A DNA stretch of 64,000 nucleotides from Prauserella flavalba. Lineage in GTDB: Bacteria; Actinomycetota; Actinomycetes; Mycobacteriales; Pseudonocardiaceae. Every line of letters starts with the position of its first letter. The stretch's first letter is position 1. Under the pieces are notes generated by a model that was given only the letters and a program-made list of their open reading frames with translations, was not told where the DNA came from and searched no databases. Positions 1-64,000 of the stretch are shown piece by piece. The DNA lies in contig NZ_MASU01000013.1 of NCBI RefSeq assembly GCF_003202235.1, forward strand, positions 1 to 64,000, written 5' to 3'. The position numbers and the translations under genes were made by a program.

Positions 1-500
1 GGTGGTCGAGCCGAACTCGCGGGCCGCCGCCTTAGCGCGCTCGTAGTGCCCCCCTTCTGTGGGCGTTCCGGTCGAGCGACATCCAGCCGGCCAGCGTGGA
101 CGCTTCCACGAGGACCTGCGCCAGCGCCTCCCGCTGACCTCGGGCCGTGCTGTAGCTGAGGAGGCCCTCGAGCTACTTGATCAGGCTGTGGAGCTGATCC
201 AGCAGAGTGATCCCTCCGACCTGCCGGTCGCCGCGTCGGACGTAGTCGACCTGCTGACGAAACGCCTCTACAGCGCCCGCGTCGACGCTGCGCCAGCGCC
301 AGCCGTGACCGCAGCTTGGCGACCTCGTCGGCTTCGTCGTCATCCGGGAAGCCGAGCTCACCGTTCGTCCGGCCGTACACGTCGCGAAACAGCCGTCGGT
401 ATGGCTCGCTGACCTGCTCGTGGCTCACCCAGCGCGTCGGCCCGCCGAATCAGCAGCGTGATGACGTCCGCGGCTTTGTACTCGATCAGGTCCCGAAATG
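1..500 (-). pseudogene. Decayed XRE-family transcriptional regulator (C-terminal part, truncated by window edge)
   Basis: Read on the minus strand, three frames join into one recognisable product. It runs from about 440 (SHEQVSEPYRRLFRDVYGRT), through AVEAFRQQVDYVRRGDRQVG near 270-210 and LEGLLSYSTARGQREAL near 170-120, to GGHYERAKAAAREFG near 55-10. This is the shape of actinobacterial XRE regulators with a C-terminal TPR-like region. The frame breaks near 450 and near 310, an in-frame TAG at about 170-172 interrupts it where CAG would be expected, and a six-C run at 49-54 shifts it again. No helix-turn-helix is visible at the start, so the N-terminus is lost or unreadable. Several independent lesions make it a pseudogene rather than a sequencing slip. 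Confidence 0.7.
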
Positions 501-509
501 AATACGATC

Positions 510-575
510 TTGCATTCAAATTCGCTGCGGACTGTTGACTCGCTCGGAGAGCGTATGCAACTCTGCATGCAAAAT
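510..575 (+). promoter_or_regulatory. Candidate operator sites upstream of the TRAP/mutase operon
   Basis: The motif TGCAT(T/G)CAAA occurs twice, at 511-520 and 564-573. The second copy overlaps a short inverted repeat, ATGCA-ACTC-TGCAT, at 555-568. The sites lie in an AT-richer stretch just before the start codon at 593 (ribosome site GGGAG at 582-586). They suit a dimeric GntR/FCD repressor, and the gene at the far end of the operon (15540) encodes one. The link is inferred from position only. Confidence 0.4.
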
Positions 576-592
576 TTGGACGGGAGCACGGC

Positions 593-1552
593 ATGAAGGT
601 TCGAAGGATCAGCGTTGTCCTGGCCGCCGGTGCGCTACTGGCGAGTATGACCGCGTGCGGAGGCGGTAACGCGGGCAACAACAACCTCTGGCTCATGGGC
701 ACCGCGCCCACCGGTGGCACCTTCTACGCGGTCGGTGCCGCGATGGCGGAGGTGTCCAACAAGGCCGTTGACGACCTGCGGATCACCGCGCAGGTGTCTG
801 CAGGGTCGTCCGAGGAAAACATCGAGCTGTTGAACCGAGGCGAAATCGAGCTCGGCTTCGTCGACGCCGGGACACTCGCGGAGTACGCGGAAAGCGGCGC
901 GGACACCAGCAAGCTGCGGGTTCTGTTCAACGCCTATCCGAGTGTCATGCACTGGGTGGTCAGCGGCGATTCGGCGGTCAAGAGCCCCGCCGACCTCAAG
1001 GGACAGTCGGTCGCGACCGGCAACCCGAAGTCCGGTATGGAGGCCAACAACCGCGACCTGCTGCAGGCGGGCTGGGACCTGACGTTCGACGACATTGAGC
1101 CCAAGCCGATGCACGTCGAGCCGGGCCTTCAGGCACTGGTCGACGGAAACGTCGAGGCGGTCAACATCCCCTCCGCGGTTCCGCTGTCGTCGGTCGCGCA
1201 GTTCGCGAACCAGCATGCCGTCCGACTGCTCGACCTGTCCGAAGCCGACATCGCCAAGATCCACGAGAAGCGGCCGTTCTGGACGCCGTACACGATCCCG
1301 GGCGGCACGTACAAGGGAACCGACAAGGACAGCCACACGCTCGCGCTGGGTTCCTATCTCGTTACCCGCAACGACGTCGACGAGCAGAAGCTGCGCGCGT
1401 TCGTGAACGCCGTCTTCGCGGGGAGGGACACAATCACCCACACCGTTCCGATCGACCGGCTGCTCGCCCCGGGTGATGCCAGGACCGGGTTCGACTTCCT
1501 GCGCTCGATCGGTGTGGAGCCCTCGCCCGCCGCAGACGTGATCCCCCAATGA
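593..1552 (+). CDS. TAXI family TRAP transporter solute-binding lipoprotein
   Basis: A 319-residue extracytoplasmic binding protein that delivers its ligand to a TRAP permease. The N-terminus is a lipoprotein signal (basic MKVRR, hydrophobic run, lipobox SMTAC with Cys22). The mature part opens with the TAXI hallmark GTAPTGGTFYAVG and continues with ELLNRGEIELGFVDAG and DLKGQSVATG. TAXI proteins bind small acids such as dicarboxylates or glutamate-like compounds; the ligand here is unknown. It is the first gene of a long operon, overlaps the permease by 4 bases (ATGA), and has GGGAG six bases before the ATG. The pairing with a fused permease directly downstream makes the assignment firm. Confidence 0.93.
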   Translation: MKVRRISVVLAAGALLASMTACGGGNAGNNNLWLMGTAPTGGTFYAVGAAMAEVSNKAVDDLRITAQVSAGSSEENIELLNRGEIELGFVDAGTLAEYAESGADTSKLRVLFNAYPSVMHWVVSGDSAVKSPADLKGQSVATGNPKSGMEANNRDLLQAGWDLTFDDIEPKPMHVEPGLQALVDGNVEAVNIPSAVPLSSVAQFANQHAVRLLDLSEADIAKIHEKRPFWTPYTIPGGTYKGTDKDSHTLALGSYLVTRNDVDEQKLRAFVNAVFAGRDTITHTVPIDRLLAPGDARTGFDFLRSIGVEPSPAADVIPQ

Positions 1553-3528
1553 CCGGCACGGACACCGCCGACGTGGCGGCGGGGGAGCTGGACGCGAACT
1601 CGCTCCCCAGGATCCGGCAGGGCGGCATCGCCTCCGTGGTGGCCGTGCTCGCCCTAGCCATGTCGGTCTTCCAGTTGGTGACCGTGGACTACCGGTTCGT
1701 CAGCCAGCACGGCAAGTTCATCATCCACGTCGGATTCGCGCTCGCCATCGTCCTGATCTGGAAGGGTATCGGGCTCACCCGCTCGGGTCGGACCAGACCT
1801 GCGCGGTGGTCGGTGATCGCCGGCGTCGGGGCAGCGGTCGTCGTCGCGGCGATCTCGGCCGTCGCGGTCGGCTCCTACTACGAGCAGTCCGCGCTCGCCG
1901 GTACCGACAAGCCGCTGTGGGTACTGGCCGCCAGCGCGTTCATGCTGTTGGCGCTCTACATCGCCAGTGCGCGGATCGTCGGGATCCTGATGCCGACGAT
2001 CGCGCTGATCTTCTTCCTGTACGCGCACTTCGCCTACGCGTTCCCCGGCTTCCTGCAGGCCCGCGGGATCGACTTCGACCGCCTCCTCGACCGGCTGTTC
2101 CTCACCGCGGAGGGCATCTACAGCCCGGTCACCGGCGTGTCCGCCACGTTCATCTTCATCTTCATCTTGTTCGGGGCGGTCCTGAAACATTCCGGCGCCA
2201 CCGACTTCTACGCGCGGCTCGCGAGCGCGGCGTTCGGGCGCACCCGCGGGGGCGCGGCCAAGGTCGCGGTCGTCGCCAGCGCCGCCTTCGCCATGGTGCC
2301 CGGGTCCTCGATCGCGAACACCGCGTCGACCGGCCAGTTCACCATCCCGATGATGAAGCGGTCCGGCTTCAAGCCCAAGTTCGCCGCGGGCGTCGAGTCG
2401 GTGGCGGCGATGGGCGGCGAGGTCACCCCGCCGTTCATGGCCGGCCTGGTCTTCATCGTGGCGTCGATGCTCGGTGTCGGGTGGGGCGAGATCGTGATCG
2501 CGGCCATCCCGATCGCCATCCTGCTGTACCTGTCGCTGTTCATGTCCGTGCACCTCGAGGCGCTACGGTCCGGCATCGGCGGAGCCGAGGAGGGCGACCG
2601 GGTGCGGGTGCGGGACGTGGCGAAGACCGGCTGGTTCTACCTGCTTCCGCCGCTGGTTCTGCTCGCCCTGCTCCTCCTGCAGTTCCCGCCGGAGCGCGCC
2701 GGGCTGCTCTCGGTGCTGTCGGTGCCGGTCATCCTGTTCTTCACCAAGCGCCGGATGTCCTGGAAGTCGTTGCTGTCCGCGGGGGTCGACGGCGGTCTGA
2801 TGGGCGGGTCGATCGCCGTCATCATCGTCGTCGCGTCGGTCATCGGCGGCATCATCAACTTCACCGGGCTCGGGCTCACGTTCTCCAGCGGCCTGATCGA
2901 CCTGGCGGGCGGCAGCCTCATCGCGATGATCTTCATCGGACTCGCCGCGGCGATCATCCTGGGTATCGGTCTTCCGGTCGTCACCTCGTACGTGATCATG
3001 GCCGTGATGGTCGCGCCCGCGCTCGTGGAGCTGGGCGCCCCGGAGCTCGGCGCGCATCTGTTCGTGCTGTACGGCGCGATGCTCTCGCAGATCTCACCAC
3101 CGGTCGCACCGACGGTCGTGGTGGCGTCGACCATCGCCGGCTCAGGCTTCTGGGAGTCGTCGTGGGTGGCGATGCGGCTCGCGGTGTCGAAGTTCCTGCT
3201 GCCGATCATGCTCATCACGGTCCCGGGCATGCTGATGGACGGCAGCTTCCTGGACGTCACCACGGCGATCCTGCGGGCGATCCCCGTGGTGGGCCTTGCC
3301 GTCATCGCGATTCAGGGCTTCGGCCGCAAGAACGACAACAGCGGTGCGGCGCTGCTGTGGCGGGTGGTCGCCGGGGTCGGCAGCGTCCTGCTGATGTTCC
3401 CGAACACCGTCACCGACATTCTCGGCGTCGCTTGCACGGTCGCCGTCGTCCTCGCCTGGGTCGCATTGGCGCGCGCGGCACGGAAGGCGCGTCTGGCGGC
3501 CGTGACCCTCGAAGAGGAGACCGTATGA
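1549..3528 (+). CDS. TRAP transporter fused permease (small plus large membrane subunits, TAXI type)
   Basis: A 659-residue polytopic membrane protein, the usual size for TRAP permeases in which the 4-TM (DctQ-like) and 12-TM (DctM-like) subunits are fused. Hydrophobic segments cover nearly the whole length. The DctM core shows GSSIANTASTGQFTIPMMKR near residues 250-270 and GLPVVTSYVIMAVMVAP and SQISPPVAPT near 470-525, all typical of TRAP large subunits. It should drive sodium-dependent uptake of the ligand bound by the upstream lipoprotein. It overlaps both neighbours by 4 bases, so translation is coupled from the binding protein into the AtuA gene. Confidence 0.93.
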   Translation: MTGTDTADVAAGELDANSLPRIRQGGIASVVAVLALAMSVFQLVTVDYRFVSQHGKFIIHVGFALAIVLIWKGIGLTRSGRTRPARWSVIAGVGAAVVVAAISAVAVGSYYEQSALAGTDKPLWVLAASAFMLLALYIASARIVGILMPTIALIFFLYAHFAYAFPGFLQARGIDFDRLLDRLFLTAEGIYSPVTGVSATFIFIFILFGAVLKHSGATDFYARLASAAFGRTRGGAAKVAVVASAAFAMVPGSSIANTASTGQFTIPMMKRSGFKPKFAAGVESVAAMGGEVTPPFMAGLVFIVASMLGVGWGEIVIAAIPIAILLYLSLFMSVHLEALRSGIGGAEEGDRVRVRDVAKTGWFYLLPPLVLLALLLLQFPPERAGLLSVLSVPVILFFTKRRMSWKSLLSAGVDGGLMGGSIAVIIVVASVIGGIINFTGLGLTFSSGLIDLAGGSLIAMIFIGLAAAIILGIGLPVVTSYVIMAVMVAPALVELGAPELGAHLFVLYGAMLSQISPPVAPTVVVASTIAGSGFWESSWVAMRLAVSKFLLPIMLITVPGMLMDGSFLDVTTAILRAIPVVGLAVIAIQGFGRKNDNSGAALLWRVVAGVGSVLLMFPNTVTDILGVACTVAVVLAWVALARAARKARLAAVTLEEETV

Positions 3529-4874
3529 CGCCCGCCAACGACACCGTGCGGCTCCTCGCCGCCTCCGGGCAGCTCGGCTACGGCATTCCGGTGCCCGCCT
3601 TCGAGGCGGGGGTCGCCGAACGGCCGGACATGATCGGCGCCGACATGGGCTCGATCGACCCTGGCCCGCACTACCTCGGGTCGGGCAAGGTCGCGGCCGG
3701 AGAGTCTGGCATCGTCCACGACCTCGCCCTCGTGCTCGGCGCCGCCCGGTCGGCCGGTGTTCCGGCGCTCATCGGCAACGCCGGCACGGCTGGACGCGAC
3801 GACCAGCTCGCCCACGTCCTTGACCTGGCCGACCGTGTCCTCGCCGACCAGGGCCGGACCGCCCGGGTCGTCACGATGCGGACACAGGTCGACCGGGAAC
3901 TGCTGCGGGAGCGCCTTCGGGCCGGACGGGTGCGGAGCCTGCCGCACGTACCGCCGCTCACCGAGGAGGTCCTTGACGCCACCGAGGTCGTCGTCGGTCA
4001 GGTAGGCCCCGAGCGGTGGCTGGACGCGCTCGAGTTCGAGCCCGACGTCGTCCTTTCCGGACGCAGCCTCGACACGGCGATCTTCTCGGCCTACGCGATG
4101 CGGCACGGGATCGACCGGGCGACGGCTACGCATGCCGCGAAGATCCTGGAGTGCACGTCACTCGCGGCAGCGCGGCCAGGGCGGGACGCCTCGCTCGGGG
4201 TGCTCCGGCCGGGCGCGTTCGACTTCCGCTCCTGTGGAGAGAACCGGCCATGCACACCACGCAGCGTCGCCGCACACGCCTTCTACGAGCAGTCCGATCC
4301 CAGCCGCATCGTCGAGCCGGGCGGGCATGTGGATCTCCGCGATGCGCGCTACGAGCAGCTTCCTGACGACGCTGTGCGGGTGTCAGGGTCGACGTGGGTG
4401 CCGGCTGACGGCTACGCGGTGAAGATCGAAGGCGCGCGCCGTCGCGGCTGGCGGGCTCTTTCGGTCGCCGGCGTGCTGGACCCGTGCGTTTTCGCCCGCC
4501 GCGCCGAGATCGACGAGGAGGTGCGTGCGGCCGTGCGGCGGGTGACCTCGGGCGCGCAGCTGCGCATCGTCTGGAGTGGAGGGACGGCCGCGCAGGACGG
4601 TGTGGCCTACCCGGCTTCGGTGCTGCTCGACGTTGTCGCATCCACTGAGGACGAGGCGATGTCGGCCGCTGGTGCCGCGAAGCAGTATCTCCTGCACGCC
4701 TCGTATGAGGGGTTGCTGAACAACGGGGGCAACGTGGCCTTCCCGTTCTCGCCGGAGGTCGTGTCCGTCGGACCGGCCTACGAGTTCAGCGTCTATCACC
4801 TGCTGGAGCTGAACCACGTGTCCGAGGTCGGGGTCCTCGACACCGTGACAATCGGAAAGGGACAGTCCACATGA
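3525..4874 (+). CDS. AtuA family (DUF1446) protein
   Basis: A 449-residue protein of the acyclic terpene utilisation AtuA/DUF1446 family, cytoplasmic and of unknown chemistry. Typical features are LLAASGQLGYGIPV at the start, GADMGSIDPGPHYLGSG near 40, a GNAGTAG loop near 85, and the conserved segment VKIEGARRRGWRALSVAGV(L)DP near 300. A second, more canonical member lies at 30279-31667, also beside a TRAP transporter and a DUF4387 gene. The start ATG overlaps the permease stop, and its own stop overlaps the HyuB start (ATGA). In known clusters AtuA accompanies carboxylase and CoA-thioester enzymes. That fits this operon but does not define a reaction. Confidence 0.85.
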   Translation: MTPANDTVRLLAASGQLGYGIPVPAFEAGVAERPDMIGADMGSIDPGPHYLGSGKVAAGESGIVHDLALVLGAARSAGVPALIGNAGTAGRDDQLAHVLDLADRVLADQGRTARVVTMRTQVDRELLRERLRAGRVRSLPHVPPLTEEVLDATEVVVGQVGPERWLDALEFEPDVVLSGRSLDTAIFSAYAMRHGIDRATATHAAKILECTSLAAARPGRDASLGVLRPGAFDFRSCGENRPCTPRSVAAHAFYEQSDPSRIVEPGGHVDLRDARYEQLPDDAVRVSGSTWVPADGYAVKIEGARRRGWRALSVAGVLDPCVFARRAEIDEEVRAAVRRVTSGAQLRIVWSGGTAAQDGVAYPASVLLDVVASTEDEAMSAAGAAKQYLLHASYEGLLNNGGNVAFPFSPEVVSVGPAYEFSVYHLLELNHVSEVGVLDTVTIGKGQST

Positions 4875-6541
4875 CCAACGAATTGGACGAGATCGGGCTG
4901 GGTATCGCCTGGACCAGGCTCGTCTCGGTTGTCGACGAGGCCGCGACCGTACTCAAGCGCTCGTCGTTCTCCACCGTCGTGCGTGAGTCCAACGACTTCG
5001 CCTGCGCGCTGTTGTCGCCGTCCGGGGACGCGATCGCCGAGAACACCATCGGCGTCCCGTCGTTCTCCGGGATCATGGGAAGGGTCACCAAGGGCCTGAT
5101 CGAGTACGTCGGCGACGAGCCGTTCCGGCCCGGCGACCTCTTCCTCACCAACGACCCGTGGATGAACACCGGCCATCTGCCGGACACGACGGTCCTCATG
5201 CCACTGTTCCGCGACGGGCGCCACATTGGGTTCGCCGTGAACGCCGCACACAAGACCGATATCGGCGGCGCCGGTTACGTCGCCACCGGGCGGGACGTCT
5301 TCGAGGAGGGACTGCGCCTTCCCTACGTGCGGATCGCGACCGCGGGCGTGCGCAACCCCGACATCCGCGCGATCGTCGAGGCGAACACCCGCCTGCCTGA
5401 GCAGGTCTGGGGCGACATCGAGGCACAGATCGCGGCGTGCGTACGCACGAGCGAGGGCGTCAACGGGCTGCTGTCGGACCTGGACCTCGATTCGCTCGAC
5501 CACATCGGCCGCCGCATCCAAGCCCGCGCGCGGGCGCGGATGATCGAGGCGATGCGGGTGGTGCCGGAGGGCGTCGTGTCCCGTGGCGAGGTCACCGCCG
5601 ACGGCTACGGCGACGACCCGGTGCGCATCGTGGCGACGATTGAGCGGGTTGGGGACGCCTTGCGGATCGATCTCACGGAAAGCTCGCCGCAGAGCCCCAT
5701 CGGCATCAACTCCACCTACGGTTACTGCTTCGCCTTCGCTTGCTACGCCGTGAAGTGCGCCGTCGACCCCGAGACGCCGAAGAACGAGGGTTCGTACACG
5801 CCCATCGAGGTCGTCACCCGGCCAGGCACGATCGTCGACGCCACGTTCCCGGCCGCGGTGAACGCGCGCTCGATGAGCGGGCATCTCGTTGCCGCCGCCG
5901 TGATGAACGCGCTCGCCGGCGTTGTCCCGGACCTCGTGATCGCCGAGGCGGGGTCGTGCCCGGGGCTGCGCGCGACGGTCAGTGGCACCAGCGCCGAGGG
6001 CGAGCCGTACGTGCAAATGCTGTTCCACAACGGCGGGATGGGGGCGACAGCCCGTGAGGACGGGCTGCCGACGACCGGCTTCCCGACCAACGCGGGCGGC
6101 ACGTCCACCGAGACCATCGAGGCGAACGCGCCGGTTCTCTATCACGTGCGGGAGCTCCTGCCCGACAGCGGCGGGGCCGGCGCGCGGCGCGGTGGCCTCG
6201 GCCAGCAGGTGGAGCTCGAGGTGCTCGACGAGAACGGCGTCGAGCTGCGCACGCAGTTCGACCGGGTCGCCCACCCCGCGCAGGGCCTCCTCGGAGGGGC
6301 GCCGGGCGCGCAGTCGCGGCTCCGTCTCAATGGGACGGACGAGATTCCGGCGAAGGGCCGGATGCGGCTGGTGAAAGGCGACCGGGTGAGCCTGACGTTC
6401 GCGGGCGGCGGCGGCTTCGGCAGCCCCAGTGACCGCGACCCCGCCGATATCGCTCGCGACGTCGAGCTGGGTTACGTGACCCCCGCGAGCGCCGCGAAGG
6501 ATTACGGATTCGAGACCGCTGCGGCGGGACAGGAGAATTGA
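4871..6541 (+). CDS. Hydantoinase B/oxoprolinase family subunit
   Basis: A 556-residue protein of the HyuB family, the partner of HyuA in ATP-dependent hydantoinases, 5-oxoprolinases and acetone-carboxylase-like enzymes. Visible family motifs are NDPWMNTGHLPD near 94-105, AHKTDIGG near 128-135, and a late glycine-rich LTFAGGGGFGSP near 517-528. The N-terminal EAATVLKRSSFSTVVRESNDFACALL is also characteristic. It starts inside the AtuA stop and is followed one base later by HyuA, so the two subunits are probably made together. The family catalyses ATP-driven amide/lactam cleavage or carboxylation; which applies here cannot be read from sequence. Confidence 0.9.
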   Translation: MTNELDEIGLGIAWTRLVSVVDEAATVLKRSSFSTVVRESNDFACALLSPSGDAIAENTIGVPSFSGIMGRVTKGLIEYVGDEPFRPGDLFLTNDPWMNTGHLPDTTVLMPLFRDGRHIGFAVNAAHKTDIGGAGYVATGRDVFEEGLRLPYVRIATAGVRNPDIRAIVEANTRLPEQVWGDIEAQIAACVRTSEGVNGLLSDLDLDSLDHIGRRIQARARARMIEAMRVVPEGVVSRGEVTADGYGDDPVRIVATIERVGDALRIDLTESSPQSPIGINSTYGYCFAFACYAVKCAVDPETPKNEGSYTPIEVVTRPGTIVDATFPAAVNARSMSGHLVAAAVMNALAGVVPDLVIAEAGSCPGLRATVSGTSAEGEPYVQMLFHNGGMGATAREDGLPTTGFPTNAGGTSTETIEANAPVLYHVRELLPDSGGAGARRGGLGQQVELEVLDENGVELRTQFDRVAHPAQGLLGGAPGAQSRLRLNGTDEIPAKGRMRLVKGDRVSLTFAGGGGFGSPSDRDPADIARDVELGYVTPASAAKDYGFETAAAGQEN

Positions 6542-6542
6542 C

Positions 6543-8633
6543 ATGCTGCTCGCGGGTGTTGACATCGGTGGCACGTTCACAGACGTAGTCCTCCTCGACA
6601 CGGAGACCGGCACCGTCGTCACGGCCAAGGTGCTCAGCACCCCTGACGATCTCGTCCGGGGTGTTGTCGAGGGCGTGTTGTCGGCGTGTGAGACAGCTGG
6701 GCGCGCACCGGGTGATGTCGACTCGATCCTGCATGGGACGACCGTGATCACCAACGCGCTCATCGAGCGCCGTGGTCGGCCTACGGCGCTGCTCACGAAC
6801 ACGGGTTTCCGTGATGTCGCCGAGATGGGGACGGAGATCCGTTACGACGTGTTCGACCTGCACCTGCGGACGCCTGAGCCGCTGACGCCGCGTAACCGGC
6901 GGCTCGGAATCGGCGGTCGCTTGCTGGCCGACGGTACCGAGCTCACCCCCGTCGACGAGGCCGAGATCGCCCGCAAGGCACGCGAGGCGGTCGACGCCGG
7001 TGCCGAGGCGATCGCCGTGAGTCTGCTGCACTCCTACGCCAACGGCGCCCACGAGGAAACCGTCAGCGAGGTCGTCCGCCGCGAGCTCGGTACTGACTTC
7101 CCGGTGACCACGTCGCACGACGTCGCGCCGGAGATCGGTGAGTTCGAGCGCACCAGCACCGTCAGCGCGAACGCCTACGTGATGCCGCTCGCGTCGGACT
7201 ACCTCGGCCGCCTCGCGGGCGAGCTGGCCGCGACCGGCCTCACGCCGGAACCGCACATCATGACGTCCAACGGTGGGTTCGTCGACGTCCCGGAGGCCTG
7301 CCGTCGCCCCGTCGCACTCGTCGAGTCGGGGCCGGCGGGAGGCGCGATCGCCGCGGGTTATCTCGCCAATCTGTCTGAAGTGGACAACGTGTTGTCCTTC
7401 GACATGGGTGGTACCACAGCCAAGCTGTGCTTCCTGCAGGAGCGCCGGCCGCGGATGGCGTACACGTTCGAGGCCGCCCGATTGGAGCGGTTCAAGCCCG
7501 GGTCCGGGTTGCCCCTGTCGATCACGGTGCTTGAGATGATCGAGATTGGCGCGGGCGGCGGCTCGATCGCGCACGTCGACGCGATGGGCCTGCTGGCGGT
7601 GGGCCCTCAGAGCGCGGGCGCGCAGCCCGGGCCGGCCTGCTACGGGCGGGGAGGCGAGGAACCGACGGTCACCGATGCCGACGTGTTCACCGGGCTCATC
7701 GGCGCCGACGCGAAGCTCGGCGGTCACCTCAGCCTCGATCGAGAGCTCTCCCGGGCCGCGATCGACCGGCTGGCGAGCGAGGTCGGCGGCGACCTGGATG
7801 CCGCGCGGACGGCCGAGGGGATCCTCAACCAGGTCATCGAGTCCATGGCGCAGGCGGCGCGACTGCACGCGGCGGAGCGCAACATCGATCTGCGCGCGTT
7901 CGACATGGTCGCATTCGGCGGCGCGGGGCCGACGCACGCGTACTTCCTCGCCAAGCGCCTCGGCGTGCCGCGCGTGCACTTCCCGGCCGGCGCGGGCGTG
8001 TTGTCGGCGTACGGGTTCACCGTCGCGGAGTCGCGAGTGGACCTCGTGCGCACATCTACCGGCCAGCTGTCCACACTGGACTGGGAGCGGCAGCGCCAGG
8101 TGCTCGCGGAACTGCGCGAGGAGGCCGAGAGCCGGCTCTCCCGGCTCGCCACCGGCCTCGGGCCGCACGAGCAGGTCATCGAACTCGTCGCCGACATGAA
8201 GCTTCGCGGGCAGGGCTTCGTGCTGAACGTTCCGGTGTCGTTGTCGGCTGTCGCCGACGGCGACAGCGAGCGGGTGAGGGCTTCGTTCGGAGAGACCTAC
8301 GCCGCGGCCTACGGTGTTGCCGCCCCGGACGGGGAGATCGAGCTGGTCAGCTGGCGGCTCACGCTGCGCACCCGGTCCAAGTCGAACGGCGCCCAGCACG
8401 GCTGGGAGGTGCGGCTCGACGAGGCGGCCCCGAACCGGACCCGACGGGTCACCATGCCGTCGTTCGACATGGACGGGGAGATCCCGGTCGTGCGGCGCGA
8501 CGACCTGCCAGACGGTGACGGGATGGCTGGCCCCTTGCTGGTCGAGGACCAGAACACCTCGATCGTCGTCGGTCCCGACGCGACCGTCGCTCGCCGCTCG
8601 TCCGGCGACCTCGTGATGACGATCCGCTCATGA
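6543..8633 (+). CDS. Hydantoinase A/oxoprolinase family subunit
   Basis: A 696-residue HyuA subunit with the ASKHA-type ATP-binding fold. The phosphate-1 loop is GVDIGGTFTDVVLL at residues 5-18. Other family marks are LHGTTVITNALIER near 63, SFDMGGTTAKLCFL near 286, and GAGGGSIAHVDAMGLLAVGP near 337, all well placed. Length and domain order match stand-alone HyuA rather than the about 1,300-residue fused oxoprolinases. With the HyuB gene immediately upstream it should form an ATP-dependent hydrolase or carboxylase acting on the imported substrate or an intermediate. The next gene begins after a 73-base spacer, the largest in the first half of the operon. Confidence 0.9.
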   Translation: MLLAGVDIGGTFTDVVLLDTETGTVVTAKVLSTPDDLVRGVVEGVLSACETAGRAPGDVDSILHGTTVITNALIERRGRPTALLTNTGFRDVAEMGTEIRYDVFDLHLRTPEPLTPRNRRLGIGGRLLADGTELTPVDEAEIARKAREAVDAGAEAIAVSLLHSYANGAHEETVSEVVRRELGTDFPVTTSHDVAPEIGEFERTSTVSANAYVMPLASDYLGRLAGELAATGLTPEPHIMTSNGGFVDVPEACRRPVALVESGPAGGAIAAGYLANLSEVDNVLSFDMGGTTAKLCFLQERRPRMAYTFEAARLERFKPGSGLPLSITVLEMIEIGAGGGSIAHVDAMGLLAVGPQSAGAQPGPACYGRGGEEPTVTDADVFTGLIGADAKLGGHLSLDRELSRAAIDRLASEVGGDLDAARTAEGILNQVIESMAQAARLHAAERNIDLRAFDMVAFGGAGPTHAYFLAKRLGVPRVHFPAGAGVLSAYGFTVAESRVDLVRTSTGQLSTLDWERQRQVLAELREEAESRLSRLATGLGPHEQVIELVADMKLRGQGFVLNVPVSLSAVADGDSERVRASFGETYAAAYGVAAPDGEIELVSWRLTLRTRSKSNGAQHGWEVRLDEAAPNRTRRVTMPSFDMDGEIPVVRRDDLPDGDGMAGPLLVEDQNTSIVVGPDATVARRSSGDLVMTIRS

Positions 8634-8706
8634 GCACACCGTGCAGAACAATCCAGCCTGCACTGGGCGACGACGACCGGCCCGGTCGATCCTGCGAGGG
8701 GGATTC

Positions 8707-10812
8707 GTGAGTCAAGTGGACATTCCGGTGGACAACACGAGCAGCGTCGATCTCGCCGGGTTCGTGCGGCCGGCGTCGGTGCGGCTCGTCGGCCGGTTTG
8801 ACCGGGGTGACAAGCCGCTGGTGAAGATGGCGCGTTATCTGCGCCAACATGGTTTCACCGGACCGGTCGAGGTTGTCACGGACCGCCGCGACGACGCACT
8901 GGCCGGCCACCTGAGTGTGATCGCGACAGACCTCGTCACCTCGCCCGCCGCTGAGCTCGCGGTCGTCGCCGTGCGTGCGCCGCTGGTGGCCGAGACCATC
9001 GACCAGCTCGGGTCGGCCGGCCACCGCCGCGCGGTCATCCTCTCGTCGGGCTTCGGCGAGTCCGGGGGCGCCGATCTGGAGGCCGAGGTGCTGGTCGCGG
9101 CCCGCCGATGGGGGATGCGCGTCGTCGGCCCGAACTGCCAGGGGATCTGGAGTCGGGTCGACGGGTTCGCCGGGTCGTTCAGCGACTACCTCGAGGCTGC
9201 ATCGTCCGAACGGTACGGTCGGACGGCGGTCGTGTCACAGAGCGGGGCGGTGGCGTACTCGCTGGCGTCCCTGCTGGACCGAACAGGCAATCCGGCGGCG
9301 ATGGTGATCAGCACAGGCAACGAGGCCGACCTCGACTGGGCCGAACTCACCGCGCACGCGATCTCCCACCCGCAGGTCGACACGGTGCTCGCCTACCTGG
9401 AGCAGATCGAGTCGATCGACCAACTACGCCGTGCCAACGACGCCGTCCTCGCCGCCGGTGGCCGATTCGCGCTGCTGAAGGGCGGTCGGACACAGCTCGG
9501 GACGAAGGCGGCGGCGTCGCACACCGCCGCGCTCGCGTCGAACGGCGCGGTCCTCGAGCACATCTGCCGGGACCTCGGCATCGACCTGGCCCGCGACCTG
9601 CACGAGCTGGTGGCGGTCGCGTCACTGCCGCCCGCGGCGGACCGGCGCCGGGTCGCCGTGTTGTCGACGTCCGGCGGTACCGGGGTCGTCGCCGCCGATC
9701 TTCTCGGCGACGAACGGATTACGGTGCCGGAGTTCTCCCTCGCCACCCGGCAGGCGCTCGACGGTCTCCTCGGCCCGACGGCGGCGACGGCCAACCCGGT
9801 CGACGTCACCGCTGCGGCCGCGACGGACCCGGGCCTCATTCCCCGGGCGTGGGGCCTGCTCATGGATTCCGGCGAGGTCGACGTGGTCCTCGTGATCATC
9901 ACGATGGTCACCGGCGCGAAGCTGGAGGAAACCGTCACGGGCCTCACCCGCGCGATGGCGGCTCGGCCGGACGCGGCGGCGCCGATGGTGGTGCTCTTCG
10001 CCCCGCCGCCACTGCGCGGAACGGCCGGTGAGCTGTTGCGTGAGGCGGCGATCGTCACGTTCGACACGCTCGCCTCCGCCGTCTCGGCGCTGGCCACGCC
10101 GCGCCTTGGCGACCCGCGCCCCGCCGCGGAGCTGGCCTCCTCGGCCACCCCGCACGAGGGTGGCCCGACGGCCGAGGTGCTCACCGACGTCGCGCTGCTG
10201 GCGGACTTCGCGGCGCTGGGGCTCCCGGTCGTACCGCGTGCCGAGGTGCCGGCCGAGTCGTTGCCGGGCCCGGACATCGGGCCGGGGCCGTTCGTGCTCA
10301 AGCTCATCACCGACGATCTGCACAAGGCGGCCGCCGGAAACATCGATGTCGGTCCGATCGTGCGGGACGACCTCGCCGCGGCGGCGGGCCGGCTCATCGG
10401 TGACCGGTTCGGCGACCACCCACCGCGGGTGCAGGTTCAGCGATACCTGCACGCGGCACTGGAGGTGTTCGTCGGATTCCACCGCGACCGCACGTTCGGC
10501 GCGGTCGCGACGATCGGCCTCGGCGGGCGACTCGCTGAACCGCTGAAAGCGGTCCGCCACTGGACCCTGCCGATCGCGCCGGACGACTTGGCGCGGGGGC
10601 TGCGTGCGACCCTGCTCGGCGAGCTGCTCGACACGCTGCCCGGGGACGCGACCGGCGAGCTGGTACGGGTGGTGTCGGCCCTGGCCGGGTACTTCCTCGA
10701 CCGGCCGGGTCTCACCGAGCTCGACGTCAACCCGGTGCTGTTCGACGTCCGCGGCGAGCCGTGGCTCATCGACGCCGCTGGGCTGGAGATCGCGTCGGAA
10801 GGGAAGAACTGA
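8707..10812 (+). CDS. ADP-forming acyl-CoA synthetase (fused alpha-beta acetate-CoA ligase family)
   Basis: A 701-residue fused NDP-forming acyl-CoA ligase. The order is a CoA-binding Rossmann domain (to about residue 130; VIATD, SSGFGESGG, VGPNCQG), CoA-ligase domains with the phosphohistidine segment ASHTAAL near 270, and a C-terminal ATP-grasp domain with LITDDLHKAAAGNI near 535 carrying the second conserved His. Both relay histidines are therefore present. It makes an acyl-CoA from acid, CoA and ATP, releasing ADP. I prefer GTG 8707, because GAGGGGG lies at 8696-8702; an in-frame GTG at 8641 adds a basic, non-homologous extension. It overlaps the mutase S gene by one base. Confidence 0.88.
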   Translation: MSQVDIPVDNTSSVDLAGFVRPASVRLVGRFDRGDKPLVKMARYLRQHGFTGPVEVVTDRRDDALAGHLSVIATDLVTSPAAELAVVAVRAPLVAETIDQLGSAGHRRAVILSSGFGESGGADLEAEVLVAARRWGMRVVGPNCQGIWSRVDGFAGSFSDYLEAASSERYGRTAVVSQSGAVAYSLASLLDRTGNPAAMVISTGNEADLDWAELTAHAISHPQVDTVLAYLEQIESIDQLRRANDAVLAAGGRFALLKGGRTQLGTKAAASHTAALASNGAVLEHICRDLGIDLARDLHELVAVASLPPAADRRRVAVLSTSGGTGVVAADLLGDERITVPEFSLATRQALDGLLGPTAATANPVDVTAAAATDPGLIPRAWGLLMDSGEVDVVLVIITMVTGAKLEETVTGLTRAMAARPDAAAPMVVLFAPPPLRGTAGELLREAAIVTFDTLASAVSALATPRLGDPRPAAELASSATPHEGGPTAEVLTDVALLADFAALGLPVVPRAEVPAESLPGPDIGPGPFVLKLITDDLHKAAAGNIDVGPIVRDDLAAAAGRLIGDRFGDHPPRVQVQRYLHAALEVFVGFHRDRTFGAVATIGLGGRLAEPLKAVRHWTLPIAPDDLARGLRATLLGELLDTLPGDATGELVRVVSALAGYFLDRPGLTELDVNPVLFDVRGEPWLIDAAGLEIASEGKN

Positions 10813-11234
10813 TGGGAACCGTGGTCACGGGTGCGGCCGGTGACGACGTCCACGTCATCGGGATCCGGCTCGTCGAGATGGGGTTGCGGCACGCTGGGCA
10901 TGACGTCGTGAGCCTGGGCGCGCTGGTTGCTCCAGCCGAGTTCGTCGACGCGGCGCGGGAGTCGAAAGCCGACGCTGTCTTCGCCTCATCGCTCAACGGG
11001 CATGCGCAGTTCTCGCTCGCGGGACTGCGCGACGCGCTGGTCGAGGCCGGTATGGGGCACGTCCTGCTGTACGGGGGCGGGCAGCTCACGATCGGCCGTC
11101 CGCCCTGGGAGGAAGTCGTGGCGCTGTTCGTCGACCGCCTCGGGTTCGACCGCATCTACGACTCCGATGTCCCGATCGAGCAGGTCCTCAGCGACCTGGA
11201 GCAGGACCTCGCTCTGCGGGGTGAGTCCAGGTGA
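10812..11234 (+). CDS. B12-binding small subunit of a glutamate-mutase-like enzyme
   Basis: A 140-residue stand-alone cobalamin-binding domain matching glutamate mutase sigma subunits (about 137 residues). The base-off/His-on motif DxHxxG is present as DVHVIG (Asp12, His14, Gly17). The later conserved loops ASSLNGHAQ and LYGGGQLTIGRPPW correspond to the SSLYG and GGN regions of the family. It supplies the cobalt-ligating His for adenosylcobalamin and pairs with the 11231 gene product. The ATG at 10812 is chosen because it matches the family start and overlaps the upstream stop; the downstream gene begins with a GTGA overlap. Sequence alone cannot show that glutamate is the substrate. Confidence 0.9.
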   Translation: MGTVVTGAAGDDVHVIGIRLVEMGLRHAGHDVVSLGALVAPAEFVDAARESKADAVFASSLNGHAQFSLAGLRDALVEAGMGHVLLYGGGQLTIGRPPWEEVVALFVDRLGFDRIYDSDVPIEQVLSDLEQDLALRGESR

Positions 11235-12667
11235 CCGCCACACCAGAAGGGCTGTCCGACCGCGCCACCGTACTTGCCCAGTATCCGCCGGCCGCCGAGC
11301 AGCTGGACCTTGCAGAGATAGCCGATTTCGTCGTGGCGGAGCCGGCGCACCGCAGGGTGGCCCAGGTCCGCGCCGAGGCCAGGCGCTCTGGCCGGGTGCT
11401 TCTTGAGCCACTCGCCGGATTCGGCGGGGTGAAGCAGCACACCGATGCGCTGACCGTGCTGCGGGACAAGGGAACCGCCGACATACTCCCGACGCAGGTG
11501 GACAGTCAGACGCGCAACCTCAAGTTCGACGAGGTGGCCACCATGCTCGCCGAGCACGGCGACGGACCGCTACCGCTCAACGGCTATCCGATCGTCAACC
11601 ACCCACTCACCGTGACCCGGGACCTCGTATCCACTGTGGATAGGCCGATCGAGCTGCGGATCGGGTCGACGGACCCTCGGCTTGCCGCCGAGATGGCGTT
11701 CGCGGCCGGCATTTCAAGTATCACGGCCGGGCCGCTGTACTACCTTGTCCACTACTCCTCGGCGGTGACCGTCGAGCAGTCGGTCGCCAACTGGGGCTAC
11801 GTGTTCTCGCTGGCGTCCTGGTATGCGCGTCAGGGTGCGCCCGTCGGCCTGCAGGTCCACGGCCTGGGCAACTCCACGCCGTTCCCCGCGTCGCTGCTGG
11901 GCGCGGGTGCCGTGCTGGAATGCCTGATCGCGGCCGCGCGCGGCTGTCGGCATTTCGCCGTCGACTCCCGGCTGATGGGTAACCTCCGCCAGGACGTTGC
12001 GAGCCTGCGCGCCATCCGGGACGCCGTCGAGCACTACCTCGCCCAGGCCGGTGTGGACGACGCGGTGGTGACGATGGTGCGCAAGACGTGGGCAGGCCGC
12101 TACCCGGCCGACGAGGCCCGCGCCTTCGGGCTGATCTCCTACACCGCCGTGTCGGGCATGCTCTCCGGTGCTGACGAGTTCATCAGCAACTCAGTGCAGG
12201 AGGGCGTCGGGATCCCCGATCCCGAGGCGAACGCCGCCTCGCTGCGGGCGATTCGCCACGTGGTGGACCTGCTCGGCCCTCAGCCGGAGCTGACTCGCGA
12301 GGACGAGGGGGTGGAGCGCGAGTACGCGCTGATCACCGCCGAGCTACACGCGATCGTCGACGCGGTTCTCGATCTCGGCGAGGGAAACCCGGGCCGCGGT
12401 TCGGCGCGGGCGCTGGAGCTGGGCGTACTCGACGTGCCGTTCGCGGCGAGCCGGACCTGCCGCGGCGAGGTCGTCACCGCGCGCGATTCCGAGGGCGCCG
12501 TGCGGTTCGTCGACTTTGGCCGGCTGCCGATCCCCGACTGGTGCCGGAAGTTCCACAGCGACGCGATGGAGCGGCGGCTCGCACGCACGGCCAAGTCGGT
12601 CTACGACGTCGTCGTCAGCGACATCTTCTCGATCAGCAACGGCCCTCTCGTGGAGGTGGCGGAGTGA
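11231..12667 (+). CDS. Large (epsilon-like) subunit of a B12-dependent carbon-skeleton mutase, glutamate mutase family
   Basis: A 478-residue TIM-barrel subunit, close in length to clostridial GlmE (about 483). Family landmarks align without large gaps: VLLEPLAGFGG near 57, ILPTQVDSQTRNLKFDE near 85, PLNGYPIVNHP at 115-125, IELRIGSTDPR at 140-150 and a VTMVRKTWAGRYPADEARAFG segment near 280. Against GlmE as I recall it, Arg100, Arg149, Tyr177 and Tyr181 are kept (Arg95, Arg143, Tyr171, Tyr175). Arg66 is replaced by Leu61 and Glu171 by Thr165. In GlmE these two contact a substrate carboxylate and the amino group. The radical rearrangement should be retained but the substrate is probably not glutamate. 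It starts with GTG inside the preceding stop. Confidence 0.88.
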   Translation: MTATPEGLSDRATVLAQYPPAAEQLDLAEIADFVVAEPAHRRVAQVRAEARRSGRVLLEPLAGFGGVKQHTDALTVLRDKGTADILPTQVDSQTRNLKFDEVATMLAEHGDGPLPLNGYPIVNHPLTVTRDLVSTVDRPIELRIGSTDPRLAAEMAFAAGISSITAGPLYYLVHYSSAVTVEQSVANWGYVFSLASWYARQGAPVGLQVHGLGNSTPFPASLLGAGAVLECLIAAARGCRHFAVDSRLMGNLRQDVASLRAIRDAVEHYLAQAGVDDAVVTMVRKTWAGRYPADEARAFGLISYTAVSGMLSGADEFISNSVQEGVGIPDPEANAASLRAIRHVVDLLGPQPELTREDEGVEREYALITAELHAIVDAVLDLGEGNPGRGSARALELGVLDVPFAASRTCRGEVVTARDSEGAVRFVDFGRLPIPDWCRKFHSDAMERRLARTAKSVYDVVVSDIFSISNGPLVEVAE

Positions 12668-12987
12668 CCACGGTGCCCAGCACGACCTACCGGCCGATCA
12701 TGGTGCGCAGCAAGAACGCCGGGCCGTTCACGCTCACGATCGACGTGATGTTCGACGACCCCGCCGACGCCGTCCGCCTCCACGCCGACCTGACGTCCGG
12801 GACGCTCGAGCCCGCGCTCGGCCCCGTCGCGGGCGAGGACGTGCGGGTGTATCTGGACGAGACGGCCGCGGCCGTGAAGCTCTCCGTCGGGCGCGCGCTC
12901 CCGGCCGGTTCGGCGGGTGACCTCGACCTCTACGGCTGCCAGCAACATGTCGGGGTCCTCGCCGCGTTGGGTGTCCCGCTGCCATGA
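12664..12987 (+). CDS. DUF4387 domain protein
   Basis: A 107-residue cytoplasmic protein recognised as DUF4387 by IMVRSKNAGPFTLTIDVMFDD near the N-terminus and DLYGCQQHVGVLAALGVPLP at the C-terminus. The same two signatures (RSKNAG and D-x-(Y/F)-GCQQ) occur in the DUF4387 gene at 29947-30270, although the middle differs. DUF4387 is often fused to or encoded beside AtuA; here the partner lies earlier in the operon. The GTG start overlaps the mutase stop (GTGA) and the stop overlaps the GlmL-like start (ATGA). Its biochemical role is unknown. Confidence 0.82.
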   Translation: MTTVPSTTYRPIMVRSKNAGPFTLTIDVMFDDPADAVRLHADLTSGTLEPALGPVAGEDVRVYLDETAAAVKLSVGRALPAGSAGDLDLYGCQQHVGVLAALGVPLP

Positions 12988-14300
12988 CCGTGGTTCTCGC
13001 GGATATCGGCAGCACGTTCACCAAGGTCCGCGCCTACGACACCGGCGGCGACCTGGTGTGGGGCGATCAGGTGCCGACCGCCGCGCCGGACCTCGGCCTG
13101 AGGCTGGGCGACCTCGCGTCCTCGGCCGGCATCGACATCCGCGGCCGCGTCCCGGCGTGCTCAAGCGCGGCCGGCGGTCTGCGGATCGTGGCGCTGGGCC
13201 TCACCCAGACGTTCACCCGAAAAGCCGCGCGCACCGCTGCCCTCGGCGCGGGCGGGCGGATCGTCGGCGACTACAGCTTTCCGCTGACCGACACCGATGT
13301 CGTGGATCTGGAGGAGTGCGCAGCCGATGTCATCCTGCTCACCGGCGGGAGCGACGGCGGGGACGCCGACGCGGCGGTGGGTTTCGCCGAGGCGCTGGCG
13401 GAGGTCCGCCGCCCGCTGGCGGTGGTGGTGGCGTGTAACCGGCAGGTCGCCCGCCGTTGCTCCGAGACGCTCACCCGCGCCGGCCACCGCGCCGAGGTGG
13501 TCGACAACATCATGCCTGACGTCGGCACGCTCAACGCCGAACCGGTGCGCGCGGCTGTCCGCCGGATCTTCCTGGACACCGTGATCGGGCGGGTGACCGG
13601 GGAGAAGACCCGCGCGTTCGAGGTGCGCCAGCCGACCCCGGCAGCCGTGCTCGGCGCGGCGCGGCTGCTGTCCCACACCGACGACCGAGGCGCGCTCGTG
13701 GTTGACGTCGGCGGTGCGACGACCGACGTCCACTCCGTCCTCGCGCCCGGGCAGGTCGCGACCCCGTCGGCGGGAATGAGGATGGCTGAGCAGTCGACCC
13801 GCACGGTCGAGGCCGACCTGGGCATGCGGGAGAGCGCCGAAGCGGCGCGGGAGGCGGCGCGTCGTGCGGGCCTCGACGAGCCCACCGGCCTGGATGAGCA
13901 CCTCGCCCAGCGGGTGCGCGACGTCACGCTCATCGACCCGCGCGGCCAGGTCGACCGGTGGCTGGCCACGACCTGCGCCACACTCGCGCTCCAGCGTCAC
14001 GTCGGGCACCTGGTCCTGCTGCCGTCGGTCGGCGGCGGCGTCGAGGCCCACGCCGTCGGTCGCGACCTGCGCGATGCCGGCCGGGTCGTGGCGACCGGCG
14101 GAGTGCTCAGCCGCGACGACGGCACCACGATGGCGGCTGCGCTTGCGGGCCCACCGGACCTACTGCTGCCTCGCCGTGCGGTCGTGTCAACCGACGCGAA
14201 CTACGAACTGGCGACGATCGGCGTACTCGCCAGCGTCGACGCGGCACTGGCCGCCAAAGCGATGACCCGGCTCGTGCGCGATTGGGACGCGCAGATTTGA
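12984..14300 (+). CDS. GlmL/MutL-type mutase accessory protein (ASKHA ATPase)
   Basis: A 438-residue protein of the GlmL family found next to glutamate mutase S and E subunits, where it is thought to act as a chaperone or reactivase. The ASKHA ATPase signature is at the N-terminus (VVLADIGSTFTKVRAYD) and a second phosphate-binding strand is LVVDVGGATTDVHSV near 233. Other family features are CSSAAGGLRIVALGL near 53 and a MPDVGTLN segment near 175. The S-E-L trio in one operon supports a working adenosylcobalamin mutase rather than scattered homologues. It is followed by a 24-base gap and an acyl-CoA dehydrogenase. Confidence 0.88.
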   Translation: MTVVLADIGSTFTKVRAYDTGGDLVWGDQVPTAAPDLGLRLGDLASSAGIDIRGRVPACSSAAGGLRIVALGLTQTFTRKAARTAALGAGGRIVGDYSFPLTDTDVVDLEECAADVILLTGGSDGGDADAAVGFAEALAEVRRPLAVVVACNRQVARRCSETLTRAGHRAEVVDNIMPDVGTLNAEPVRAAVRRIFLDTVIGRVTGEKTRAFEVRQPTPAAVLGAARLLSHTDDRGALVVDVGGATTDVHSVLAPGQVATPSAGMRMAEQSTRTVEADLGMRESAEAAREAARRAGLDEPTGLDEHLAQRVRDVTLIDPRGQVDRWLATTCATLALQRHVGHLVLLPSVGGGVEAHAVGRDLRDAGRVVATGGVLSRDDGTTMAAALAGPPDLLLPRRAVVSTDANYELATIGVLASVDAALAAKAMTRLVRDWDAQI

Positions 14301-14324
14301 CCACTGAACAGAGAGAGGCGTTCG

Positions 14325-15479
14325 ATGAGTCACCTGACCGCGGAACAGATGCAGCTGAGGGAAAGTGCAGGCGCGGTGGCTGACCGCTACTACGCCGACA
14401 AGGCGCTGGAATGGGACGCGGCCGCCACCCACCTGCCCGATGAGGAACGCCGCCGACTCGGTGAGCTCGGTTACCTCGGCATCGCCATCGGCGAGCAGTG
14501 GGGCGGCAGCGGCGGCAGCCTGATGGACGCGCTGGTAGTCGTCGAGGAGGTCGCCAAGCGGTGCTCACTCCCGGCGTTCCAGATCTTCGAGGCCAACACC
14601 GGACCCGCGCGCGTCGTCGAGCTGTACGGCACCGAGGAACAGCGTGCGCGCTACCTGCCCGAGATCGTCGCCGGCCAGGCCACCATGGCCATCTCGATCA
14701 GCGAACCCAACGCGGGCAGCGCCGCGACCGACATGCTGACCCGCGGCAAGGTCGACGGCGACACGATCGTCATCAACGGGCAGAAGAGGTGGTGCTCCGG
14801 CGCGGGCGCCGCGGAGTACTACCTCGTGTACCTCCGCCTGTCCGACGAGCGCGGCGCGGCCGGCATCGGCGCGGTGATCGTCCCGAAGGACGCGCCAGGC
14901 CTGACGTTCGGACCGCGGGAACAGCTGATGGGCTTCCGCGGCGTGCCATCCGCGGACATGTTCTTCGACAACGTGCGCGTGCCGGCATCCGATGTGGTGG
15001 TGCCCGCGGGCGGGTTCTCCCGGCTGTTCGGCGCGTTCTCGATCGAGCGGCTCGGCAACGCGACGATGAGCCTGTCGCTCGCGCAGGCCGCGCTCGACCG
15101 GACGGCCGCCTACGTCCAGGAGCGACAGCAGTTCGGCCGGGATATCGTGGAGTTCCAGGCGGTACAGACCCAGCTGGCGGACATGGTGATGCAGGTCGAG
15201 GCGGCGCGGCTGTTGATCTGGCGGGCGGCGATGTCGGCGAATCCGCTGCCGGACGTCGGGCAGGTGTCGGTCGCGAAGTGCTTCGCCAACGAGATGGCCA
15301 AGCGCGTGACCGCGACCGCGATGGAGCTCCACGGTGGCTACGGCTACCACCGCGAATATCACGTCGAGCGGTACATGCGTGACGCGGCCGGCTGGGCGAT
15401 CGCTGGCGGGACGCCGGCGATCCAGCGGACGAGGATCGCGTCGGAGTACCTGGGCCGACGGTTCGGGCAACGCCGATGA
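14325..15479 (+). CDS. Acyl-CoA dehydrogenase
   Basis: A 384-residue FAD-dependent acyl-CoA dehydrogenase of normal length. Signatures are TMAISISEPNAGSAATDM near 120-137 (FAD/substrate loop) and the C-terminal GGYGYHREYHVERYMRDAAGWAIAGG. The position of the MCAD-type catalytic Glu in the YEGT motif is Gly here (AGGTPAIQR). A Glu is present at SIERL (Glu241), where isovaleryl- and long-chain acyl-CoA dehydrogenases carry their base, so an active enzyme of that type is likely. It would introduce an alpha,beta double bond into the CoA ester formed in this pathway. It is the last structural gene before the regulator. Confidence 0.9.
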   Translation: MSHLTAEQMQLRESAGAVADRYYADKALEWDAAATHLPDEERRRLGELGYLGIAIGEQWGGSGGSLMDALVVVEEVAKRCSLPAFQIFEANTGPARVVELYGTEEQRARYLPEIVAGQATMAISISEPNAGSAATDMLTRGKVDGDTIVINGQKRWCSGAGAAEYYLVYLRLSDERGAAGIGAVIVPKDAPGLTFGPREQLMGFRGVPSADMFFDNVRVPASDVVVPAGGFSRLFGAFSIERLGNATMSLSLAQAALDRTAAYVQERQQFGRDIVEFQAVQTQLADMVMQVEAARLLIWRAAMSANPLPDVGQVSVAKCFANEMAKRVTATAMELHGGYGYHREYHVERYMRDAAGWAIAGGTPAIQRTRIASEYLGRRFGQRR

Positions 15480-15539
15480 GGCCGGGTATGCCATCGTGTA
15501 TGCGGTTCGCTGTGTGCGGTGGCGGATGAGGGAGTGAAC

Positions 15540-16202
15540 ATGAGGTCCGACGGAGTGGCTGCGGCACTCGGGTACCTGCGCGACGGGATCGTCGCGGGAC
15601 GGTTCACGCCCGGCGAGAAGCTCAACCAGGAGGACATCGCTCAGGCGCTGGGCATGAGCCGCATCCCGGTCCGCGAGGCGCTCGGGATCCTCGCCGCCGA
15701 GGGTGCGGTCGAGTACGTCAAGAACCGCGGCTACACGGTCCCGAAGATCAGCGTCGAGCTGCTCGACGAGATCTACCGCATGCGCACCCTCCTCGAGAGC
15801 GACCTGTTACGTCACATCCACCAGCCATCCCCGGAGGAGATCCGGGACCTCAACGACATCAACGACCGCATGCGCGAGGCCGCGGACTCGGGGAATCTGG
15901 CGGACTTCGTACCCCTGAACCGCCGATTCCACTTCGCGGTCTTCGAACTCGGCGACGCGCCCCTGATGACCAAGATGATCGACCGTTTGTGGACGCTGTC
16001 GGAGTCCTATCGCGCTCTGTACCTCTACGACTCTCGCAACGCCGCCCGCTCATGGCACGAGCACCGCGAACTGATCGAGGCCCTCGAGTCGATGGACCTC
16101 GAGCGCTGCGTCAGCATCTCGGACGCCCACCGCCGCTCCGCCCAGGATCACGTTCGCGGCTTCCTCCTTGCCCGCCAGTCCCCGGCGCACTCCATTCCCT
16201 GA
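15540..16202 (+). CDS. GntR family regulator (FCD/FadR subfamily)
   Basis: A 220-residue regulator with an N-terminal winged helix-turn-helix (EKLNQEDIAQALGMSRIPVREALGILAAEGAV near 29-60) and an all-helical FCD ligand-binding domain (LLDEIYRMRTLLESDLLR, FHFAVFELGDAPLM). FCD regulators usually sense acids or CoA-pathway metabolites. ATG 15540 is chosen because GAGGGA lies at 15528-15533; a GTG at 15519 would include that site. It follows the acyl-CoA dehydrogenase by 60 bases on the same strand. It probably controls the operon from the palindromic sites upstream of 593, though this is inferred. Confidence 0.88.
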   Translation: MRSDGVAAALGYLRDGIVAGRFTPGEKLNQEDIAQALGMSRIPVREALGILAAEGAVEYVKNRGYTVPKISVELLDEIYRMRTLLESDLLRHIHQPSPEEIRDLNDINDRMREAADSGNLADFVPLNRRFHFAVFELGDAPLMTKMIDRLWTLSESYRALYLYDSRNAARSWHEHRELIEALESMDLERCVSISDAHRRSAQDHVRGFLLARQSPAHSIP

Positions 16203-16924
16203 CCGCCGCGAGGCAGGGCTCTCGGGCATCCGGCTCCGATGTGGATGGTAGGGCCGGCGCGACGGGGGTCGCCGCCATGGCAGAACGTTTGCTGGTCCAG
16301 CGTAGGCGCTCGACTTCTCCCCGTTCTGGTGGTGTCCTGCTCGCCGCGAACGCGCCGTCGGCGGTCGCGATCGCGTCCGCGAGCAGGTCCTGTCGTTCTG
16401 CGACGCGATGGTCGGTGCCCTGCTGGTCGCCCGAGTGACTGCTCACACCAGAAACGGCCCGAGATCCTCGAGGTGCGGTTCGCCCCGGCCACGATCGGCG
16501 CGGTATTCGTGCCCTCCTACGTGGCCAACACGCGTAAACCTGGTTCAGGAAGCGTCGTGGGCTGCCCGGACGTGCAGCGGGTCATTGTCACTGGGGCCGA
16601 ACCGATCGGGGACGCGGCCGCGGTGCGCGGCAAACCCTGCATCCCTGACCTCCGCACGTAGTTCCAGGCGCAGGGCCGGGGTCTCGAGGCCCAGAACCAG
16701 GCAGCACCGTCGCATGCGGGCGTAGCTGAGGGGAGCGCGGGGCCGAGGCGTTGGCGGGCGACCATCGGCAAGGACCACGAGGTGCGGACGGCCGTGAAGC
16801 CACCCGTTCCGCCTCCGGTTCAGGCGCCTCGATCAGCTCGGTACGGGCGTGCTCGCGCAGCCCTGACATGCATCGCGTACCGGCTGCGCATCTCGTTCGT
16901 TATGAGCGGCTAATGGGGGAACCA
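16203..16924. other. Intergenic stretch without a supported gene
   Basis: About 720 bases between the GntR gene and the tricarboxylate transporter promoter. The open frames are short, mutually inconsistent, and rich in Arg/Pro/Ser as expected of non-coding high-GC DNA. Fragments near 16380-16560 and 16690-16915 read as if once coding, but I could not assign a family. It may be a decayed insertion between the two catabolic clusters. Confidence 0.5.
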
Positions 16925-16953
16925 TTGACAGGCTTTGTGGCGGGGGTTACGTT
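16925..16953 (+). promoter_or_regulatory. Candidate promoter of the tricarboxylate transporter operon
   Basis: TTGACA at 16925-16930 is followed after 17 bases by TACGTT at 16948-16953, a good actinobacterial housekeeping-sigma arrangement. It is the only such pair seen in this gap. The AT-rich downstream stretch (ACAAATTTCT near 16958-16967) could hold a regulator site. The start codon at 16993 has AAGGA about 7 bases upstream. Confidence 0.5.
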
Positions 16954-16992
16954 CGGAACAAATTTCTGGACTACGAAAATTCGAAGGACGAC

Positions 16993-18585
16993 ATGGCCGA
17001 AGCACTAGTTGACGCACTGATGCAGGTGCTCACACCGATGTCGCTGTTGATGATGGTCATCGGCGTCGCTCTTGGGTTCGTTGTCGGCATCCTGCCCGGG
17101 TTGGGCGGTGCGGTGACGCTGGCGCTGCTGTTGCCGTTCACGTTCGACATGGACCCGGTGCCGGCCTTCGCGCTCCTGCTCGGAATGTACGTTGTGGCCG
17201 CGACGGCAGGAGACATCACCTCGGTACTCTTCGGAATCCCGGGAGAGGCGTCATCGGCAGCGGTCGTGCTCGACGGGTACCCGATGACCCGGCGCGGCCG
17301 GGCAGGTCGTGCCCTGGGCGCCGTGCTGACCAGCTCTGGAATGGGCGCACTGTTCGGCGCGCTGGTGCTGGTACTGCTGATCCCGGTCATCCGGCCGGTC
17401 ATCATGAACATCGCGGAGCCGGAGTTCTTCGCTCTTGCCGTGTTGGGCCTGACCTTCGTGGTGACCCTGTCGTCGGGCAAGATGCTCAAAGGAGCCCTCG
17501 CCTGCATCGTGGGGCTGCTGGTTTCGCTGGTCGGGCTGGATCCGTTCACCAGTCAGCAGCGATTCACCTTCGGGTCGATGGATCTCTGGGACGGCATCAG
17601 CATCGTGCCGGTCGTGATCGGGCTCTTCGGTGGCGCCGAGGTGCTGCAGCTCATGATGCAGAAGAGGAGCGTCGCCTCGAGGCAGGCGGGAACCCCGGCT
17701 GTCTCCGGCGTCGGGGCAGGGATCCGCGACGCGCTGAAGCGGTGGCCGTTGGCGACACGTTCCGGAGCCATCGGCAGTGGGCTGAGCCTGGTGCCCGGGA
17801 TGGGTGGCTCGGTGGCTCAGTTCGTGGCCTACGGTCACGCCAAGTCCGTGTCGAAGAAGCCTGAGGAGTTCGGCAAGGGATCGGTCGAGGGAGTCATCGC
17901 CGCCGGTGCGACCGGGGTGGCCAAAGACTGCGGTTCGCTGATCCCGACTGTCGCGTTCGGCATCCCTGGATCGGCGTCGAGTGCCGTACTTCTGAGCGCA
18001 TTCCTGATCCTCGGGCTCGATCCGGGCAAAGAGATGCTCACCACCGAACTCGACGTGACGATGTCGTTCGTCTGGATCGCTTTGTTCGCGACCGTGATCG
18101 CGATTGGAGTAGCGCTCGCCTTGGTTCGCCCGCTGGCGAAGCTGACCCACATCTCCGGACCGTTGCTGGTCCCGTTCCTGATGCTGTTGCTCTCGATCGG
18201 TGCCTTCGCGGAGAACAACGCCTGGACCGATGTCTTCCTGATGCTCGTCTTCGTCGCTATTGGTGTCGCCTGCATTCGATGGGACTGGCCGCGAGTGCCC
18301 CTGCTGCTCGGGTTCGTACTCGGCGCGGTCTTGGAGAGCAACCTGTTTCTCTCCGGCCAGCTCTTCGGCGCCGGCTGGATCACCCGGCCGGTGGTGATCG
18401 GAGTCGGTGTCGTGATCGCCGCGGTGCTCGTGATGCATTTCGTTCGTGAAGCGCGCACTCGGCAGCGGAAGACCTCCGTGAAGAAGGCAGTGGCCGAGAC
18501 AGCAGAGCGCGATCCGGCAGACCCCGTGCTGACCACGACCGCGCCCGGGGAGAGCCCGGACGTGTCCGAGGGAGACAAGCGATGA
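16993..18585 (+). CDS. tctA: Tripartite tricarboxylate transporter large permease, TctA family
   Basis: A 530-residue integral membrane protein of the TctA family, the 12-TM-type subunit of tripartite tricarboxylate transporters. The hallmark VVGILPGLGGAVTLALLLPF is near residue 29, and the pseudo-repeat in the second half has SGLSLVPGMGGSVAQF and KDCGSLIPTVAFGIPGSASSAVLL. It imports organic anions with the TctB subunit and the periplasmic-type TctC protein encoded next. With a Rieske dioxygenase and a decarboxylase-type aldolase nearby, an aromatic carboxylate is a plausible cargo. The C-terminal tail of about 35 residues is charged and probably cytoplasmic. Confidence 0.92.
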   Translation: MAEALVDALMQVLTPMSLLMMVIGVALGFVVGILPGLGGAVTLALLLPFTFDMDPVPAFALLLGMYVVAATAGDITSVLFGIPGEASSAAVVLDGYPMTRRGRAGRALGAVLTSSGMGALFGALVLVLLIPVIRPVIMNIAEPEFFALAVLGLTFVVTLSSGKMLKGALACIVGLLVSLVGLDPFTSQQRFTFGSMDLWDGISIVPVVIGLFGGAEVLQLMMQKRSVASRQAGTPAVSGVGAGIRDALKRWPLATRSGAIGSGLSLVPGMGGSVAQFVAYGHAKSVSKKPEEFGKGSVEGVIAAGATGVAKDCGSLIPTVAFGIPGSASSAVLLSAFLILGLDPGKEMLTTELDVTMSFVWIALFATVIAIGVALALVRPLAKLTHISGPLLVPFLMLLLSIGAFAENNAWTDVFLMLVFVAIGVACIRWDWPRVPLLLGFVLGAVLESNLFLSGQLFGAGWITRPVVIGVGVVIAAVLVMHFVREARTRQRKTSVKKAVAETAERDPADPVLTTTAPGESPDVSEGDKR

Positions 18586-19103
18586 GGACGAACCCGGTTA
18601 CTCCGACCGTCACCGCCGCGCGGCCTCGACGCGTTCTGGTCGCCGATCTGGTCGGTGGCCTGCTGATGGTGGGCATCATGGTGGGCGCCTATGTGATGAC
18701 CCGCTCGCTCTCGCCGCAGGCGGCCGAGTTCCCGGCCGCGATCAGCATCGCCGGTGCCGCACTGGGGGTGGTGCTTGTCATCCGGGCGCTGATCGGTACC
18801 CGGGAGGCTCCGCACGACCACTCCGAGACGGAAGACGACGACCTCGACTACGTCTTCCACACTGCGAGCACAATGCAATGGCTGGCGACGCTCGCATGGT
18901 TCATCGCCTTCTTCGCGTCGCTCTACGTCCTTGGCCTGTACGCCACCTCGATGCTGTTCACCGTGCTCTACCTGCGCTTCCAAGACAAACGTTCCTGGGT
19001 CTTCTCGGGTATCTACGCAGTCATCCTCACCGGCGTGCTGTACCTCGCCTTCAATGTCCTGCTCGTCCAGCCGGTCCCGGCCGGTTACTTCGGGCTGGCC
19101 TGA
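18582..19103 (+). CDS. tctB: Tripartite tricarboxylate transporter small permease, TctB family
   Basis: A 173-residue membrane protein with four predicted hydrophobic segments (residues about 20-40, 48-66, 97-117 and 130-160), as expected for TctB. It overlaps the tctA stop by 4 bases (ATGA). Its family has low sequence conservation, and the assignment rests on size, topology and its place between tctA and tctC. A charged loop (HDHSETEDDDLDY) separates the two helix pairs. Confidence 0.85.
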   Translation: MRTNPVTPTVTAARPRRVLVADLVGGLLMVGIMVGAYVMTRSLSPQAAEFPAAISIAGAALGVVLVIRALIGTREAPHDHSETEDDDLDYVFHTASTMQWLATLAWFIAFFASLYVLGLYATSMLFTVLYLRFQDKRSWVFSGIYAVILTGVLYLAFNVLLVQPVPAGYFGLA

Positions 19104-19146
19104 CCCGTCCGCGGCCCCACGGGCCTACCTACCGAGAGATGATGAG

Positions 19147-20178
19147 ATGAACAAACTCCGCATCGCGGCGTTCGCCGTTGCCGTCGCATTGGCATTGACG
19201 GGCTGTCAGGGCCCGGGTATCAGCGGTGGCGAGAGCCAGGCCTCTGGCAACTTCGAAGGCGAGACCATTGATCTCGTCGTGCCTTTCGAGACAGGCGGCG
19301 GCTACGACCAGTACGCTCGGCAGCTCGCGCCTGCATTGGAGAAGGAACTCGGCGCTACCGTCAACGTGATCAACAAGCCCGGCGCTGGCGGGCTGCTCGC
19401 GATCAATGAGCTGATGCGGGCGAAGCCGGACGGGACCACGATCGAGATCCTGAACATGACGGGCGTCGTGGGTAGCGCACTCGCCGAGGCCGAGGGTGTG
19501 GAATTTGACCCGGCCAAGTTCAGCTACATCGGCCGACTCGCCTCCGAGCCGGATGTCGTGATCACGGCGGCGGACGGCGACATCAAGTCGTACGAGGACC
19601 TGAAGGCGGCTGCCGACGATGGCGGTGTGAAGTTCGGCGCCACCGGGCCGGGTTCGAACGAGTACGTCGATCCGGTCGTGTTGGAGACCGGATTCGGGAT
19701 CAAGAACGAAATCGTCACCGGCTTCAATGGCTCTGGTGCGGCAGCGCTCTCGCTGGTCCAGGGGAACTTCGACGCCTACTCGCGCTCGTTGAGCAGTCAG
19801 CAGCCGACGATCGACGCCGGTGATGGCCGACCGATCCTGGTACTGGGCCGTCAGCCGGTCAAGGCGTTCCCGGAGGTGCCGACCCTGATCGACGTCGCCG
19901 ACGACGCGAAGAGCAAGAAGCTCGCGGAGTTCCACGCCGACGTGCTCGAGAGCGGACGGACGCTGGCTGCTCCGCCGAACATGGATGAGAACCGCCTGGC
20001 GGAGCTGCGCAAGGCCTTCGACGCGGTGGTCCAGAACAAGGACTACATAGCTGCGGCCGAGAAGGCTGGGCGTCCGATCGCCTACACCGCTGGTGTCGAT
20101 GTCCAGAAGTCCGTCGAGGGTCTGATGGACGCGCCGCAGGACTACATCAACATCATCAAGAAGGCCTACGAAGGCTGA
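19147..20178 (+). CDS. tctC: Tripartite tricarboxylate transporter substrate-binding lipoprotein, TctC family
   Basis: A 343-residue binding protein. The signal peptide ends in lipobox LTGC (Cys20), so it is membrane-tethered. TctC marks are IDLVVPFETGGGYDQYARQL near 42-61, VINKPGAGGLLAINEL near 75, and KFGATGPGSNEY in the second lobe. The ATG at 19147 gives a proper signal sequence; upstream in-frame codons run into shadow sequence of tctB. It is the last gene of the transporter operon, with a strong hairpin 33 bases after the stop. Confidence 0.92.
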   Translation: MNKLRIAAFAVAVALALTGCQGPGISGGESQASGNFEGETIDLVVPFETGGGYDQYARQLAPALEKELGATVNVINKPGAGGLLAINELMRAKPDGTTIEILNMTGVVGSALAEAEGVEFDPAKFSYIGRLASEPDVVITAADGDIKSYEDLKAAADDGGVKFGATGPGSNEYVDPVVLETGFGIKNEIVTGFNGSGAAALSLVQGNFDAYSRSLSSQQPTIDAGDGRPILVLGRQPVKAFPEVPTLIDVADDAKSKKLAEFHADVLESGRTLAAPPNMDENRLAELRKAFDAVVQNKDYIAAAEKAGRPIAYTAGVDVQKSVEGLMDAPQDYINIIKKAYEG

Positions 20179-20211
20179 TCAAGCTGGATCGAGCCGGCTG
20201 GCACCCCCTGC

Positions 20212-20251
20212 ACGCAAGGTGGCCCAGGCAGGTACCTGGGCCACCTTGCGT
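20212..20251. terminator. Bidirectional hairpin terminator between tctC and the IclR gene
   Basis: Perfect 17-bp inverted repeat: left arm 20212-20228 (ACGCAAGGTGGCCCAGG), 6-base loop CAGGTA, right arm 20235-20251. It lies between the convergent tctC (stop 20178) and iclR-type gene (stop 20267), so it can serve both. No T-run follows, which is usual in actinobacteria. Confidence 0.85.
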
Positions 20252-20266
20252 TCGCTGGGGCGAGAT

Positions 20267-21091
20267 CTACCCGTCGTGGAGGGCGTTCCCGAGGTCCTCG
20301 GCGGTCTTGCGCAGCACCGAGACCGTGTAGTCCCGGCGTTCGGGTGGCATGCGGTTTTCTGGGGCGGAGGCGTTGATGGCCGCGACTGTGAAGCCGCGCT
20401 GGTTGCGTACCTCTGTAGCGAGCGAGATGACGCCGTCGTCACGATGGTTGAACGCGTAGCCGGAGGAGCGCACGGCTGTGAGCTGGTGTTCGAGATCTTC
20501 GAGGTCGATCTCCGGTATTTCCTCATCCTTGGCGAGTGTGGCTCCGGTCAGCGCTGCCCGGAGTTGGTCGGCGGTGAGGCCGGCCAGGATGGCCTTGCCG
20601 GTGGCGGTCTGGTGAGCCGGAAAGAGCTGACCGGTGCGATCGGCGACGCGCAGTGGCTGGCTCGACTCCACGCCGGCGATATATCGGATGTGCCCGCCTT
20701 CGAGTTGGGCGAGCTGGACGGTCTCGTCCAGGGTGCGTGCCAACTGGTGCAGGAACGGCTGTGCCAATGAGCGCAGGTCGAGACTGCGTACGGCGCCGTA
20801 GCCGATCTCGAGCAGAGCTGGGCCGGCGGTGTAGGCGCCGTGGCCGCCGGGGTGGCGGACGAAGTCGTAGTGCGTCAGCATCGCGAGCAGGCGGTGTGCG
20901 GTGGAGTGGGCGACACCGAGTTCGCTGGACACGTCGGAGAGTCGCACTTGCTGTCGATCTCGAAACATCAAGAGCAGACGGAGTGCGTTGTCGACCGAGG
21001 AGATCGGATACGACGGCTTCTTCTTCCGGTCGGATCCGCGCGCACTGGCTGCGCTCGACGCTGCTGCATCCGGGCTGCTCGTTTCGTTCAT
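20267..21091 (-). CDS. IclR family transcriptional regulator
   Basis: A 274-residue IclR-type regulator. The winged helix-turn-helix covers about residues 30-90 (SSVDNALRLLLMFRDRQQVRLSDVSSELGVAHSTAHRLLAML in three pieces). The effector domain follows, with RYIAGVESSQPLRV, PAHQTATGKAILAGL and SLATEVRNQRGFTVAAINASAP, all family signatures. Such proteins commonly control aromatic-acid catabolism. ATG 21091 is preferred over an upstream in-frame ATG at 21172, because the extra residues overlap the neighbouring terminator and show no homology. It lies between the transporter and dioxygenase operons and is the obvious candidate regulator of both. Confidence 0.9.
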   Translation of the reverse strand: MNETSSPDAAASSAASARGSDRKKKPSYPISSVDNALRLLLMFRDRQQVRLSDVSSELGVAHSTAHRLLAMLTHYDFVRHPGGHGAYTAGPALLEIGYGAVRSLDLRSLAQPFLHQLARTLDETVQLAQLEGGHIRYIAGVESSQPLRVADRTGQLFPAHQTATGKAILAGLTADQLRAALTGATLAKDEEIPEIDLEDLEHQLTAVRSSGYAFNHRDDGVISLATEVRNQRGFTVAAINASAPENRMPPERRDYTVSVLRKTAEDLGNALHDG

Positions 21092-21144
21092 AGGAAAGTC
21101 TTTCTGCTGTGCGACCGAGCTATCATAACGCCAGATGCGACGAA

Positions 21145-21179
21145 AGCCCCGGTGCACCGAGTGTCGGTGCACCGGGGCT
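21145..21179. terminator. Hairpin terminator downstream of the dioxygenase operon
   Basis: Perfect 16-bp inverted repeat: AGCCCCGGTGCACCGA at 21145-21160, loop GTG, right arm at 21164-21179. It lies 20 bases past the stop of the beta-subunit gene on the minus strand. It also lies in the region upstream of the IclR start, so it separates the two transcription units. Confidence 0.8.
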
Positions 21180-21198
21180 GGTCGTTTGCCCGGCTGGG

Positions 21199-21774
21199 TC
21201 AGATGAAGATCGAGAGGTTCTTGGCCAGCAGAACCGACTGGTCGAGGAGAAGCGTGCGACGCACGACCTTCCAGTCGTCGCCGGCTCGGCGCAGGACGTC
21301 GCGTCGGCGACCGACGAGAATGTCGGTCTCGTCGGAGACTCGGTTTCGATAGACCAGGAATCGCCCGGAGATCTCGACCTCGGGTAGGTCCACGCGGGTG
21401 AGGCGGAGGTTGGTCAGCAGGTGGGAGACGCGGGAGACGGGTTCCTCGGCCCAGTGCACACCGGTCATCAGCTGCGTCACCCGGAACTCGACGGTTGATT
21501 TGGGCTCGTCGAACCAGCAGACCTCGGCGCCGAGCTTGGTGTTCTCGTTGTCCGCGACATCAGCGAACGGGACGTTCATCCGCAGGGGCACGGAGTAGCG
21601 GTAGTCGTCGTCGAGCAGTTCGAGCCACTCGGTGTAGCGCCGCTCGTCGAGCAGGTCGGCCTCGCGGTAGAGGAAGTCGCTGACGTCGGCCAGTAGCTCA
21701 CGCAGTTGCGGCTTGGAGAGCCCGGACTCGTTGACGAGTTGCGGCTTCCCCTGCTCATGGGTCAGCGTGCTCAT
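21199..21774 (-). CDS. Aromatic-ring-hydroxylating dioxygenase, beta (small) subunit
   Basis: A 191-residue SnoaL/NTF2-like small subunit of a Rieske non-heme iron dioxygenase. Family features are SDFLYREADLLDERRYTEWLELLDDDYRYSVP near 31-62 (shown across two stretches) and the C-terminal DILVGRRRDVLRRAGDDWKV. Beta subunits have a structural role in the alpha3beta3 hexamer. The start at 21774 overlaps the alpha stop by 4 bases (ATGA). The operon order on this strand is ferredoxin, reductase, alpha, beta. Confidence 0.92.
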   Translation of the reverse strand: MSTLTHEQGKPQLVNESGLSKPQLRELLADVSDFLYREADLLDERRYTEWLELLDDDYRYSVPLRMNVPFADVADNENTKLGAEVCWFDEPKSTVEFRVTQLMTGVHWAEEPVSRVSHLLTNLRLTRVDLPEVEISGRFLVYRNRVSDETDILVGRRRDVLRRAGDDWKVVRRTLLLDQSVLLAKNLSIFI

Positions 21775-23219
21775 GCCTGCCCTTCCAGCTCCGCGGCGCT
21801 CTTGGCCTGCCGCTCCTTGATCCGGTCGATGCGCTCGTCCACCTGGGCGCGTTCTGTGAGCTCTTGCTGGCTCAGGTTGTCGACGTACTCCGCCCAGCGT
21901 CGGTAGAACGCTCGGGCGTTGACCTCGCCGGCGATGGCGTGGTCGGAGTGCACGGCCCGGTCGAGTTCGCTGGGCTGCTCGCGGTCCAGCCCCTGCTGGT
22001 AGTTGTACGGGTAGCGCCGGGCGACCACGCCGCGGCTGGCGTTGGTGGCGTAATCCCAGTTCTCCATGTCGTCCTGTTCGGTCATGCCCGCGGGGCCGCC
22101 GTAGCGCATGTAGTACTGCCGCAGCCATTCGCGGACGAAGTCCGGGGCGTCCTTGTCGACGAGGAACCAGCGCCAGACCTCGGTCTCGGTCGGGCTGATT
22201 GGATGCGCGACCAGGATCGACCGTGGGAAGCCTGCCGCGAACGACATGTTCGGGAACATCGTGGCCGGACCACGTCCACCCAGCGGGCGACCTTCGGCTC
22301 GGAGCTTCTCGGCACGCTTGTTCCACGCGTGCTCGAAGTATTCGGTCAGCTCAGGCTCGGCGAACTCCGGATAGGGGAGCTCGTAGTCGAGGTTGTCCGA
22401 CGCGCCGTGGCCGAGACGGAAGGACGTCTTCATCCGGCCCTTGGAGAAGCCGCCCTGGTTCTGCCGCTCGCCGTGGCGCCGCTTGCCCTTCCCGCCGGGG
22501 CCGATGCCGACGGCCTCAACCGACGCATGCGTGGACGCGCCGTGGTAGGTGTCGCCGAGGAAGTTCTCGGATACGAACTTCCAATTCGACTTGATCCTCC
22601 ACTTGAGGACGCCGTGGAAGACCTCGGTGCCTCCCTCAGTACCGTCGAAGGCGTCGGCGAGGTTGTCCAGCCACCAGTGAAAGTCGCCGACGTAATCGAG
22701 GAAGTCGGGGGCTTGCTCGTCCCAGGTAGCGAAGACCAGGCCCTTGTAGTTGTGCACCCGCGGGCAGCGGACCAGGCCCCACTTGGCCTTCTCCAGCTGC
22801 CCCTGGTAGGCGGACTTCAGGTGCGGGACGCCGTGGAGGTCGCCCGGGACGTCGACCAGTGAGCCGTCGATGCTGTACGACCAGGCGTGGTACGGGCAGG
22901 TGAACTGCATCGTGTTGCCCTCGTCGTACCGGCACACCTTCATGCCACGGTGGCGGCACGAGTTGAGCAGGACGTAGATCTCGCCCCTGTCGTCGCGGGT
23001 CAGCAGAACCGGGTCCGAGCCCATCCACGAGCTGAAGTAGTCGCCCGGGTTGGGAACTTGCGAGGCGTGTCCGACGAAGAGCCAGGCGCGTGGGAAGAGG
23101 TTTTCCAGTTCCTGCTTGTGGATGGCTTCGTCGACGAAGATCTCACGGCTGATCTCACCGGCGGTGATGTCGATCAGGTCACTGACCCGTTGTGACGGGA
23201 GGGACTGGTCGATCGTCAT
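21771..23219 (-). CDS. Aromatic-ring-hydroxylating dioxygenase, alpha (large) subunit
   Basis: A 482-residue catalytic subunit. The Rieske [2Fe-2S] ligands are Cys88-x-His90 and Cys108-x2-His111 (NSCRHRG, CPYHAW). The mononuclear iron site is seen as GDTYHGASTHAS, with the two His ligands about residue 250; the Asp before TYH is the bridging acid. The long C-terminal domain with EVWRWFLVDKDAP resembles phthalate/PAH-type dioxygenases rather than benzoate types. It inserts O2 into an aromatic acid using electrons from the ferredoxin and reductase encoded upstream. ATG 23219 is preferred (GAAAGGA 6-7 bases upstream); the longer frame to 23297 is basic shadow. Confidence 0.93.
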   Translation of the reverse strand: MTIDQSLPSQRVSDLIDITAGEISREIFVDEAIHKQELENLFPRAWLFVGHASQVPNPGDYFSSWMGSDPVLLTRDDRGEIYVLLNSCRHRGMKVCRYDEGNTMQFTCPYHAWSYSIDGSLVDVPGDLHGVPHLKSAYQGQLEKAKWGLVRCPRVHNYKGLVFATWDEQAPDFLDYVGDFHWWLDNLADAFDGTEGGTEVFHGVLKWRIKSNWKFVSENFLGDTYHGASTHASVEAVGIGPGGKGKRRHGERQNQGGFSKGRMKTSFRLGHGASDNLDYELPYPEFAEPELTEYFEHAWNKRAEKLRAEGRPLGGRGPATMFPNMSFAAGFPRSILVAHPISPTETEVWRWFLVDKDAPDFVREWLRQYYMRYGGPAGMTEQDDMENWDYATNASRGVVARRYPYNYQQGLDREQPSELDRAVHSDHAIAGEVNARAFYRRWAEYVDNLSQQELTERAQVDERIDRIKERQAKSAAELEGQA

Positions 23220-23259
23220 GGAAGTCCTTTCTTGGGTGTCCGCGCGAGGGGATGGCGAC

Positions 23260-24513
23260 TCAGGCGGAAACGGGTTTGGCGCGGTCGGCGAGATCACGGA
23301 GCTTGGTGAGGACCTCGGCTACCGGGGTGCCGGTCCGCCAGGCGGACCGGCAGGCCGCGATCGCCCTCGGCCAGCCGAACGTGACGGCTGCGGCAAGTCG
23401 ACCTTCGTACGCATAAAGAGCTGCCGTCCGCTCGATACCCCCGGCTTCGAAGTGGTGGAGCGACACGGAGGTGCTCTCATGGGGGCGGCCGACCATCTGG
23501 ATCTTCGTGCCGAACTGGTCGGACCAGAAGTACGGTGCCTTGAGTGGCTCGGGCGTCGCCACCGGGTCGACGATCTGGCGAGCTACCACGTGAGCCTGTT
23601 CGACCGCATTGGTCCAGTGCTCGACGCGGTAATGCTTGTTAGTTCCTGGGTCGACCTGACGTGCCACGTCACCGATGGCGTAAACGCCTTCGGCGTGCGG
23701 GCCGAACCCGCTCGCGAGGACGGCACAGCCGGCGTCGACGAAGACGCCGTCGCCGATCTTGAGGCCCGAATTCTCCAGCCACTCGCTGTTGGGAGTCGCC
23801 CCGATGCCGAGGACAACGGTCGCTGCCTCGAGTACACGCCCGTCGACCAGCCGGACCAGCGTCTGATCGCCGGACTTCTCGATCGCGTTCACACTGGCTT
23901 GTGTGACCAGGTCAACGCCGTTGGAGCGGTGCAGATCGGTGACCAGGCCGCCGACCTCGCGGCCAAACACCCGTGCGAACGGCGAGGCCAACGCCTCGGT
24001 CATGGTGACCTCGGCACCGAGGTTGCGGAGCGAGGAGGCGACCTCAGCACCGATGAAGCCGGCGCCGACGACCACGACCGGGCCGAGGGCTGCCCGGGCC
24101 GCAAGTGCACGGGAGTCACGCATCTCGCGGACGGTGTAGACACTGTCGAGGTCAGTGAGGCCCGGAGCCAATGATCGCGGGCGAACGCCTGTCGCGATGA
24201 CCAGCGCGTCGTAGTCCAACTCGTCGCCGTCGGAGAGGCTCACCACCATCGAGTCGATGTCGATGCTCTCCGCGCGGGTCCCGAGCTTCGCCCGGGTGTT
24301 GATGGCTTCCCATCCGCCGTCGCCAAGGAGGGAGATCTCTTCCTCGGTCTGGGTCCCGAGCAGCAGTTGCTTCGACAGCGGCGGCTTGTCGTAAGGCTGC
24401 TCACTCTCCTCGCCGACGACCGTGACGTCGCCCTCAAAGCCGAGTCGGCGTAGCTCCTGGGCCGTCCGGACGCCACCGACCGAGGCCCCGACGATGACGA
24501 CGTGGTCGCTCAA
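23260..24513 (-). CDS. Ferredoxin reductase (NAD(P)/FAD-dependent, Rieske dioxygenase system)
   Basis: A 417-residue FAD/NAD(P)H oxidoreductase of the ferredoxin-reductase (BphA4-like) family. The FAD-binding Rossmann motif is at the N-terminus (VVIVGASVGGVRTAQELR) and the NAD-binding motif near 150 (VVVGAGFIGAEVASSLRNLG). YDKPPLSKQLL is typical of this group, and a GVYAIGDVAR FAD loop is near 285. The start is TTG at 24513, overlapping the ferredoxin stop as TTGA; no ATG or GTG fits the homologous start. It passes NADH electrons to the ferredoxin. A 40-base gap separates it from the alpha subunit gene. Confidence 0.9.
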   Translation of the reverse strand: MSDHVVIVGASVGGVRTAQELRRLGFEGDVTVVGEESEQPYDKPPLSKQLLLGTQTEEEISLLGDGGWEAINTRAKLGTRAESIDIDSMVVSLSDGDELDYDALVIATGVRPRSLAPGLTDLDSVYTVREMRDSRALAARAALGPVVVVGAGFIGAEVASSLRNLGAEVTMTEALASPFARVFGREVGGLVTDLHRSNGVDLVTQASVNAIEKSGDQTLVRLVDGRVLEAATVVLGIGATPNSEWLENSGLKIGDGVFVDAGCAVLASGFGPHAEGVYAIGDVARQVDPGTNKHYRVEHWTNAVEQAHVVARQIVDPVATPEPLKAPYFWSDQFGTKIQMVGRPHESTSVSLHHFEAGGIERTAALYAYEGRLAAAVTFGWPRAIAACRSAWRTGTPVAEVLTKLRDLADRAKPVSA

Positions 24514-24707
24514 CGCACGTCCTCCAGCCAGATGGCGGCTACCGGGCAGCTGCGGATCGCCTCGTCCGCGGTGTCCCGCTCTTCCTGGGTGACGTGCTCC
24601 TCGCGAACCACGACCAGCCCGTCGTCGTCCAGGTCGAAATGCCTCTCGTCGATGGCAACGCAGTTGCCGTACCCCTGACATTTGGCCAGGTCACTCGCCA
24701 CTCTCAT
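24510..24707 (-). CDS. Ferredoxin, [3Fe-4S] type
   Basis: A 65-residue small acidic ferredoxin with three cluster cysteines: Cys10 and Cys16 in KCQGYGNCV, and Cys54 in RSCPVAAI. The middle cysteine of a [4Fe-4S] motif is Tyr/Gly here, as in actinobacterial P450/dioxygenase [3Fe-4S] ferredoxins. It is the first gene of the minus-strand dioxygenase operon and couples the reductase (TTGA overlap) to the Rieske alpha subunit. Its promoter region is shared with the divergent MFS gene and contains a strong palindrome. Confidence 0.9.
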   Translation of the reverse strand: MRVASDLAKCQGYGNCVAIDERHFDLDDDGLVVVREEHVTQEERDTADEAIRSCPVAAIWLEDVR

Positions 24708-24726
24708 CGGTTCTTGCTCCCATATC

Positions 24727-24749
24727 GTGTAATGGAGGTACCATTACAC
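24727..24749. promoter_or_regulatory. Palindromic operator between the ferredoxin and MFS genes
   Basis: Perfect 9-bp arms, GTGTAATGG (24727-24735) and CCATTACAC (24741-24749), separated by AGGTA. It lies in the 43-base gap between divergent genes and ends one base before the MFS ATG. Binding there would block the MFS start and the ferredoxin promoter together. The size suits a GntR/FCD or IclR dimer; such genes lie at 25934 and 20267. Confidence 0.7.
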
Positions 24750-24750
24750 T

Positions 24751-25908
24751 ATGAGTGCCGACCGGGAGCGTCAACCGTCGCGATTCGAGAACGCGTATGT
24801 CGGCCTCGCAGGGGCGCTCTTCACCTTCGCGATGGGGTTGTCGGCCGTGGCGATCCCGCTCTTCGCTCTGTCCGCCGGCTACAGCGCTGGTCAGGTTGGG
24901 CTTCTCGTTGCCCTGTCGGCCTGCGCGCAGCTGGGCATCAGGGCGGGCATGGGCGCACTGATGCGCCATGTCGCTCCCAAGCACTTCGTCAGTGCCGCAG
25001 GCGTGCTCATATCGCTCTCGTGTCTGGTGCTCGTGGTCTCGACAGGGTGGTGGGCTTTTGCCTGCTCCCAGCTCGCCCAGGGTGCGGCTCGGGGCTTCTT
25101 CTGGACGGGGGCGCAGACACATGTCGTGCGCACCAGCCATTCGTCGGTGGCCGCGATCGCGCGGATCAACCTGACCTCCGGGATCGGACAGATTCTCGGT
25201 CCGCTGCTTGCGGGGCCCGCGATTCAGCACCTTTCAGTCGCGTGGACCCTGTCGTGCGCGGGAATCGCCGGCGCGCTCGCGGTGCTGCCTTCGTCGCTCA
25301 TGGTCTGCCTGCCGCCCCTTCGCCCGGCAAAGAAACGCCGGGCGGCGCGGAGCGCGTGGCGACGGTCGGGGGTCGGGCTCGCGAGCTGGGCCGGTGCCTC
25401 CGCGGGCGGTTGGCGCGCGATGATGAACTCCTACGTACCCGTCGTCCTCGCAGAGGCCGGGCATGCCGCTTCCGCGATCGGCGTCGTAGTGGCGGTGGCC
25501 AACAGCATGTCGATCGCGGGTGGCGCGGGTGCTGGGTGGATCAGGGCTCGCAGGCTGAGGCTCGCGCTCGTTGCCGGCATGATGACAACCGGGGTCGGCC
25601 TCGCGATGTTCGGTCTCCTCGGCGGCGATCTGGTGGCTGCTGCCACCGCGCTTGCGGTATCGGGGATTGGTGCTGGTCTCCTGCAAACCGTCGGTCCTGC
25701 CCTCGCGAGTGAGACGGTGAACCCCGAGGAGCGCGGCGAGGCGATCGCGACGGCAGGTACCTACCGTGCTGCCGCGCTGTTGATCACACCCCTGGGCGTC
25801 GCCGCGCTGCTCACCATGATGGCGACCTCCGCCGCGGTCGCGCTCACAGGGCTCGTCATGGTGAGCGCGACGGTCCTCAATCGCAGGGGCAACGAGACAT
25901 CCGATTAG
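24751..25908 (+). CDS. MFS transporter
   Basis: A 385-residue major facilitator superfamily protein with about 12 hydrophobic segments in two halves (for example ALFTFAMGLSAVAIPLFAL near 17 and VGLLVALSACAQLGI near 46). Arg/Lys-rich loops fit inside-positive topology, including the central loop KKRRAARSAWRR near 193. The substrate is not evident. Being divergent from the dioxygenase operon and sharing its operator, it may export or import the aromatic substrate or a product. The ribosome site GGAGG sits inside the palindrome, about 12 bases before the ATG, so a bound regulator could also limit initiation. Confidence 0.85.
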   Translation: MSADRERQPSRFENAYVGLAGALFTFAMGLSAVAIPLFALSAGYSAGQVGLLVALSACAQLGIRAGMGALMRHVAPKHFVSAAGVLISLSCLVLVVSTGWWAFACSQLAQGAARGFFWTGAQTHVVRTSHSSVAAIARINLTSGIGQILGPLLAGPAIQHLSVAWTLSCAGIAGALAVLPSSLMVCLPPLRPAKKRRAARSAWRRSGVGLASWAGASAGGWRAMMNSYVPVVLAEAGHAASAIGVVVAVANSMSIAGGAGAGWIRARRLRLALVAGMMTTGVGLAMFGLLGGDLVAAATALAVSGIGAGLLQTVGPALASETVNPEERGEAIATAGTYRAAALLITPLGVAALLTMMATSAAVALTGLVMVSATVLNRRGNETSD

Positions 25909-25933
25909 AATCGACCGAGACTGAAGGAGTGGC

Positions 25934-26665
25934 GTGCCAGTAGAGTTCGACGTCACCGACGAGGGTGGTTCGATCGTGTTCGAGCCGGTGGCTAACGTGC
26001 GCATGTCCGCGACCATCGTGGAGCAGATTCGCAGCCGGATCCGATCTGGGGACCTACCTGTCGGTGCTCGTCTTCCATCGGAGCGCGCCCTGTGTGATCA
26101 GTTCGAAGTGAGCCGGAGAACCATCCGCGAGGCGCTCCGAATGCTCGAGGCCACCGGCCACATCACGATCAAGCTCGGCAAGGACGGCGGCGCCTTCGTC
26201 AAGGCGCCGTCGACCTCGTTGATTGGCGAAGGGCTCACCGACCTGATCAACAGGGCGGCGATCACCTCCTCGGAAGTCACCGAGGTCCGTACCATCATGG
26301 AACTGGCCTTCCTGCCCGTGATCTGCGAGCGCGCGTCGGACGCCGACATTGCGGAGCTCCGTGCCATGTGCGACGAGCACGAGGCCGCACGCAAGGACGG
26401 GTCCTACACGGTGGAGATGTCGCTCCAGTTCCACCGCGCCCTGGCCGGATGCGCCCACAACTCGGCCACCACCCTGCTGCTCGACGCGCTGCGCGACCCG
26501 ATCCTGCAGTCCCTGCAGGAGGCCCATCACGTGGGCACCTCGGGTGTCGAGGAGCACCGGCGCATCGTCGACGCCATCGCGGCCCGCGATCTCGACCGTG
26601 CGGTCGCTGAGTTGCGCCAGCATCTGGACCGCACGGTCCGGGCCACAGCACCGTCCGAACGGTAA
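25934..26665 (+). CDS. GntR family regulator (FCD/FadR subfamily)
   Basis: A 243-residue regulator. The winged HTH (residues about 28-90) contains LPSERALCDQFEVSRRTIREALRMLEATGHI in two stretches, followed by an FCD domain (EVTEVRTIMELAFLPVICERA, FHRALAGCAHN, EEHRRIVDAIAARD) with the usual metal/ligand histidines. The GTG start has GAAGGAG 6-7 bases upstream. It follows the MFS gene by 25 bases and precedes the dehydrogenase/aldolase pair. It is a natural candidate for the palindromes at 24727 and 26708. Confidence 0.9.
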   Translation: MPVEFDVTDEGGSIVFEPVANVRMSATIVEQIRSRIRSGDLPVGARLPSERALCDQFEVSRRTIREALRMLEATGHITIKLGKDGGAFVKAPSTSLIGEGLTDLINRAAITSSEVTEVRTIMELAFLPVICERASDADIAELRAMCDEHEAARKDGSYTVEMSLQFHRALAGCAHNSATTLLLDALRDPILQSLQEAHHVGTSGVEEHRRIVDAIAARDLDRAVAELRQHLDRTVRATAPSER

Positions 26666-26707
26666 GAGATCGATCAGGTGTGCCTTGCTACCTGCATGGC
26701 CCACGTG

Positions 26708-26733
26708 TACCTTCCGAGGTAGAAAATTTTTCT
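26708..26733. promoter_or_regulatory. Candidate operator upstream of the dehydrogenase/aldolase pair
   Basis: An inverted repeat TACCT-TCCG-AGGTA (26708-26721) is followed directly by an AT-rich near-palindrome AGAAAATTTTTCT (26721-26733). The block stands out against the GC-rich surroundings and lies 19 bases upstream of the GTG start at 26752. AGGTA/TACC elements also occur in the palindrome at 24727, which suggests the same regulator. Confidence 0.4.
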
Positions 26734-26751
26734 GCAGAGCAGGACGGTGCT

Positions 26752-27615
26752 GTGGAGTTTACGATCGTCGGTCTTGGCCGGATGGGGTCGTCGCTGGCAC
26801 GCGCCCTTGTACAGGCCGGTGTGAGTGTCAACGGCTTCGACACGCTGCCCAGCGTTCGTGAGCACGCTCATCGGCTCGGCGTCAAGGTCTTCGATCAGCT
26901 CGCCGAAGCGGCCGCGCGGAGCGATGTCGTCGTCACCTCGCTTCCCACCGTGGCGGCCGTCCGCGAGGTGGTTCTCGAGCTCGGACGGCTGTTGCCTGCC
27001 GGAGCGTGTGTCATAGAGACATCCACGTGTGCGCCGGCCTTCGCCCAGGAGGCGACCGCCAGCTTGGGGCAGCGGGGAGTCCGTTTCGTCGACTGCCCGG
27101 TCAGCGGCAAACCTCCGGCCATGACGATGCTCGTAGGCGGTGCGCCCGGTGCCCTTGGGGACGCGGAGAACGTGCTCTCGGCCGCCGCCGGCACGATCGT
27201 CCACCTCGGCACGTCAGGCGCTGGCTATGGTGCCAAACTCCTGCAGCAGTACATCAAGTACGCACGGTTCCTCGTTGCGGCCGAGGCACTGACCTTTGCC
27301 GCGCACCAAGGTCTCGATGTTCCCGAGACGATTCGAGCTCTCGCCGCAAGTACCGGCGCCCGTTCCGGTCTCGCCACTGCCGAGGAGTACTTCCTTGACG
27401 ACGCGGAAGCCATCGCATCCCACGCTCCTGTGGCGACCATCGCCAAGGACATGGAACTGACCCGAGGCATGTTCCGTGATGCGGGCTTTGACAGTCCCTC
27501 CTTCGCCGCGCTCGCGGAGTTCTTCCTTGCGGCCAACACCAGTGCCGTGAGCGATCGTCCGTATCCCGAGGTGATCGAGCTTCTGTCCGGATTCCGTTTC
27601 GTAGAGGGGGATTGA
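26752..27615 (+). CDS. NAD(P)-dependent dehydrogenase of the 3-hydroxyisobutyrate dehydrogenase family
   Basis: A 287-residue beta-hydroxyacid dehydrogenase. The Rossmann motif is FTIVGLGRMGSSLARAL at residues 3-19, the substrate loop is VDCPVSGKPPAMTMLVGG near 119, and the catalytic Lys lies in GYGAKLLQQYIKYA near 166. The Asn that usually follows the Lys is Gln, a mild deviation. The GTG at 26752 is preferred because AGGA lies 8 bases upstream and the Rossmann strand starts there. It overlaps the class II aldolase gene by one base. In this cluster it may oxidise a hydroxyacid or diol intermediate, but the exact substrate is unknown. Confidence 0.85.
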   Translation: MEFTIVGLGRMGSSLARALVQAGVSVNGFDTLPSVREHAHRLGVKVFDQLAEAAARSDVVVTSLPTVAAVREVVLELGRLLPAGACVIETSTCAPAFAQEATASLGQRGVRFVDCPVSGKPPAMTMLVGGAPGALGDAENVLSAAAGTIVHLGTSGAGYGAKLLQQYIKYARFLVAAEALTFAAHQGLDVPETIRALAASTGARSGLATAEEYFLDDAEAIASHAPVATIAKDMELTRGMFRDAGFDSPSFAALAEFFLAANTSAVSDRPYPEVIELLSGFRFVEGD

Positions 27616-28385
27616 TGCCGAGCAAGGCTGAACTGACGGTCGACCGGAGCGCGCAGCTCCGTTCAAAGCAGCATGAGATTGCGACCGCCTGCCGGATCGC
27701 GGCGTACCGAGGCCTGTGTGAAGACGTGCTCGGTCACATCAGTAGTCGTCACGACGGTGGGCTCTTGGTGCGATGCCGCGGCCGGGAGGAAAGCGGGCTG
27801 CTCTTCACGCGGCCTGACGACGTCCTCATGACTGACGGCGACGGCCGCCTCGCTGAGGCCGACGACGGCTACTCCGTGCCTAACGAGATCCACATTCACA
27901 CCGAGATCCTGAATGCACGCCCTGATGTCGATGTCGTCCTGCATGCCCACCCCCCAGCAGTTGTCGCGCTGGACCTGGCAGGCCTCGAGCTCGCTCCCGT
28001 GGTAGGGGCATACAACATCCCGGCGAGCCGAATGGCACGGGACGGGATTCCCGTCTATCCGCGCAGCGTCTTGGTCAACACACCTGAACTCGGCCGCGAA
28101 CTCGTGGCCGCACTGGGACAGAAGAGCGTCTGTGTGCTCCGCGGGCACGGCCTGGTCACGACCGGTGGGACCGTTGCGGAAGCCCTGAGTCGTGCGCTCA
28201 ACGTCGATGCACTGGCACGGATGATCTTGAAGGCGGCGAGCACTGGCGATGCCCCGGTGAGCTTGCCCGAAGCCGACCTCACACAGCTGCCGAACCTGGG
28301 CTCCGGGTTCAACGACGAGCAGATCTGGCGGTTCCAGGCCGCCTGTCTCGCCGCAGCTGGATTGGCCATCCCAGATCCGGACTAG
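27615..28385 (+). CDS. Class II aldolase/adducin family protein (aldolase or decarboxylase)
   Basis: A 256-residue zinc-dependent class II aldolase/adducin protein. Metal-binding histidines are visible in VVLHAHPPAVVAL near 110 and VCVLRGHGLVTTGG near 174; the acid/base region is TRPDDVLMTDGDG near 64. Relatives include L-fuculose-phosphate aldolase and aromatic decarboxylases such as 3,4-dihydroxyphthalate decarboxylase. Next to a phthalate-type Rieske dioxygenase and an organic-anion transporter, the decarboxylase role is attractive but inferred. ATG 27615 overlaps the upstream stop. It is the last gene of the cluster. Confidence 0.85.
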   Translation: MPSKAELTVDRSAQLRSKQHEIATACRIAAYRGLCEDVLGHISSRHDGGLLVRCRGREESGLLFTRPDDVLMTDGDGRLAEADDGYSVPNEIHIHTEILNARPDVDVVLHAHPPAVVALDLAGLELAPVVGAYNIPASRMARDGIPVYPRSVLVNTPELGRELVAALGQKSVCVLRGHGLVTTGGTVAEALSRALNVDALARMILKAASTGDAPVSLPEADLTQLPNLGSGFNDEQIWRFQAACLAAAGLAIPDPD

Positions 28386-28837
28386 CCTCAGTCCGAGTTC
28401 GGGAGTGTCAACGACAGCACGATCTCATCGATCCCAGACAGCCGCCGCTGCCGCTTATCGTATTAGCGAGATGAAATCGAGACCCTGCCGCTGGCCGCGC
28501 GCGCCCAACGTCCAAGGCGTCGTCGACGTTCACTATCGCGATCACGGGAGCCACCGGGGGCATAACCTCCGGACTGGTCACCGCGGCCACCAGTTGCCCC
28601 GTGTGTGCCCTGCCCGTACTGCCGTTGATCGCCACGGAACGCTGACGCGCAACGGGAGGTTCGCCGCGTCCTCGCTCCCGGTGGCTGATTGCGGCTCTTC
28701 CAACACGTCCGCGCCGACACCTCCGGAATCGCCCGTATCCAGCGGCTCCTTGGACGGGACCGTCTGGCCACGCCCGGCCGGCGGCTGCCGCACCGGCCGG
28801 TGCCCGCGGATTGAGCTGGTGTGGCTGTCTGCCCGGA
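28386..28837. other. Intergenic stretch without a supported gene
   Basis: About 450 bases between the aldolase gene and a convergent SRPBCC gene. Frames on both strands are short and Arg/Gly/Pro-rich with no family motif. I see no strong hairpin or repeat in it. Confidence 0.5.
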
Positions 28838-29320
28838 TTACGCGCCCGAAGCCAGCTCGGTGAACCGCTGCAGGTAGAGCGGCCAGCCACCCTCGGAGGC
28901 CACGCCGTCGCGCCCGCGCTCCCAGCCCGGGCCGTGGCGGTCCAGGTGGCGGTGCTCGAGTTCGACCCGGGTCCGGTCCGGTCCTGTGGCGATGAAGCGC
29001 ACCTCGACCTCGCTGCACCGGTCAGGGTCGGTCTCGATCTGCCAGTGGGGATCGATGTCCCAGCTGATCACAAACCGGTGCGGCGGCTCGAACTCGAGGA
29101 CCCGCGCCCAGCGGCACACCGACCCGTCTTCGCCGCGGTCGTAGACCGAGCCGCCCACGCGGGTCTCGAACACGGTTTCGGCGATCGGCACCGCCAGCAG
29201 GTTGTGCTCACGGGGCTTGATCCCGTCGAACTTCTCGGTGAACACCGCGAAGGCGCGCTCGACCGGGACGGCGACCTCGGTCTCGCGCCGTACGGAGGTT
29301 TCAGTGGACGTGCTGGTCAT
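28838..29320 (-). CDS. SRPBCC (AHSA1-like) domain protein
   Basis: A 160-residue START/AHSA1-fold protein: VAVPVERAFAVFTEKFDGI near 17 starts the fold, with RVGGSVYDRGEDGSVCRWARVLEFEPPHRFVISWDI (55-90, in parts) and a C-terminal GWPLYLQRFTELA helix. Members bind hydrophobic ligands or act as stress-linked helpers; no enzyme activity is implied. Its start overlaps the stop of the ArsR gene (ATGA), the common actinobacterial ArsR-AHSA1 pair. It is probably under control of that repressor. Confidence 0.88.
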   Translation of the reverse strand: MTSTSTETSVRRETEVAVPVERAFAVFTEKFDGIKPREHNLLAVPIAETVFETRVGGSVYDRGEDGSVCRWARVLEFEPPHRFVISWDIDPHWQIETDPDRCSEVEVRFIATGPDRTRVELEHRHLDRHGPGWERGRDGVASEGGWPLYLQRFTELASGA

Positions 29321-29634
29321 GGTTGCTCCGTTTCCTCTTCCACTAAGCGCTTGAAGTTCTCCAGGGCCTTGCCCCAGAACTGGTCCAGTTCCTCGCGCAG
29401 TGTGGCGAGGCCCTGGAGATCGACCTCGTAGATCCGCCGCGTGCCCTGCGGGCGGACCAGCACCAGGCGCGCCTCCTTGAGCACCCGCAGGTGCTGCGAC
29501 ACCGCCGGCCGGCTGATGGGCAGCTCCTCGGCGATCTCGGTGACCGAACAGGGCCGCTCGGCGAGGCGCCGCAGGATCTGCCGCCGACTCGGGTCGCCGA
29601 GGGCCGTCCACGCGTCATCTACGTAAGTGGCCAC
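29317..29634 (-). CDS. ArsR family transcriptional regulator
   Basis: A 105-residue winged-helix repressor: ALGDPSRRQILRRLAERPCSVTEIAEEL and SRPAVSQHLRVLKEARLVLVRPQGTRRIYEVD form the HTH and wing. No metal-binding Cys pair of the ELCVCDL type is present, so it is a non-metal ArsR of the kind found with AHSA1 proteins. It is coupled to the downstream SRPBCC gene by a 4-base overlap. A palindrome lies just upstream of its start. Confidence 0.92.
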   Translation of the reverse strand: MATYVDDAWTALGDPSRRQILRRLAERPCSVTEIAEELPISRPAVSQHLRVLKEARLVLVRPQGTRRIYEVDLQGLATLREELDQFWGKALENFKRLVEEETEQP

Positions 29635-29637
29635 TAA

Positions 29638-29648
29638 CGTAAGTTACG
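29638..29648. promoter_or_regulatory. Candidate ArsR operator
   Basis: CGTAAGTTACG is a perfect palindrome with a single central base, 4 bases upstream of the ArsR start. Related TACGTAAGT and CCTTACG elements flank it. The AT-rich palindrome next to an ArsR start suggests autoregulation. Confidence 0.5.
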
Positions 29649-29905
29649 CCTTACGGAATCTGAGAGTCAAGGACACTCTCCAAATCTGCGGGTGCAGCCT
29701 TCTCCGAGGTGCAACGCATAGATCAGCGTGTTGTCGATCGCGTGGAGCCCGTCGAACGATCGGGTCAGCTCAACCGGATGCGGCAGAGCGAACATGATCA
29801 CCATCGTGGTGAGCGAGGCACCCAGCAGAGCGGCTCGCCGGATGGCCTTCGCTCGCGCGATCGGCAGATTCGCCCGCCGTCGCCGCAGGCCTGGGTTAGC
29901 GCCCT
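29649..29905 (-). other. Short stretch with a possible membrane-protein remnant
   Basis: One minus-strand frame reads AIRRAALLGASLTTMVIMF then ALPHPVELTRSFDGLHAIDN before a stop at about 29668. This is hydrophobic and coding-like, but it has no credible start and no recognised family. It could be the end of a lost membrane protein (DoxX-like shape). No intact gene is supported. Confidence 0.25.
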
Positions 29906-29934
29906 GCGGCCCGGCTCCCGGCGAGCCGGGCCGC
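29906..29934 (-). terminator. Hairpin terminator after the AtuA-DUF4387 operon
   Basis: Perfect 11-bp stem GCGGCCCGGCT (29906-29916) and AGCCGGGCCGC (29924-29934) with loop CCCGGCG. It lies 12 bases beyond the DUF4387 stop on the minus strand. Confidence 0.75.
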
Positions 29935-29946
29935 GGAGGACGGTGC

Positions 29947-30270
29947 TCAGTCCACCGGGACGACGACGTCCAGTAGCGGCGGATACTGCTGGCACCCGAA
30001 GACGTCTCCTTCCCCGGGGCTGCCGCTGGGTTGCGGGCGGGCGAAGGTGAACTTGATCGCGTAGGCGGGGTCGAAGTTGACGAAGTCGACGATCCGCTCA
30101 TCGTCCACGTTGAACAGGGCGCGCACCGTCTCCCTGGTCAGCACGCCGCTGTTCTTCACGTGCTCGTAGTCCTCGCGGGTGTGGAAGATGACGTCGAAGG
30201 TGATGCGGTCCGTGCCCGCGTTCTTGCTGCGGATCGTCTTGGCCAGTTCGGCCAGCGTCTTGGTCGGCAT
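29947..30270 (-). CDS. DUF4387 domain protein
   Basis: A 107-residue member of DUF4387, with TLAELAKTIRSKNAGTDRITFDVIF in the first third and GDVFGCQQYPPLLDVVVPVD at the end. These match the ends of the homologue at 12664 while the middle differs, which points to RSKNAG and GCQQ as the functional motifs. It lies 8 bases after the AtuA stop on the same strand, the canonical AtuA-DUF4387 arrangement. The reaction is unknown. Confidence 0.9.
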   Translation of the reverse strand: MPTKTLAELAKTIRSKNAGTDRITFDVIFHTREDYEHVKNSGVLTRETVRALFNVDDERIVDFVNFDPAYAIKFTFARPQPSGSPGEGDVFGCQQYPPLLDVVVPVD

Positions 30271-30278
30271 GGTCGCTC

Positions 30279-31667
30279 CTATCGGTGGAGGGCAGGGGCC
30301 GGGGCGCCGACCTCGCACAGGTTGAGCTCGAACAGTTCCATCGGGTCCTTCACGGGCACCGTGTGGTTCATCGACCAGATGTACGCGGTGCCGGCCGGAA
30401 GCACGTCGTCGACCACGAAGGACGCGGTGCCCGCCGTGCCCGTCACCTCCGGCAGCCGCGCGTAGAAGATCTGCCGGGTCCCCATCAGCGTCACGCTCTC
30501 GGCGAGTTCGCTGGTCTCGGCGACGCCCTCGACGACGACGCACAGCTCGTGGGAACGGATCTCGGTGACCGGCTCCAGTTCACCCATCACGCCGTCCTTG
30601 CCGAAGACGCGGAAGTTCAGGTGGTAGCTGATGTCCTTGAACTGTGCGGCCACCTCGGCGCGCACGAGGTCGAGAACCGTGTCGATGTTGGCGATGGTGT
30701 ACGGGTCGCGGATTCCCGCGATGCCGAGGTACTTCTCGCCGAGGCGGCGCGAGCCCTCGATCTTGACCTTCACGTCGCCCTCGATGGGCACGTACCTCTG
30801 CCCGGTGATCCGCGTGGTCCTCTCGTCGTACTGCTCGTACACGCAGTTCGACATGTCGAGCAGGCCGCCGGCGAAGTACTCGAAGTACGGGTTCGAGCGC
30901 TCGTACATCGCATGCCCGGCGACGCTGGCGACGGTGCAACGCTGATGTGGCGCCATCGCCGTGACCTTGACGTCGTCGTGGGTGATCGTGCCGATGACGC
31001 TCTCCTTCGCGCCGTATGGCTCGGCGCAGAACGAGGCGCACTCGAGGACCTTGCCCGCGTAGTAGGCGTGCTCGGGCGGGAATCCCTCGTGGATCGCCGG
31101 TGCGGCGAACACGGCGACATCACTGGAACGGCCGCCGATGATGACGTCGGCTCCGGCGGCGAGAGCTTCGAGGAACGGGTGCACACCGGCGACGGCGACC
31201 GCGCGCGTGGTGTTCGCCAGTTCCTCGGCCGTGAGGTTCTCCCGGCTGTCCAGACCCTCGAAAACGTCACCGTTGTCCATTCTGGACTTCAGGTCGGCCT
31301 TGTCGAGCTCGGAGTAGAAGTAGGCGAGCTTGAACGGTGGGAGCTCGTGTTCGGCCGCGAGATCCTTGATGATTCGCACGAACATGTCCACCCGGCTGTT
31401 CGTTCCGCAGTCGCCGGAGGAACCGATGAGCATGGGCACGTTCTGCTCACGCGCGGCGAGCAGCATCAGTTCGAGGTCGTGCTTCTGCCATTCGTACATG
31501 CTCACCGAACGGTCCGAGCCGAGCGCCGCGGGGCCGATGTCGTCGCTGCCGGAGTCGCAGCAGTAGTAGTCGGGTCGGGTCGCGGCCGCGAGGCGGAAGC
31601 TCTCCTCCTTGGTCGGTGCGAAACCGAGGTGACCGTTGGGGCTGACGATGCGAAGTTCGGACTTCAT
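30279..31667 (-). CDS. AtuA family (DUF1446) protein
   Basis: A 462-residue AtuA/DUF1446 protein. Conserved pieces are ELRIVSPNGHLGFAP at the start, RPDYYCCDSGSDDIGPAALGSD near 31, MLIGSSGDCGTN near 79, ADVIIGGRSSDVAVFAAPAI near 174, AGKVLECASFCAEP near 203, and VKVKIEGSRRLGEKYLGIAGIRDP near 299. It is a fuller example of the family than the 3525 gene. It forms an operon with DUF4387. Upstream (31685-31696) is a palindrome probably read by the adjacent GntR protein. The likely role is in acid or CoA-ester catabolism with the divergent TRAP permease; no reaction is established. Confidence 0.9.
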   Translation of the reverse strand: MKSELRIVSPNGHLGFAPTKEESFRLAAATRPDYYCCDSGSDDIGPAALGSDRSVSMYEWQKHDLELMLLAAREQNVPMLIGSSGDCGTNSRVDMFVRIIKDLAAEHELPPFKLAYFYSELDKADLKSRMDNGDVFEGLDSRENLTAEELANTTRAVAVAGVHPFLEALAAGADVIIGGRSSDVAVFAAPAIHEGFPPEHAYYAGKVLECASFCAEPYGAKESVIGTITHDDVKVTAMAPHQRCTVASVAGHAMYERSNPYFEYFAGGLLDMSNCVYEQYDERTTRITGQRYVPIEGDVKVKIEGSRRLGEKYLGIAGIRDPYTIANIDTVLDLVRAEVAAQFKDISYHLNFRVFGKDGVMGELEPVTEIRSHELCVVVEGVAETSELAESVTLMGTRQIFYARLPEVTGTAGTASFVVDDVLPAGTAYIWSMNHTVPVKDPMELFELNLCEVGAPAPALHR

Positions 31668-31684
31668 ATGACCTCACTGGATAC

Positions 31685-31696
31685 TGGTTATAACCA
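31685..31696. promoter_or_regulatory. GntR-type operator upstream of the AtuA gene
   Basis: TGGTTATAACCA is a perfect 12-bp palindrome 18 bases upstream of the AtuA start. The half-site (A)CTGGT recurs in the other sites of this locus at 32518-32523 and 32631-32649. Position and sequence suggest repression by the UTRA-type GntR protein at 31745. Confidence 0.65.
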
Positions 31697-31744
31697 CTTC
31701 GGCCAGCCTGGCACCTGCCTGTGGCGGCTGTCAACCGCGGCGGG

Positions 31745-32497
31745 TCAGTGGAGGCCGCTCAGGCTGCGATCGACGGCGAACTTGTACCGGTCGCCACGGT
31801 AGGAGGCGGTGCGGTACTCGACCGGGCGCTGTTCCTGGGACAGCACGGAGGTCACCCGGAGGATCGGCCAACCCTCGTCGACGCCGAGCAGCTCGCCGAG
31901 CTCCCGGTCGGCGACGATCGCCTCGAACGTCTGCGCCAGGCGGTCCGGTTTGGTCCGCTCGGTGTTCCGGTAGAGGTCGAGTGTGGAGAACGGCAACCCG
32001 GCCTGCTCGGCCCGCTTCGCCGCCGTGGTCATCTCCTCGCCGACATCGGGCGGGAAGTAGCTGTCGTAGACAACGATCGGCTGGTCGTTGCCCCGGCCGA
32101 CGAGGCGCAGATGTGCCACGGGCGCGGTCGCGTCGAGCCGCAGGATGCTCGAGAGGGCGAGGTCGCTGACCGTCAGCTCAGCGGTGTGCACGACCGTCGA
32201 CGCGACCAGGCCGCGCTGGGCGAGCGTCTGCTCGAAGCTGTTCAGGCGATCCAGCGGCTGTTCCATGGTCGGTTGCGCGACGAACGTACCCACGCCGTGG
32301 ACCCGGTCGAGCAGCCCGGCCTGCTCGGCGATGCCGATCGCGTGCCGGACGGTGATCCGGCTCACGCCGAAGAGCTCGCACAGCTCCCGCTCGGAGGGAA
32401 GCTGGCTGCCCGCCGGCCACTCCCGCGAGTCGATCCGCTCGCGGAACATCGCCGCGAGCTGCTCGTACAGGGGCAGGGCACCTCGGCGATCGAGCAC
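31745..32497 (-). CDS. GntR family regulator with UTRA domain (HutC subfamily)
   Basis: A 250-residue regulator. The N-terminal wHTH has LPLYEQLAAMFRERID and LPSERELCELFGVSRITVRHAIG. The chorismate-lyase-like UTRA domain follows, with VHGVGTFVAQP, VAHLRLVGRGNDQPIVVYDSYFP in two stretches, and PILRVTSVLSQEQRPVEYRTASYRGDRYKF at the end. It lies between the AtuA operon (same strand, 77-base gap) and the divergent TRAP permease. Matching ACCAGT/ACTGGT elements on both sides suggest it represses both and itself. Confidence 0.92.
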   Translation of the reverse strand: MLDRRGALPLYEQLAAMFRERIDSREWPAGSQLPSERELCELFGVSRITVRHAIGIAEQAGLLDRVHGVGTFVAQPTMEQPLDRLNSFEQTLAQRGLVASTVVHTAELTVSDLALSSILRLDATAPVAHLRLVGRGNDQPIVVYDSYFPPDVGEEMTTAAKRAEQAGLPFSTLDLYRNTERTKPDRLAQTFEAIVADRELGELLGVDEGWPILRVTSVLSQEQRPVEYRTASYRGDRYKFAVDRSLSGLH

Positions 32498-32517
32498 GGC
32501 GCATCACCAATCCGATG

Positions 32518-32649
32518 ACCAGTAGAGACAATAGGCTCGGCTCAGTCTACCGGCGGGGATGCCGCAACCGCTGGAAATCAGGGCTTCTCAGGACTGGATC
32601 CGGCTGCTAGCGTATCCGGCCATCGACATAACCAGTTAATACCACTGGT
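32518..32649. promoter_or_regulatory. Divergent regulatory region with GntR-type sites
   Basis: In the 194-base gap between the GntR gene and the TRAP gene, ACCAGT occurs at 32518-32523. A full inverted repeat, ACCAGT-TAATACC-ACTGGT, is at 32631-32649. The first lies 20 bases upstream of the GntR start (autoregulation), the second 42 bases upstream of the TRAP start. They match the palindrome at 31685. Confidence 0.6.
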
Positions 32650-32691
32650 CACTTTACCCTGTCTCCTCGGAGGCGCTATGCCGGGAGTGTC

Positions 32692-34062
32692 ATGTTCGGA
32701 CTACCTGTAGCGCTCGTGGTGCTGGTCGCCCTCGTCGCGTTCATCGCCGTGATGTTCCTCGTGTTCAAACGCCCGATGTACGAGAACATGGCCCTAGGGC
32801 TGATCCTGCTCGTCGCGCTGACCGGGCAGTGGGCAGAACTGGGCGAGTACCTGATCTTTCCCACCGAGAACAGCCTGTTCTACGTCATCTTCACGTTCAT
32901 GCTGATCGCCGTGATCTTCGATGCCACCGACGCCGTCGGCCGGATCGTCTACATCATGCTCGCGCTCATCGGCCGGTTCCGGGGCGGTTCCGGCTACGTC
33001 GCGACCTTGGCGAGCGCGTTCATGGCCTCACTGTCCGGCAGTGGCCCTGGTAACGCGGCCGCGGTCGGGTCGTTCACGATCCCGATGATGAAGCGGTCGG
33101 GGTTCAAGCCGCACACCGCCGCGTCCATCGAGATGTCCGCGAGCATGCTGGGCAACATCATCCCTCCCGCCGGGATCATCTTCCTGTCCTTCGGCGTCGT
33201 CGATGGGCTCTTCCCAGGGACGATCAGCCTCAGCGGCTTCCTGCTGGCCTCCTACGCCATCGGCTTCTGGTTCGTGGTGCAGAAGTTCGTCCTGCTGTTT
33301 TTCATCTGCAAGGTCACGAAGGTGGAGCCGATCCCGATCGAGGAACGGCCCAAGTTCGCCGAGGCGTGGAAACAGGGCTGGCCCGCCCTGCTCCTGCCGG
33401 TGGTGCTGTTCGTCCCGCTGATGATCGACTTCCTGGCGGAGGACTTTCTCATCGCGCGGCTCGGCGAGGACGGCGCCGAGACCTTTTCCGACTCGGTACT
33501 GATGTTCACCCCCGGCCTGGCCGCGGCCTACGCACTGATCATCGGCCGGAAGTCCTTGCCGGGCCGGAGGCTACGCCTCGCCCCGATCATGGAGATGTGC
33601 CGTGGTTCGCTGCGCACGGTCGTGCCCATCGCCGCGACGGTGTACTTCGCCTACGCGATCTCGGCCGCCTTCAACGGCCTGAAGGCGGAGAAGGAGATCG
33701 AGGCCTGGTTTACCGGGCTCGATCTCTCGCTGACCGCGGTGGTCTTGATCGTGCCGTTGGTCTTCGCGGTCCTGGGCATGGTGTTGCCGGGCACGGCGCA
33801 GGTGGCGATCCTCGGCGGCTCGCTCGTCACGGTGTTCGCCGCGCTGGGTGGAGATCCGGTCCTGCTGGCCGTGTTGCTGCCCGCGCTGACGGGGGCGCTG
33901 GAAGGGATGACACCGCCGCTCGCGCTCGGGCTGTTCGTGACGATGGGCATCGCGAACTCCGAGTTCGGCAAGACGGCCCGGGCGGCGACCGTCTGGATCG
34001 TCTGCCACCTACTGATGTCAATGGCACTGCTCGGGGGCCTGTTGCCCATCGCCGGGCTCTGA
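32692..34062 (+). CDS. TRAP transporter large permease (DctM family)
   Basis: A 456-residue polytopic protein of the TRAP DctM type. It carries SLSGSGPGNAAAVGSFTIPMMKRSGF near 115-140, MLGNIIPPAGIIFLSFG near 152-168 and MTPPLALGLFVTMG near 405, homologous to the fused permease at 1549. It lacks the DctQ-like N-terminal half seen there. The start is taken at ATG 32692 with GGGAG 4 bases upstream. A small membrane protein follows but no binding protein is encoded nearby, so the solute-binding partner must lie elsewhere. It is divergent from the GntR-AtuA-DUF4387 unit. Confidence 0.85.
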   Translation: MFGLPVALVVLVALVAFIAVMFLVFKRPMYENMALGLILLVALTGQWAELGEYLIFPTENSLFYVIFTFMLIAVIFDATDAVGRIVYIMLALIGRFRGGSGYVATLASAFMASLSGSGPGNAAAVGSFTIPMMKRSGFKPHTAASIEMSASMLGNIIPPAGIIFLSFGVVDGLFPGTISLSGFLLASYAIGFWFVVQKFVLLFFICKVTKVEPIPIEERPKFAEAWKQGWPALLLPVVLFVPLMIDFLAEDFLIARLGEDGAETFSDSVLMFTPGLAAAYALIIGRKSLPGRRLRLAPIMEMCRGSLRTVVPIAATVYFAYAISAAFNGLKAEKEIEAWFTGLDLSLTAVVLIVPLVFAVLGMVLPGTAQVAILGGSLVTVFAALGGDPVLLAVLLPALTGALEGMTPPLALGLFVTMGIANSEFGKTARAATVWIVCHLLMSMALLGGLLPIAGL

Positions 34063-34074
34063 GAGGAGATCGTC

Positions 34075-34335
34075 GTGCGGAAGGTACTGAAGAACGGCTA
34101 CGGAGTGCTCGCGATCGTCGCGCTGAGCATGGCGGTGGTGCTCGCGATCGTTTTCCTGGTGGCGCTGATTGTGGGTGGCGGCGCGGGAACCACTCTCAGC
34201 GAGTTCGGAGGCACGCTCGCCGAGTGGAGTATCTACATCGCGGCGCTGGCGATGGTGCCCGGCTTGATCTACGTCTATGTCACCCGTGAGCATTCGCTGA
34301 CCAGCAGGAAGAAAGAGCCTGCGGTGGAGAGCTGA
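34075..34335 (+). CDS. Small membrane protein, possible minimal TRAP small subunit
   Basis: An 86-residue protein with two clear membrane segments (about residues 10-36 and 50-70) and a charged C-terminus. The GTG start has GAGGAG 6 bases upstream. It lies 12 bases after the TRAP large permease and ends before a hairpin. Position suggests it replaces or completes the DctQ subunit, but that subunit normally has four helices and I see no family motif. The function is therefore tentative. Confidence 0.7.
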   Translation: MRKVLKNGYGVLAIVALSMAVVLAIVFLVALIVGGGAGTTLSEFGGTLAEWSIYIAALAMVPGLIYVYVTREHSLTSRKKEPAVES

Positions 34336-34345
34336 ACTCGGCTCA

Positions 34346-34378
34346 TCGGACCGTCCCGAGCACCGGGACCGGTTCCGA
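34346..34378 (+). terminator. Imperfect hairpin after the TRAP operon
   Basis: TCGGACCGTCCCG (34346-34358) pairs with CGGGACCGGTTCCGA (34364-34378) around loop AGCAC; the inner GTCCCG/CGGGAC is perfect and the outer part has two bulged bases. It starts 11 bases after the stop of the small membrane protein. Confidence 0.5.
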
Positions 34379-34430
34379 TACAGCGCGGATGGACACGGCC
34401 CGTGCGGGTCCCTGGTGATCGAGGTGGTCG

Positions 34431-34641
34431 CGGGGTCGCCGCCACCGCAGCCGCTACATGCTCGTCACCACGGTGTTCGGCTTGATCCTCGCCGTGCTGG
34501 ACGTTGTGGCTTTGGCGATCACGGGCATCCCTTGCCGGTGCTGTGGCGTGCTCGCGTTCCTGACGAACCACATCCCGAACGTCGGTTTCCTGCTCGGCCT
34601 CGTGCCACCCGCAGTGCCGGCGCTGCTCGAGGGAGGCTGGC
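34431..34641 (+). pseudogene. Fragment of an AI-2E family (PerM-type) transporter
   Basis: The plus strand reads YMLVTTVFGLILAVLDVVAL, then GVLAFLTNHIPNVGFLLGLV and PPAVPALLEGGW, a characteristic central block of AI-2E/PerM permeases. Between them the expected PLPVLW appears only in another frame (near 34528-34545), so at least two small indels are present. After 34641 the homology stops abruptly. Only about 70 of about 350 residues remain, so this is a gene remnant. Confidence 0.65.
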
Positions 34642-34918
34642 AGCACGAACACGGTGGTGACGAAGCCGACGACGGGCCGCATCAGCGCGATCACCGCGTG
34701 TGCCCCATCGTCGCGAGGGCGCTCGGAACGGGGGTCGCGGTGGTCGTAGCCGGTCCATGGCAACGCCAGTTTCCGGGTAACAGGGAACGGCCACGCTCTC
34801 GGTCAATGGTCACGCACACTCCGTGACTGTGTGTAACGAATCGCGGCGTTGACTCTCGGATCGGGGTCACTGACAGCTAGACTTGTGCGCTGCGCTCCCT
34901 TCGGGGAGGAGGTCGACG

Positions 34919-36334
34919 ATGACCAACGGATTCGGGACCCGCCGCAGCCGGCGCGAGGTACTCCGCACCGCCGCGATCGCAGCGCTCGGTGCCGCCGTTG
35001 CCGGTGCGTGCGCCGCGGAGGAGGAGGCCCCTGGCCCGGGCACCAGGTCCGGTCAGGCCCCCAGGGAGACCTTCCAGCAGCCGAGATCGAAGCTCTCCGG
35101 CGAGCTGACGATCTTGCTGTGGAGCCATTTCATCCCCAGCCACGACGTGTGGTTCGACAAGTTCGCGCGAGCCTGGGGCAATCGGGTCGGCGTCAAGGTG
35201 AGCGTCGATCACATCGACCTGGCTCAGATCCCCACCCGGATCGCCGCGGAGATGCAGGCGCGTCAGGGACACGACCTCATCCAGTACATCGCGACGCTGT
35301 CGCAGTTCGAGCCGAGCGTGCTCGACCAGCGCGACGTCGTCGAGGAGGCCAACAGCCGTTGGGGCGAGCAGCTGGCACTGTGCCGCAAGTCCAGCTACAA
35401 CCCCGCGACCGACAAGTTCTACGCCTACTCGCCGGGCTGGGTCCCCGACCCCGGCAACTACCGCCGATCGCTGTGGCGGTCGGCCGGGATGGCGGACGGA
35501 CCCCGGACGTGGGACGACCTGCTCACCGGCGCGGCCGAGATCAAGCGGAGCCAGCAGATCCCGCTGGGCCTCGGCATGTCGCAGGAGATCGACTCCAACA
35601 TGGTGCTGCGCGCGCTCATGTGGTCCTACGGCGCGTCGGAGCAGGACGAGAACGAGCAGGTCGTGATCAACTCCCCGGAGACTGTGGCCGCCGTGGAGTA
35701 CATGACCAGGCTCTACAAGCAGGCGATGACGCCCGAGATCTTCTCCTGGAACGCCGCGAGCAACAACCAGGGCCTGGTCGCGGGCAAGCTCTCCTACATC
35801 GTGAACTCGATCTCCGCCTGGCGTACCGCACAGGAGTCCAACCCGGCGGTTGCCGACGACACGTTCTTCGTGCCGGCACTGCGTGGGCCGAAGGACGCGC
35901 TGGCCGCCCAGCACGTGCTCTACAACTGGATCATCCCCCAGCATGCGAAGGGCGTTGACGCGGCGAAGGAGTTCCTGCTGCACTACACCGCGAACTTCGC
36001 CTCCGCGAGCTTCCAGTCCAAGCTCTACGACCTGCCTGCCTGGTCCAAGCTCACGCCCGAGCTGCCGAACTGGCTCGCGAGCGATCCGTTCGGCGCCCAA
36101 CCCGCCGACAAGCTGAAGCTGCTGAACGAGGCCATCCCGTGGAGCACGAACATCGGCCATCCCGGGCCCGCGAGCACGGCCATCGGCGAGGTGTTCAGCA
36201 CCTTCGTCATCCCGAACATGTTCGCCAAGGCCGCCCGCGGCGACGCCACGCCTGAGCAGGCGGTCGCCGAGGCGGATCGCCAGATCAAGGCGATCTTCGA
36301 CAAGTGGCGGGCCGCTGGGCTCGTCGGCGGCTGA
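34919..36334 (+). CDS. ABC transporter substrate-binding lipoprotein (carbohydrate type)
   Basis: A 471-residue extracellular solute-binding protein of the MalE/sugar family. The N-terminus has a twin-arginine-like RRSRREVLRTAAIAALGAA stretch leading to a lipobox (AGAC), so Tat export and lipid anchoring are likely. The mature domain shows LTILLWSHFIPSHDVWFDKFA and PRTWDDLLTGAAEIKRSQ, typical of sugar-binding proteins. ATG 34919 is selected for the GGAGGAGG about 7 bases upstream; the longer frame from 34883 would bury it. It begins a four-gene importer operon; the sugar is not predictable. Confidence 0.9.
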   Translation: MTNGFGTRRSRREVLRTAAIAALGAAVAGACAAEEEAPGPGTRSGQAPRETFQQPRSKLSGELTILLWSHFIPSHDVWFDKFARAWGNRVGVKVSVDHIDLAQIPTRIAAEMQARQGHDLIQYIATLSQFEPSVLDQRDVVEEANSRWGEQLALCRKSSYNPATDKFYAYSPGWVPDPGNYRRSLWRSAGMADGPRTWDDLLTGAAEIKRSQQIPLGLGMSQEIDSNMVLRALMWSYGASEQDENEQVVINSPETVAAVEYMTRLYKQAMTPEIFSWNAASNNQGLVAGKLSYIVNSISAWRTAQESNPAVADDTFFVPALRGPKDALAAQHVLYNWIIPQHAKGVDAAKEFLLHYTANFASASFQSKLYDLPAWSKLTPELPNWLASDPFGAQPADKLKLLNEAIPWSTNIGHPGPASTAIGEVFSTFVIPNMFAKAARGDATPEQAVAEADRQIKAIFDKWRAAGLVGG

Positions 36335-36339
36335 GTGCG

Positions 36340-37380
36340 ATGGCGGTCGTCGAGGTCCGCGAGCTGGTGAAGCACTTCGACGGAGGGCGGGTGCACGCCA
36401 TCGACGGGGTGAGCCTGGCCGCGGCCGGTGGCGAGTACCTCGTGCTGCTCGGTCCTTCCGGTTGCGGGAAGACCACCTTGCTGCGCACCATCGCGGGTCT
36501 CGAACAGCCGACGAGCGGCGACGTGCTGATCGGCGGAGACGTGGTGACCGGGTTGCCACCACGTGCGCGACGGATCGCGATGGTGTTCCAGAGCTACGCC
36601 CTTTACCCGCACAAAACGGTGCTCGCCAACATCGTCTTCCCGCTCAAGGCCGCGGGAATGGGCAGGCAGGACCGCGACCGTAAGGCTCTCTGGGCTGCCG
36701 AGTTGCTGGGCATCGCGCCGCTGCTGGATCGCAAGCCGCGGCAGCTCTCCGGCGGGGAACGGCAACGCGTGGCGCTGGCCAGGGCGATGGTCCGTGACCC
36801 TCAGGTTTTCCTGCTCGACGAACCCCTGTCCAATTTGGACGCCAAGCTGCGCGCGAGCGCCCGCGACGAGCTGAAGAGCTTCCAGCAGGAGGTCGGCACC
36901 ACCACCATCTACGTGACCCACGACCAGGCCGAGGCGATGGGTCTCGGCGACCGGATCGCGGTGCTCACCGACGGAACGGTCCGCCAGGTGGGCCCGCCCA
37001 AGGAGATCTATGACGAACCCGCCGACAAGTTCGTCGCGACGTTCATCGGGTCGCCGCCGATGAACCTCGTCGAGCACGACGGGAGCCTGGTGGGGTTCCG
37101 GCCCGAGCATCTGCTTCCCGCGGAGAGCCTGCCCGCGACCGGTGTGGTCGAAGTGCCGCTCGCCGTCGACCGCATCGAGTACCTCTCCGGCGACCGCCAC
37201 GTCTACGGAACCGTCTGGCGAATCGGCGAGCGGTCCAGGGTCGTGGCGCGGATACCGGCCACTGTGGACACGCCGATCGTCTCGGGGGAGACCTACGCGT
37301 TCGCCGTGCCGGAGCGCAGGCTTCGCTTCTTCGATGCCGAGTCCGGGCGGCGGCGCGCGCCCGTCGCGCTCGGTGGCTGA
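36340..37380 (+). CDS. ABC transporter ATP-binding protein (MalK/UgpC type)
   Basis: A 346-residue ABC ATPase with all motifs: Walker A GPSGCGKTT near 36-44, Q-loop FQSYALYPHKTV, signature LSGGERQRVALARAM near 132, Walker B VFLLDEPLSNLDAKL near 152, and H-loop YVTHDQAEAMGLGDRIAVL near 190. A C-terminal TOBE-type regulatory domain follows from about residue 235, as in sugar importers. The ATG at 36340 is 5 bases after the binding-protein stop. It energises the two permeases encoded next. Confidence 0.93.
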   Translation: MAVVEVRELVKHFDGGRVHAIDGVSLAAAGGEYLVLLGPSGCGKTTLLRTIAGLEQPTSGDVLIGGDVVTGLPPRARRIAMVFQSYALYPHKTVLANIVFPLKAAGMGRQDRDRKALWAAELLGIAPLLDRKPRQLSGGERQRVALARAMVRDPQVFLLDEPLSNLDAKLRASARDELKSFQQEVGTTTIYVTHDQAEAMGLGDRIAVLTDGTVRQVGPPKEIYDEPADKFVATFIGSPPMNLVEHDGSLVGFRPEHLLPAESLPATGVVEVPLAVDRIEYLSGDRHVYGTVWRIGERSRVVARIPATVDTPIVSGETYAFAVPERRLRFFDAESGRRRAPVALGG

Positions 37381-37381
37381 C

Positions 37382-38320
37382 ATGGCCACCACCGCTGAAC
37401 AGCCGACCACGCGACCGATCGCGGCGGCGCGGCGGCGCCTCGCCGATCGCGACGGCGTGCTCTCGTGGGCGTTCGTCGTGCCGAGCGTCGTCTACATCGT
37501 CGCGCTGGTGGGTCTTCCGTTCGGTCTGGCGATCGCGTTCGCGTTCTCGGACGTGTCGGCGGGCGACCCGTCCTACGATTTCGTCGGCCTGCGCAACTTC
37601 CGCAGGGTCGTCGACGATCCGGTGTTCTGGCGGTCCGTGGGCAACACGTTCGTTTTCACCCTGATCTCCATGGCCCTGATCGTGTTGCTGGGCAAGGTGC
37701 TCGCGAACATCCTCGTCGCGGATTTCCGGGGGAAGTGGGTGGTCCGGTTCCTCGTGCTGCTGCCCTGGACCACACCGGTGGCACTGTCGTCGATCTCCTG
37801 GCTGTGGTTGCTGGACTCGATCTACTCGCCGATCGACTGGGTGCTGCGCCAGTTCGGCGCGCTCGGTCCGGTCGAGAACATGTACTGGCTCGGCCAGCCG
37901 GGGCTGTCGATGACCTCGGTGATCGCGGTGCACGTCTGGCGGCTCACGCCACTCGCCGCGGTGATCATGATGGCCGGGCTCATGTCGATCCCGAAGGAGA
38001 TCGACGAGGCCGCCAGGGTCGACGGCGCCGGGTACTGGCGCAGGATGTTCGAGATCACCATCCCACTCGTCCTGCCCGTCGCGGCGATCGCGGCCCTCTT
38101 CGGCGCGATCTTCACGTTCACCGACATGGCGGTGGTCCGCGTGCTCACCCGGGGCGGCCCGAACGATTCGACCCAGGTACTCGCGAGCTGGGCGTTCTAT
38201 CGCGGCATCGACGGTGGTGACGTCGCGCAGGGGGCCGTGATCGCGCTGTTCCTGTTCCCGCTCCTGCTCGCGGCAGCCGTGCTCATCCTGCGCGCCGTGC
38301 GCAAGATCGAGGTGCGCTGA
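37382..38320 (+). CDS. ABC transporter permease (MalF/UgpA type)
   Basis: A 312-residue membrane protein with six hydrophobic segments after a short cytoplasmic N-terminus. The EAA loop that contacts the ATPase is seen as IPKEIDEAARVDGAGYWRRMFEITIPLVLP near 203-232. It is one of the two inner-membrane subunits of the importer. The start is taken at ATG 37382, one base past the ATPase stop; the longer upstream frame is shadow. The stop overlaps the next permease start. Confidence 0.92.
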   Translation: MATTAEQPTTRPIAAARRRLADRDGVLSWAFVVPSVVYIVALVGLPFGLAIAFAFSDVSAGDPSYDFVGLRNFRRVVDDPVFWRSVGNTFVFTLISMALIVLLGKVLANILVADFRGKWVVRFLVLLPWTTPVALSSISWLWLLDSIYSPIDWVLRQFGALGPVENMYWLGQPGLSMTSVIAVHVWRLTPLAAVIMMAGLMSIPKEIDEAARVDGAGYWRRMFEITIPLVLPVAAIAALFGAIFTFTDMAVVRVLTRGGPNDSTQVLASWAFYRGIDGGDVAQGAVIALFLFPLLLAAAVLILRAVRKIEVR

Positions 38321-39189
38321 TGGCCGCGGCGACGTCGGGACGGCGGTATGCGAGGCGCCACCTCGCCGCCAGGACCGGCTTGTACCTGGCGGCGATCCTT
38401 GCCGCCCTGCTCTGTGCCGCGCCGTTCTTGTGGAGCCTGATCACCGCGTTCAAGCAGAACCGCGACCTGTACAACCCCCAGAACAACCCGTTCCTGTTCA
38501 ACCGGCCTGCCACCTCGGACCACGTGCTGTACCTGTTCACGGACACGGCGTTCCTCACGTTCGTGTGGAACACGGTGCTGGTCGGCGGGCTGGTCGTGCT
38601 GATCACGCTCGCGTTGAGCCTGCCCGCCGCGTACTCGCTGGCGAGGCTCGACCGGCCGTGGTCAGGCCGGATGGCGATCGGCATCTTCCTGGTGTACCTG
38701 GTGCCGCCGAGCCTGCTGTTCCTGGCGTTGTCGCGCATGGTGGTCGCGGTGGGCCTGCAGGACTCGACGTGGTCGTTGGTGCTGGTCTACCCGACGATCA
38801 CCATTCCGGTGTCGGTCTGGCTGCTGATGGGCTTCCTCAAGGGCATCCCGAAGGACATCGAAGAGCAGGCGATGGTCGACGGCTACAGCCGCCTGGGCGC
38901 GTTCCTGCGCGCGGTGGTCCCGCTGGCGTTCCCCGGCATCGTCGCCGTGATAGTCTTCGCGTTCACGCTCACCGCGAGTGAGTTCATCTACGCGCTCGCG
39001 TTCGTCGCGCCGACGGAGGAGATGACGGTGAGTACCGGGGTGCCCACGCAGCTGGTGCGCGGCGATGTCTTCTTCTGGCAGTCCCTGCAAGCGGCGGCCG
39101 TGCTGGTCGCCGTCCCGATCGCGCTGGTGTTCAACTGGTTCCTGGACAAGTTCGTCGCCGGTTTCACCATGGGCGCGGTCAAGGAGTGA
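38320..39189 (+). CDS. ABC transporter permease (MalG/UgpE type)
   Basis: A 289-residue permease, the second membrane subunit. Six hydrophobic segments and an EAA loop, IPKDIEEQAMVDGYSRLGAFLRAVVPLAFPG (about 182-212), are visible. ATG 38320 shares one base with the preceding stop. No sugar-metabolising gene follows; the operon runs straight into a decayed DUF3040 gene on the opposite strand. Confidence 0.92.
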   Translation: MAAATSGRRYARRHLAARTGLYLAAILAALLCAAPFLWSLITAFKQNRDLYNPQNNPFLFNRPATSDHVLYLFTDTAFLTFVWNTVLVGGLVVLITLALSLPAAYSLARLDRPWSGRMAIGIFLVYLVPPSLLFLALSRMVVAVGLQDSTWSLVLVYPTITIPVSVWLLMGFLKGIPKDIEEQAMVDGYSRLGAFLRAVVPLAFPGIVAVIVFAFTLTASEFIYALAFVAPTEEMTVSTGVPTQLVRGDVFFWQSLQAAAVLVAVPIALVFNWFLDKFVAGFTMGAVKE

Positions 39190-39211
39190 CCCGCCGACGG
39201 GAATCGCGAGG

Positions 39212-39533
39212 TCAGGCGGCGGCGCAGCGGGGGCAGTGCTGTTCCGAGGCCGGTGCCAAGTGGTCGCAGCTCGGGTGGTGGTAGCTCTTCGCGACCCACC
39301 GGATTGGCTCGACGGCGCCGAATGCGAGCACGACGAGGCCGACCAGCACCTACCGGCTACGAGTAGGCCCACGCCCACGACGGCGGCGGCGAGGATGCCC
39401 AGCGTCAGGAACGTCGACGTGGAGTCCTCCGGCGGGGTCACCCGGCGCAGCGACTTGTCGAGCCGAGCGTCCTCGGCGCGGAGGCTGTGTTCGAGCTCGG
39501 CCAGTGCGTGTTGTCCTGCTCACTCAGTGGCAT
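39212..39533 (-). pseudogene. DUF3040 domain membrane protein with zinc-ribbon-like tail, frameshifted
   Basis: The minus strand begins MPLSEQD, the classic DUF3040 start. The next part is HALAELEHSLRAEDARLDKS in a second frame (break near 39511). TPPEDSTSTFLTLGILAAAV and VGLLVAG follow, and after another break near 39350 come VLVGLVVLAFGAVEPIRWVA and a tail HHPSCDHLAPASEQHCPRC. All parts of a small (about 105 residue) membrane protein are present in order, but two frameshifts separate them. It looks recently inactivated; sequencing error at two sites is the alternative. Confidence 0.7.
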
Positions 39534-39639
39534 GGCCGGCCGCGCGAGAATGGTGCGCTGAATTGATGTGCTTGAGTTCGGCCTGGTCCGCAGCGGTCGC
39601 GGAGGTCCTCAATCAGGACTGCCTTCGCGCCTGGTGCCG

Positions 39640-40140
39640 CGCGCGCACTTGGTCGACAGCATCTATGTCGCGCAGGCCGCCTATCGCCACATGAAAGAAT
39701 CCGGCTACGGACGACTCGTCCACACGACGAGTGGCTCCGGGCTCTTCGGGAGTTTCGCCCAACTGAACTATGCCGCCGCCAAGGCCGGTATCGCCGGGAT
39801 GTCGTGCACCGTCGCGATCGAGGGAGCACGCTACGGCATCCTCTCCAACTGCATCGCGCCGTTGGCCGCTCGTACCGGGACGACGGGCGGCGTCTTCGGA
39901 AAGCTGACCGACCGGCTGGCTGGCTCCGGAGAGGTCTTCAGCGCGGGCGGCGGCCGGTTCGCGCGGGTCTTCACCGCCTACACGCCCGGATGGACCGCGC
40001 CCTCCGACAACGGGCACACGACTCCCTCGGAGATGGCCGCACACCTGGAGCGCATCCGGGACGGCAGCCGGTTCACCATCCCGGTCAGCGGGGCCGAGGA
40101 GGTACACCACCTTGCCCGACTGCTGCGAACAGATTCCTGA
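39640..40140 (+). pseudogene. Short-chain dehydrogenase, C-terminal part only
   Basis: The frame gives VDSIYVAQAAYRHMKESGYG, then TTSGSGLFGSFAQLNYAAAK with the catalytic Ser, Tyr and Lys (YxxxK). The rest is a C-terminal region like that of bacterial HSD17B4-type SDRs, ending in a stop at 40140. The N-terminal Rossmann half with TGxxxGxG is missing; upstream bases in the frame show no homology and no credible start. It is a truncated, presumably non-functional gene. Confidence 0.65.
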
Positions 40141-40278
40141 GAGGTCAGGCGGACAGACTGGTTCGGCACCGACGGCCGTGGCCTGGCCGGCGAGTGACGC
40201 ATTGCCTCTGCACGTCCGTGACCGGGCGCGCCGAGCAGCGGCCGTTCGTCGGAGATTCTCGTTCCTGATTGCGGCAGG

Positions 40279-40770
40279 TCAGTTTCTCCCTTCGCGGACG
40301 TCCTTCCCCTGCTCGGCGAACGCCTTGAAATCCTCCATGTGCTGTTGCGACTGCTTGTGGAAGGCGCCGGGCATGAGAAGCCCCATCAGCCGCATCAGCA
40401 GGCTGCTGAACCGGTATTCGCTTGCTTGCTCCCAGAGCGTCGTCTCCGGACTGGTTTCGGTCAGCCGATCGCGCACGACGCTCCACATGCCCGCGCCGAC
40501 GATCTCGCGGTCGAAGTGAACGACGGTCTCTTTCGGGATCCCGTGCAGGTCTGCCGGATCGCGACGTGTGATCGTCTCGGTGCATTCGATCTGCCGCTTC
40601 CCCGACTGCATCACGACCCGCGACTTCGTACCGAGCTGCCCGTGCATCCCATGCACCGGCTCATGCAGCACTATGCCTCGCAGCCACTTCGGCAGGTGTG
40701 CCGGGTCGGCGAGCAGCTGGGCCACTTGCTCTCGCGGCAGGGCGATCTCGATCGAGTTGGTGTACTTCAT
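40279..40770 (-). CDS. SRPBCC family protein
   Basis: A 163-residue polyketide-cyclase/START-fold protein: YTNSIEIALPREQVAQLLADPAHLPKWL opens the fold (residues 3-30, two stretches), and the long C-terminal helix MPGAFHKQSQQHMEDFKAFAEQG closes it. ATG 40770 is chosen since AGAAGGA lies 9 bases upstream; an ATG at 40779 abuts that site. It precedes no clear partner but is transcribed in the same direction as the ArsR-SRPBCC pair upstream, 95 bases away. No catalytic function can be assigned. Confidence 0.85.
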   Translation of the reverse strand: MKYTNSIEIALPREQVAQLLADPAHLPKWLRGIVLHEPVHGMHGQLGTKSRVVMQSGKRQIECTETITRRDPADLHGIPKETVVHFDREIVGAGMWSVVRDRLTETSPETTLWEQASEYRFSSLLMRLMGLLMPGAFHKQSQQHMEDFKAFAEQGKDVREGRN

Positions 40771-40865
40771 GGCGCGCATTCCTTCTAGGGGTGGGACAAC
40801 ATGCTGTTGTGCTGCTTGGCGGCGCAGGCCCCAGGAATGCCGGTCAGCGCACCGCAGCGGGGATG

Positions 40866-41510
40866 TCAGGCCGGATCGGGTGCGTAGAACTTGGTGGTGG
40901 CCTCGACCGCGGCCGCGACGTGCTCAGGTTCGCCACCGGCGGCCAGGTGAGCCTCGCCCCAGGCCGCGGCGCTGCGCCGGATGAACTCGCGCCCTTCGGG
41001 CGACTTCTCGACCGCCTCGTGGTCGGTGGTCTCGCCACCGGCCAACAGCCGGGACAGGGCGAGGAGATGCAGGTCCCAGCCAACGCCGCCGGCACCGGGG
41101 CCGTAGGTCGGGAAGAGGGGCTCCTCGACGACCGCTGCGTGGATCAGCTCGAATTCGGTATCGCCGGTCGGGCCCGGGACCAGACGCACTTCCACCTCGC
41201 TCGTGCCGGGCCACGCGTCGGCGTCCGGCCCGTAGAGCCAGGACACCTTGAGCAGACGCGGCGGCTCGCACCGGAGGATCTCGCCGTGCTCGCCACCCTC
41301 CAATTCGAACTTCCCGCCAATCCGCAGCTCCCCGGTGACCGGTTTCAACCAGCGACGCAGCCGCTCAGGGCTGGTAACGGCGTCCCAGACGTCCTCGACC
41401 TGCGCTTCGTATCGACGCCGCACCTCGATGGTGTACGCCTCGCCGGCGGGCACCTTGCCCTTGCCCATTGCCCGGCGTGCGGTGGCCAGTTCATCCAAGA
41501 TGTCTTTCAT
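40866..41510 (-). CDS. SRPBCC (AHSA1-like) domain protein
   Basis: A 214-residue protein with an AHSA1 fold: VRRRYEAQVEDVWDAVTSPERLRRWL near 30, GGKFELEGGEHGEILRCEPPRLLKVSW in the sheet, and TEFELIHAAVVEEP. A C-terminal extension of about 60 residues (from GWDLHLLALSRLLAGGE) is typical of the group linked to ArsR genes. The start at 41510 follows the ArsR stop by one base, so the two are co-transcribed and likely co-regulated. Confidence 0.88.
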   Translation of the reverse strand: MKDILDELATARRAMGKGKVPAGEAYTIEVRRRYEAQVEDVWDAVTSPERLRRWLKPVTGELRIGGKFELEGGEHGEILRCEPPRLLKVSWLYGPDADAWPGTSEVEVRLVPGPTGDTEFELIHAAVVEEPLFPTYGPGAGGVGWDLHLLALSRLLAGGETTDHEAVEKSPEGREFIRRSAAAWGEAHLAAGGEPEHVAAAVEATTKFYAPDPA

Positions 41511-41511
41511 G

Positions 41512-41919
41512 TCATGTTCCCTTCGCTGATGGATCGGTCTTGCCCGCATCGGTGCCGGGCTCAGCCGGTCGGCTGGGCTTCCCGCCAGCCGACCTCCGAG
41601 CTGCTCGCCTGCCCCGGGCCAGCTCGGTTCCCAGAGCGTCGAGGCGTTGTTCCCACAACCGGCGAAAGCGGTCCAACCACGCGTCAACCTCGCTCAGCGG
41701 CGCGGGCTCGACGGCGTAGAACCGGCGAGCGCCCTCAGCCCGCACCGACGCGAACCCGCCGTCACGCAGCACGCGCAGATGCTGTGAGACACCCGGCTGG
41801 GAGAGTCCGAACTCGGCCCGGATCACATCCGTAATCGCGCCAGAGGTCTGCTCACCGTCCGCGAGCAGCTCCAGAATGCGCCGGCGTACCGGGTCGCCAA
41901 GGATGTCGAACGCGTGCAC
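41512..41919 (-). CDS. ArsR family transcriptional regulator
   Basis: A 135-residue winged-helix repressor, with FDILGDPVRRRILELLADGE and LSQPGVSQHLRVLRDGGFAS forming the HTH. No metal-binding cysteines are seen. The last 40 residues are basic and low-complexity, longer than usual. It leads the ArsR-AHSA1 pair with the 40866 gene, mirroring the pair at 28838-29634. Confidence 0.9.
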   Translation of the reverse strand: MHAFDILGDPVRRRILELLADGEQTSGAITDVIRAEFGLSQPGVSQHLRVLRDGGFASVRAEGARRFYAVEPAPLSEVDAWLDRFRRLWEQRLDALGTELARGRRAARRSAGGKPSRPAEPGTDAGKTDPSAKGT

Positions 41920-41943
41920 AAGCCTGGATCATACCAGTCTACA

Positions 41944-41953
41944 CTTATATAAG
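41944..41953. promoter_or_regulatory. Candidate ArsR operator
   Basis: CTTATATAAG is a perfect 10-bp palindrome 24 bases upstream of the ArsR start, in a markedly AT-rich patch. It is the likely self-regulatory and promoter site of the ArsR-SRPBCC operon. Confidence 0.45.
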
Positions 41954-42180
41954 GCAGTGCTGTAATCCTGTGCTACGTTCGGCTTGGAGTTCGGCTTCGT
42001 GCGGAGGATGTGGCGAAGGAGGAAGACTGTCCTAGCTCCGCGAGGGATCGGCACCGGGCGGATTCGGATCCCCGCGTTGTTCACTCGTCGGCGAGCGCGC
42101 GCTTCGACCGTGCGGCGACCCGGACGCCATCGCACGGCGACTCGGGTCAACGTGCTGGATGTCGGGTAGGTGGGCGTTTG

Positions 42181-42349
42181 GGTTCCCGCGGTTGATCCGG
42201 TGCCGTAGTTGGCTGGCAAGGGCGTGTTCGTGGAGCGAGACGAGGCGATACACCGAGCGCTGGTTCCCGAGGTGTTGGGCGGCGGCGATCCCGAGTCCGA
42301 TGGACAGGTGGGTCTTGCCGGTTCCGGCCGGGCCGAGCCTCACCAGTGC
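42181..42349 (-). pseudogene. IstB-like ATPase remnant (IS21-family insertion sequence)
   Basis: The minus strand contains LVRLGPAGTGKTHLSIGLGI followed by AAAQHLGNQRSVYRLVSL, the Walker A region of IstB transposition helper proteins. Only about 55 residues remain; no start, no transposase and no clear terminal repeats are visible. It marks a past IS21 insertion between the ArsR and DHFR-type genes. Confidence 0.6.
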
Positions 42350-42418
42350 TACAGACACGTAGCCGGTTACCGCACAAGGGGGACAGGGGCAGCCGGACCC
42401 TGCCACGGTCCGCGTTGG

Positions 42419-43012
42419 TCAGTTGTAGCTGACCCCGTAGCGGATGTGGATGATGTTCTTTCCCTCGACCACCTGTAACTGAGTGAGCTCGATACCCCGG
42501 CGCGTGATGTCGTCCAGGTAGCGGGTACCACTGTGGAGCAGCACAGGGGCGAGGTCGATGCGGATCTCATCAAGGACGCCCAGGTCGAGGCACTGGCGAA
42601 CGATGTCGGCTCCGGCGACGTTGATGTCTCCCTCGCCCGCGATATCCCGCGCGGCGCGCAACGCGTCGTCGAGGTTGTCGACGAAGGTGAAGGGTGCATC
42701 GGGGATCGGCGGCCAGTCCTCGGGCGGCGGGCGGTGGGTTACGACGATCGTCGGTGAGTCGCCGGGCGGCCTCCCGCCCCATCCCTTGGCATCGTCAAAG
42801 ATTCCTCGTCCGGCGATGAACGCGCCTTCGGTGTCGTTCTGCTGCCAGTAGTCGGCGCTGGCCTGCGACATGTGGAAGGTGAGGCCGTAACCGCGCAGGG
42901 GCACCTCGACCTCCCCGTTGTTGTACCAGTCGAACAAGAAACCGACTTGTCCGTTCTCATCGGCAATGAAGCCGTCGAGCGAGGTGGTGAAACTGGAGAA
43001 GATCGTGCCCAT
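42419..43012 (-). CDS. Dihydrofolate reductase (RibD C-terminal) family protein
   Basis: A 197-residue protein of the DHFR/RibD-C fold: FSSFTTSLDGFIADENGQVG at the start, GAFIAGRGIFDDAKGWGG near 84, PTIVVTHRPP near 109, and GEGDINVAGADIVRQCLDLGVLDEIRI near 145-172. Such proteins are NADPH-dependent reductases of unsettled substrate, not the housekeeping DHFR. ATG 43012 has GGGAAGGA 6 bases upstream. It is divergent from an HxlR regulator with paired operator-like repeats in between, so it is probably the regulated target. Confidence 0.9.
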   Translation of the reverse strand: MGTIFSSFTTSLDGFIADENGQVGFLFDWYNNGEVEVPLRGYGLTFHMSQASADYWQQNDTEGAFIAGRGIFDDAKGWGGRPPGDSPTIVVTHRPPPEDWPPIPDAPFTFVDNLDDALRAARDIAGEGDINVAGADIVRQCLDLGVLDEIRIDLAPVLLHSGTRYLDDITRRGIELTQLQVVEGKNIIHIRYGVSYN

Positions 43013-43039
43013 GTCGAGTCCTTCCCTCAATCATCATAA

Positions 43040-43075
43040 CTTCATATAGTGAAGCACGCTTGATCTAGTGAAGTA
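43040..43075. promoter_or_regulatory. Candidate HxlR operator region
   Basis: CTTCA-TATAG-TGAAG (43040-43054) is an inverted repeat, and TAGTGAAGTA recurs at 43066-43075. Both lie in the 81-base gap between the divergent DHFR-type and HxlR genes. The repeated TAGTGAAG element is a good candidate recognition half-site for the HxlR protein. Confidence 0.55.
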
Positions 43076-43093
43076 AATTGCTAGTCTTGAACC

Positions 43094-43765
43094 ATGTCGA
43101 AGCGGGAGTATGGACAGTTCTGCGGGCTGGCGCGTGCGTCCGAGATGCTCGGTCAGCGATGGACGCTGCTGATCCTGCGTGATCTGCTGGTCGGGCCGCG
43201 GACGTATTCAGAGCTGGTGGCGGGTCTTCCCGGCATCCCGTCGAATCTGCTTGCTACCCGCCTCAAAGAGCTGGAGGAGAGCGGACTGATCGTCCGTGAG
43301 GCGCGCAGCGGCATGGATCGTTCCATCGTCTACGCCGTGACAGGACGCGGCTCCGAGCTCCAACCTGCTCTCGACGCTCTCTCGCGCTGGGGAGCGGCCG
43401 ACATGCATGAGCCGCGTGAGGGTGAGATCGTCACCGAGGCGTCTCTCGTGTCCGCGCTGCGCTCGGGCATCGAGAACGGCACGACGCCCGAGGGAACGAC
43501 AATCCGCTACACGATCAGGGCGGGTGCCGCCGTCGCGCAGGCGTCCGTCGGCGATGGGTCGATCGCGGTCGCTCCCGGTGAGAATCCAGACGCCGATCTG
43601 GTCATCACGGCGGGACCCGGCTTTCGTGATCTGCTCGCTGGGGCTCTCGACCCGCAGGCAGCCGTCGACCAGGGTTTGGTCACGGTCGAGGGTGACCCTG
43701 GCCTGCTTGTCCCGTTCGTCAACGCCTTCGTCGTGCCGTACACGGCCGATACGGCCAGTCGGTGA
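43094..43765 (+). CDS. HxlR family regulator with C-terminal SCP2-like domain
   Basis: A 223-residue protein. Residues about 8-100 are an HxlR winged helix (CGLARASEMLGQRWTLLILRDLLVGPRTYSEL and PSNLLATRLKELEESGLIVR, in parts), starting with the typical early Cys10. Residues about 125-220 (AAVAQASVGDGSIAVAPGEN, DADLVITAGPGFRDLLAG) resemble a sterol-carrier-protein-2 lipid-binding domain, which may act as a ligand sensor. Usual HxlR proteins end near 120 residues. It is divergent from the DHFR-type gene. Confidence 0.88.
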   Translation: MSKREYGQFCGLARASEMLGQRWTLLILRDLLVGPRTYSELVAGLPGIPSNLLATRLKELEESGLIVREARSGMDRSIVYAVTGRGSELQPALDALSRWGAADMHEPREGEIVTEASLVSALRSGIENGTTPEGTTIRYTIRAGAAVAQASVGDGSIAVAPGENPDADLVITAGPGFRDLLAGALDPQAAVDQGLVTVEGDPGLLVPFVNAFVVPYTADTASR

Positions 43766-44914
43766 CGCGAGAATCCCACGCTGGCGAGCGGATCAGCGAC
43801 TGGATTGAGCGTCCCGGCGTGTCCGGTGACGGCCGCCGGTGGCCGAACTCTCGTCCGACTGCGGGGCCGAGTGGATCCGACCGCGACCGAAGCCTGGCAG
43901 CTGGCCCGCAAGATACCAGGAGGCTGATCGGAAGAAGCCTCGCAGTCCCTCGCCGACGCCTGGCATGAGATTTGCGGACGGAAACTCGATCCCAGTGCCG
44001 GGTATGAGGCTGCCGTCGAGCCCGCCGCAAGCCCTCTGGCGTTCCCGGGCAGGAAGACGACGATCCACCGGGTTCGCGATGAACCCTCCGGCCCGAAGAA
44101 GAGCCATCCGCAGCGCTGGCGCTTCACTTTGGTGGAGAAGGACATTCCGACAGGATCGGGCACGTTGTCTTGCCGATGACCAGCCTGCTGCCCGCGACCC
44201 GCGACGAGGTGTTGCGGATGCCGACGTCGACGCGCCGCCCAGATGACGAGGTGCCGTGGGGACAGTACGGGATGCTCGCCCCTTCGGCGCATCTGACGCT
44301 GCTCGCGGTCGACGACGCAAGTGCAGGGTCCCCGAGGCGATCGCCGATCCGCTAGCCGATGGGCGTGCGCCGTGGGAGCCTGGCGCGCTGGTGATCGATG
44401 CTGATGTCGTGCGTGGTTGGCGAGCAAGCTTCCCCAGACATCGGGTCAGGTCGCCGCGTGCTGGGCGACGTCGCGGTTGGTGTGGTCGACCGGACAGGAA
44501 CGCAGCTGAGAGACGTCCGCCCTGTCTCGCCGGGTGAGATGGCGCCTTGGGCTACACCCGCCTCAGGTGACCAGCAGAAGGTAGGGGCTGCGGCCGGCGT
44601 TTGGCGTTCTGAACGACGCCAGGCAAGGCAGCATGTACTGGCCGGGGTCGACCCAGCGGCGTCGGACCCTGAGCGGCCGCTCCACTACGGGCACGTCGCC
44701 AGAGGTCGCGGAGCTCCGCTCGGGGAAGGTCATGGCGTGATCTCACTTCTATCCACAGTCGACGGTCGCCATTGCCGGGGTGGATCACAGGCATCCGTTT
44801 GGTCATTTGCTCGGGTGTCTTCGGGGACGAGTTCGAGGCCGCCGGTCGCGGCAGCGGTTGGCGCCGGGCCGGAGGTGCCTGATCCCGAGCAGGACGGCGG
44901 CCCCGGAGCAGCTG
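43766..44914. other. 1.15-kb degenerate stretch beside the defence cluster
   Basis: No intact gene is supported. Near 43890-44060 the plus strand has coding-like pieces in one frame (SLADAWHEICGRKLDPSAGY, EAAVEPAASPLAF) after a stop, resembling a C-terminal domain of a conserved actinobacterial protein I could not name. A 56-residue minus-strand frame at 44563-44733 (starting MTFPERSSATSGDV) is possible but unsupported. The mixture of fragments suggests old insertions at the downstream border of the Wadjet genes. Confidence 0.45.
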
Positions 44915-46117
44915 TCACCAGGGTGTTGCGCGCAGATCGGCTATCAGGTCGTCCAATATGGCCTCCTCATGGACAGGCTCGCCGTATCGCGCGTACGCCT
45001 CGCGCAGGGACTCCGTCGGCTCTCTACCCGGATCTTGTCCGAGTGTGATGAGATAGGTCGCAGCGTCGAACCGCCAGGGCGTTGCGCTCGGTGCGACGCT
45101 GAGAACCTGGTCGGTGATCACGAAACCCGCCTGATCGATGTCCGCGCGATAGTGCAGTTCACAGCCACCGGTGGCGAGCGCTGTCATCAGGTCCAGCGCC
45201 GCGCCGGAGGGCATGCCATCCGTGCACACCATCGCGGGGCACCGCGCACCGAGCGCATCCGCGGCAGTCTCGACCACTGTGACGTTCTCGCATACGTACA
45301 CGGGACCGGGCCGCACGCGCAGTCCACCGGACAGTGACCGGAGGGTGAGCCACAGCGGCTCGCCCGGGACCGCCGCGCACAGCTCGGCGGCGGGCGCCGG
45401 TCCGTGCAACGGCAGATTCAGCACGAGCACACGCGACGACACCCCGTCGCACCGAACACCGATCGCCGCCCATGCGGCACGCCACGCCGCCCCCGCGCGC
45501 CGCGGCCGGTCGAGGCCGTGGACCGCGGCCGCGAGCCGGGCGACGGCGCGGCCGAGTGGCTGGTCGGCATCGAGGGCGTGCGCGTCGCGCCTGACCGTCG
45601 CGGCCAGCTGGGCGAGACGTGTCGCACCATCCGGCCGCGGAAGCGCACGCCACACTGCGGCCACCTGCTCGGCCAGTTCCGCGACCTCGCCAGTTCCCCG
45701 AACGGAAAGATCGGCAAGCCACGAGGCGGCATGCTCCTCTCCGATTCCGCACTTTGCCAGCGTCGCGACGACCCGCTGCCGTTCCTGGCCGATCGCGGTG
45801 GCACGCGCACGCCGCCGCTCGCTGTCGGGTTCGATCGGGCCGCCGTCCAGTAACTCCACGAAGCCGAGCACGGTGAGGTCGTGCTCCGCGAGTCTGGACG
45901 CGAGGTCTTGCAGGCGTGGCGGGCGTCCGGAAACCTCCCACCGCGTACCGAGCATCCGTCCGATCTCACGTCGCTGTTCGGGCGTCAGCCGCAGCGCCGT
46001 CAGGCTGCCGGTTTCCGTGTGACGGCCACGGCGGGCCCTGATCCGAACCGCGTCGAGCAGCTTCGCGGGGCCCGGTTCCGCTGCCCAAGACGCGAGTCCT
46101 TCAGGAACGGCTGTCAT
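44915..46117 (-). CDS. jetD: Wadjet defence protein JetD-type (TIGR02679, DUF2399/Toprim)
   Basis: A 400-residue protein of the TIGR02679 family, the last of the four-gene cluster. The C-terminal half has Toprim features: PVYVCENVTVVETAADALG with the conserved Glu, VCTDGMPSGAALDLM, and LHYRADIDQAGFVI with the DxD pair that binds metal. In characterised Wadjet systems JetD is the nuclease that cuts circular DNA presented by JetABC. ATG 46117 overlaps the JetC stop by 4 bases; a longer frame to 46309 is shadow of JetC. Membership is clear from motif and context. Confidence 0.88.
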   Translation of the reverse strand: MTAVPEGLASWAAEPGPAKLLDAVRIRARRGRHTETGSLTALRLTPEQRREIGRMLGTRWEVSGRPPRLQDLASRLAEHDLTVLGFVELLDGGPIEPDSERRRARATAIGQERQRVVATLAKCGIGEEHAASWLADLSVRGTGEVAELAEQVAAVWRALPRPDGATRLAQLAATVRRDAHALDADQPLGRAVARLAAAVHGLDRPRRAGAAWRAAWAAIGVRCDGVSSRVLVLNLPLHGPAPAAELCAAVPGEPLWLTLRSLSGGLRVRPGPVYVCENVTVVETAADALGARCPAMVCTDGMPSGAALDLMTALATGGCELHYRADIDQAGFVITDQVLSVAPSATPWRFDAATYLITLGQDPGREPTESLREAYARYGEPVHEEAILDDLIADLRATPW

Positions 46118-49100
46118 GGCCGCGCGCCCGAGATTCCGAACAGGCCGTCGTCCGCGTCGAGGCCGAAGGAGGGCGCGGGCTCGGCCATCGCGATATCGGT
46201 CAGCTCGCCGCCGCACCACAGATGCGGCTGCGCGTCCACCCCTGGCAGGTGCGGCGACCTGGCGAGGTCGTATACGGCGACGGCGGGAACCGTCGGATAG
46301 GTGCACCATTCGTCGTGCGCGGTCAGCATGATGTCGAGATCGAAACCGACGGTGAGTCCCATGAAGGACGCCTTGTACTGCGCGTCGACGCCCGTCATCG
46401 CCTCATCCAGCCACACCCACCGTGGCGCCTGGGGCCCGGCAGCGTCGAACGCGACCACCGTCGCGGCAAAGAGCGGTTGGGACAGCAGCACGACCTTCTC
46501 GCCGCCCGACTTCGCGCCGTGCTGTGCGCGGTCGAACGGACGCCACTGCGCCTGCATTCCCGGCCGGTACTCGAGCGAGATGCGCAACCAGCGACGGTAG
46601 TCCAGCGCGATTGAGAGCTGCTCCTTCCAGTCCGTGGCCTGATCGGCCGCGGCTTCGGCGCGTGCCTCGTCGATCCTGCGAGCCAGGAAGTCGCGCACCA
46701 GGTCCTGGCGAGCCTGGCTGAGTTGCGCGTAGCCCTGGTTGAGAGCGGTGACCACGTCGCGAGCGTCGGGATCCGCGGGATCGGGCTCGTGGGTGAGCCG
46801 CACGGCGTGGCCGTGGCGGGTCGCGTGCGAGCGAAGCCGGTCGTTGATGCCCGCGAACGTTCGTTCGGTGTAGTCGAGGCGGTCTTTGAGGTGCTCGATG
46901 AACGTCGAGCCGAGCAGCGTGGCCAGTACCTCCCGCTGCTCGGAGTCGAAGCGATCCTCTTGTCGCCGGACCTGTTCGGCGAGCGAATCGGCCGCGGGGC
47001 CGGGTAGCTGCCATCCGGTGTCGCCGTGCGCCATCACGAGGAACCGAGGAATGGTCGCGTCTTCGTCGATGCGCGCGTCGCGGTTTGGCAGTAGCTGTTG
47101 TTTCAGCTCGAGCAGTCGTTGGGTGCATTTGCGGGCGGCACGCTCCTCGGCGTGTTCGTCATCGACGGCGGCAACTGCCTTGCGCGCGTCGACCACGGCG
47201 TTCCGGCCCGTTTCCACGTTCCGGCGATCCGGTTCGGGCAGGCCGATGGCCGGTGCGAGCCCGGCTTCGTAGACCTCCCACCACGCACCGAGGGCGGCGT
47301 CGCGGACCGCTTCCGCTTCGGCGCGGCGCTGTTCGTGCGATTCGAGGATCGACTCCGCCTTGACGGCGGCCTTCTCGGCCTCGCGGACGCTGTCGGTCAG
47401 CTTCTCGACGGTATCGGCCAGCTCGTTGCTGGTCGTGTCGAGCCGTTCCTTGCGGGCGAGTAGCTCGGCCGGTCCTTCATCGAGCGCCTCACGTGCCGTC
47501 CGGACCTGAACCTCCGCCGCCCGCACCTGGGTGCGCAGCACCTCTGCCCGCCCCTGCGCGGCAGTGACCTTCGCTGCCTGCCGTTCCACCTCTTCGGCCG
47601 CGACCTCGGCTTCGTCCCTGCAGCGGCGAGCCGTGTCGACGCGTGCCGCGAGCTCGCGAAGCACGTCCGCGTAGCGGTCCAACGCTTCGCGCAGCTCGTC
47701 GAGGCCACGAAGCGGGAACCCATATTCGCCCGCGAACGTGGACAACTCCGTCCAGGCGACGTCCCGTTTCGATTCCTCGCGCTGGTGTTCGCGTTGCGCC
47801 TCGGCCAGCCGCAGCACGGCGGCCTCGTGTGCGCGTTGCCGCTCGGTCCACGTCGTCACCGCGGTAGTCACCGGCGCGTCGCGCGGCACCGTTCTCGCTT
47901 CCCTGGCCGTCGCATCGATCTGTTCGTCGAGTGAGGCGATCCTCGCCGACAGCTGCTCGATCCGCTCGGCCAGCGCGGCCAGCTCGGCCTCCAGCGCGGC
48001 GATCTCCCTGCGCCGAGCCTCGGCGCGTGCGGTGGCGCCGAGAAATGACGCCGGCCTGCTCGGCTCTGCGCGGCCGGCGAGCACACCGATGCTCCACGAG
48101 CCGTCGTCGGCGAGCCAGTTGCCGCTGGATGCGGCGGAGCCGCGTCGCCGCCAATCGATCCCGGCCAGCAGTGTGGCGACGACGTCACCACTGATGCCGC
48201 CGGTCGGCGTCGGTTCCAGTACGGTCGCGAGTGTGTTTCCGGACGCCGGAGGACCGGCGACCAGCGTGGTGTCGGCGACGACCGTGCCGTCCTGGGTGCG
48301 CAGCGTTCCCTCCGGCGACAGCCACGCGTCGAGGAGGCCGGACGCCGCGAGCGCCGCTTCGATCCGATCGAGCTGTGCCGAGGGCAGTTCGTCGCGTGGC
48401 TGCACGCAGCGCCACAGCGGCGCACCGCTGTCCGCGTCATCGCCGGGCCGCTCCGTGCGCTGCCACAACGTCGGTTCGGGAGGTGGAAGTTCCTTGCGTG
48501 CCTTGACCTTCTCCAGTTCCGCCGTTGTCTTTTCGTGCAGAGCCACGAGTGGGTCACGGGCACGTAGAGCCTCGACCCTGCTCGCTTCGAGGGCCGCCTT
48601 GGCGGCCGCGACGTGGTCGCGGATGGCCTGCTCCGGCGAGGCAACTGACGTCGTGAGGTCGGCAACCAGGTCGCACCATTGTTCGGACAGTTCGTCCGAG
48701 ACCTCCACGACGGTCGTCGTCGCCCATTCCCGAATCCGCTGTCTGAGCGAGTCGACGGCCTCCTCGACGTCCTCGTGCGCGGTTCGCTCGTCGAGACGCG
48801 CGCGTTCGGCGCCTTCCTCGCACACACTGACCTTCCGCGCGGTCAACTCCGTGGAATGTAACGCCCTTTGGTGATTGTCGTGCAACGAGCGCATCCTGCC
48901 GAAGCGTTCCATGCGGCGCTGCAGATCGGCGCGCAGTGAGGGCACGTCTCGCGCCGGCAGGAACCGTTCGGCGGAGGCGCCGAGCCCGGCGGGCTTCGCA
49001 GCCGCCTCGACTGACCCGATGTGCTGATCGATGGCTTCGGCGGCGCGGGTGGCTGCCGCCGAAGCGGCCTCGAACTTCGCCTGCCTACGTTCGAGCTCAT

Positions 49101-50280
49101 CGCGCTCGCTGGCCTCGGTCCGGCCAGCCTCGGTGAGCCGCTCACCGAGCGAATTCAGCTCACGTTGCAACATACCGACCCGGTCGGTCAGTCTTGCGGC
49201 GTCTTGGTACGCGGTCGACTCGAGCAGTTCGCGCAGGGCTGTCTCGACGTCATTCCGCTCGGTCGAAGACCTCTTCAGCTCCGCTTCGAGCCGGGCCACG
49301 TCGTCCTTGGCGGAGCCGAGTTGCTCGACTGCGGCGTTCTTGTCCTTTGTGGTTCTCTCCAGCCGGCTCCGTGCGGTCGCGAAAGCGTCGGCACGTCTCC
49401 GCACGACGATCTTCGCCCACGGCCGCCAAGCGGTTCTGTCGAACGCCGCAACCTGCTTGGCGGCTTCTTTCGTCGCCTCGACGGCCATTCGGAGCCGCTC
49501 GAGCCGGTCCCAGCCGTCGGCAAGCTGCTCGACCTCGTTCGTGGCCAGCGGAGGCAGCGCCTCACGGAGCGTCTCGGCGAGCGTGGCCGGATTGAGCCGT
49601 TCCCCAAGCTTCGGTTTACGCAGCTGCTTGAGCAGCTCCGTGAGGTTGTCGTACGACGCGGTGTCGAGGTCGAAAAGATCGGCGGCGATGCGGGCACGGT
49701 AGGCGGCGGCGCTCTCCGCCACCGTCACGCCCGGGATCTTCTTCAGCTCCTTCTGCTCCATCGGCCGTCCCGCGCGCGTGAGCAGGAGGTCCTTGCCCGG
49801 TCGCAGCCTGGTGGTGAACTGCCAGGTGCTGACCGGGCTCGTCCCCGACCCACGCCTGGCCGAAGCGCCGAGCCCGCAGACGTAGAACTCCTGCCCGCCG
49901 GTTTCGTCGCGGCGACCGAACTCCACCCACGCGTAACCGAGGCCCGAGTCGGACGGCGGGCGGGGATCGTCGGCGTCACCGGTGGGCAGGAGGTTGAACC
50001 TCATCGTGCGGTGCTGAGATCCGAAGGGGTCGAGCACCGACGGCGTGACCTCGCCGCGAAGCAGCATCAGGGTGGTGAGTTCGAGGACCTTCGTCTTGCC
50101 CGCGCCGTTGCCGCCTCGCAGCACCAGCCGACCGTCCGCGAACCAGAACTCGGCCGTGTCGTACTCCCAGAGATTCACGATGCCCACTCGCAGGGGCTGC
50201 CACCGTTGTCTCACGGGCTCGGGCAGCCCTCCCGTCGCCGCCTGTGCGAGCCAGTCCTGGCCATCCATTGTCGAGGTCAT
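46114..50280 (-). CDS. jetC: Wadjet defence protein JetC-type (TIGR02680, SMC/MukB-like ATPase)
   Basis: A 1,388-residue SMC-like ATPase of TIGR02680. Walker A is GGNGAGKT at residues 56-63. Long Glu/Arg/Ala-rich coiled-coil arms flank a hinge-like middle region. The C-terminal ABC signature is KSGGEKVVLLSQPLF and Walker B is WVWLDEAMTGVDAQY, so both head halves are complete. In Wadjet systems JetC with JetA and JetB extrudes DNA loops and detects small circular DNA. The start at 50280 overlaps the JetB stop. It is the largest gene in the window. Confidence 0.92.
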   Translation of the reverse strand: MTSTMDGQDWLAQAATGGLPEPVRQRWQPLRVGIVNLWEYDTAEFWFADGRLVLRGGNGAGKTKVLELTTLMLLRGEVTPSVLDPFGSQHRTMRFNLLPTGDADDPRPPSDSGLGYAWVEFGRRDETGGQEFYVCGLGASARRGSGTSPVSTWQFTTRLRPGKDLLLTRAGRPMEQKELKKIPGVTVAESAAAYRARIAADLFDLDTASYDNLTELLKQLRKPKLGERLNPATLAETLREALPPLATNEVEQLADGWDRLERLRMAVEATKEAAKQVAAFDRTAWRPWAKIVVRRRADAFATARSRLERTTKDKNAAVEQLGSAKDDVARLEAELKRSSTERNDVETALRELLESTAYQDAARLTDRVGMLQRELNSLGERLTEAGRTEASERDELERRQAKFEAASAAATRAAEAIDQHIGSVEAAAKPAGLGASAERFLPARDVPSLRADLQRRMERFGRMRSLHDNHQRALHSTELTARKVSVCEEGAERARLDERTAHEDVEEAVDSLRQRIREWATTTVVEVSDELSEQWCDLVADLTTSVASPEQAIRDHVAAAKAALEASRVEALRARDPLVALHEKTTAELEKVKARKELPPPEPTLWQRTERPGDDADSGAPLWRCVQPRDELPSAQLDRIEAALAASGLLDAWLSPEGTLRTQDGTVVADTTLVAGPPASGNTLATVLEPTPTGGISGDVVATLLAGIDWRRRGSAASSGNWLADDGSWSIGVLAGRAEPSRPASFLGATARAEARRREIAALEAELAALAERIEQLSARIASLDEQIDATAREARTVPRDAPVTTAVTTWTERQRAHEAAVLRLAEAQREHQREESKRDVAWTELSTFAGEYGFPLRGLDELREALDRYADVLRELAARVDTARRCRDEAEVAAEEVERQAAKVTAAQGRAEVLRTQVRAAEVQVRTAREALDEGPAELLARKERLDTTSNELADTVEKLTDSVREAEKAAVKAESILESHEQRRAEAEAVRDAALGAWWEVYEAGLAPAIGLPEPDRRNVETGRNAVVDARKAVAAVDDEHAEERAARKCTQRLLELKQQLLPNRDARIDEDATIPRFLVMAHGDTGWQLPGPAADSLAEQVRRQEDRFDSEQREVLATLLGSTFIEHLKDRLDYTERTFAGINDRLRSHATRHGHAVRLTHEPDPADPDARDVVTALNQGYAQLSQARQDLVRDFLARRIDEARAEAAADQATDWKEQLSIALDYRRWLRISLEYRPGMQAQWRPFDRAQHGAKSGGEKVVLLSQPLFAATVVAFDAAGPQAPRWVWLDEAMTGVDAQYKASFMGLTVGFDLDIMLTAHDEWCTYPTVPAVAVYDLARSPHLPGVDAQPHLWCGGELTDIAMAEPAPSFGLDADDGLFGISGARP

Positions 50281-51422
50281 CCCCCGTCCTCGTCGGTCAG
50301 TTTCTGCGCGACCGCCTCGATCTTCGGATCGCGGAAACGCGCGGCCGCGGGCATGATGCGCCATCCGCCCCGTCCGGTCGGGCGGATCAGGTCCAGCGCG
50401 GCGAGTAGTCGTTCCGCGCGGTCCCGCACGGCCCCCGGTTCCTTCAGCTCTTTTGTCAGCGCCTTCGGGTAGCGAGCACGAAACTCGGCCGCCGCGGCGG
50501 ACACGGCATCCGCGGACACCTCAGTGCCTGCGCCGTGCTCGCGCAGAAGTATGTCCACAGTGATCAGTGTGGCGAAGTCGGTTGCCCGCAGCTGCGGGAA
50601 AGGCAGATCTGTCTGCCGTTCGTCTTGTGCCACCAAGGCGATTCCCTCGGCCCGTTGCTCGGCGACCCAGCCCGTCATCTCCGTGCACCAGGCCAGCACG
50701 CGGGAACGTTGGCCGGTCAGGTAGAGCCGCTCTGCGTCGTTGAGATCCTCGTAGAGGCACACGGGCAGCTCGAGCAGGCGCCGGAGCAGACCGAACCGTG
50801 CGGCGGCCTCGGGTAGTTCCCCCATGCCGGGCCGGGGATCGACCGCCGCGCGCAGCGCGCGAGGGTCGACCATCCGCAGCAGCAGCTCCCGCTGTACCTC
50901 GAAGGCGCCGCCGATCGAGTCCCTACGGTGCGCCCAGCCTTCTCCCTGCTCCTGGCTGGTCGACGACGTGGGCCGCAGCGTCCCGGCCTCCGCCAGCAGC
51001 TGCACGGCCTTGACGAACAGCAAGCGGTGCGCGAAGCGGTCGTTGTCGTAGGGCTCCAGTTCGACGTCGGGGTGGTTGCTCAGCGCCTGGACACGCTGTG
51101 CGAGGTCGTGGGTTGTCGTGATGTCCTCGGCGTCCTCCGCCGCGGCTGCCGCGAGGATCGCCAGCACGATGACCCGGCGTGTCATTGGCCGGTGCCGGTT
51201 GGGCGCCACGACGGTGTCGTCGAGCGGGAGCCGGTAGACGCGTGCGGTGGTGTCGGTGAGGAACAGCCGGTAGTCGAGCCGGGTGGTCAGCCATTCGGCG
51301 AGCACGACGCGGTGTCGTCGCACGAGCGGCCACAGGTCCGGGTGCCGTCGCCGGTCGAGCACGGGGTGGCGCAGCAGCCCGACGAATGCCCGTTGCCGCT
51401 CGGCTGCCGCCTGCGAGGTCAT
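50277..51422 (-). CDS. jetB: Wadjet defence protein JetB-type (TIGR02678, DUF2398)
   Basis: A 381-residue protein of TIGR02678/DUF2398, predicted to be a MukE-like winged-helix partner of the SMC ATPase. Recognisable segments are AFVGLLRHPVLDRRRHPDLWPLVRRHRVVLAEWL near 11-44 (in parts), the LPLDDT loop, MTRRVIVLAILAAAAAEDAE, and the C-terminal GRGGWRIMPAAARFRDP. The start at 51422 overlaps the JetA stop as ATGA. It lies second in the four-gene operon. Confidence 0.88.
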   Translation of the reverse strand: MTSQAAAERQRAFVGLLRHPVLDRRRHPDLWPLVRRHRVVLAEWLTTRLDYRLFLTDTTARVYRLPLDDTVVAPNRHRPMTRRVIVLAILAAAAAEDAEDITTTHDLAQRVQALSNHPDVELEPYDNDRFAHRLLFVKAVQLLAEAGTLRPTSSTSQEQGEGWAHRRDSIGGAFEVQRELLLRMVDPRALRAAVDPRPGMGELPEAAARFGLLRRLLELPVCLYEDLNDAERLYLTGQRSRVLAWCTEMTGWVAEQRAEGIALVAQDERQTDLPFPQLRATDFATLITVDILLREHGAGTEVSADAVSAAAAEFRARYPKALTKELKEPGAVRDRAERLLAALDLIRPTGRGGWRIMPAAARFRDPKIEAVAQKLTDEDGG

Positions 51423-52954
51423 GCCGGCTCCATCGCGAACAGCCAGTCGGCGGTCACCAGCGTGCCCCCCGGACTGCGAATGGATGCCGTGTCCTCGGCC
51501 GATGCCGGAGCTGCCAGCCGGACGCGCCATCGTCCGTCGGCCGTCGTCGACTCCCAGCCCTGTGGACTCGCCGTGCCGCGGCGTGCCGTGCCGACGAGTT
51601 CCAGCAGCAGGCTCAGTTCGGCATCGGATACTTCCTGCCAGCTCGCCAGGCGGGTGCCCGACCGCTGCCGCAATGTGGCCTCGGCCTCACGTCGGATGGC
51701 CAGCGCTGCGGCCCGTTCGCGGCGGGCCGCGTCCTTGCCCGCGCCGTAGTTGGGGGTCTGGGCGCGCCTGCCGACAGCCGCGCGTGTCCCCTGTTCACGG
51801 AATCGCGCGGTCACCGGAGCGGGCGGAGCCACATGCCACGGCACCGCGTGCTCGTCGGCGGCGGCCGCGGGCAGCAGCAGATGCCGCGCGGAGAACACGC
51901 CCACTGCGGTATCCCAGATCCGCCACGCCGTCTCGTCGTCCGGAGCGCGTTCGACCGCGGTCGCGAGGCCCAGGAGCTCGGCCTTCCGGGTGATGGCGCC
52001 GCCGGTGTCCATCAGGATGCTCATGTTGCGAGCCCATGGTGCGACGAGATCGCGGAGTTGGCGGCGAAGCCGCTTGGCCTGTGCGTCCGGCCCGCGGAAC
52101 CATGCGCCGAGCGCCTCCCACGTGTGCCGCGCGCGCCGTACTCCCGCCAGGACGATGTCGTTGTCGGCGTCGTCCGCCATCGACGTTCTGACGATCACTG
52201 CCCACCCGCTGTCGGTGAGTTCGTTCGCCAGTCGGTCGATCGCGTCGGCGATGGCGGGGCTGTGCACGTCGACCTGTTCGCCCCATGCGCGAACGTAGGC
52301 TTGCAGCGTGGTCCAGAGCAGTTCCTGTTTGGCGGGGTCGGGACTACCGGAGAGCGCGTGTGCGAGGGTCCGCTGCCAGGTGCGTGCGGCCTTCGCCATG
52401 GCCTGGTGCAGGGTGGAGACCACCTGGAACTCGGTCGCTGCCTTCGAGTAGTCGTCGGTGTGGAGCGCCTGCTCAAGTGCGACGAGGCGCTCGTGGATGG
52501 CCCGCGGCGCGAGCGTCAGGTCTCCCGCGTCGTCGTCGGCCTCGCCGATCGCCGCCCAGAACGTGTGCAGATTGGCCGCGAGTGGGGTCAGCTGGTAGCG
52601 GTCGCGACGGCGGAGGAAGTCCTCGCCGGTGCGGGCAGGCTGCTGCCAGCGCGTGACGATCTTCCAGCGTTCGAGCTGTTCGAGGCGGTTGTCGAAGTGG
52701 ATATCGTCGAGGAGTCTGTCACAGACCGCCGGGTCCAGCCGTTCGCGCAGGTGGGCGCGCACCCCGTTCGCGACATCGTCGTAGGAGAGCCCGGTAAGAC
52801 TGCTGTCCTGCTCGGCGACGAGCACGTCGACGATGACCCTGTACTGGGCGGCGAACCGGGAGGTCAGATACGCGGGCACGAGCTCCTGCCCGGGGAGGTG
52901 AGCCGCCCAGGAGTCGTTGCCGGCGCCCTCTGGCAGTTCCGATTCGTCTCCCAT
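51419..52954 (-). CDS. jetA: Wadjet defence protein JetA-type (TIGR02677, DUF2397)
   Basis: A 511-residue protein of TIGR02677/DUF2397, corresponding to the MukF/kleisin-like component. Landmarks are the LTSRFAAQYRVIVDVLVAEQ region near 30, a wHTH-like RLEQLERWKIVTRWQQPART near 90, and a C-terminal LSLLLELVGTARRG followed by DGRWRVRL. It is the first gene of the operon, transcribed away from the lyase gene at 53238 across a 283-base gap that should contain both promoters. All four proteins appear full-length, so the system is probably functional. Confidence 0.88.
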   Translation of the reverse strand: MGDESELPEGAGNDSWAAHLPGQELVPAYLTSRFAAQYRVIVDVLVAEQDSSLTGLSYDDVANGVRAHLRERLDPAVCDRLLDDIHFDNRLEQLERWKIVTRWQQPARTGEDFLRRRDRYQLTPLAANLHTFWAAIGEADDDAGDLTLAPRAIHERLVALEQALHTDDYSKAATEFQVVSTLHQAMAKAARTWQRTLAHALSGSPDPAKQELLWTTLQAYVRAWGEQVDVHSPAIADAIDRLANELTDSGWAVIVRTSMADDADNDIVLAGVRRARHTWEALGAWFRGPDAQAKRLRRQLRDLVAPWARNMSILMDTGGAITRKAELLGLATAVERAPDDETAWRIWDTAVGVFSARHLLLPAAAADEHAVPWHVAPPAPVTARFREQGTRAAVGRRAQTPNYGAGKDAARRERAAALAIRREAEATLRQRSGTRLASWQEVSDAELSLLLELVGTARRGTASPQGWESTTADGRWRVRLAAPASAEDTASIRSPGGTLVTADWLFAMEPA

Positions 52955-53237
52955 GTGTCGCGAGACTACGGTCTATTCCCCTACTGTGGCGATGAGCCGA
53001 AAGCGTGTCGGCGGTACCTGAAATCTGATCACGACGTGACACTGGATTTCCAGGTCTCATCGCCACACTCCGTGATCGGATGCGGGGGCGGCTGCTGGCC
53101 CCGCTGTCTGACCGGTGGCGCCGCAACCTGAAGCCGCGTCCTCGTTCGTGGTCTGAAACGGCCCTGTCTCGGTGACCAGACGCTTTCCGGTCACGCACCG
53201 GCGCCAGGCGGTCACGGTCCCCGGTACAAACGCGGGC

Positions 53238-54689
53238 ATGGCTTCGCGGGATGTGGTGCTCGACGGCCGATCGCTGACCGGTGACCAGGTGATCCAGGTG
53301 GCGAGGGGGCGCGCGCCGGTGGTGATCGACGACGCCGGGCGGCACGCCGCCGAGGCGGCGTGGTCCACCGCCGAGCGGCTCGTCACCCGCGGGCCCGTCT
53401 ACGGGCGTACCACCGGCGTCGGCGCCAACCGTGTCGAGGCCGTCGGTACCGGCGACAGGGAGGGCCACGGTGTCCGGCTGCTGCGCAGCCACGCCGGCGG
53501 GGTCGGTGACCTGCTCGCCGAGGAGGAGGTGCGCGCGATGCTCGTCGTGCGCCTCAACCAGCTGCTCGCGGGCGGAGCCGGACTGCGGCCCGGTGTCGCC
53601 GACGCGCTCGCGGATGCGCTCAACTCGGGCAGCTATCCGGCTGTGCACGAGTTCGGCGCGATCGGCACCGGCGATCTCACCGCGCTGTCCGAGACCGGGC
53701 TGGCGCTGCTTGGCGAACTGCCGTGGCTCGGGCCGCTGCCCGGACCGGAGCCCATCGGCCTCGACTCCGGCGACGCGCTAGCCCTGATCAGCAGCAACGC
53801 GCTGACGATCGGGATCGCCGCGCTCGCCTGGCACGAGGCGCGACGGCTGCTGGAGGCAACGCACGCGGTGGCGGCGCTGTCCTTTCTCGCCGTCGACGGC
53901 TCACCCGAGGCCTACGCCGAGCGTGTGCACGCGAGCAGGCCGCACGCGGGGCAGGTCGAGGCCGCGGCCCGGATGCGGGCCCTGCTCGGCGCGCCGACGC
54001 GCCCGCCCGCGCGCCTGCAGGACCCGTTCGGTTTCCGGTGCTTCCCGCAGATCCACGGACCCGCGCTCGACGCAGCGGCACAACTGTCCACAGTGGTCGG
54101 TGTCGAGATCAACGCGGCGGCGGAGAACCCGCTCATCTCCGCCGAGGACGACACCGCCTACCACCACGGTGGGTTCCACTGCGCGTACCTTCGGCACACG
54201 CTCGACGGTTTGCGCCTGGCACTGCTGGACACCGCACATCTGTCGACGGCCAGGCTCGCGGCGCTCCTTGACCCCAGGTTCACCGGGCTGCGCCCGTTCC
54301 TCGCTCACGGTGAGAGCGGCAGCTCCGGCGTGATGATCCTCGAGTACAGCGCCAACTCCGCGCTCGCGGAGGTGCGGGCGCTCGCCGCGCCCGCCGGGCT
54401 CGGCAACGCCGTGGTGTCGCGCGGGCTCGAGGAGCACTCCAGCTTCGCGTTCCAGTCCGCGAGGCAGTCGCTGCGCTCACTGACGGCACTGCGACTCGTG
54501 CTCGCGTGTGAGCTGGTCACGGCGGTGCGGGCACTGCGTCAGCGTGATGTCGTCCCGTCGGCCGCCACAACGTTGCGCACCGCCTACGACCTCGCCGCGG
54601 GGAAGCTGAGCGCCGAGATGAGCGATCGCAGGCTGAGCGCGGACGTGGAGCTCGCCGCGACGCTGCTGGAAGACCTCGCCGGGCTCTGA
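53238..54689 (+). CDS. Aromatic amino acid lyase (HAL/PAL) family protein with unusual MIO triad
   Basis: A 483-residue member of the histidine/phenylalanine ammonia-lyase family. The inner loop VYGRTTGVG (Tyr55) matches the conserved YGxxTGxG, and GVEINAAAENPLIS near 295 matches the family. The cofactor triad, normally Ala-Ser-Gly in GSVGASGDL, is Gly143-Thr144-Gly145 in EFGAIGTGDLTAL. Whether the MIO electrophile forms from this is uncertain. The ATG has no strong ribosome site but a TACAAA box lies just upstream; an in-frame GTG at 53172 is the alternative. No hut or phenylpropanoid genes are nearby. Confidence 0.82.
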   Translation: MASRDVVLDGRSLTGDQVIQVARGRAPVVIDDAGRHAAEAAWSTAERLVTRGPVYGRTTGVGANRVEAVGTGDREGHGVRLLRSHAGGVGDLLAEEEVRAMLVVRLNQLLAGGAGLRPGVADALADALNSGSYPAVHEFGAIGTGDLTALSETGLALLGELPWLGPLPGPEPIGLDSGDALALISSNALTIGIAALAWHEARRLLEATHAVAALSFLAVDGSPEAYAERVHASRPHAGQVEAAARMRALLGAPTRPPARLQDPFGFRCFPQIHGPALDAAAQLSTVVGVEINAAAENPLISAEDDTAYHHGGFHCAYLRHTLDGLRLALLDTAHLSTARLAALLDPRFTGLRPFLAHGESGSSGVMILEYSANSALAEVRALAAPAGLGNAVVSRGLEEHSSFAFQSARQSLRSLTALRLVLACELVTAVRALRQRDVVPSAATTLRTAYDLAAGKLSAEMSDRRLSADVELAATLLEDLAGL

Positions 54690-54739
54690 GAACCGCGGTT
54701 GCTCGCCCCGCCTGCGCGAGAACTCCCGGCAGCCGGTCC

Positions 54740-55615
54740 CTAAACGGTCAGGCCGTCGAGAATGGCGGCCACCTCCGCTGCCCGGAACACGAACCCGACG
54801 TGGGAGGTGTCCAAGGTGTGCACGTCGTAGGGATTGTCCGGCGTGAGCGCGTCGGCTTCGGCGATCAGCCGATCCTGCATGGCGATCGGCAGGGTTCGGT
54901 CTTCCGTGAGCCGGATGTAGCTGCGGGCGATCGTGCCCCACGTGTCCGCCTCGACGCGGGCATCGCCGGTCATCACCGCCAACGACTCGTCGGGCTGCAG
55001 GATGTTGAGGAAGGCCCGGAATCGCTCATCGGTGATGTCGGCGGCAATCGCCGCCTTCAGGGCGGTGAGCAGTCCAGGGTCGGCCGTGCGGTAATTGGCC
55101 CGGCCAACGCCGAGTTCCGCCGGGTCGCCGACGTTCAGCGCGGACAGCGGGCCCATCAGGTTGGTGGCGAACTCGGGTTCTCCGAAGTACTCGATGGGGT
55201 TGGCATGCTTGACGCAGGACCAGGCGGAGACGTACACGAGCCGGTCCACCAGGTGCGGGACCACGTTGCCGGCGACGCTGATGGCCGTTCCGCCGAGGCT
55301 GGCGCCCACCAGTACCACCGGTCCGTGCTCGGCGACCCGGCGGACGACGTCGACGACTAGGTCGGCGTTGTCCCGCAGGGTGACCGTGGCCAGGGTCGAG
55401 GGCTCTGCCGCCCACGCGTCGAGGTCCTGCGGCGCCTGGTAGGCGACCGGGTACTGCGCGTCCAAGCCGTGTCCGGGGAGGTCGACCGCGAGACTGCGGT
55501 GACCGAGCAGCGCGAGTTCACGCTGGATCGGGGCCCACATGAACGAACTGGAGCCGGAACCGTGCACCAGCACGAATGTTGGTGCCGAGCCGGTGCGTGA
55601 GGTGTTCGAAGACAT
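54740..55615 (-). CDS. Alpha/beta fold hydrolase
   Basis: A 291-residue alpha/beta hydrolase. TFVLVHGSGSSSFMWAPIQREL at residues 13-34 (HG oxyanion turn) leads to the nucleophile elbow VVLVGASLGGTAIS near 99-112 (Ser in GASLG). The catalytic His lies in the C-terminal TLDTSHVGFVFRA. It resembles salicylate-esterase/hydroxynitrile-lyase-like and antibiotic-resistance-associated hydrolases; no specific substrate is evident. It is convergent with the lyase gene and separated from the TetR gene by 273 bases containing a hairpin. Confidence 0.88.
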   Translation of the reverse strand: MSSNTSRTGSAPTFVLVHGSGSSSFMWAPIQRELALLGHRSLAVDLPGHGLDAQYPVAYQAPQDLDAWAAEPSTLATVTLRDNADLVVDVVRRVAEHGPVVLVGASLGGTAISVAGNVVPHLVDRLVYVSAWSCVKHANPIEYFGEPEFATNLMGPLSALNVGDPAELGVGRANYRTADPGLLTALKAAIAADITDERFRAFLNILQPDESLAVMTGDARVEADTWGTIARSYIRLTEDRTLPIAMQDRLIAEADALTPDNPYDVHTLDTSHVGFVFRAAEVAAILDGLTV

Positions 55616-55690
55616 GAGAAGTCGTCCTGTCGAATCGAACGCGCCGACCGTAGCCGGTGCTGGAAACGGGTGCCGGGAACCGCAGCCCGA

Positions 55691-55715
55691 CCCCGGCTGG
55701 TGACACCGGCCGGGG
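55691..55715. terminator. Hairpin between the TetR and hydrolase genes
   Basis: CCCCGGCTGG (55691-55700) pairs with CCGGCCGGGG (55706-55715) around TGACA, with one G-T wobble. It lies downstream of the TetR stop on the minus strand and upstream of the hydrolase start, consistent with termination of tetR transcription. Confidence 0.5.
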
Positions 55716-55888
55716 ATCGCGCGGGTCTCAGACGTTCTGCGGAAGACGAACCGGGTGCACCATGATCACGACCGTAGCCGAAGCCGGGACTCCACCGCGA
55801 GCGGATTGCGGAGCGGTCCACGGGCTTTCCGGGCCGGTCTCCCACCTTGGGCCAGGTCGGAGGGGCGCCGTGCCGGGGAGATCACGCA

Positions 55889-56455
55889 TCACGAACGTGC
55901 TGCTCCGTCGAGAAACAGCGAGACGACCGACGCGGCGACGGGTTCGGCGCCGGCGTCCTCGCGGAGGCTGTACCGCAGACCGTTCTCCAGCAATGCGGCG
56001 AACGTCCCGAACAACAGCGCGGGATCGACGTCGGCGCGCAGCTGCCCGTCGGCCACCGCGCGGTCCAGCACGGCGCGCACCGGTTGTGCGATGCGCCGTT
56101 CGTGCTCGGCCTGTTCCTCCGCGTCCTTGGCGTAGCCGCGGACCAGCGCCGGATAGGAGCCGCCCGCGGCGAGGAAGGCCCGCGCGATTCGGGCGAGCGC
56201 CTCCCTCGCGGGAACGCCGTCCAGGCCGGCGTTCCCGAGCCGCCGGCCCAGATCGCCGATCGCGGCCCGTGCGATCGCGCGCTGGAGGTCGTCACGGGTC
56301 GGGAAGTGGCGGTAGAGCGTCGCGCGGCTGACCCCGGCTCCGGCTGCTACCTCGGCCATGCTCACGCCTTCGCCGCGGTCGGCGTACAGCCGCGCGGCGA
56401 ACGCGACGATCGCGGCCGTCGTGTTGTCCGCGCCCCGTGAGGTTCCAGGTGGCAT
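55889..56455 (-). CDS. TetR family transcriptional regulator
   Basis: A 188-residue TetR repressor. The N-terminal HTH is at about 13-58 (AAIVAFAARLYADRGEGVSM, AEVAAGAGVSRATLYRHFPT), followed by a helical ligand domain of the SACE_7040/TetR-C type. ATG 56455 is preferred; the longer frame to 56605 runs over the divergent promoter. It is divergently transcribed from an aldo/keto reductase with a palindromic operator between them, a standard TetR self- and neighbour-repression layout. Confidence 0.92.
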   Translation of the reverse strand: MPPGTSRGADNTTAAIVAFAARLYADRGEGVSMAEVAAGAGVSRATLYRHFPTRDDLQRAIARAAIGDLGRRLGNAGLDGVPAREALARIARAFLAAGGSYPALVRGYAKDAEEQAEHERRIAQPVRAVLDRAVADGQLRADVDPALLFGTFAALLENGLRYSLREDAGAEPVAASVVSLFLDGAARS

Positions 56456-56484
56456 GGCGACACCGTACGGGCGGCCAGGGCGAG

Positions 56485-56522
56485 TTGACAACAACGTCTC
56501 ATTAGCGAGACATTTATGTCTC
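56485..56522 (+). promoter_or_regulatory. Promoter and TetR-type operator of the aldo/keto reductase gene
   Basis: TTGACA (-35) at 56485-56490 is followed by a palindrome GAGACAT-TT-ATGTCTC (56507-56522) covering the expected -10 position. A second GTCTC/GAGAC pair at 56496-56511 overlaps it. Repressor bound here would occlude the promoter of the 56547 gene and act on the divergent tetR gene. Confidence 0.65.
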
Positions 56523-56546
56523 ACAGGTGACGACGGACGGAGAGAC

Positions 56547-57521
56547 ATGGAGCGTCGAGAACTTGGCCGTACCGGAATCGAGGTCAGCCCCGTGGGGCTC
56601 GGCACGCTGCAGTTCGGCTCCCGCGGCCTGACGACCGGCTTCTACCCGGCACTGCCGCCCGAGCGGATCGCCGAGATCGTCCGGGCAGCCGTGGAGGGCG
56701 GCATCGACTGGTTCGACACGGCGGAGATGTACGGGCGCGGTGAGTCGGAGCGGCTGCTCGCCTCGTCCCTCACCGAGGCGGGCGTCCGCCCCGGCGACGT
56801 GGTGATCGCGTCGAAGTGGACCCCGTGGCTGCGGACGGCGCGGTCGATCTCCCGGACGATCGACGCGCGCCTGCGGGCGCTCGCGCCGTTCCCACTCGAC
56901 CTGCACCAGATCCACATGCCGCACGGCAGCTTCTCGCGCATCGAGTCCCAGGTGGAGCAGCTGGCCCAGTTGCGGGAGGCGGGGCAGATCGGCGCGGTCG
57001 GCGTCAGCAACTTCTCCGCCGCGCACATGGAGCGCGCACACGACGTGCTGCGCAGGCACGGCCTGCGGCTGGCCGCCAACCAGGTGCAGATCAACCTGCT
57101 GGCCCGTGACATCGAGACGGACGGGGTGCTCGAGACCGCCGAGCGGCTCGGCGTCACCCTGATCGCGCTCGCACCGCTGCGCACCGGGCTGCTGACGGGG
57201 AAGTTCCACAAGCGCCCGGAACTGCTCCGCAACGTGCCGAGGGTGCGACGGCTGATGGCCGCCTACACGCCGAAGACGTTCGCCGCGACGACCCCGCTGA
57301 TCGACACGATGCGGGAGATCGCGTCCGCACACGGCGCGACCGTCAGCCAGGTCGCGATCGCGTGGATCCTCCAGCGCTACGGCACGCGGGTCGTCGTGAT
57401 CCCCGGCGCGTCGAAGGTCCACCACGCCCAGGAGAGCGCGGCGGCGATGAGCCTCGAGCTCACCGCAAGGGAGATGACCGCGCTCGATGAACGGTCCAGC
57501 GCGGCCATCGCCCGCCTCTGA
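56547..57521 (+). CDS. Aldo/keto reductase
   Basis: A 324-residue NADPH-dependent TIM-barrel reductase. The catalytic tetrad is visible: Asp and Tyr in WFDTAEMYGRGESER near 52-66, Lys in VVIASKWTP near 87, and His in LHQIHMPHG near 116. The cofactor end has VVVIPGASKVHHAQESAAAM near 286. ATG 56547 follows GGAGAG closely and fits the family start MERRELGRTGIEVSPVGLG. Control by the divergent TetR is likely; the carbonyl substrate is unknown. Confidence 0.93.
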   Translation: MERRELGRTGIEVSPVGLGTLQFGSRGLTTGFYPALPPERIAEIVRAAVEGGIDWFDTAEMYGRGESERLLASSLTEAGVRPGDVVIASKWTPWLRTARSISRTIDARLRALAPFPLDLHQIHMPHGSFSRIESQVEQLAQLREAGQIGAVGVSNFSAAHMERAHDVLRRHGLRLAANQVQINLLARDIETDGVLETAERLGVTLIALAPLRTGLLTGKFHKRPELLRNVPRVRRLMAAYTPKTFAATTPLIDTMREIASAHGATVSQVAIAWILQRYGTRVVVIPGASKVHHAQESAAAMSLELTAREMTALDERSSAAIARL

Positions 57522-57528
57522 CGGCTCG

Positions 57529-58194
57529 TCAGCACGCGGGTTCGACGAGCCAGCCCCGGTCGGCGGCCTTGGCGCCCGCCTGGAACCGGCTGCGCGCGCC
57601 GAGCCGGCTCATCAGGCCGGACACCAGGCGGCGCACCGTCCGTACCGAGACGCCGAGGCTCGCCGCGGCGGCCTCGTCGGTGTAGCCGGCCGAGAGCAGT
57701 GTCAGCATCGCCCGCTCGCGCTCGGTCAGCTCCGCCTCGTCCGGAAGGCCGCCGGGCACGAACGGGACCGCCGAGGGCCAGACCCGCTCGAACAGGGCGA
57801 CGATCGTGCTCACCACGCTCGGCAGCCGGAACAGCGCGAGGTCCGAGGGCTCACCGGGCAGCACGGCCAGCTCGCCGTCGATCACCACCGCGTCGGCGGG
57901 TGCGTCGGCCACCGTGCGCACGTCGGCCCCGGCCAGCGCGAGGGACCCCAGCCGCATGGCCATCGCGGGAATCGTGCGCGCCTCGTCAGGAACGAGCACG
58001 CGGTAGCGCACCCCGGGGCGAGGGCTGCCCTTGCCCAGCAGGGGAAGCCGGCCGTGCACCGAGTCGGCGAGGCCGGAGACGACCAGCACCTCGCGCTTCG
58101 CCGAGGCCAGCGTCGCCTCGACCCTGGCGCGGGTGGACAGCGGCAGCGTGTTGCGGTGCAGCACGGCGACCCTGGTCGGCTGAGTGGCGATCAT
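57529..58194 (-). CDS. LuxR-type HTH regulator with TrmB-like sensor half (paralogue 1)
   Basis: A 221-residue regulator. The C-terminal LuxR/GerE HTH is LTERERAMLTLLSAGYTDEAAAASLGVSVRTVRRLVSGL (about 153-190, in parts), followed by RLGARSRFQAGAKAADRGW. The N-terminal half (EVLVVSGLADS, PGVRYRVLVPDEART, DAVVIDGELAVLP) resembles the PLD-like sensor of TrmB-type regulators rather than a receiver domain. It is clearly paralogous to the 60031 gene over its whole length. It has GGAGG 6 bases before the ATG. It is transcribed alone, downstream of a hairpin that ends the AAA+ operon. Confidence 0.85.
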   Translation of the reverse strand: MIATQPTRVAVLHRNTLPLSTRARVEATLASAKREVLVVSGLADSVHGRLPLLGKGSPRPGVRYRVLVPDEARTIPAMAMRLGSLALAGADVRTVADAPADAVVIDGELAVLPGEPSDLALFRLPSVVSTIVALFERVWPSAVPFVPGGLPDEAELTERERAMLTLLSAGYTDEAAAASLGVSVRTVRRLVSGLMSRLGARSRFQAGAKAADRGWLVEPAC

Positions 58195-58286
58195 GGCGGT
58201 TCCTCCCCGTCTGTGGCTCGCCTCCGACCTTCTCGCCACCCGCATGAGGATTCGATGACAAGCCGTCTCGTGGCTCGGGCCCGACC

Positions 58287-58339
58287 GCAGTGAGGGCCAC
58301 CTTCACTGCGTTGAGCGCAGGCATGGTGGCCTTCACTGC
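58287..58339. terminator. Long hairpin repeat after the AAA+ gene
   Basis: Arms GCAGTGAGGGCCACC (58287-58301) and GGTGGCCTTCACTGC (58325-58339) pair with one mismatch, and an inner TGCG/CGCA pair adds to the stem. The left unit is itself nearly palindromic (GCAGTGA...TCACTGC), as in repeated intergenic elements of Pseudonocardiales genomes, from memory. It sits between the AAA+ stop and the LuxR-type start on the minus strand, so it can terminate the secretion-related operon. Confidence 0.65.
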
Positions 58340-58369
58340 AGTTGCGGTGGGGCGGGTGCCCCTGTTCTG

Positions 58370-60034
58370 TCAGGAGGGGGTTGGGCTTGCCTCGATCGCG
58401 TTCAGCACGTCGTCGGCGCGCAGCTCTCTCAGCTCGGCGGCGTCCGGGATGCGGCCCAGCCTGCGCAGCCGTCCTGACTGGGCCTTGCGCATCACCTCGA
58501 ACAGCCGCCGCGCGTCGCGGGCGTTGCCGAAGCCGGGAGCGGCCGAGATCCGCCGGAAGTGCTCGGCGAGCGCGGGGCCGGACTGCGGGTCCAGCTCGTA
58601 GTCGCCGGCAGTCACCATCCGGCCGATGATGCCCACCAGCTCGTCCGGCGTGTAGTTCTCGAACTCGATGGTCTTGGCGAACCGCGACGACAGCCCGGGG
58701 TTCGCGGCGAGGAACTGCCGCATCTCCGCGGTGTAGCCCGCGACGATCACCGCGATCTCCTCGCGATGGTCCTCCATCAGCTTCACCAGCGTGTCGATGG
58801 CTTCCTGGCCGAAGTCGCCGCCGCTGCCGGACTGCCGGGACAGCGTGTACGCCTCGTCGATGAACAGCACCCCGCCGAGGGACTCCTCGAACACCACGGC
58901 CGTCTTCTCCGCGGTGTGGCCGATGTACTGGCCGACCAGGTCCCTTCGCGACACCTCGCGGAACCCGCCCTTCGGCAGCACGCCCAGTTCGCGCAGGAGC
59001 TTGCCGTAGGTACGCGCGACGGTGGTCTTTCCGGTTCCCGGCGCGCCCGCGAAGATCAGATGGTGGCTCAGCGCGCCGGTGGACAGACCCGCGCGCGAAC
59101 GCCACGAGTTGACCTGTATCTCGTCGACCAGTGAACGCACCTCGGCCTTGACGCCGGGCAACCCCACCATGCCGTCGAGGTCGGTGAGCAGAGCGTCGAG
59201 CGGACTCGATCCACTGAGGACGCTCGCAGGCTCCGTCACGACCTCAGCGGTCGCCGCGGCGTCGAGCCGGATCGCGGGCTCGGCGGTGTTGCCGACGTCG
59301 CACGCCTCGATCAGGCCGCCGCAGTTCGGTCCCACGTCGATGCCCACGCCCCGCGCGTCACGCACGGAGGTGCGGCGCAGCACGGGCTCGCTGCGGTGGG
59401 CCACCACGATGCCCGCCTGGCCCGTGCGGGAGATCCGGCAGTTCTCCACGGTCGGCCGTGCGTGCTGGTAGACGTAGAGCCCACGTTGCCCGCACCCGCT
59501 CACCGTGCACGACCGCAACACGGGGTCGGCGCCGAGGCCGACGATCAGCCCGTCGGCGGCGACGTTGTCGATGGTGACGTTCTCCACCACGCCCGACGTG
59601 CCCTCCAGCACGAGCCCGTGCTCGGCCCCGGTGATGGTGACGTCCCTGATCGTCAGCGGGCCGGGTCCCCGCACCGTGACGGCGGGCCCTCGTTCCGCCG
59701 TCACGGTGGATCCGGTGAGGGTCAGCTCGGCGTTCTCGGCCTGCACGGCCGCCGTGTCCCCCGCGCGCACGGTGAGCCCGTGCACGGCGAGCCCGCCGCC
59801 GCGCGCGAGCAGCACCGGCACGTCGGCGCCGGTGCCGTCGAGCACCACCTCGGCGTCGTCGGCCGCGCGGAGGGTGAGCTCACGGCCCACGAACTCCAGC
59901 GTCTCCGCGTAGGTGCCCTCGGCAATGGAGACACACGCGCCGTCGGGTGCGTCGAGCACGGCGTCGCCGATCGTGGCGTAGGCACCATGCCTGCCCGGAG
60001 CCACGAGAACGGTGCGCCCGGTCGTGGTCGTCAT
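58370..60034 (-). CDS. Beta-helix/AAA+ (CbxX/EccA-like) fusion ATPase
   Basis: A 554-residue fusion. Residues about 10-265 are repeated short strands of a right-handed parallel beta-helix (for example NVAADGLIVGLGADPVLRSC, NCRISRTGQAGIVVAHRS). Residues about 285-554 are a CbxX/CfqX AAA+ module with Walker A GAPGTGKT at 330-337, Walker B GVLFIDEAYTL, sensor IVAGYTAEM and arginine-finger region NPGLSSRF. EccA proteins of type VII secretion carry the same AAA+ module, but with an N-terminal TPR domain; here a beta-helix replaces it. It overlaps the LuxR-type gene by 4 bases (ATGA) and lies in an operon with an EccE-like gene. Confidence 0.88.
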   Translation of the reverse strand: MTTTTGRTVLVAPGRHGAYATIGDAVLDAPDGACVSIAEGTYAETLEFVGRELTLRAADDAEVVLDGTGADVPVLLARGGGLAVHGLTVRAGDTAAVQAENAELTLTGSTVTAERGPAVTVRGPGPLTIRDVTITGAEHGLVLEGTSGVVENVTIDNVAADGLIVGLGADPVLRSCTVSGCGQRGLYVYQHARPTVENCRISRTGQAGIVVAHRSEPVLRRTSVRDARGVGIDVGPNCGGLIEACDVGNTAEPAIRLDAAATAEVVTEPASVLSGSSPLDALLTDLDGMVGLPGVKAEVRSLVDEIQVNSWRSRAGLSTGALSHHLIFAGAPGTGKTTVARTYGKLLRELGVLPKGGFREVSRRDLVGQYIGHTAEKTAVVFEESLGGVLFIDEAYTLSRQSGSGGDFGQEAIDTLVKLMEDHREEIAVIVAGYTAEMRQFLAANPGLSSRFAKTIEFENYTPDELVGIIGRMVTAGDYELDPQSGPALAEHFRRISAAPGFGNARDARRLFEVMRKAQSGRLRRLGRIPDAAELRELRADDVLNAIEASPTPS

Positions 60035-60726
60035 CGGCCCGCCTCCTCCCTCAGCCAGCCTCGGTCGGCGGCCTTCACACCGGCCTGGAACCGGCTGCGT
60101 GCGCCCAGGCGGTTCATCAGGCTCGACACCATGCGGCGCACCGTGCGCACGGAAACGCCGAGTGCGGCGGCCGCCGACTCGTCGGTGCAGCCGTCGGCGA
60201 GCAGCGCGAGCAGTTCGCGGTCGCGGGCCGCCGGTGCTCCCGGCTCGGGCGGGTCGCCTGGGATCACCGGCACCGCCGAGGGCCAGAGCCGCTCGATCAG
60301 CTCGGTGACCGCCTCGACCACGCTCGGCAGGCCGAGCACGGCGATGTCGCCGGGACCGCCCGGCAGGATCGCGACCGCGCGGTCCACCACCAGCGCCTCG
60401 ACGGGCACCGCGGGCAGCGTGCGGACCTCCGCGCCCGCCTGGGCGAGCCTTCCGAGCCGCCGTGCGGGCTCGGCCACGGTGCGCGCGTGGTCGGGGAACA
60501 ACATGCGGTAGCGCACCCCTCGCCGCAGGCCTGTGTGGTCGATCCGGCGGAACGTGGTGACCGGGTCGTCCGACAGTGAGCTGACGACCAGCACCTCCCG
60601 CTGCGCCGAGGCGAGCTTCGCCGCCACCCGTGCGTGCCGCGATACCGGCCGGCACGCCGAGTGTCCACGAAGGACGGTGAGGCGGGGCTGCGTCTCGTGA
60701 CGGTCGAGCGGGGACTGGGTGATCAC
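60031..60726 (-). CDS. LuxR-type HTH regulator with TrmB-like sensor half (paralogue 2)
   Basis: A 231-residue paralogue of the 57529 gene: shared segments include LASAQREVLVVSSLSDD, RRGVRYRMLFPDHART, and the LuxR HTH LLALLADGCTDESAAAALGVSVRTVRRMV ending with RLGARSRFQAGVKAADRGWL. Starts at GTG 60726, with GGAGGA 6 bases upstream, overlapping the EccE stop (GTGA). It is embedded between EccE and the AAA+ gene, so it is likely to be made with them and may control the operon. Confidence 0.85.
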   Translation of the reverse strand: MITQSPLDRHETQPRLTVLRGHSACRPVSRHARVAAKLASAQREVLVVSSLSDDPVTTFRRIDHTGLRRGVRYRMLFPDHARTVAEPARRLGRLAQAGAEVRTLPAVPVEALVVDRAVAILPGGPGDIAVLGLPSVVEAVTELIERLWPSAVPVIPGDPPEPGAPAARDRELLALLADGCTDESAAAALGVSVRTVRRMVSSLMNRLGARSRFQAGVKAADRGWLREEAGR

Positions 60727-61982
60727 GGGTTTCCTCCGATCGGCAACGACGCGGCCACGGCCGGGGCGTGCTGGTTGTCCATGCGTTCGAGCCGCAGGCC
60801 GGGCAGGTGCATCCGCAGCAGCCGCTCGGCTGCGGCGTCGACCCCGGCGTCGGTGGTGGCCGCGACCCGCAGCACGGCGGCGTGCTCGGGAGCGGTGATC
60901 GCGATCGTGCACGCGGTGCCCGGCACGGCGGCCAGCAGCCGGTGCAGCACCTGGATCCTGGCCTGAACGGGGCGGTCTCCGAGCCCGGTCAGCCGGAGAC
61001 CGACCTGCGTGATCGGCCCGGCCCGCCAGTGGCGGCGCTCCTCGCGGATCATGCCCCGGCCGGGACCGGTGTGGGTGAGCGCCACGAGCGTCGAGAGCAG
61101 CTCGGGCTCGGTGAGCGCGGTCGCGCCGAGCCCGGCTCTGCGGAGCTTGCGGTGGAGCCTGCGAACAGTGTTGTTGAGCGCGACGAGCAGGTCGGCGTCG
61201 TCGGCGAAGTTCGGCTCCCGCAGCGCCCGCACGGCCAGCCACGCACGGGTGTGGTCGGTCTGCTGTGGACCGCGGTGCAGCACGAGCTGCAGCCGGATCG
61301 CGGGCAGCGCGGGGGAGGGCTCGCCGTTGTCCGCGAGCAGCGCACCCGACAGCGCGAGCTGGGCGAGCACGGCCGGTCCGGTGTCGACGGGGCGCAGCAC
61401 GGCGACGAGTTCCCCGGTGCGGCTCACCACGCCCGCCGACGTCCCAGCGAGCTCGACGGTGCGCGCGCCCGAGCCGGGTGCCAGCGCCCGCAGCAGCAGG
61501 TGACCCGCTTCCGTGTCGGGCAGGTCGCGTTGACGCCGCCGCAGCAGCAGCCGCGCCCGCTCGGTCAGCTCGTCGGAGAGCCAGCGCCCCCGGTACCGCA
61601 GCCCGGTCCACGCCAGCAGCGTCGCCGAGGTCAGCAGGAGTGCCGTCACCACCGGCCACGGCCTGCCGATCGCGAGGAACGCCAGCACGAGCGCCAGCTG
61701 CCAGCACACGATGCGCAGCACCGGCAGGTCGAGCGGCTCCCGTTGCCGTGGACGGTCCTGTGGTGGCTCGGCGGGCAGTCCCGTGTGGACGGGCGACGGT
61801 ACCGGTGCGGCGGGCCGGGTGTGGTTCCGCTGCCCGGTCTTCGGCCGCGTGGCGGGGCGCGGATGCGCCGCGACGGCCCGTGCGGCGGCGGCGACCGTCG
61901 CGACAGGCCGCGCGGCGGCACCCGGTGCGGCCACCGGGCGGGCCTCCGGGGCGACGGACTGCCGTTGCTGCTGCGCGGTCAT
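60723..61982 (-). CDS. Type VII secretion protein EccE-like
   Basis: A 419-residue protein. Residues 1-80 are Ala/Pro/Arg-rich and probably disordered; two membrane segments lie at about 85-125 (IVCWQLALVLAFLAIGRPWP, VVTALLLTSATLLAWTGLRY). A soluble domain follows, with LRPVDTGPAVLAQLALSGAL and WLAVRALREPNFADDADLLV, as in EccE proteins. EccE is a peripheral component of ESX membrane complexes. Other ESX core genes (EccB, EccC, EccD, mycosin, EsxA/B) are not in the window, so this may be a satellite operon. A 4-base overlap links it to the LuxR-type gene. Confidence 0.75.
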   Translation of the reverse strand: MTAQQQRQSVAPEARPVAAPGAAARPVATVAAAARAVAAHPRPATRPKTGQRNHTRPAAPVPSPVHTGLPAEPPQDRPRQREPLDLPVLRIVCWQLALVLAFLAIGRPWPVVTALLLTSATLLAWTGLRYRGRWLSDELTERARLLLRRRQRDLPDTEAGHLLLRALAPGSGARTVELAGTSAGVVSRTGELVAVLRPVDTGPAVLAQLALSGALLADNGEPSPALPAIRLQLVLHRGPQQTDHTRAWLAVRALREPNFADDADLLVALNNTVRRLHRKLRRAGLGATALTEPELLSTLVALTHTGPGRGMIREERRHWRAGPITQVGLRLTGLGDRPVQARIQVLHRLLAAVPGTACTIAITAPEHAAVLRVAATTDAGVDAAAERLLRMHLPGLRLERMDNQHAPAVAASLPIGGNP

Positions 61983-61993
61983 GGCCGGTGCCC

Positions 61994-63700
61994 TCACGCC
62001 ACCCGCACGGCGGGGGTCCCGAGGCCGGGTGCGCAGGTGCGGCAGCGTGCGTAGTGGCGCACGAGCCGGTGACCGGCGTAGCGCTCGCCCGGCAGCGCGT
62101 CGAGCAGGCTCACGTCCACGAGTGCCTCCAGGGCGGGTCGCACGGCTTCTGGCGTGCTGCCGAGCGCGCGGGCCGCGGTGGTCAGCTCGAACTCGCCGGG
62201 CAGCTCGCCGAGTGCCGACAGCGCCCCGCGCAGGGCCGGGGGCAGTTCCGCGAAGGCGCTCGCCAGCGCGTGCCGGTGCCCGAAGGACAACACCCCGCAC
62301 GGGCCCGTGCGGAGTTCGCGGGTCAACGCGTGCGGTGTCCACTCGGGACGCGTGTGCAGCTTCGCCGCCACGTCCCGCAGCGCTGCCGGTATCCCGCCGC
62401 ACCGCCGCACGACGGACGCGGTCACGTCCTCGCGGGCGAACGCGTCCGGTGCCGCCGCGCGGAAGAACGCCGCCGCATCCCGGTCGGCGAGCGGGCGCAG
62501 GCCGATCCGGACCGCACCGTCGACGTGCCAGTCCCGGTGCCGGGTGGTGACGAGCGTCAGGCTGGAGTCACCCGAGGGCAGCAGCGGCTCGATCTGGTCG
62601 CCGCTTTCGACGTGGTCGAGCACCAGCAGCACGCGGCGTCCGGCCAGCTCGGAGCGCCACAGCGCGGCCAGCTCCTCCGTTGAGCTCCCGGTGCCGGGGG
62701 TGCCGATGCCGCGCAGCAGCCGGGCGAGCACGCCGGTCACGTCGCGATAGGCGCGCAGGTCCACGAAGAACTGGCCGTCCGGGAACTCCTCGGCGAGCCC
62801 GTGCGCCGCGTGCACCGCGAGCGCGGTCTTGCCGACGCCGGGCAGGCCGTCCACCAGCACCACGCCGCCGCGTGCCCGGCGGATGGTGGCCAGCTCGGCC
62901 GAGCGGGCCGTGAAGTGCGCCGGGTCGCGGGGCAGCTCCCGCCGCGGCGCGCACGGCTCGCCGCTCGCCTCCCGGTACGCGGCCGTGAGCGCCCGGCCAG
63001 GACGCACTCTCAGCTCGGCGGCGAGCACGTGCCGGGCGCGGTCGTACGCGCGCAACGCCTCCGCGCGCCTGCCCAGCGCGTGCAGCGCGCGCACCAGGCT
63101 CGCCCACGGCCCCTCGCGCAGCGGATCGTCCTCGGTGAGCGCCTTCAGGGTGTGCACCGCCTCAGCGGTGCGGCCGAGCGCGAGCTGCGCCTCGGCGAGC
63201 TCCTCGCGCAGCTGATGCCGCAGCTCGACGAGCCTGGCAGCCTCGTAGTCGGCGCCCGCCACTCCCTCGAACGGCTGCCCGCGCCACAACCCCAGCGCGG
63301 CCTCGAACGCGCCGACCGCGGTGGTCAGCTCGCCCGCTTCCACCGCTGACCGTGCGGCGGCGGCGTGCCCGGCCGCCTGGTGCGCGTCGAGCTCTCCCGG
63401 TGCGAGCCGTAGCCGGTAGCGGCCCGGCGCGCTCTCGATCCTCGGCTCGCCGTCGTCGGAGACCAGCACGGGCAGCAGGCGCCGCAGCCGCCACACGTAC
63501 GTCTTCAGGTTCGCCTCTGCGGAGGCGGGCGGCGCGGCCGCTTCGTGCCATGTCGCGTCGATCAGCTCGGCACCGCTGACCCACGCGTTAGGGTGCAGCA
63601 ACAGCGTCGCCAGCACGGTCGCGGCCTTGCCGTGGCCGAGCCGGTGTACCTCGCCGTCGCGGCCGTGCACCTCCAACGGCCCCAGAACACGGAAGAGCAT
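61994..63700 (-). CDS. SARP/AfsR-type transcriptional regulator
   Basis: A 568-residue Streptomyces antibiotic regulatory protein type regulator. The N-terminal OmpR-like wHTH (LFRVLGPLEVHGRDGEVHRLG, KTYVWRLRRLLP) is followed by a bacterial transcriptional activation domain, about 95-245 (LDAHQAAGHAAAARSAVEAG, YDRARHVLAAELRVRPG). An NB-ARC-type ATPase starts near 265, with Walker A DGLPGVGKTALAVHAAHGLA and Walker B-like RVLLVLDHVES. The C-terminus is short compared with AfsR and ends in a Cys pair (RCRTC). It lies 11 bases upstream of the EccE gene, so it may head that operon; divergent from the response regulator. Confidence 0.9.
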   Translation of the reverse strand: MLFRVLGPLEVHGRDGEVHRLGHGKAATVLATLLLHPNAWVSGAELIDATWHEAAAPPASAEANLKTYVWRLRRLLPVLVSDDGEPRIESAPGRYRLRLAPGELDAHQAAGHAAAARSAVEAGELTTAVGAFEAALGLWRGQPFEGVAGADYEAARLVELRHQLREELAEAQLALGRTAEAVHTLKALTEDDPLREGPWASLVRALHALGRRAEALRAYDRARHVLAAELRVRPGRALTAAYREASGEPCAPRRELPRDPAHFTARSAELATIRRARGGVVLVDGLPGVGKTALAVHAAHGLAEEFPDGQFFVDLRAYRDVTGVLARLLRGIGTPGTGSSTEELAALWRSELAGRRVLLVLDHVESGDQIEPLLPSGDSSLTLVTTRHRDWHVDGAVRIGLRPLADRDAAAFFRAAAPDAFAREDVTASVVRRCGGIPAALRDVAAKLHTRPEWTPHALTRELRTGPCGVLSFGHRHALASAFAELPPALRGALSALGELPGEFELTTAARALGSTPEAVRPALEALVDVSLLDALPGERYAGHRLVRHYARCRTCAPGLGTPAVRVA

Positions 63701-63735
63701 GGCAGCAACGATCGCGGCACGAACATGAGGTTCCG

Positions 63736-64000
63736 ATGACAGCGACAGCACGAGTGCTGGTGGTCGAGGACAACGAGGACCTGCGCGTGGCGGTGACCAC
63801 CGAGCTCGCCGCACACGGGTTCCGGGTCGACGAGGCCGGGGACCTGGCGACGGCCGACGCCGTGCTGACCGGTGCCCACCACGACTGCGTGGTGTTCGAC
63901 CGGATGCTGCCCGACGGCGACGCGGCGACCTACGTCTACGAGCGCAGGCAGCGGGGCTGGGCGGTGCCCGTCTTGTTCCTGACCGCCCGCGACACCGTCG
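63736..64000 (+). CDS. Response regulator, N-terminal receiver domain (cut by window end)
   Basis: The first 88 residues of a two-component response regulator. They show RVLVVEDNEDLRVAVTTELA with the acidic pocket, DCVVFDRMLPDGDAATYV with the phosphoacceptor Asp, and VLFLTARDTV with the conserved Thr. The rest, including the output domain, lies outside the window; the spacing is that of OmpR-type regulators. GAGG lies 5 bases before the ATG. It is divergent from the SARP gene across a 35-base gap, so they share a very compact promoter region. Confidence 0.9.
   Translation, partial: MTATARVLVVEDNEDLRVAVTTELAAHGFRVDEAGDLATADAVLTGAHHDCVVFDRMLPDGDAATYVYERRQRGWAVPVLFLTARDTV

Follow-up and report, generated by a model that had tools for sequence, protein, structure and literature searches.

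The window analysed here, a stretch of 64,000 nt from Prauserella flavalba (assembly GCF_003202235.1, contig NZ_MASU01000013.1, positions 1-64,000), carries at 593-16202 an operon which, with a somewhat better than even chance, serves the catabolism of an imported small acid or lactam around a GlmSEL-type AdoCbl mutase that does not act on glutamate. A further proposal, put forward tentatively and with nearly even prospects, is that the mutase is an undescribed AdoCbl carbon-skeleton mutase in which the glutamate-mutase scaffold is kept and the pocket for the migrating group is rebuilt for a non-amino-acid; at least two variant types would exist in the phylum, each with genes for an acyl-CoA ligase and a C-C lyase as neighbours (CmlAB in the window, a citryl-CoA-lyase-like protein in two other genomes), in a degradative pathway of rearrangement followed by splitting. 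To our knowledge, only few AdoCbl carbon-skeleton mutases are known, namely methylmalonyl-, ethylmalonyl-, isobutyryl-, 2-hydroxyisobutyryl- and pivalyl-CoA mutases, glutamate mutase and 2-methyleneglutarate mutase. A GlmE clade without the amine-binding glutamate, but with the B12 motif and the arginine on the acrylate side still in place, offers a defined and testable lead to a new reaction.

The operon comprises 12 genes, all on the forward strand, as ORFs without internal stops (Table 1). Neighbouring genes overlap by 1-4 bases or are separated by gaps of 1-39 bp, except at the HyuA-ACS junction, where the gap is 7 or 73 bp depending on the choice of the ACS start. The family matches, such as those of GlmE and HyuB, lie far beyond chance. 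These data confirm the twelve codirectional, mostly overlapping genes described in the first-pass annotation and bear out its grouping of an importer, HyuAB, a B12 mutase and CoA enzymes in one operon.

Table 1. Genes of the operon and candidate regulatory sites (positions in the window)
Feature	Position	Strand	Evidence
Near-palindrome, candidate GntR operator site	510-519	none	TTGCATTCAA; leader position
Near-palindrome, candidate GntR operator site	563-572	none	CTGCATGCAA; leader position
TAXI-family TRAP solute-binding protein	593..1552	+	TIGR02122 204.8 bits (cut-off 84.35)
Fused TRAP transporter permease	1549..3528	+	TIGR02123 455.4 bits (cut-off 320.65)
AtuA-family protein, CmlA homologue	3525..4874	+	PDB 9erq_A 275.5 bits, E 9.1e-81
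HyuB, hydantoinase B/oxoprolinase family	4871..6541	+	PF02538 430.6 bits (cut-off 26.8)
HyuA, hydantoinase A/oxoprolinase family	6543..8633	+	PF01968, PF05378
ADP-forming acyl-CoA synthetase (ACS)	8641 (or 8707)..10812	+	PF13607, PF13549, PF13380
GlmS-type B12-binding mutase subunit	about 10812..11234	+	NF002612 134.5 bits (cut-off 110)
GlmE-type catalytic subunit, substrate pocket altered	11231..12667	+	PF06368 371.4 bits (cut-off 26.6)
DUF4387 protein, CmlB homologue	12664..12987	+	PF14330 66.8 bits; 9erq_B E 8e-10
GlmL/MutL, mutase partner protein	12984..14300	+	PF13941 317.3 bits
Acyl-CoA dehydrogenase (ACAD)	14325..15479	+	PF00441, PF02770, PF02771
GntR/FCD transcriptional regulator	15519..16202	+	PF00392, PF07729

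The substrate pocket of GlmE carries the argument. In glutamate mutase, the glycyl part of the substrate is bound by R66, R149 and E171 and the acrylate by R100 and Y177, as described in the available text of PMC9545868, which assigns no role to K326. Eight positions invariant in the 111 first-aligned homologues are changed in the window protein (R66L, H150I, E171T, G172A, P180H, E214Q, M294A and K326N), while R149, R100, Y177, Y181, N123 and E330 are retained in the alignment; these homologues were collected through similarity to GlmE, leave out a partial GlmE (L014) and three contigs (L025-L027) identical to L022-L024, and include at least one duplicate, L024 and L075 being one contig. R149 is thus the only retained member of the glycyl-binding set, and both acrylate-binding residues are present. 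Since the residues R66 and E171 that hold the glycyl group are changed and R100 and Y177 are kept, the mutase probably moves another group, and glutamate is probably no longer its substrate. GlmE passes the MutE family model (PF06368) and stays under the cut-off of the equivalog TIGR01503 (336 bits, cut-off 390.1). Compared with glutamate mutase GlmS/GlmE and GlmL (PDB 1ccw, 6h9e), the window encodes the same trio from the same families and keeps the B12 motif, but at 33-36% identity, with the eight pocket changes and without a methylaspartase.

Sister proteins from two genomes of the same class and order (G1118 and G1230), added later, break six of the eight invariances, and over the resulting 113 homologues only R66 and K326 are invariant outside the window. 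In this pair H150, E171, G172, P180, E214 and M294 are also changed, but the pocket is altered differently: the replacements include H150A, E171V, Y177A and M294N, R66 and K326 are kept, and all three claw arginines are retained with E171 lost. As in the window, ligase and lyase genes (succinyl-CoA-synthetase-like and citryl-CoA-lyase-like) adjoin GlmS-GlmE, although the ligase has two subunits, MeaB is present in G1118 and no CmlAB was seen. In a tree that carries a long-branch warning, the pair and the window GlmE form one group with support of 100/97; without the pair, the window GlmE has a branch length of 2.36 (median 0.26) and falls beside a different pair, likewise long-branched, at a weakly supported node (82/32).

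Part of the pocket change may be general divergence on this very long branch, because 19 of the 41 conserved positions of GlmS are changed as well. GlmS retains the B12-binding D-x-H-x-x-G motif (D26, H28 and G31 of the ORF) and scores 117.2 bits against TIGR01501, under the cut-off of 135.8. GlmL retains 74 of 92 conserved positions and reaches the family model TIGR01319 (226.3 bits, cut-off 204.05) and not the equivalog NF040745 (308.4 bits, cut-off 475). A cobalamin adenosyltransferase is present in the organism's own genome.

The AtuA and DUF4387 proteins, both encoded within the operon, are homologues of both chains of PDB 9erq/9evf, 'Citramalate lyase, subunit A (cmlA)' and 'subunit B (cmlB)', and retain 55 of the 63 (CmlA) and 15 of the 17 (CmlB) positions that are conserved across 21 others. 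Cleavage of a C-C bond is the probable reaction of the pair, whose designation as a putative citramalate lyase follows the names of the PDB entries. The first-pass annotation was therefore wrong in listing citramalate lyase as missing, and the order it gave, from HyuAB through the mutase and a CoA ester to oxidation, left these two proteins without a role; its operon content and non-classical route stand. A terpene-enzyme reading of AtuA/DUF4387 was rejected, given the citramalate lyase match and the absence of terpene genes among the operon's families. The annotations given to relatives of the operon's genes, 'methylaspartate mutase subunit E' and 'acyclic terpene utilization AtuA family protein', are misleading for pathway reconstruction. 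The window differs from the known citramalate lyase in that cmlA and cmlB lie 7.8 kb apart, whereas a CmlB match is nearby in 47 of 49 other CmlA loci, and in its supply, which would come from an altered mutase and CoA enzymes instead of methylaspartase and mesaconase.

HyuA and HyuB have the domains found in ATP-dependent enzymes of the hydantoinase family, caprolactamase CapAB among them, and their best NCBIfam models are the caprolactamase subunits (406.7 bits for HyuA against the alpha subunit, and 206.2 bits), but the scores lie far under the equivalog cut-offs of 1000 each, and no equivalog cut-off was reached among the NCBIfam models. ACS combines CoA-binding, ligase and ATP-grasp domains (PF13380, PF13607, PF13549) in a single chain and reaches none of the acetate, 4-hydroxybutyrate and 3-hydroxypropionate equivalogs. 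The best PDB match of ACAD is 5af7, which we take to be 3-sulfinopropionyl-CoA desulfinase, with Gln246 replacing the base and R84 required; the window protein aligns Glu and Phe at these two positions, and a desulfinase function was rejected.

In the preferred reading, the TAXI-TRAP system would import a small acid or lactam, which HyuAB would open or otherwise prime at the expense of ATP. The mutase, with the acrylate (propionate) half of the pocket kept and the migrating-glycyl half rebuilt, would interconvert X-CH2-CH2-COO- and X-CH(CH3)-COO-, where X is presumably not glycyl. ACS would activate and ACAD oxidise the acid, and CmlAB, if citramalate lyase-like, would cleave a hydroxy acid to acetate and a 2-oxo acid. 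A hydration step would also be needed, for which the operon holds no hydratase gene. This order of steps, like the individual activities, is a proposal. Importer, mutase and lyase in one operon offer three independent handles on the substrate.

Conservation was examined in five overlapping genome samples (60, 396, 390, 394 and 338 genomes, each containing the own genome; E-value limits 1e-3 to 1e-70), with gene neighbourhoods viewed solely for the loci returned from them. No other GlmE above 37% identity occurs in these samples. Of 557 relatives confirmed in a GlmE alignment scan, the 80 best were kept; a protein scan of genome contigs matched 88 stretches and confirmed none, which is weak evidence, as it requires exact 8-residue matches that most moderate-identity relatives escape. 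At 80 named GlmE loci, CmlAB accompanies classical glutamate mutase and methylaspartase in ten and HyuAB in none. CmlA was found in 44 of 386 family genomes at E <= 1e-60, the own genome included, the others having 34-38% identity; among 49 other CmlA loci, mostly in stretches of about 4 kb, HyuAB occurs at none and ACS with ACAD at one (L037). CmlAB with HyuBA was found on three plasmids, of Cupriavidus oxalaticus, Variovorax paradoxus and V. boronicumulans (the last with about 6 kb between CmlAB and HyuBA). They resemble the window in joining AtuA/DUF4387 to HyuB-HyuA (43-45% identity with the Hyu proteins of the window), but the stretches opened contain no mutase, ACS or ACAD; a D-2-hydroxyacid dehydrogenase and proteins of the TctC binding type are encoded there instead. 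Partial co-occurrence, namely these plasmid clusters and the altered-pocket GlmE with ligase and lyase in two genomes, is thus what was found of the conservation that the first-pass annotation proposed to look for; the whole gene set and its order were seen nowhere else among the places examined, so conservation lends no support to the operon as a unit.

This absence counts towards a reading in which two or three unrelated modules (importer with CmlAB-HyuBA, mutase, CoA enzymes) share one promoter without forming a single pathway, or the mutase is inactive. The separation of cmlA from cmlB and the very long GlmE branch point the same way, but every ORF is intact with starts overlapping or nearly so, most conserved residues are retained in CmlA, CmlB and GlmL, the CmlAB-HyuBA and CmlAB-GlmSEL pairings each recur elsewhere, and the modules are interleaved by the position of cmlB, between glmE and glmL; we consider this reading quite unlikely. 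Unlikely as well, in our estimate, is that the mutase acts on a non-amino C5 dicarboxylate, converting 2-hydroxyglutarate, 2-methyleneglutarate or glutarate to 3-methylmalate, 3-methylitaconate or methylsuccinate, with the product passing to ACS and ACAD (as in a step from methylsuccinyl-CoA to mesaconyl-CoA) and CmlAB splitting citramalate or methylmalate into small acids. This would account for the loss of the amine-binding E171, for the CmlAB lyase and for the ACS/ACAD pair; 2-hydroxyglutarate is a slow substrate of wild-type glutamate mutase, which rearranges it to 3-methylmalate, and the sister pair, with three claw arginines and without E171, is as expected for an amine-free dicarboxylate. 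In the window, however, the glycyl-binding R66 is lost and the second carboxylate would therefore be less well held, HyuAB is left unexplained, and glutarate has no obvious radical-stabilising group.

A glutamate route after all, with HyuAB producing glutamate by opening pyroglutamate or a hydantoin, GlmSE forming 3-methylaspartate, unlinked genes deaminating and hydrating it and CmlAB splitting citramalate, appears improbable. TAXI proteins bind glutamate, HyuAB belongs to the hydantoinase/oxoprolinase families, GlmSEL and CmlAB co-occur in glutamate clusters, and the CmlA and CmlB homologues would supply the citramalate-cleaving step. The glycyl-binding R66 and E171 are lost, however, ACS and ACAD would have no role, and a search of the own genome with the C-terminal methylaspartase family PF07476 gave a single match of 21.4 bits, under the cut-off of 27. 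The first-pass annotation had set this route aside and had named co-regulated methylaspartase and mesaconase genes elsewhere, together with enzyme activity on glutamate, as what would speak against its own reading; the eight pocket changes and the lack of a methylaspartase above cut-off agree with the former, and as to the latter genes, another contig carries one class I fumarase (254.6 bits), which may be a mesaconase. The enterobacterial and anaerobe methylaspartate clusters, as far as described in the available text of PMC4682846 and seen at L020, L034 and L112, share the mutase trio and AtuA/DUF4387 with the window but have their own methylaspartase and often a class I fumarase, neither of which is in the operon, and the window adds TAXI-TRAP, HyuAB, ACS and ACAD.

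The GntR regulator may act from the leader, in which no inverted repeats of at least 10 bp were found; a promoter and terminator scan gave 0 promoter-like and 2 terminator-like sites, below the shuffle means of 0.8 and 3.8. With at most one mismatch, the near-palindrome pattern of Table 1 occurs only at these two places in the 64 kb (4 matches over both strands), a number reached by 12 of 100 shuffles, and the evidence is weak because the pattern was picked after the leader had been viewed. The position of the two sites ahead of the first gene is what suggests, weakly, that they are GntR operators.

The main interest of the operon (593-16202) lies, above its gene list, in the altered pocket of the mutase catalytic subunit GlmE and in a sister pair of GlmE proteins from two other genomes. 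The twelve open reading frames are on one strand, with neighbours overlapping or separated by at most 39 bp, the exception being the uncertain start of the ADP-forming acyl-CoA synthetase (ACS); the host genome is 8.09 Mb in 39 contigs with a GC content of 64-76%. The gene names of the first-pass annotation were borne out by domain searches, and its observation of the operon was correct, its interpretation only in part.

The window GlmE was aligned with 111 others, namely the C. cochlearium protein, 30 from plasmids and genome samples and 80 from named loci (the best 80 of 557 confirmed relatives); the set holds at least one duplicate and does not include the sister pair. There are 57 positions that 95% or more of these proteins have in common; the window protein deviates at 15 of them, and eight of the deviations (R66L, H150I, E171T, G172A, P180H, E214Q, M294A and K326N, C. 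cochlearium numbering) fall at positions identical in all 111. According to PMC9545868 (the same work as PMC10947579), glutamate mutase binds the glycyl fragment through R66, R149 and E171 and acrylate through R100 and Y177; a term search of that paper gave no role for H150, P180, E214, M294 or K326. The window protein retains R149, R100 and Y177 and has lost R66 and E171: the pocket is preserved on the acrylate side and not on the side of the migrating group, and glutamate should fit poorly. The B12 subunit GlmS retains the D-x-H-x-x-G motif, with 19 of 41 conserved positions differing, and the partner protein GlmL retains 74 of 92; together, the motif and the retained GlmL positions indicate that GlmSEL likely functions as a B12 mutase needing its partner protein. 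A cobalamin adenosyltransferase is present in the host genome. A different arrangement of the subunits was observed in a deltaproteobacterial MAG (L048, see table).

The sister pair was found in the class and order samples, in the genomes G1118 (33%, 258 bits) and G1230 (37%, 274 bits), and its members are 70% identical to each other. Both carry H150A, E171V, G172S, Y177A, P180E, E214D and M294N and retain R66, R100, R149 and K326; R66 and K326 are thus kept and Y177 lost, the reverse of the window protein. The common gene order is GlmS, GlmE, a citryl-CoA-lyase-like gene and then a succinyl-CoA-synthetase-like ligase of two subunits, the ATP-grasp one preceding the CoA-binding one; both loci also carry an aldehyde dehydrogenase, which flanks the cluster on different sides. 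In G1118, an acyl-CoA dehydrogenase (ACAD) lies directly upstream and MeaB downstream, and an APH-family kinase-like gene is also present. Among 17 genomes around G1118, the sister-type cluster was seen in G1118 alone. The window GlmE joins the sister pair in a tree of 32 proteins (100/97, with an explicit long-branch warning), and in a tree of 56 proteins without the pair it falls outside 33 GlmSEL proteins (100/98), its branch measuring 2.36 against a median of 0.26. These sequences can be read as evidence that the phylum holds GlmE-type mutases with putative non-glutamate pockets, adjoining a CoA ligase and a lyase.

Coordinates of the features discussed (window positions unless a compared stretch is named)
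Feature	Position	Strand	Remarks
Altered-pocket cluster, G1230	L173 175-6666		contig starts at GlmS
Altered-pocket cluster, G1118	L174 14368-20000 and L175 1-6195		
HyuB protein with C-terminal acetone-carboxylase gamma domain	L175 8430-10628	opposite	near G1118 mutase cluster
GlmE locus, deltaproteobacterial MAG	L048 5108-10337		GlmE in a 672-residue ORF that also matches GlmS, beside urocanase; next ORF of 985 residues, MutL in C-terminal half
GlmS-GlmL-GlmE-CmlA-CmlB-methylaspartase-fumarase, Bacillota MAG	L112 8121-15200		CmlAB precedes methylaspartase
TctABC genes	16993-20178		790 bp after operon; not counted as operon members
Region beyond operon	16993-28385		TctABC, IclR, ring-hydroxylating beta-subunit domain, ferredoxin-reductase-type protein, MFS, GntR, 3-hydroxyisobutyrate-dehydrogenase-like, class II aldolase
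Second DUF4387	about 29950-30270	-	
Second AtuA	30279-31667	-	
GntR-UTRA regulator	31745-32497		by second AtuA/DUF4387 pair
TRAP DctM gene	32692-34062	+	by second AtuA/DUF4387 pair

The glutamate route requires further enzymes, and methylaspartase, mesaconase and citramalate lyase had been reported as missing. For methylaspartase this holds: the best match in the host genome, to the C-terminal family searched, reaches 21.4 bits with a cut-off of 27, and none was detected within the window. The supposed absence of citramalate lyase does not hold, as AtuA and DUF4387 of the operon are homologues of both chains of PDB 9erq/9evf (275.5 bits, E 9.1e-81, and E 8e-10, respectively), named by the depositors citramalate lyase subunits A and B; the two are called CmlA and CmlB here. 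Gene context agrees with this assignment: plasmids of Salmonella and Prevotella carry the pair after glmS-glmL-glmE-methylaspartase, with a class I fumarase close by, and in its place Ensifer and Rhizobium clusters encode a CoA-transferase together with a CoA ester lyase. A DUF1446 gene lies downstream of mal in enterobacteria, the fate of citramalate being left open in that account (PMC4682846), and no paper on CmlAB or DUF4387 was found in the open-licence literature. Of the positions that 95% or more of 21 other sequences have in common, the window CmlA retains 55 of 63 and CmlB 15 of 17. The two genes lie 7.8 kb apart in the window; among 49 further CmlA loci, 47 have them close together. 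The one class I fumarase of the host genome is on another contig.

Conserved co-occurrence of the full gene set, as envisaged in the first-pass annotation, was not seen in overlapping samples of 60, 396, 390, 394 and 338 genomes, in the best 80 of 557 GlmE loci or in 49 other CmlA loci (mostly stretches of about 4 kb); parts of it recur. Methylaspartase is present in 77 of these 80 GlmE loci (the other three being on stretches of 4.5, 5.4 and 15.3 kb) and CmlAB in ten, all ten with methylaspartase; HyuAB and ACAD occur in none, and an ACS-like match in one (L088). Plasmids of Cupriavidus oxalaticus, Variovorax paradoxus and V. boronicumulans (L156, L157, L164), the three with CmlAB in the stretch opened among five of the six best HyuB records, combine CmlAB with HyuB-HyuA, the mutase being absent from the stretches opened; about 6 kb separates the two pairs in V. 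boronicumulans. These clusters also hold a TctC-type binding protein and a D-2-hydroxyacid dehydrogenase whose annotation reads phosphoglycerate dehydrogenase. CmlAB was not found in the opened stretches of the HyuB records from Shinella WSC3-e and Antarctobacter, or in Variovorax sp. RA8, the source of the top HyuA record. On a plasmid of the haloarchaeon Halomarina (L037), AtuA, DUF4387, an amidohydrolase, an isochorismatase-family gene, an ADP-forming ligase (31% to the window), an ACAD (40%) and aconitase-like genes stand in a row. The plasmid clusters link CmlAB to amide-hydrolysing or ATP-dependent Hyu enzymes and to CoA steps without a mutase.

The most likely pathway, in which we infer the order of steps, the substrate and the activities from gene identities and residue states, would begin with import by TAXI-TRAP, after which HyuAB would use ATP to open a cyclic amide or a similar compound. 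GlmSE with AdoCbl would then move a group X to the neighbouring carbon of a propionate backbone (a 1,2-migration), ACS and ACAD would activate the product to a CoA ester and oxidise it, an enzyme encoded outside the operon would hydrate it, and CmlAB would cleave it, yielding acetate and a 2-oxo acid. Among PDB entries the ACAD best matches 5af7, a desulfinase with Gln replacing the catalytic Glu; the window protein aligns a Glu at this position and is therefore likely a true dehydrogenase.

The leader holds two near-palindromes, TTGCATTCAA (510-519) and CTGCATGCAA (563-572), whose pattern, allowing one mismatch at most, occurs nowhere else in the 64 kb, but at least as many matches arise in 12 of 100 shuffles; they are weak candidates for the GntR site, the pattern having been picked after the leader was inspected. 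Beyond the operon, the IclR gene converges on the TctABC genes and is likewise not counted as an operon member. The AtuA of the second AtuA/DUF4387 pair is without 17 of the 63 conserved positions, among them H200, Y294, H398, S416 and P417, and may therefore act on something else.
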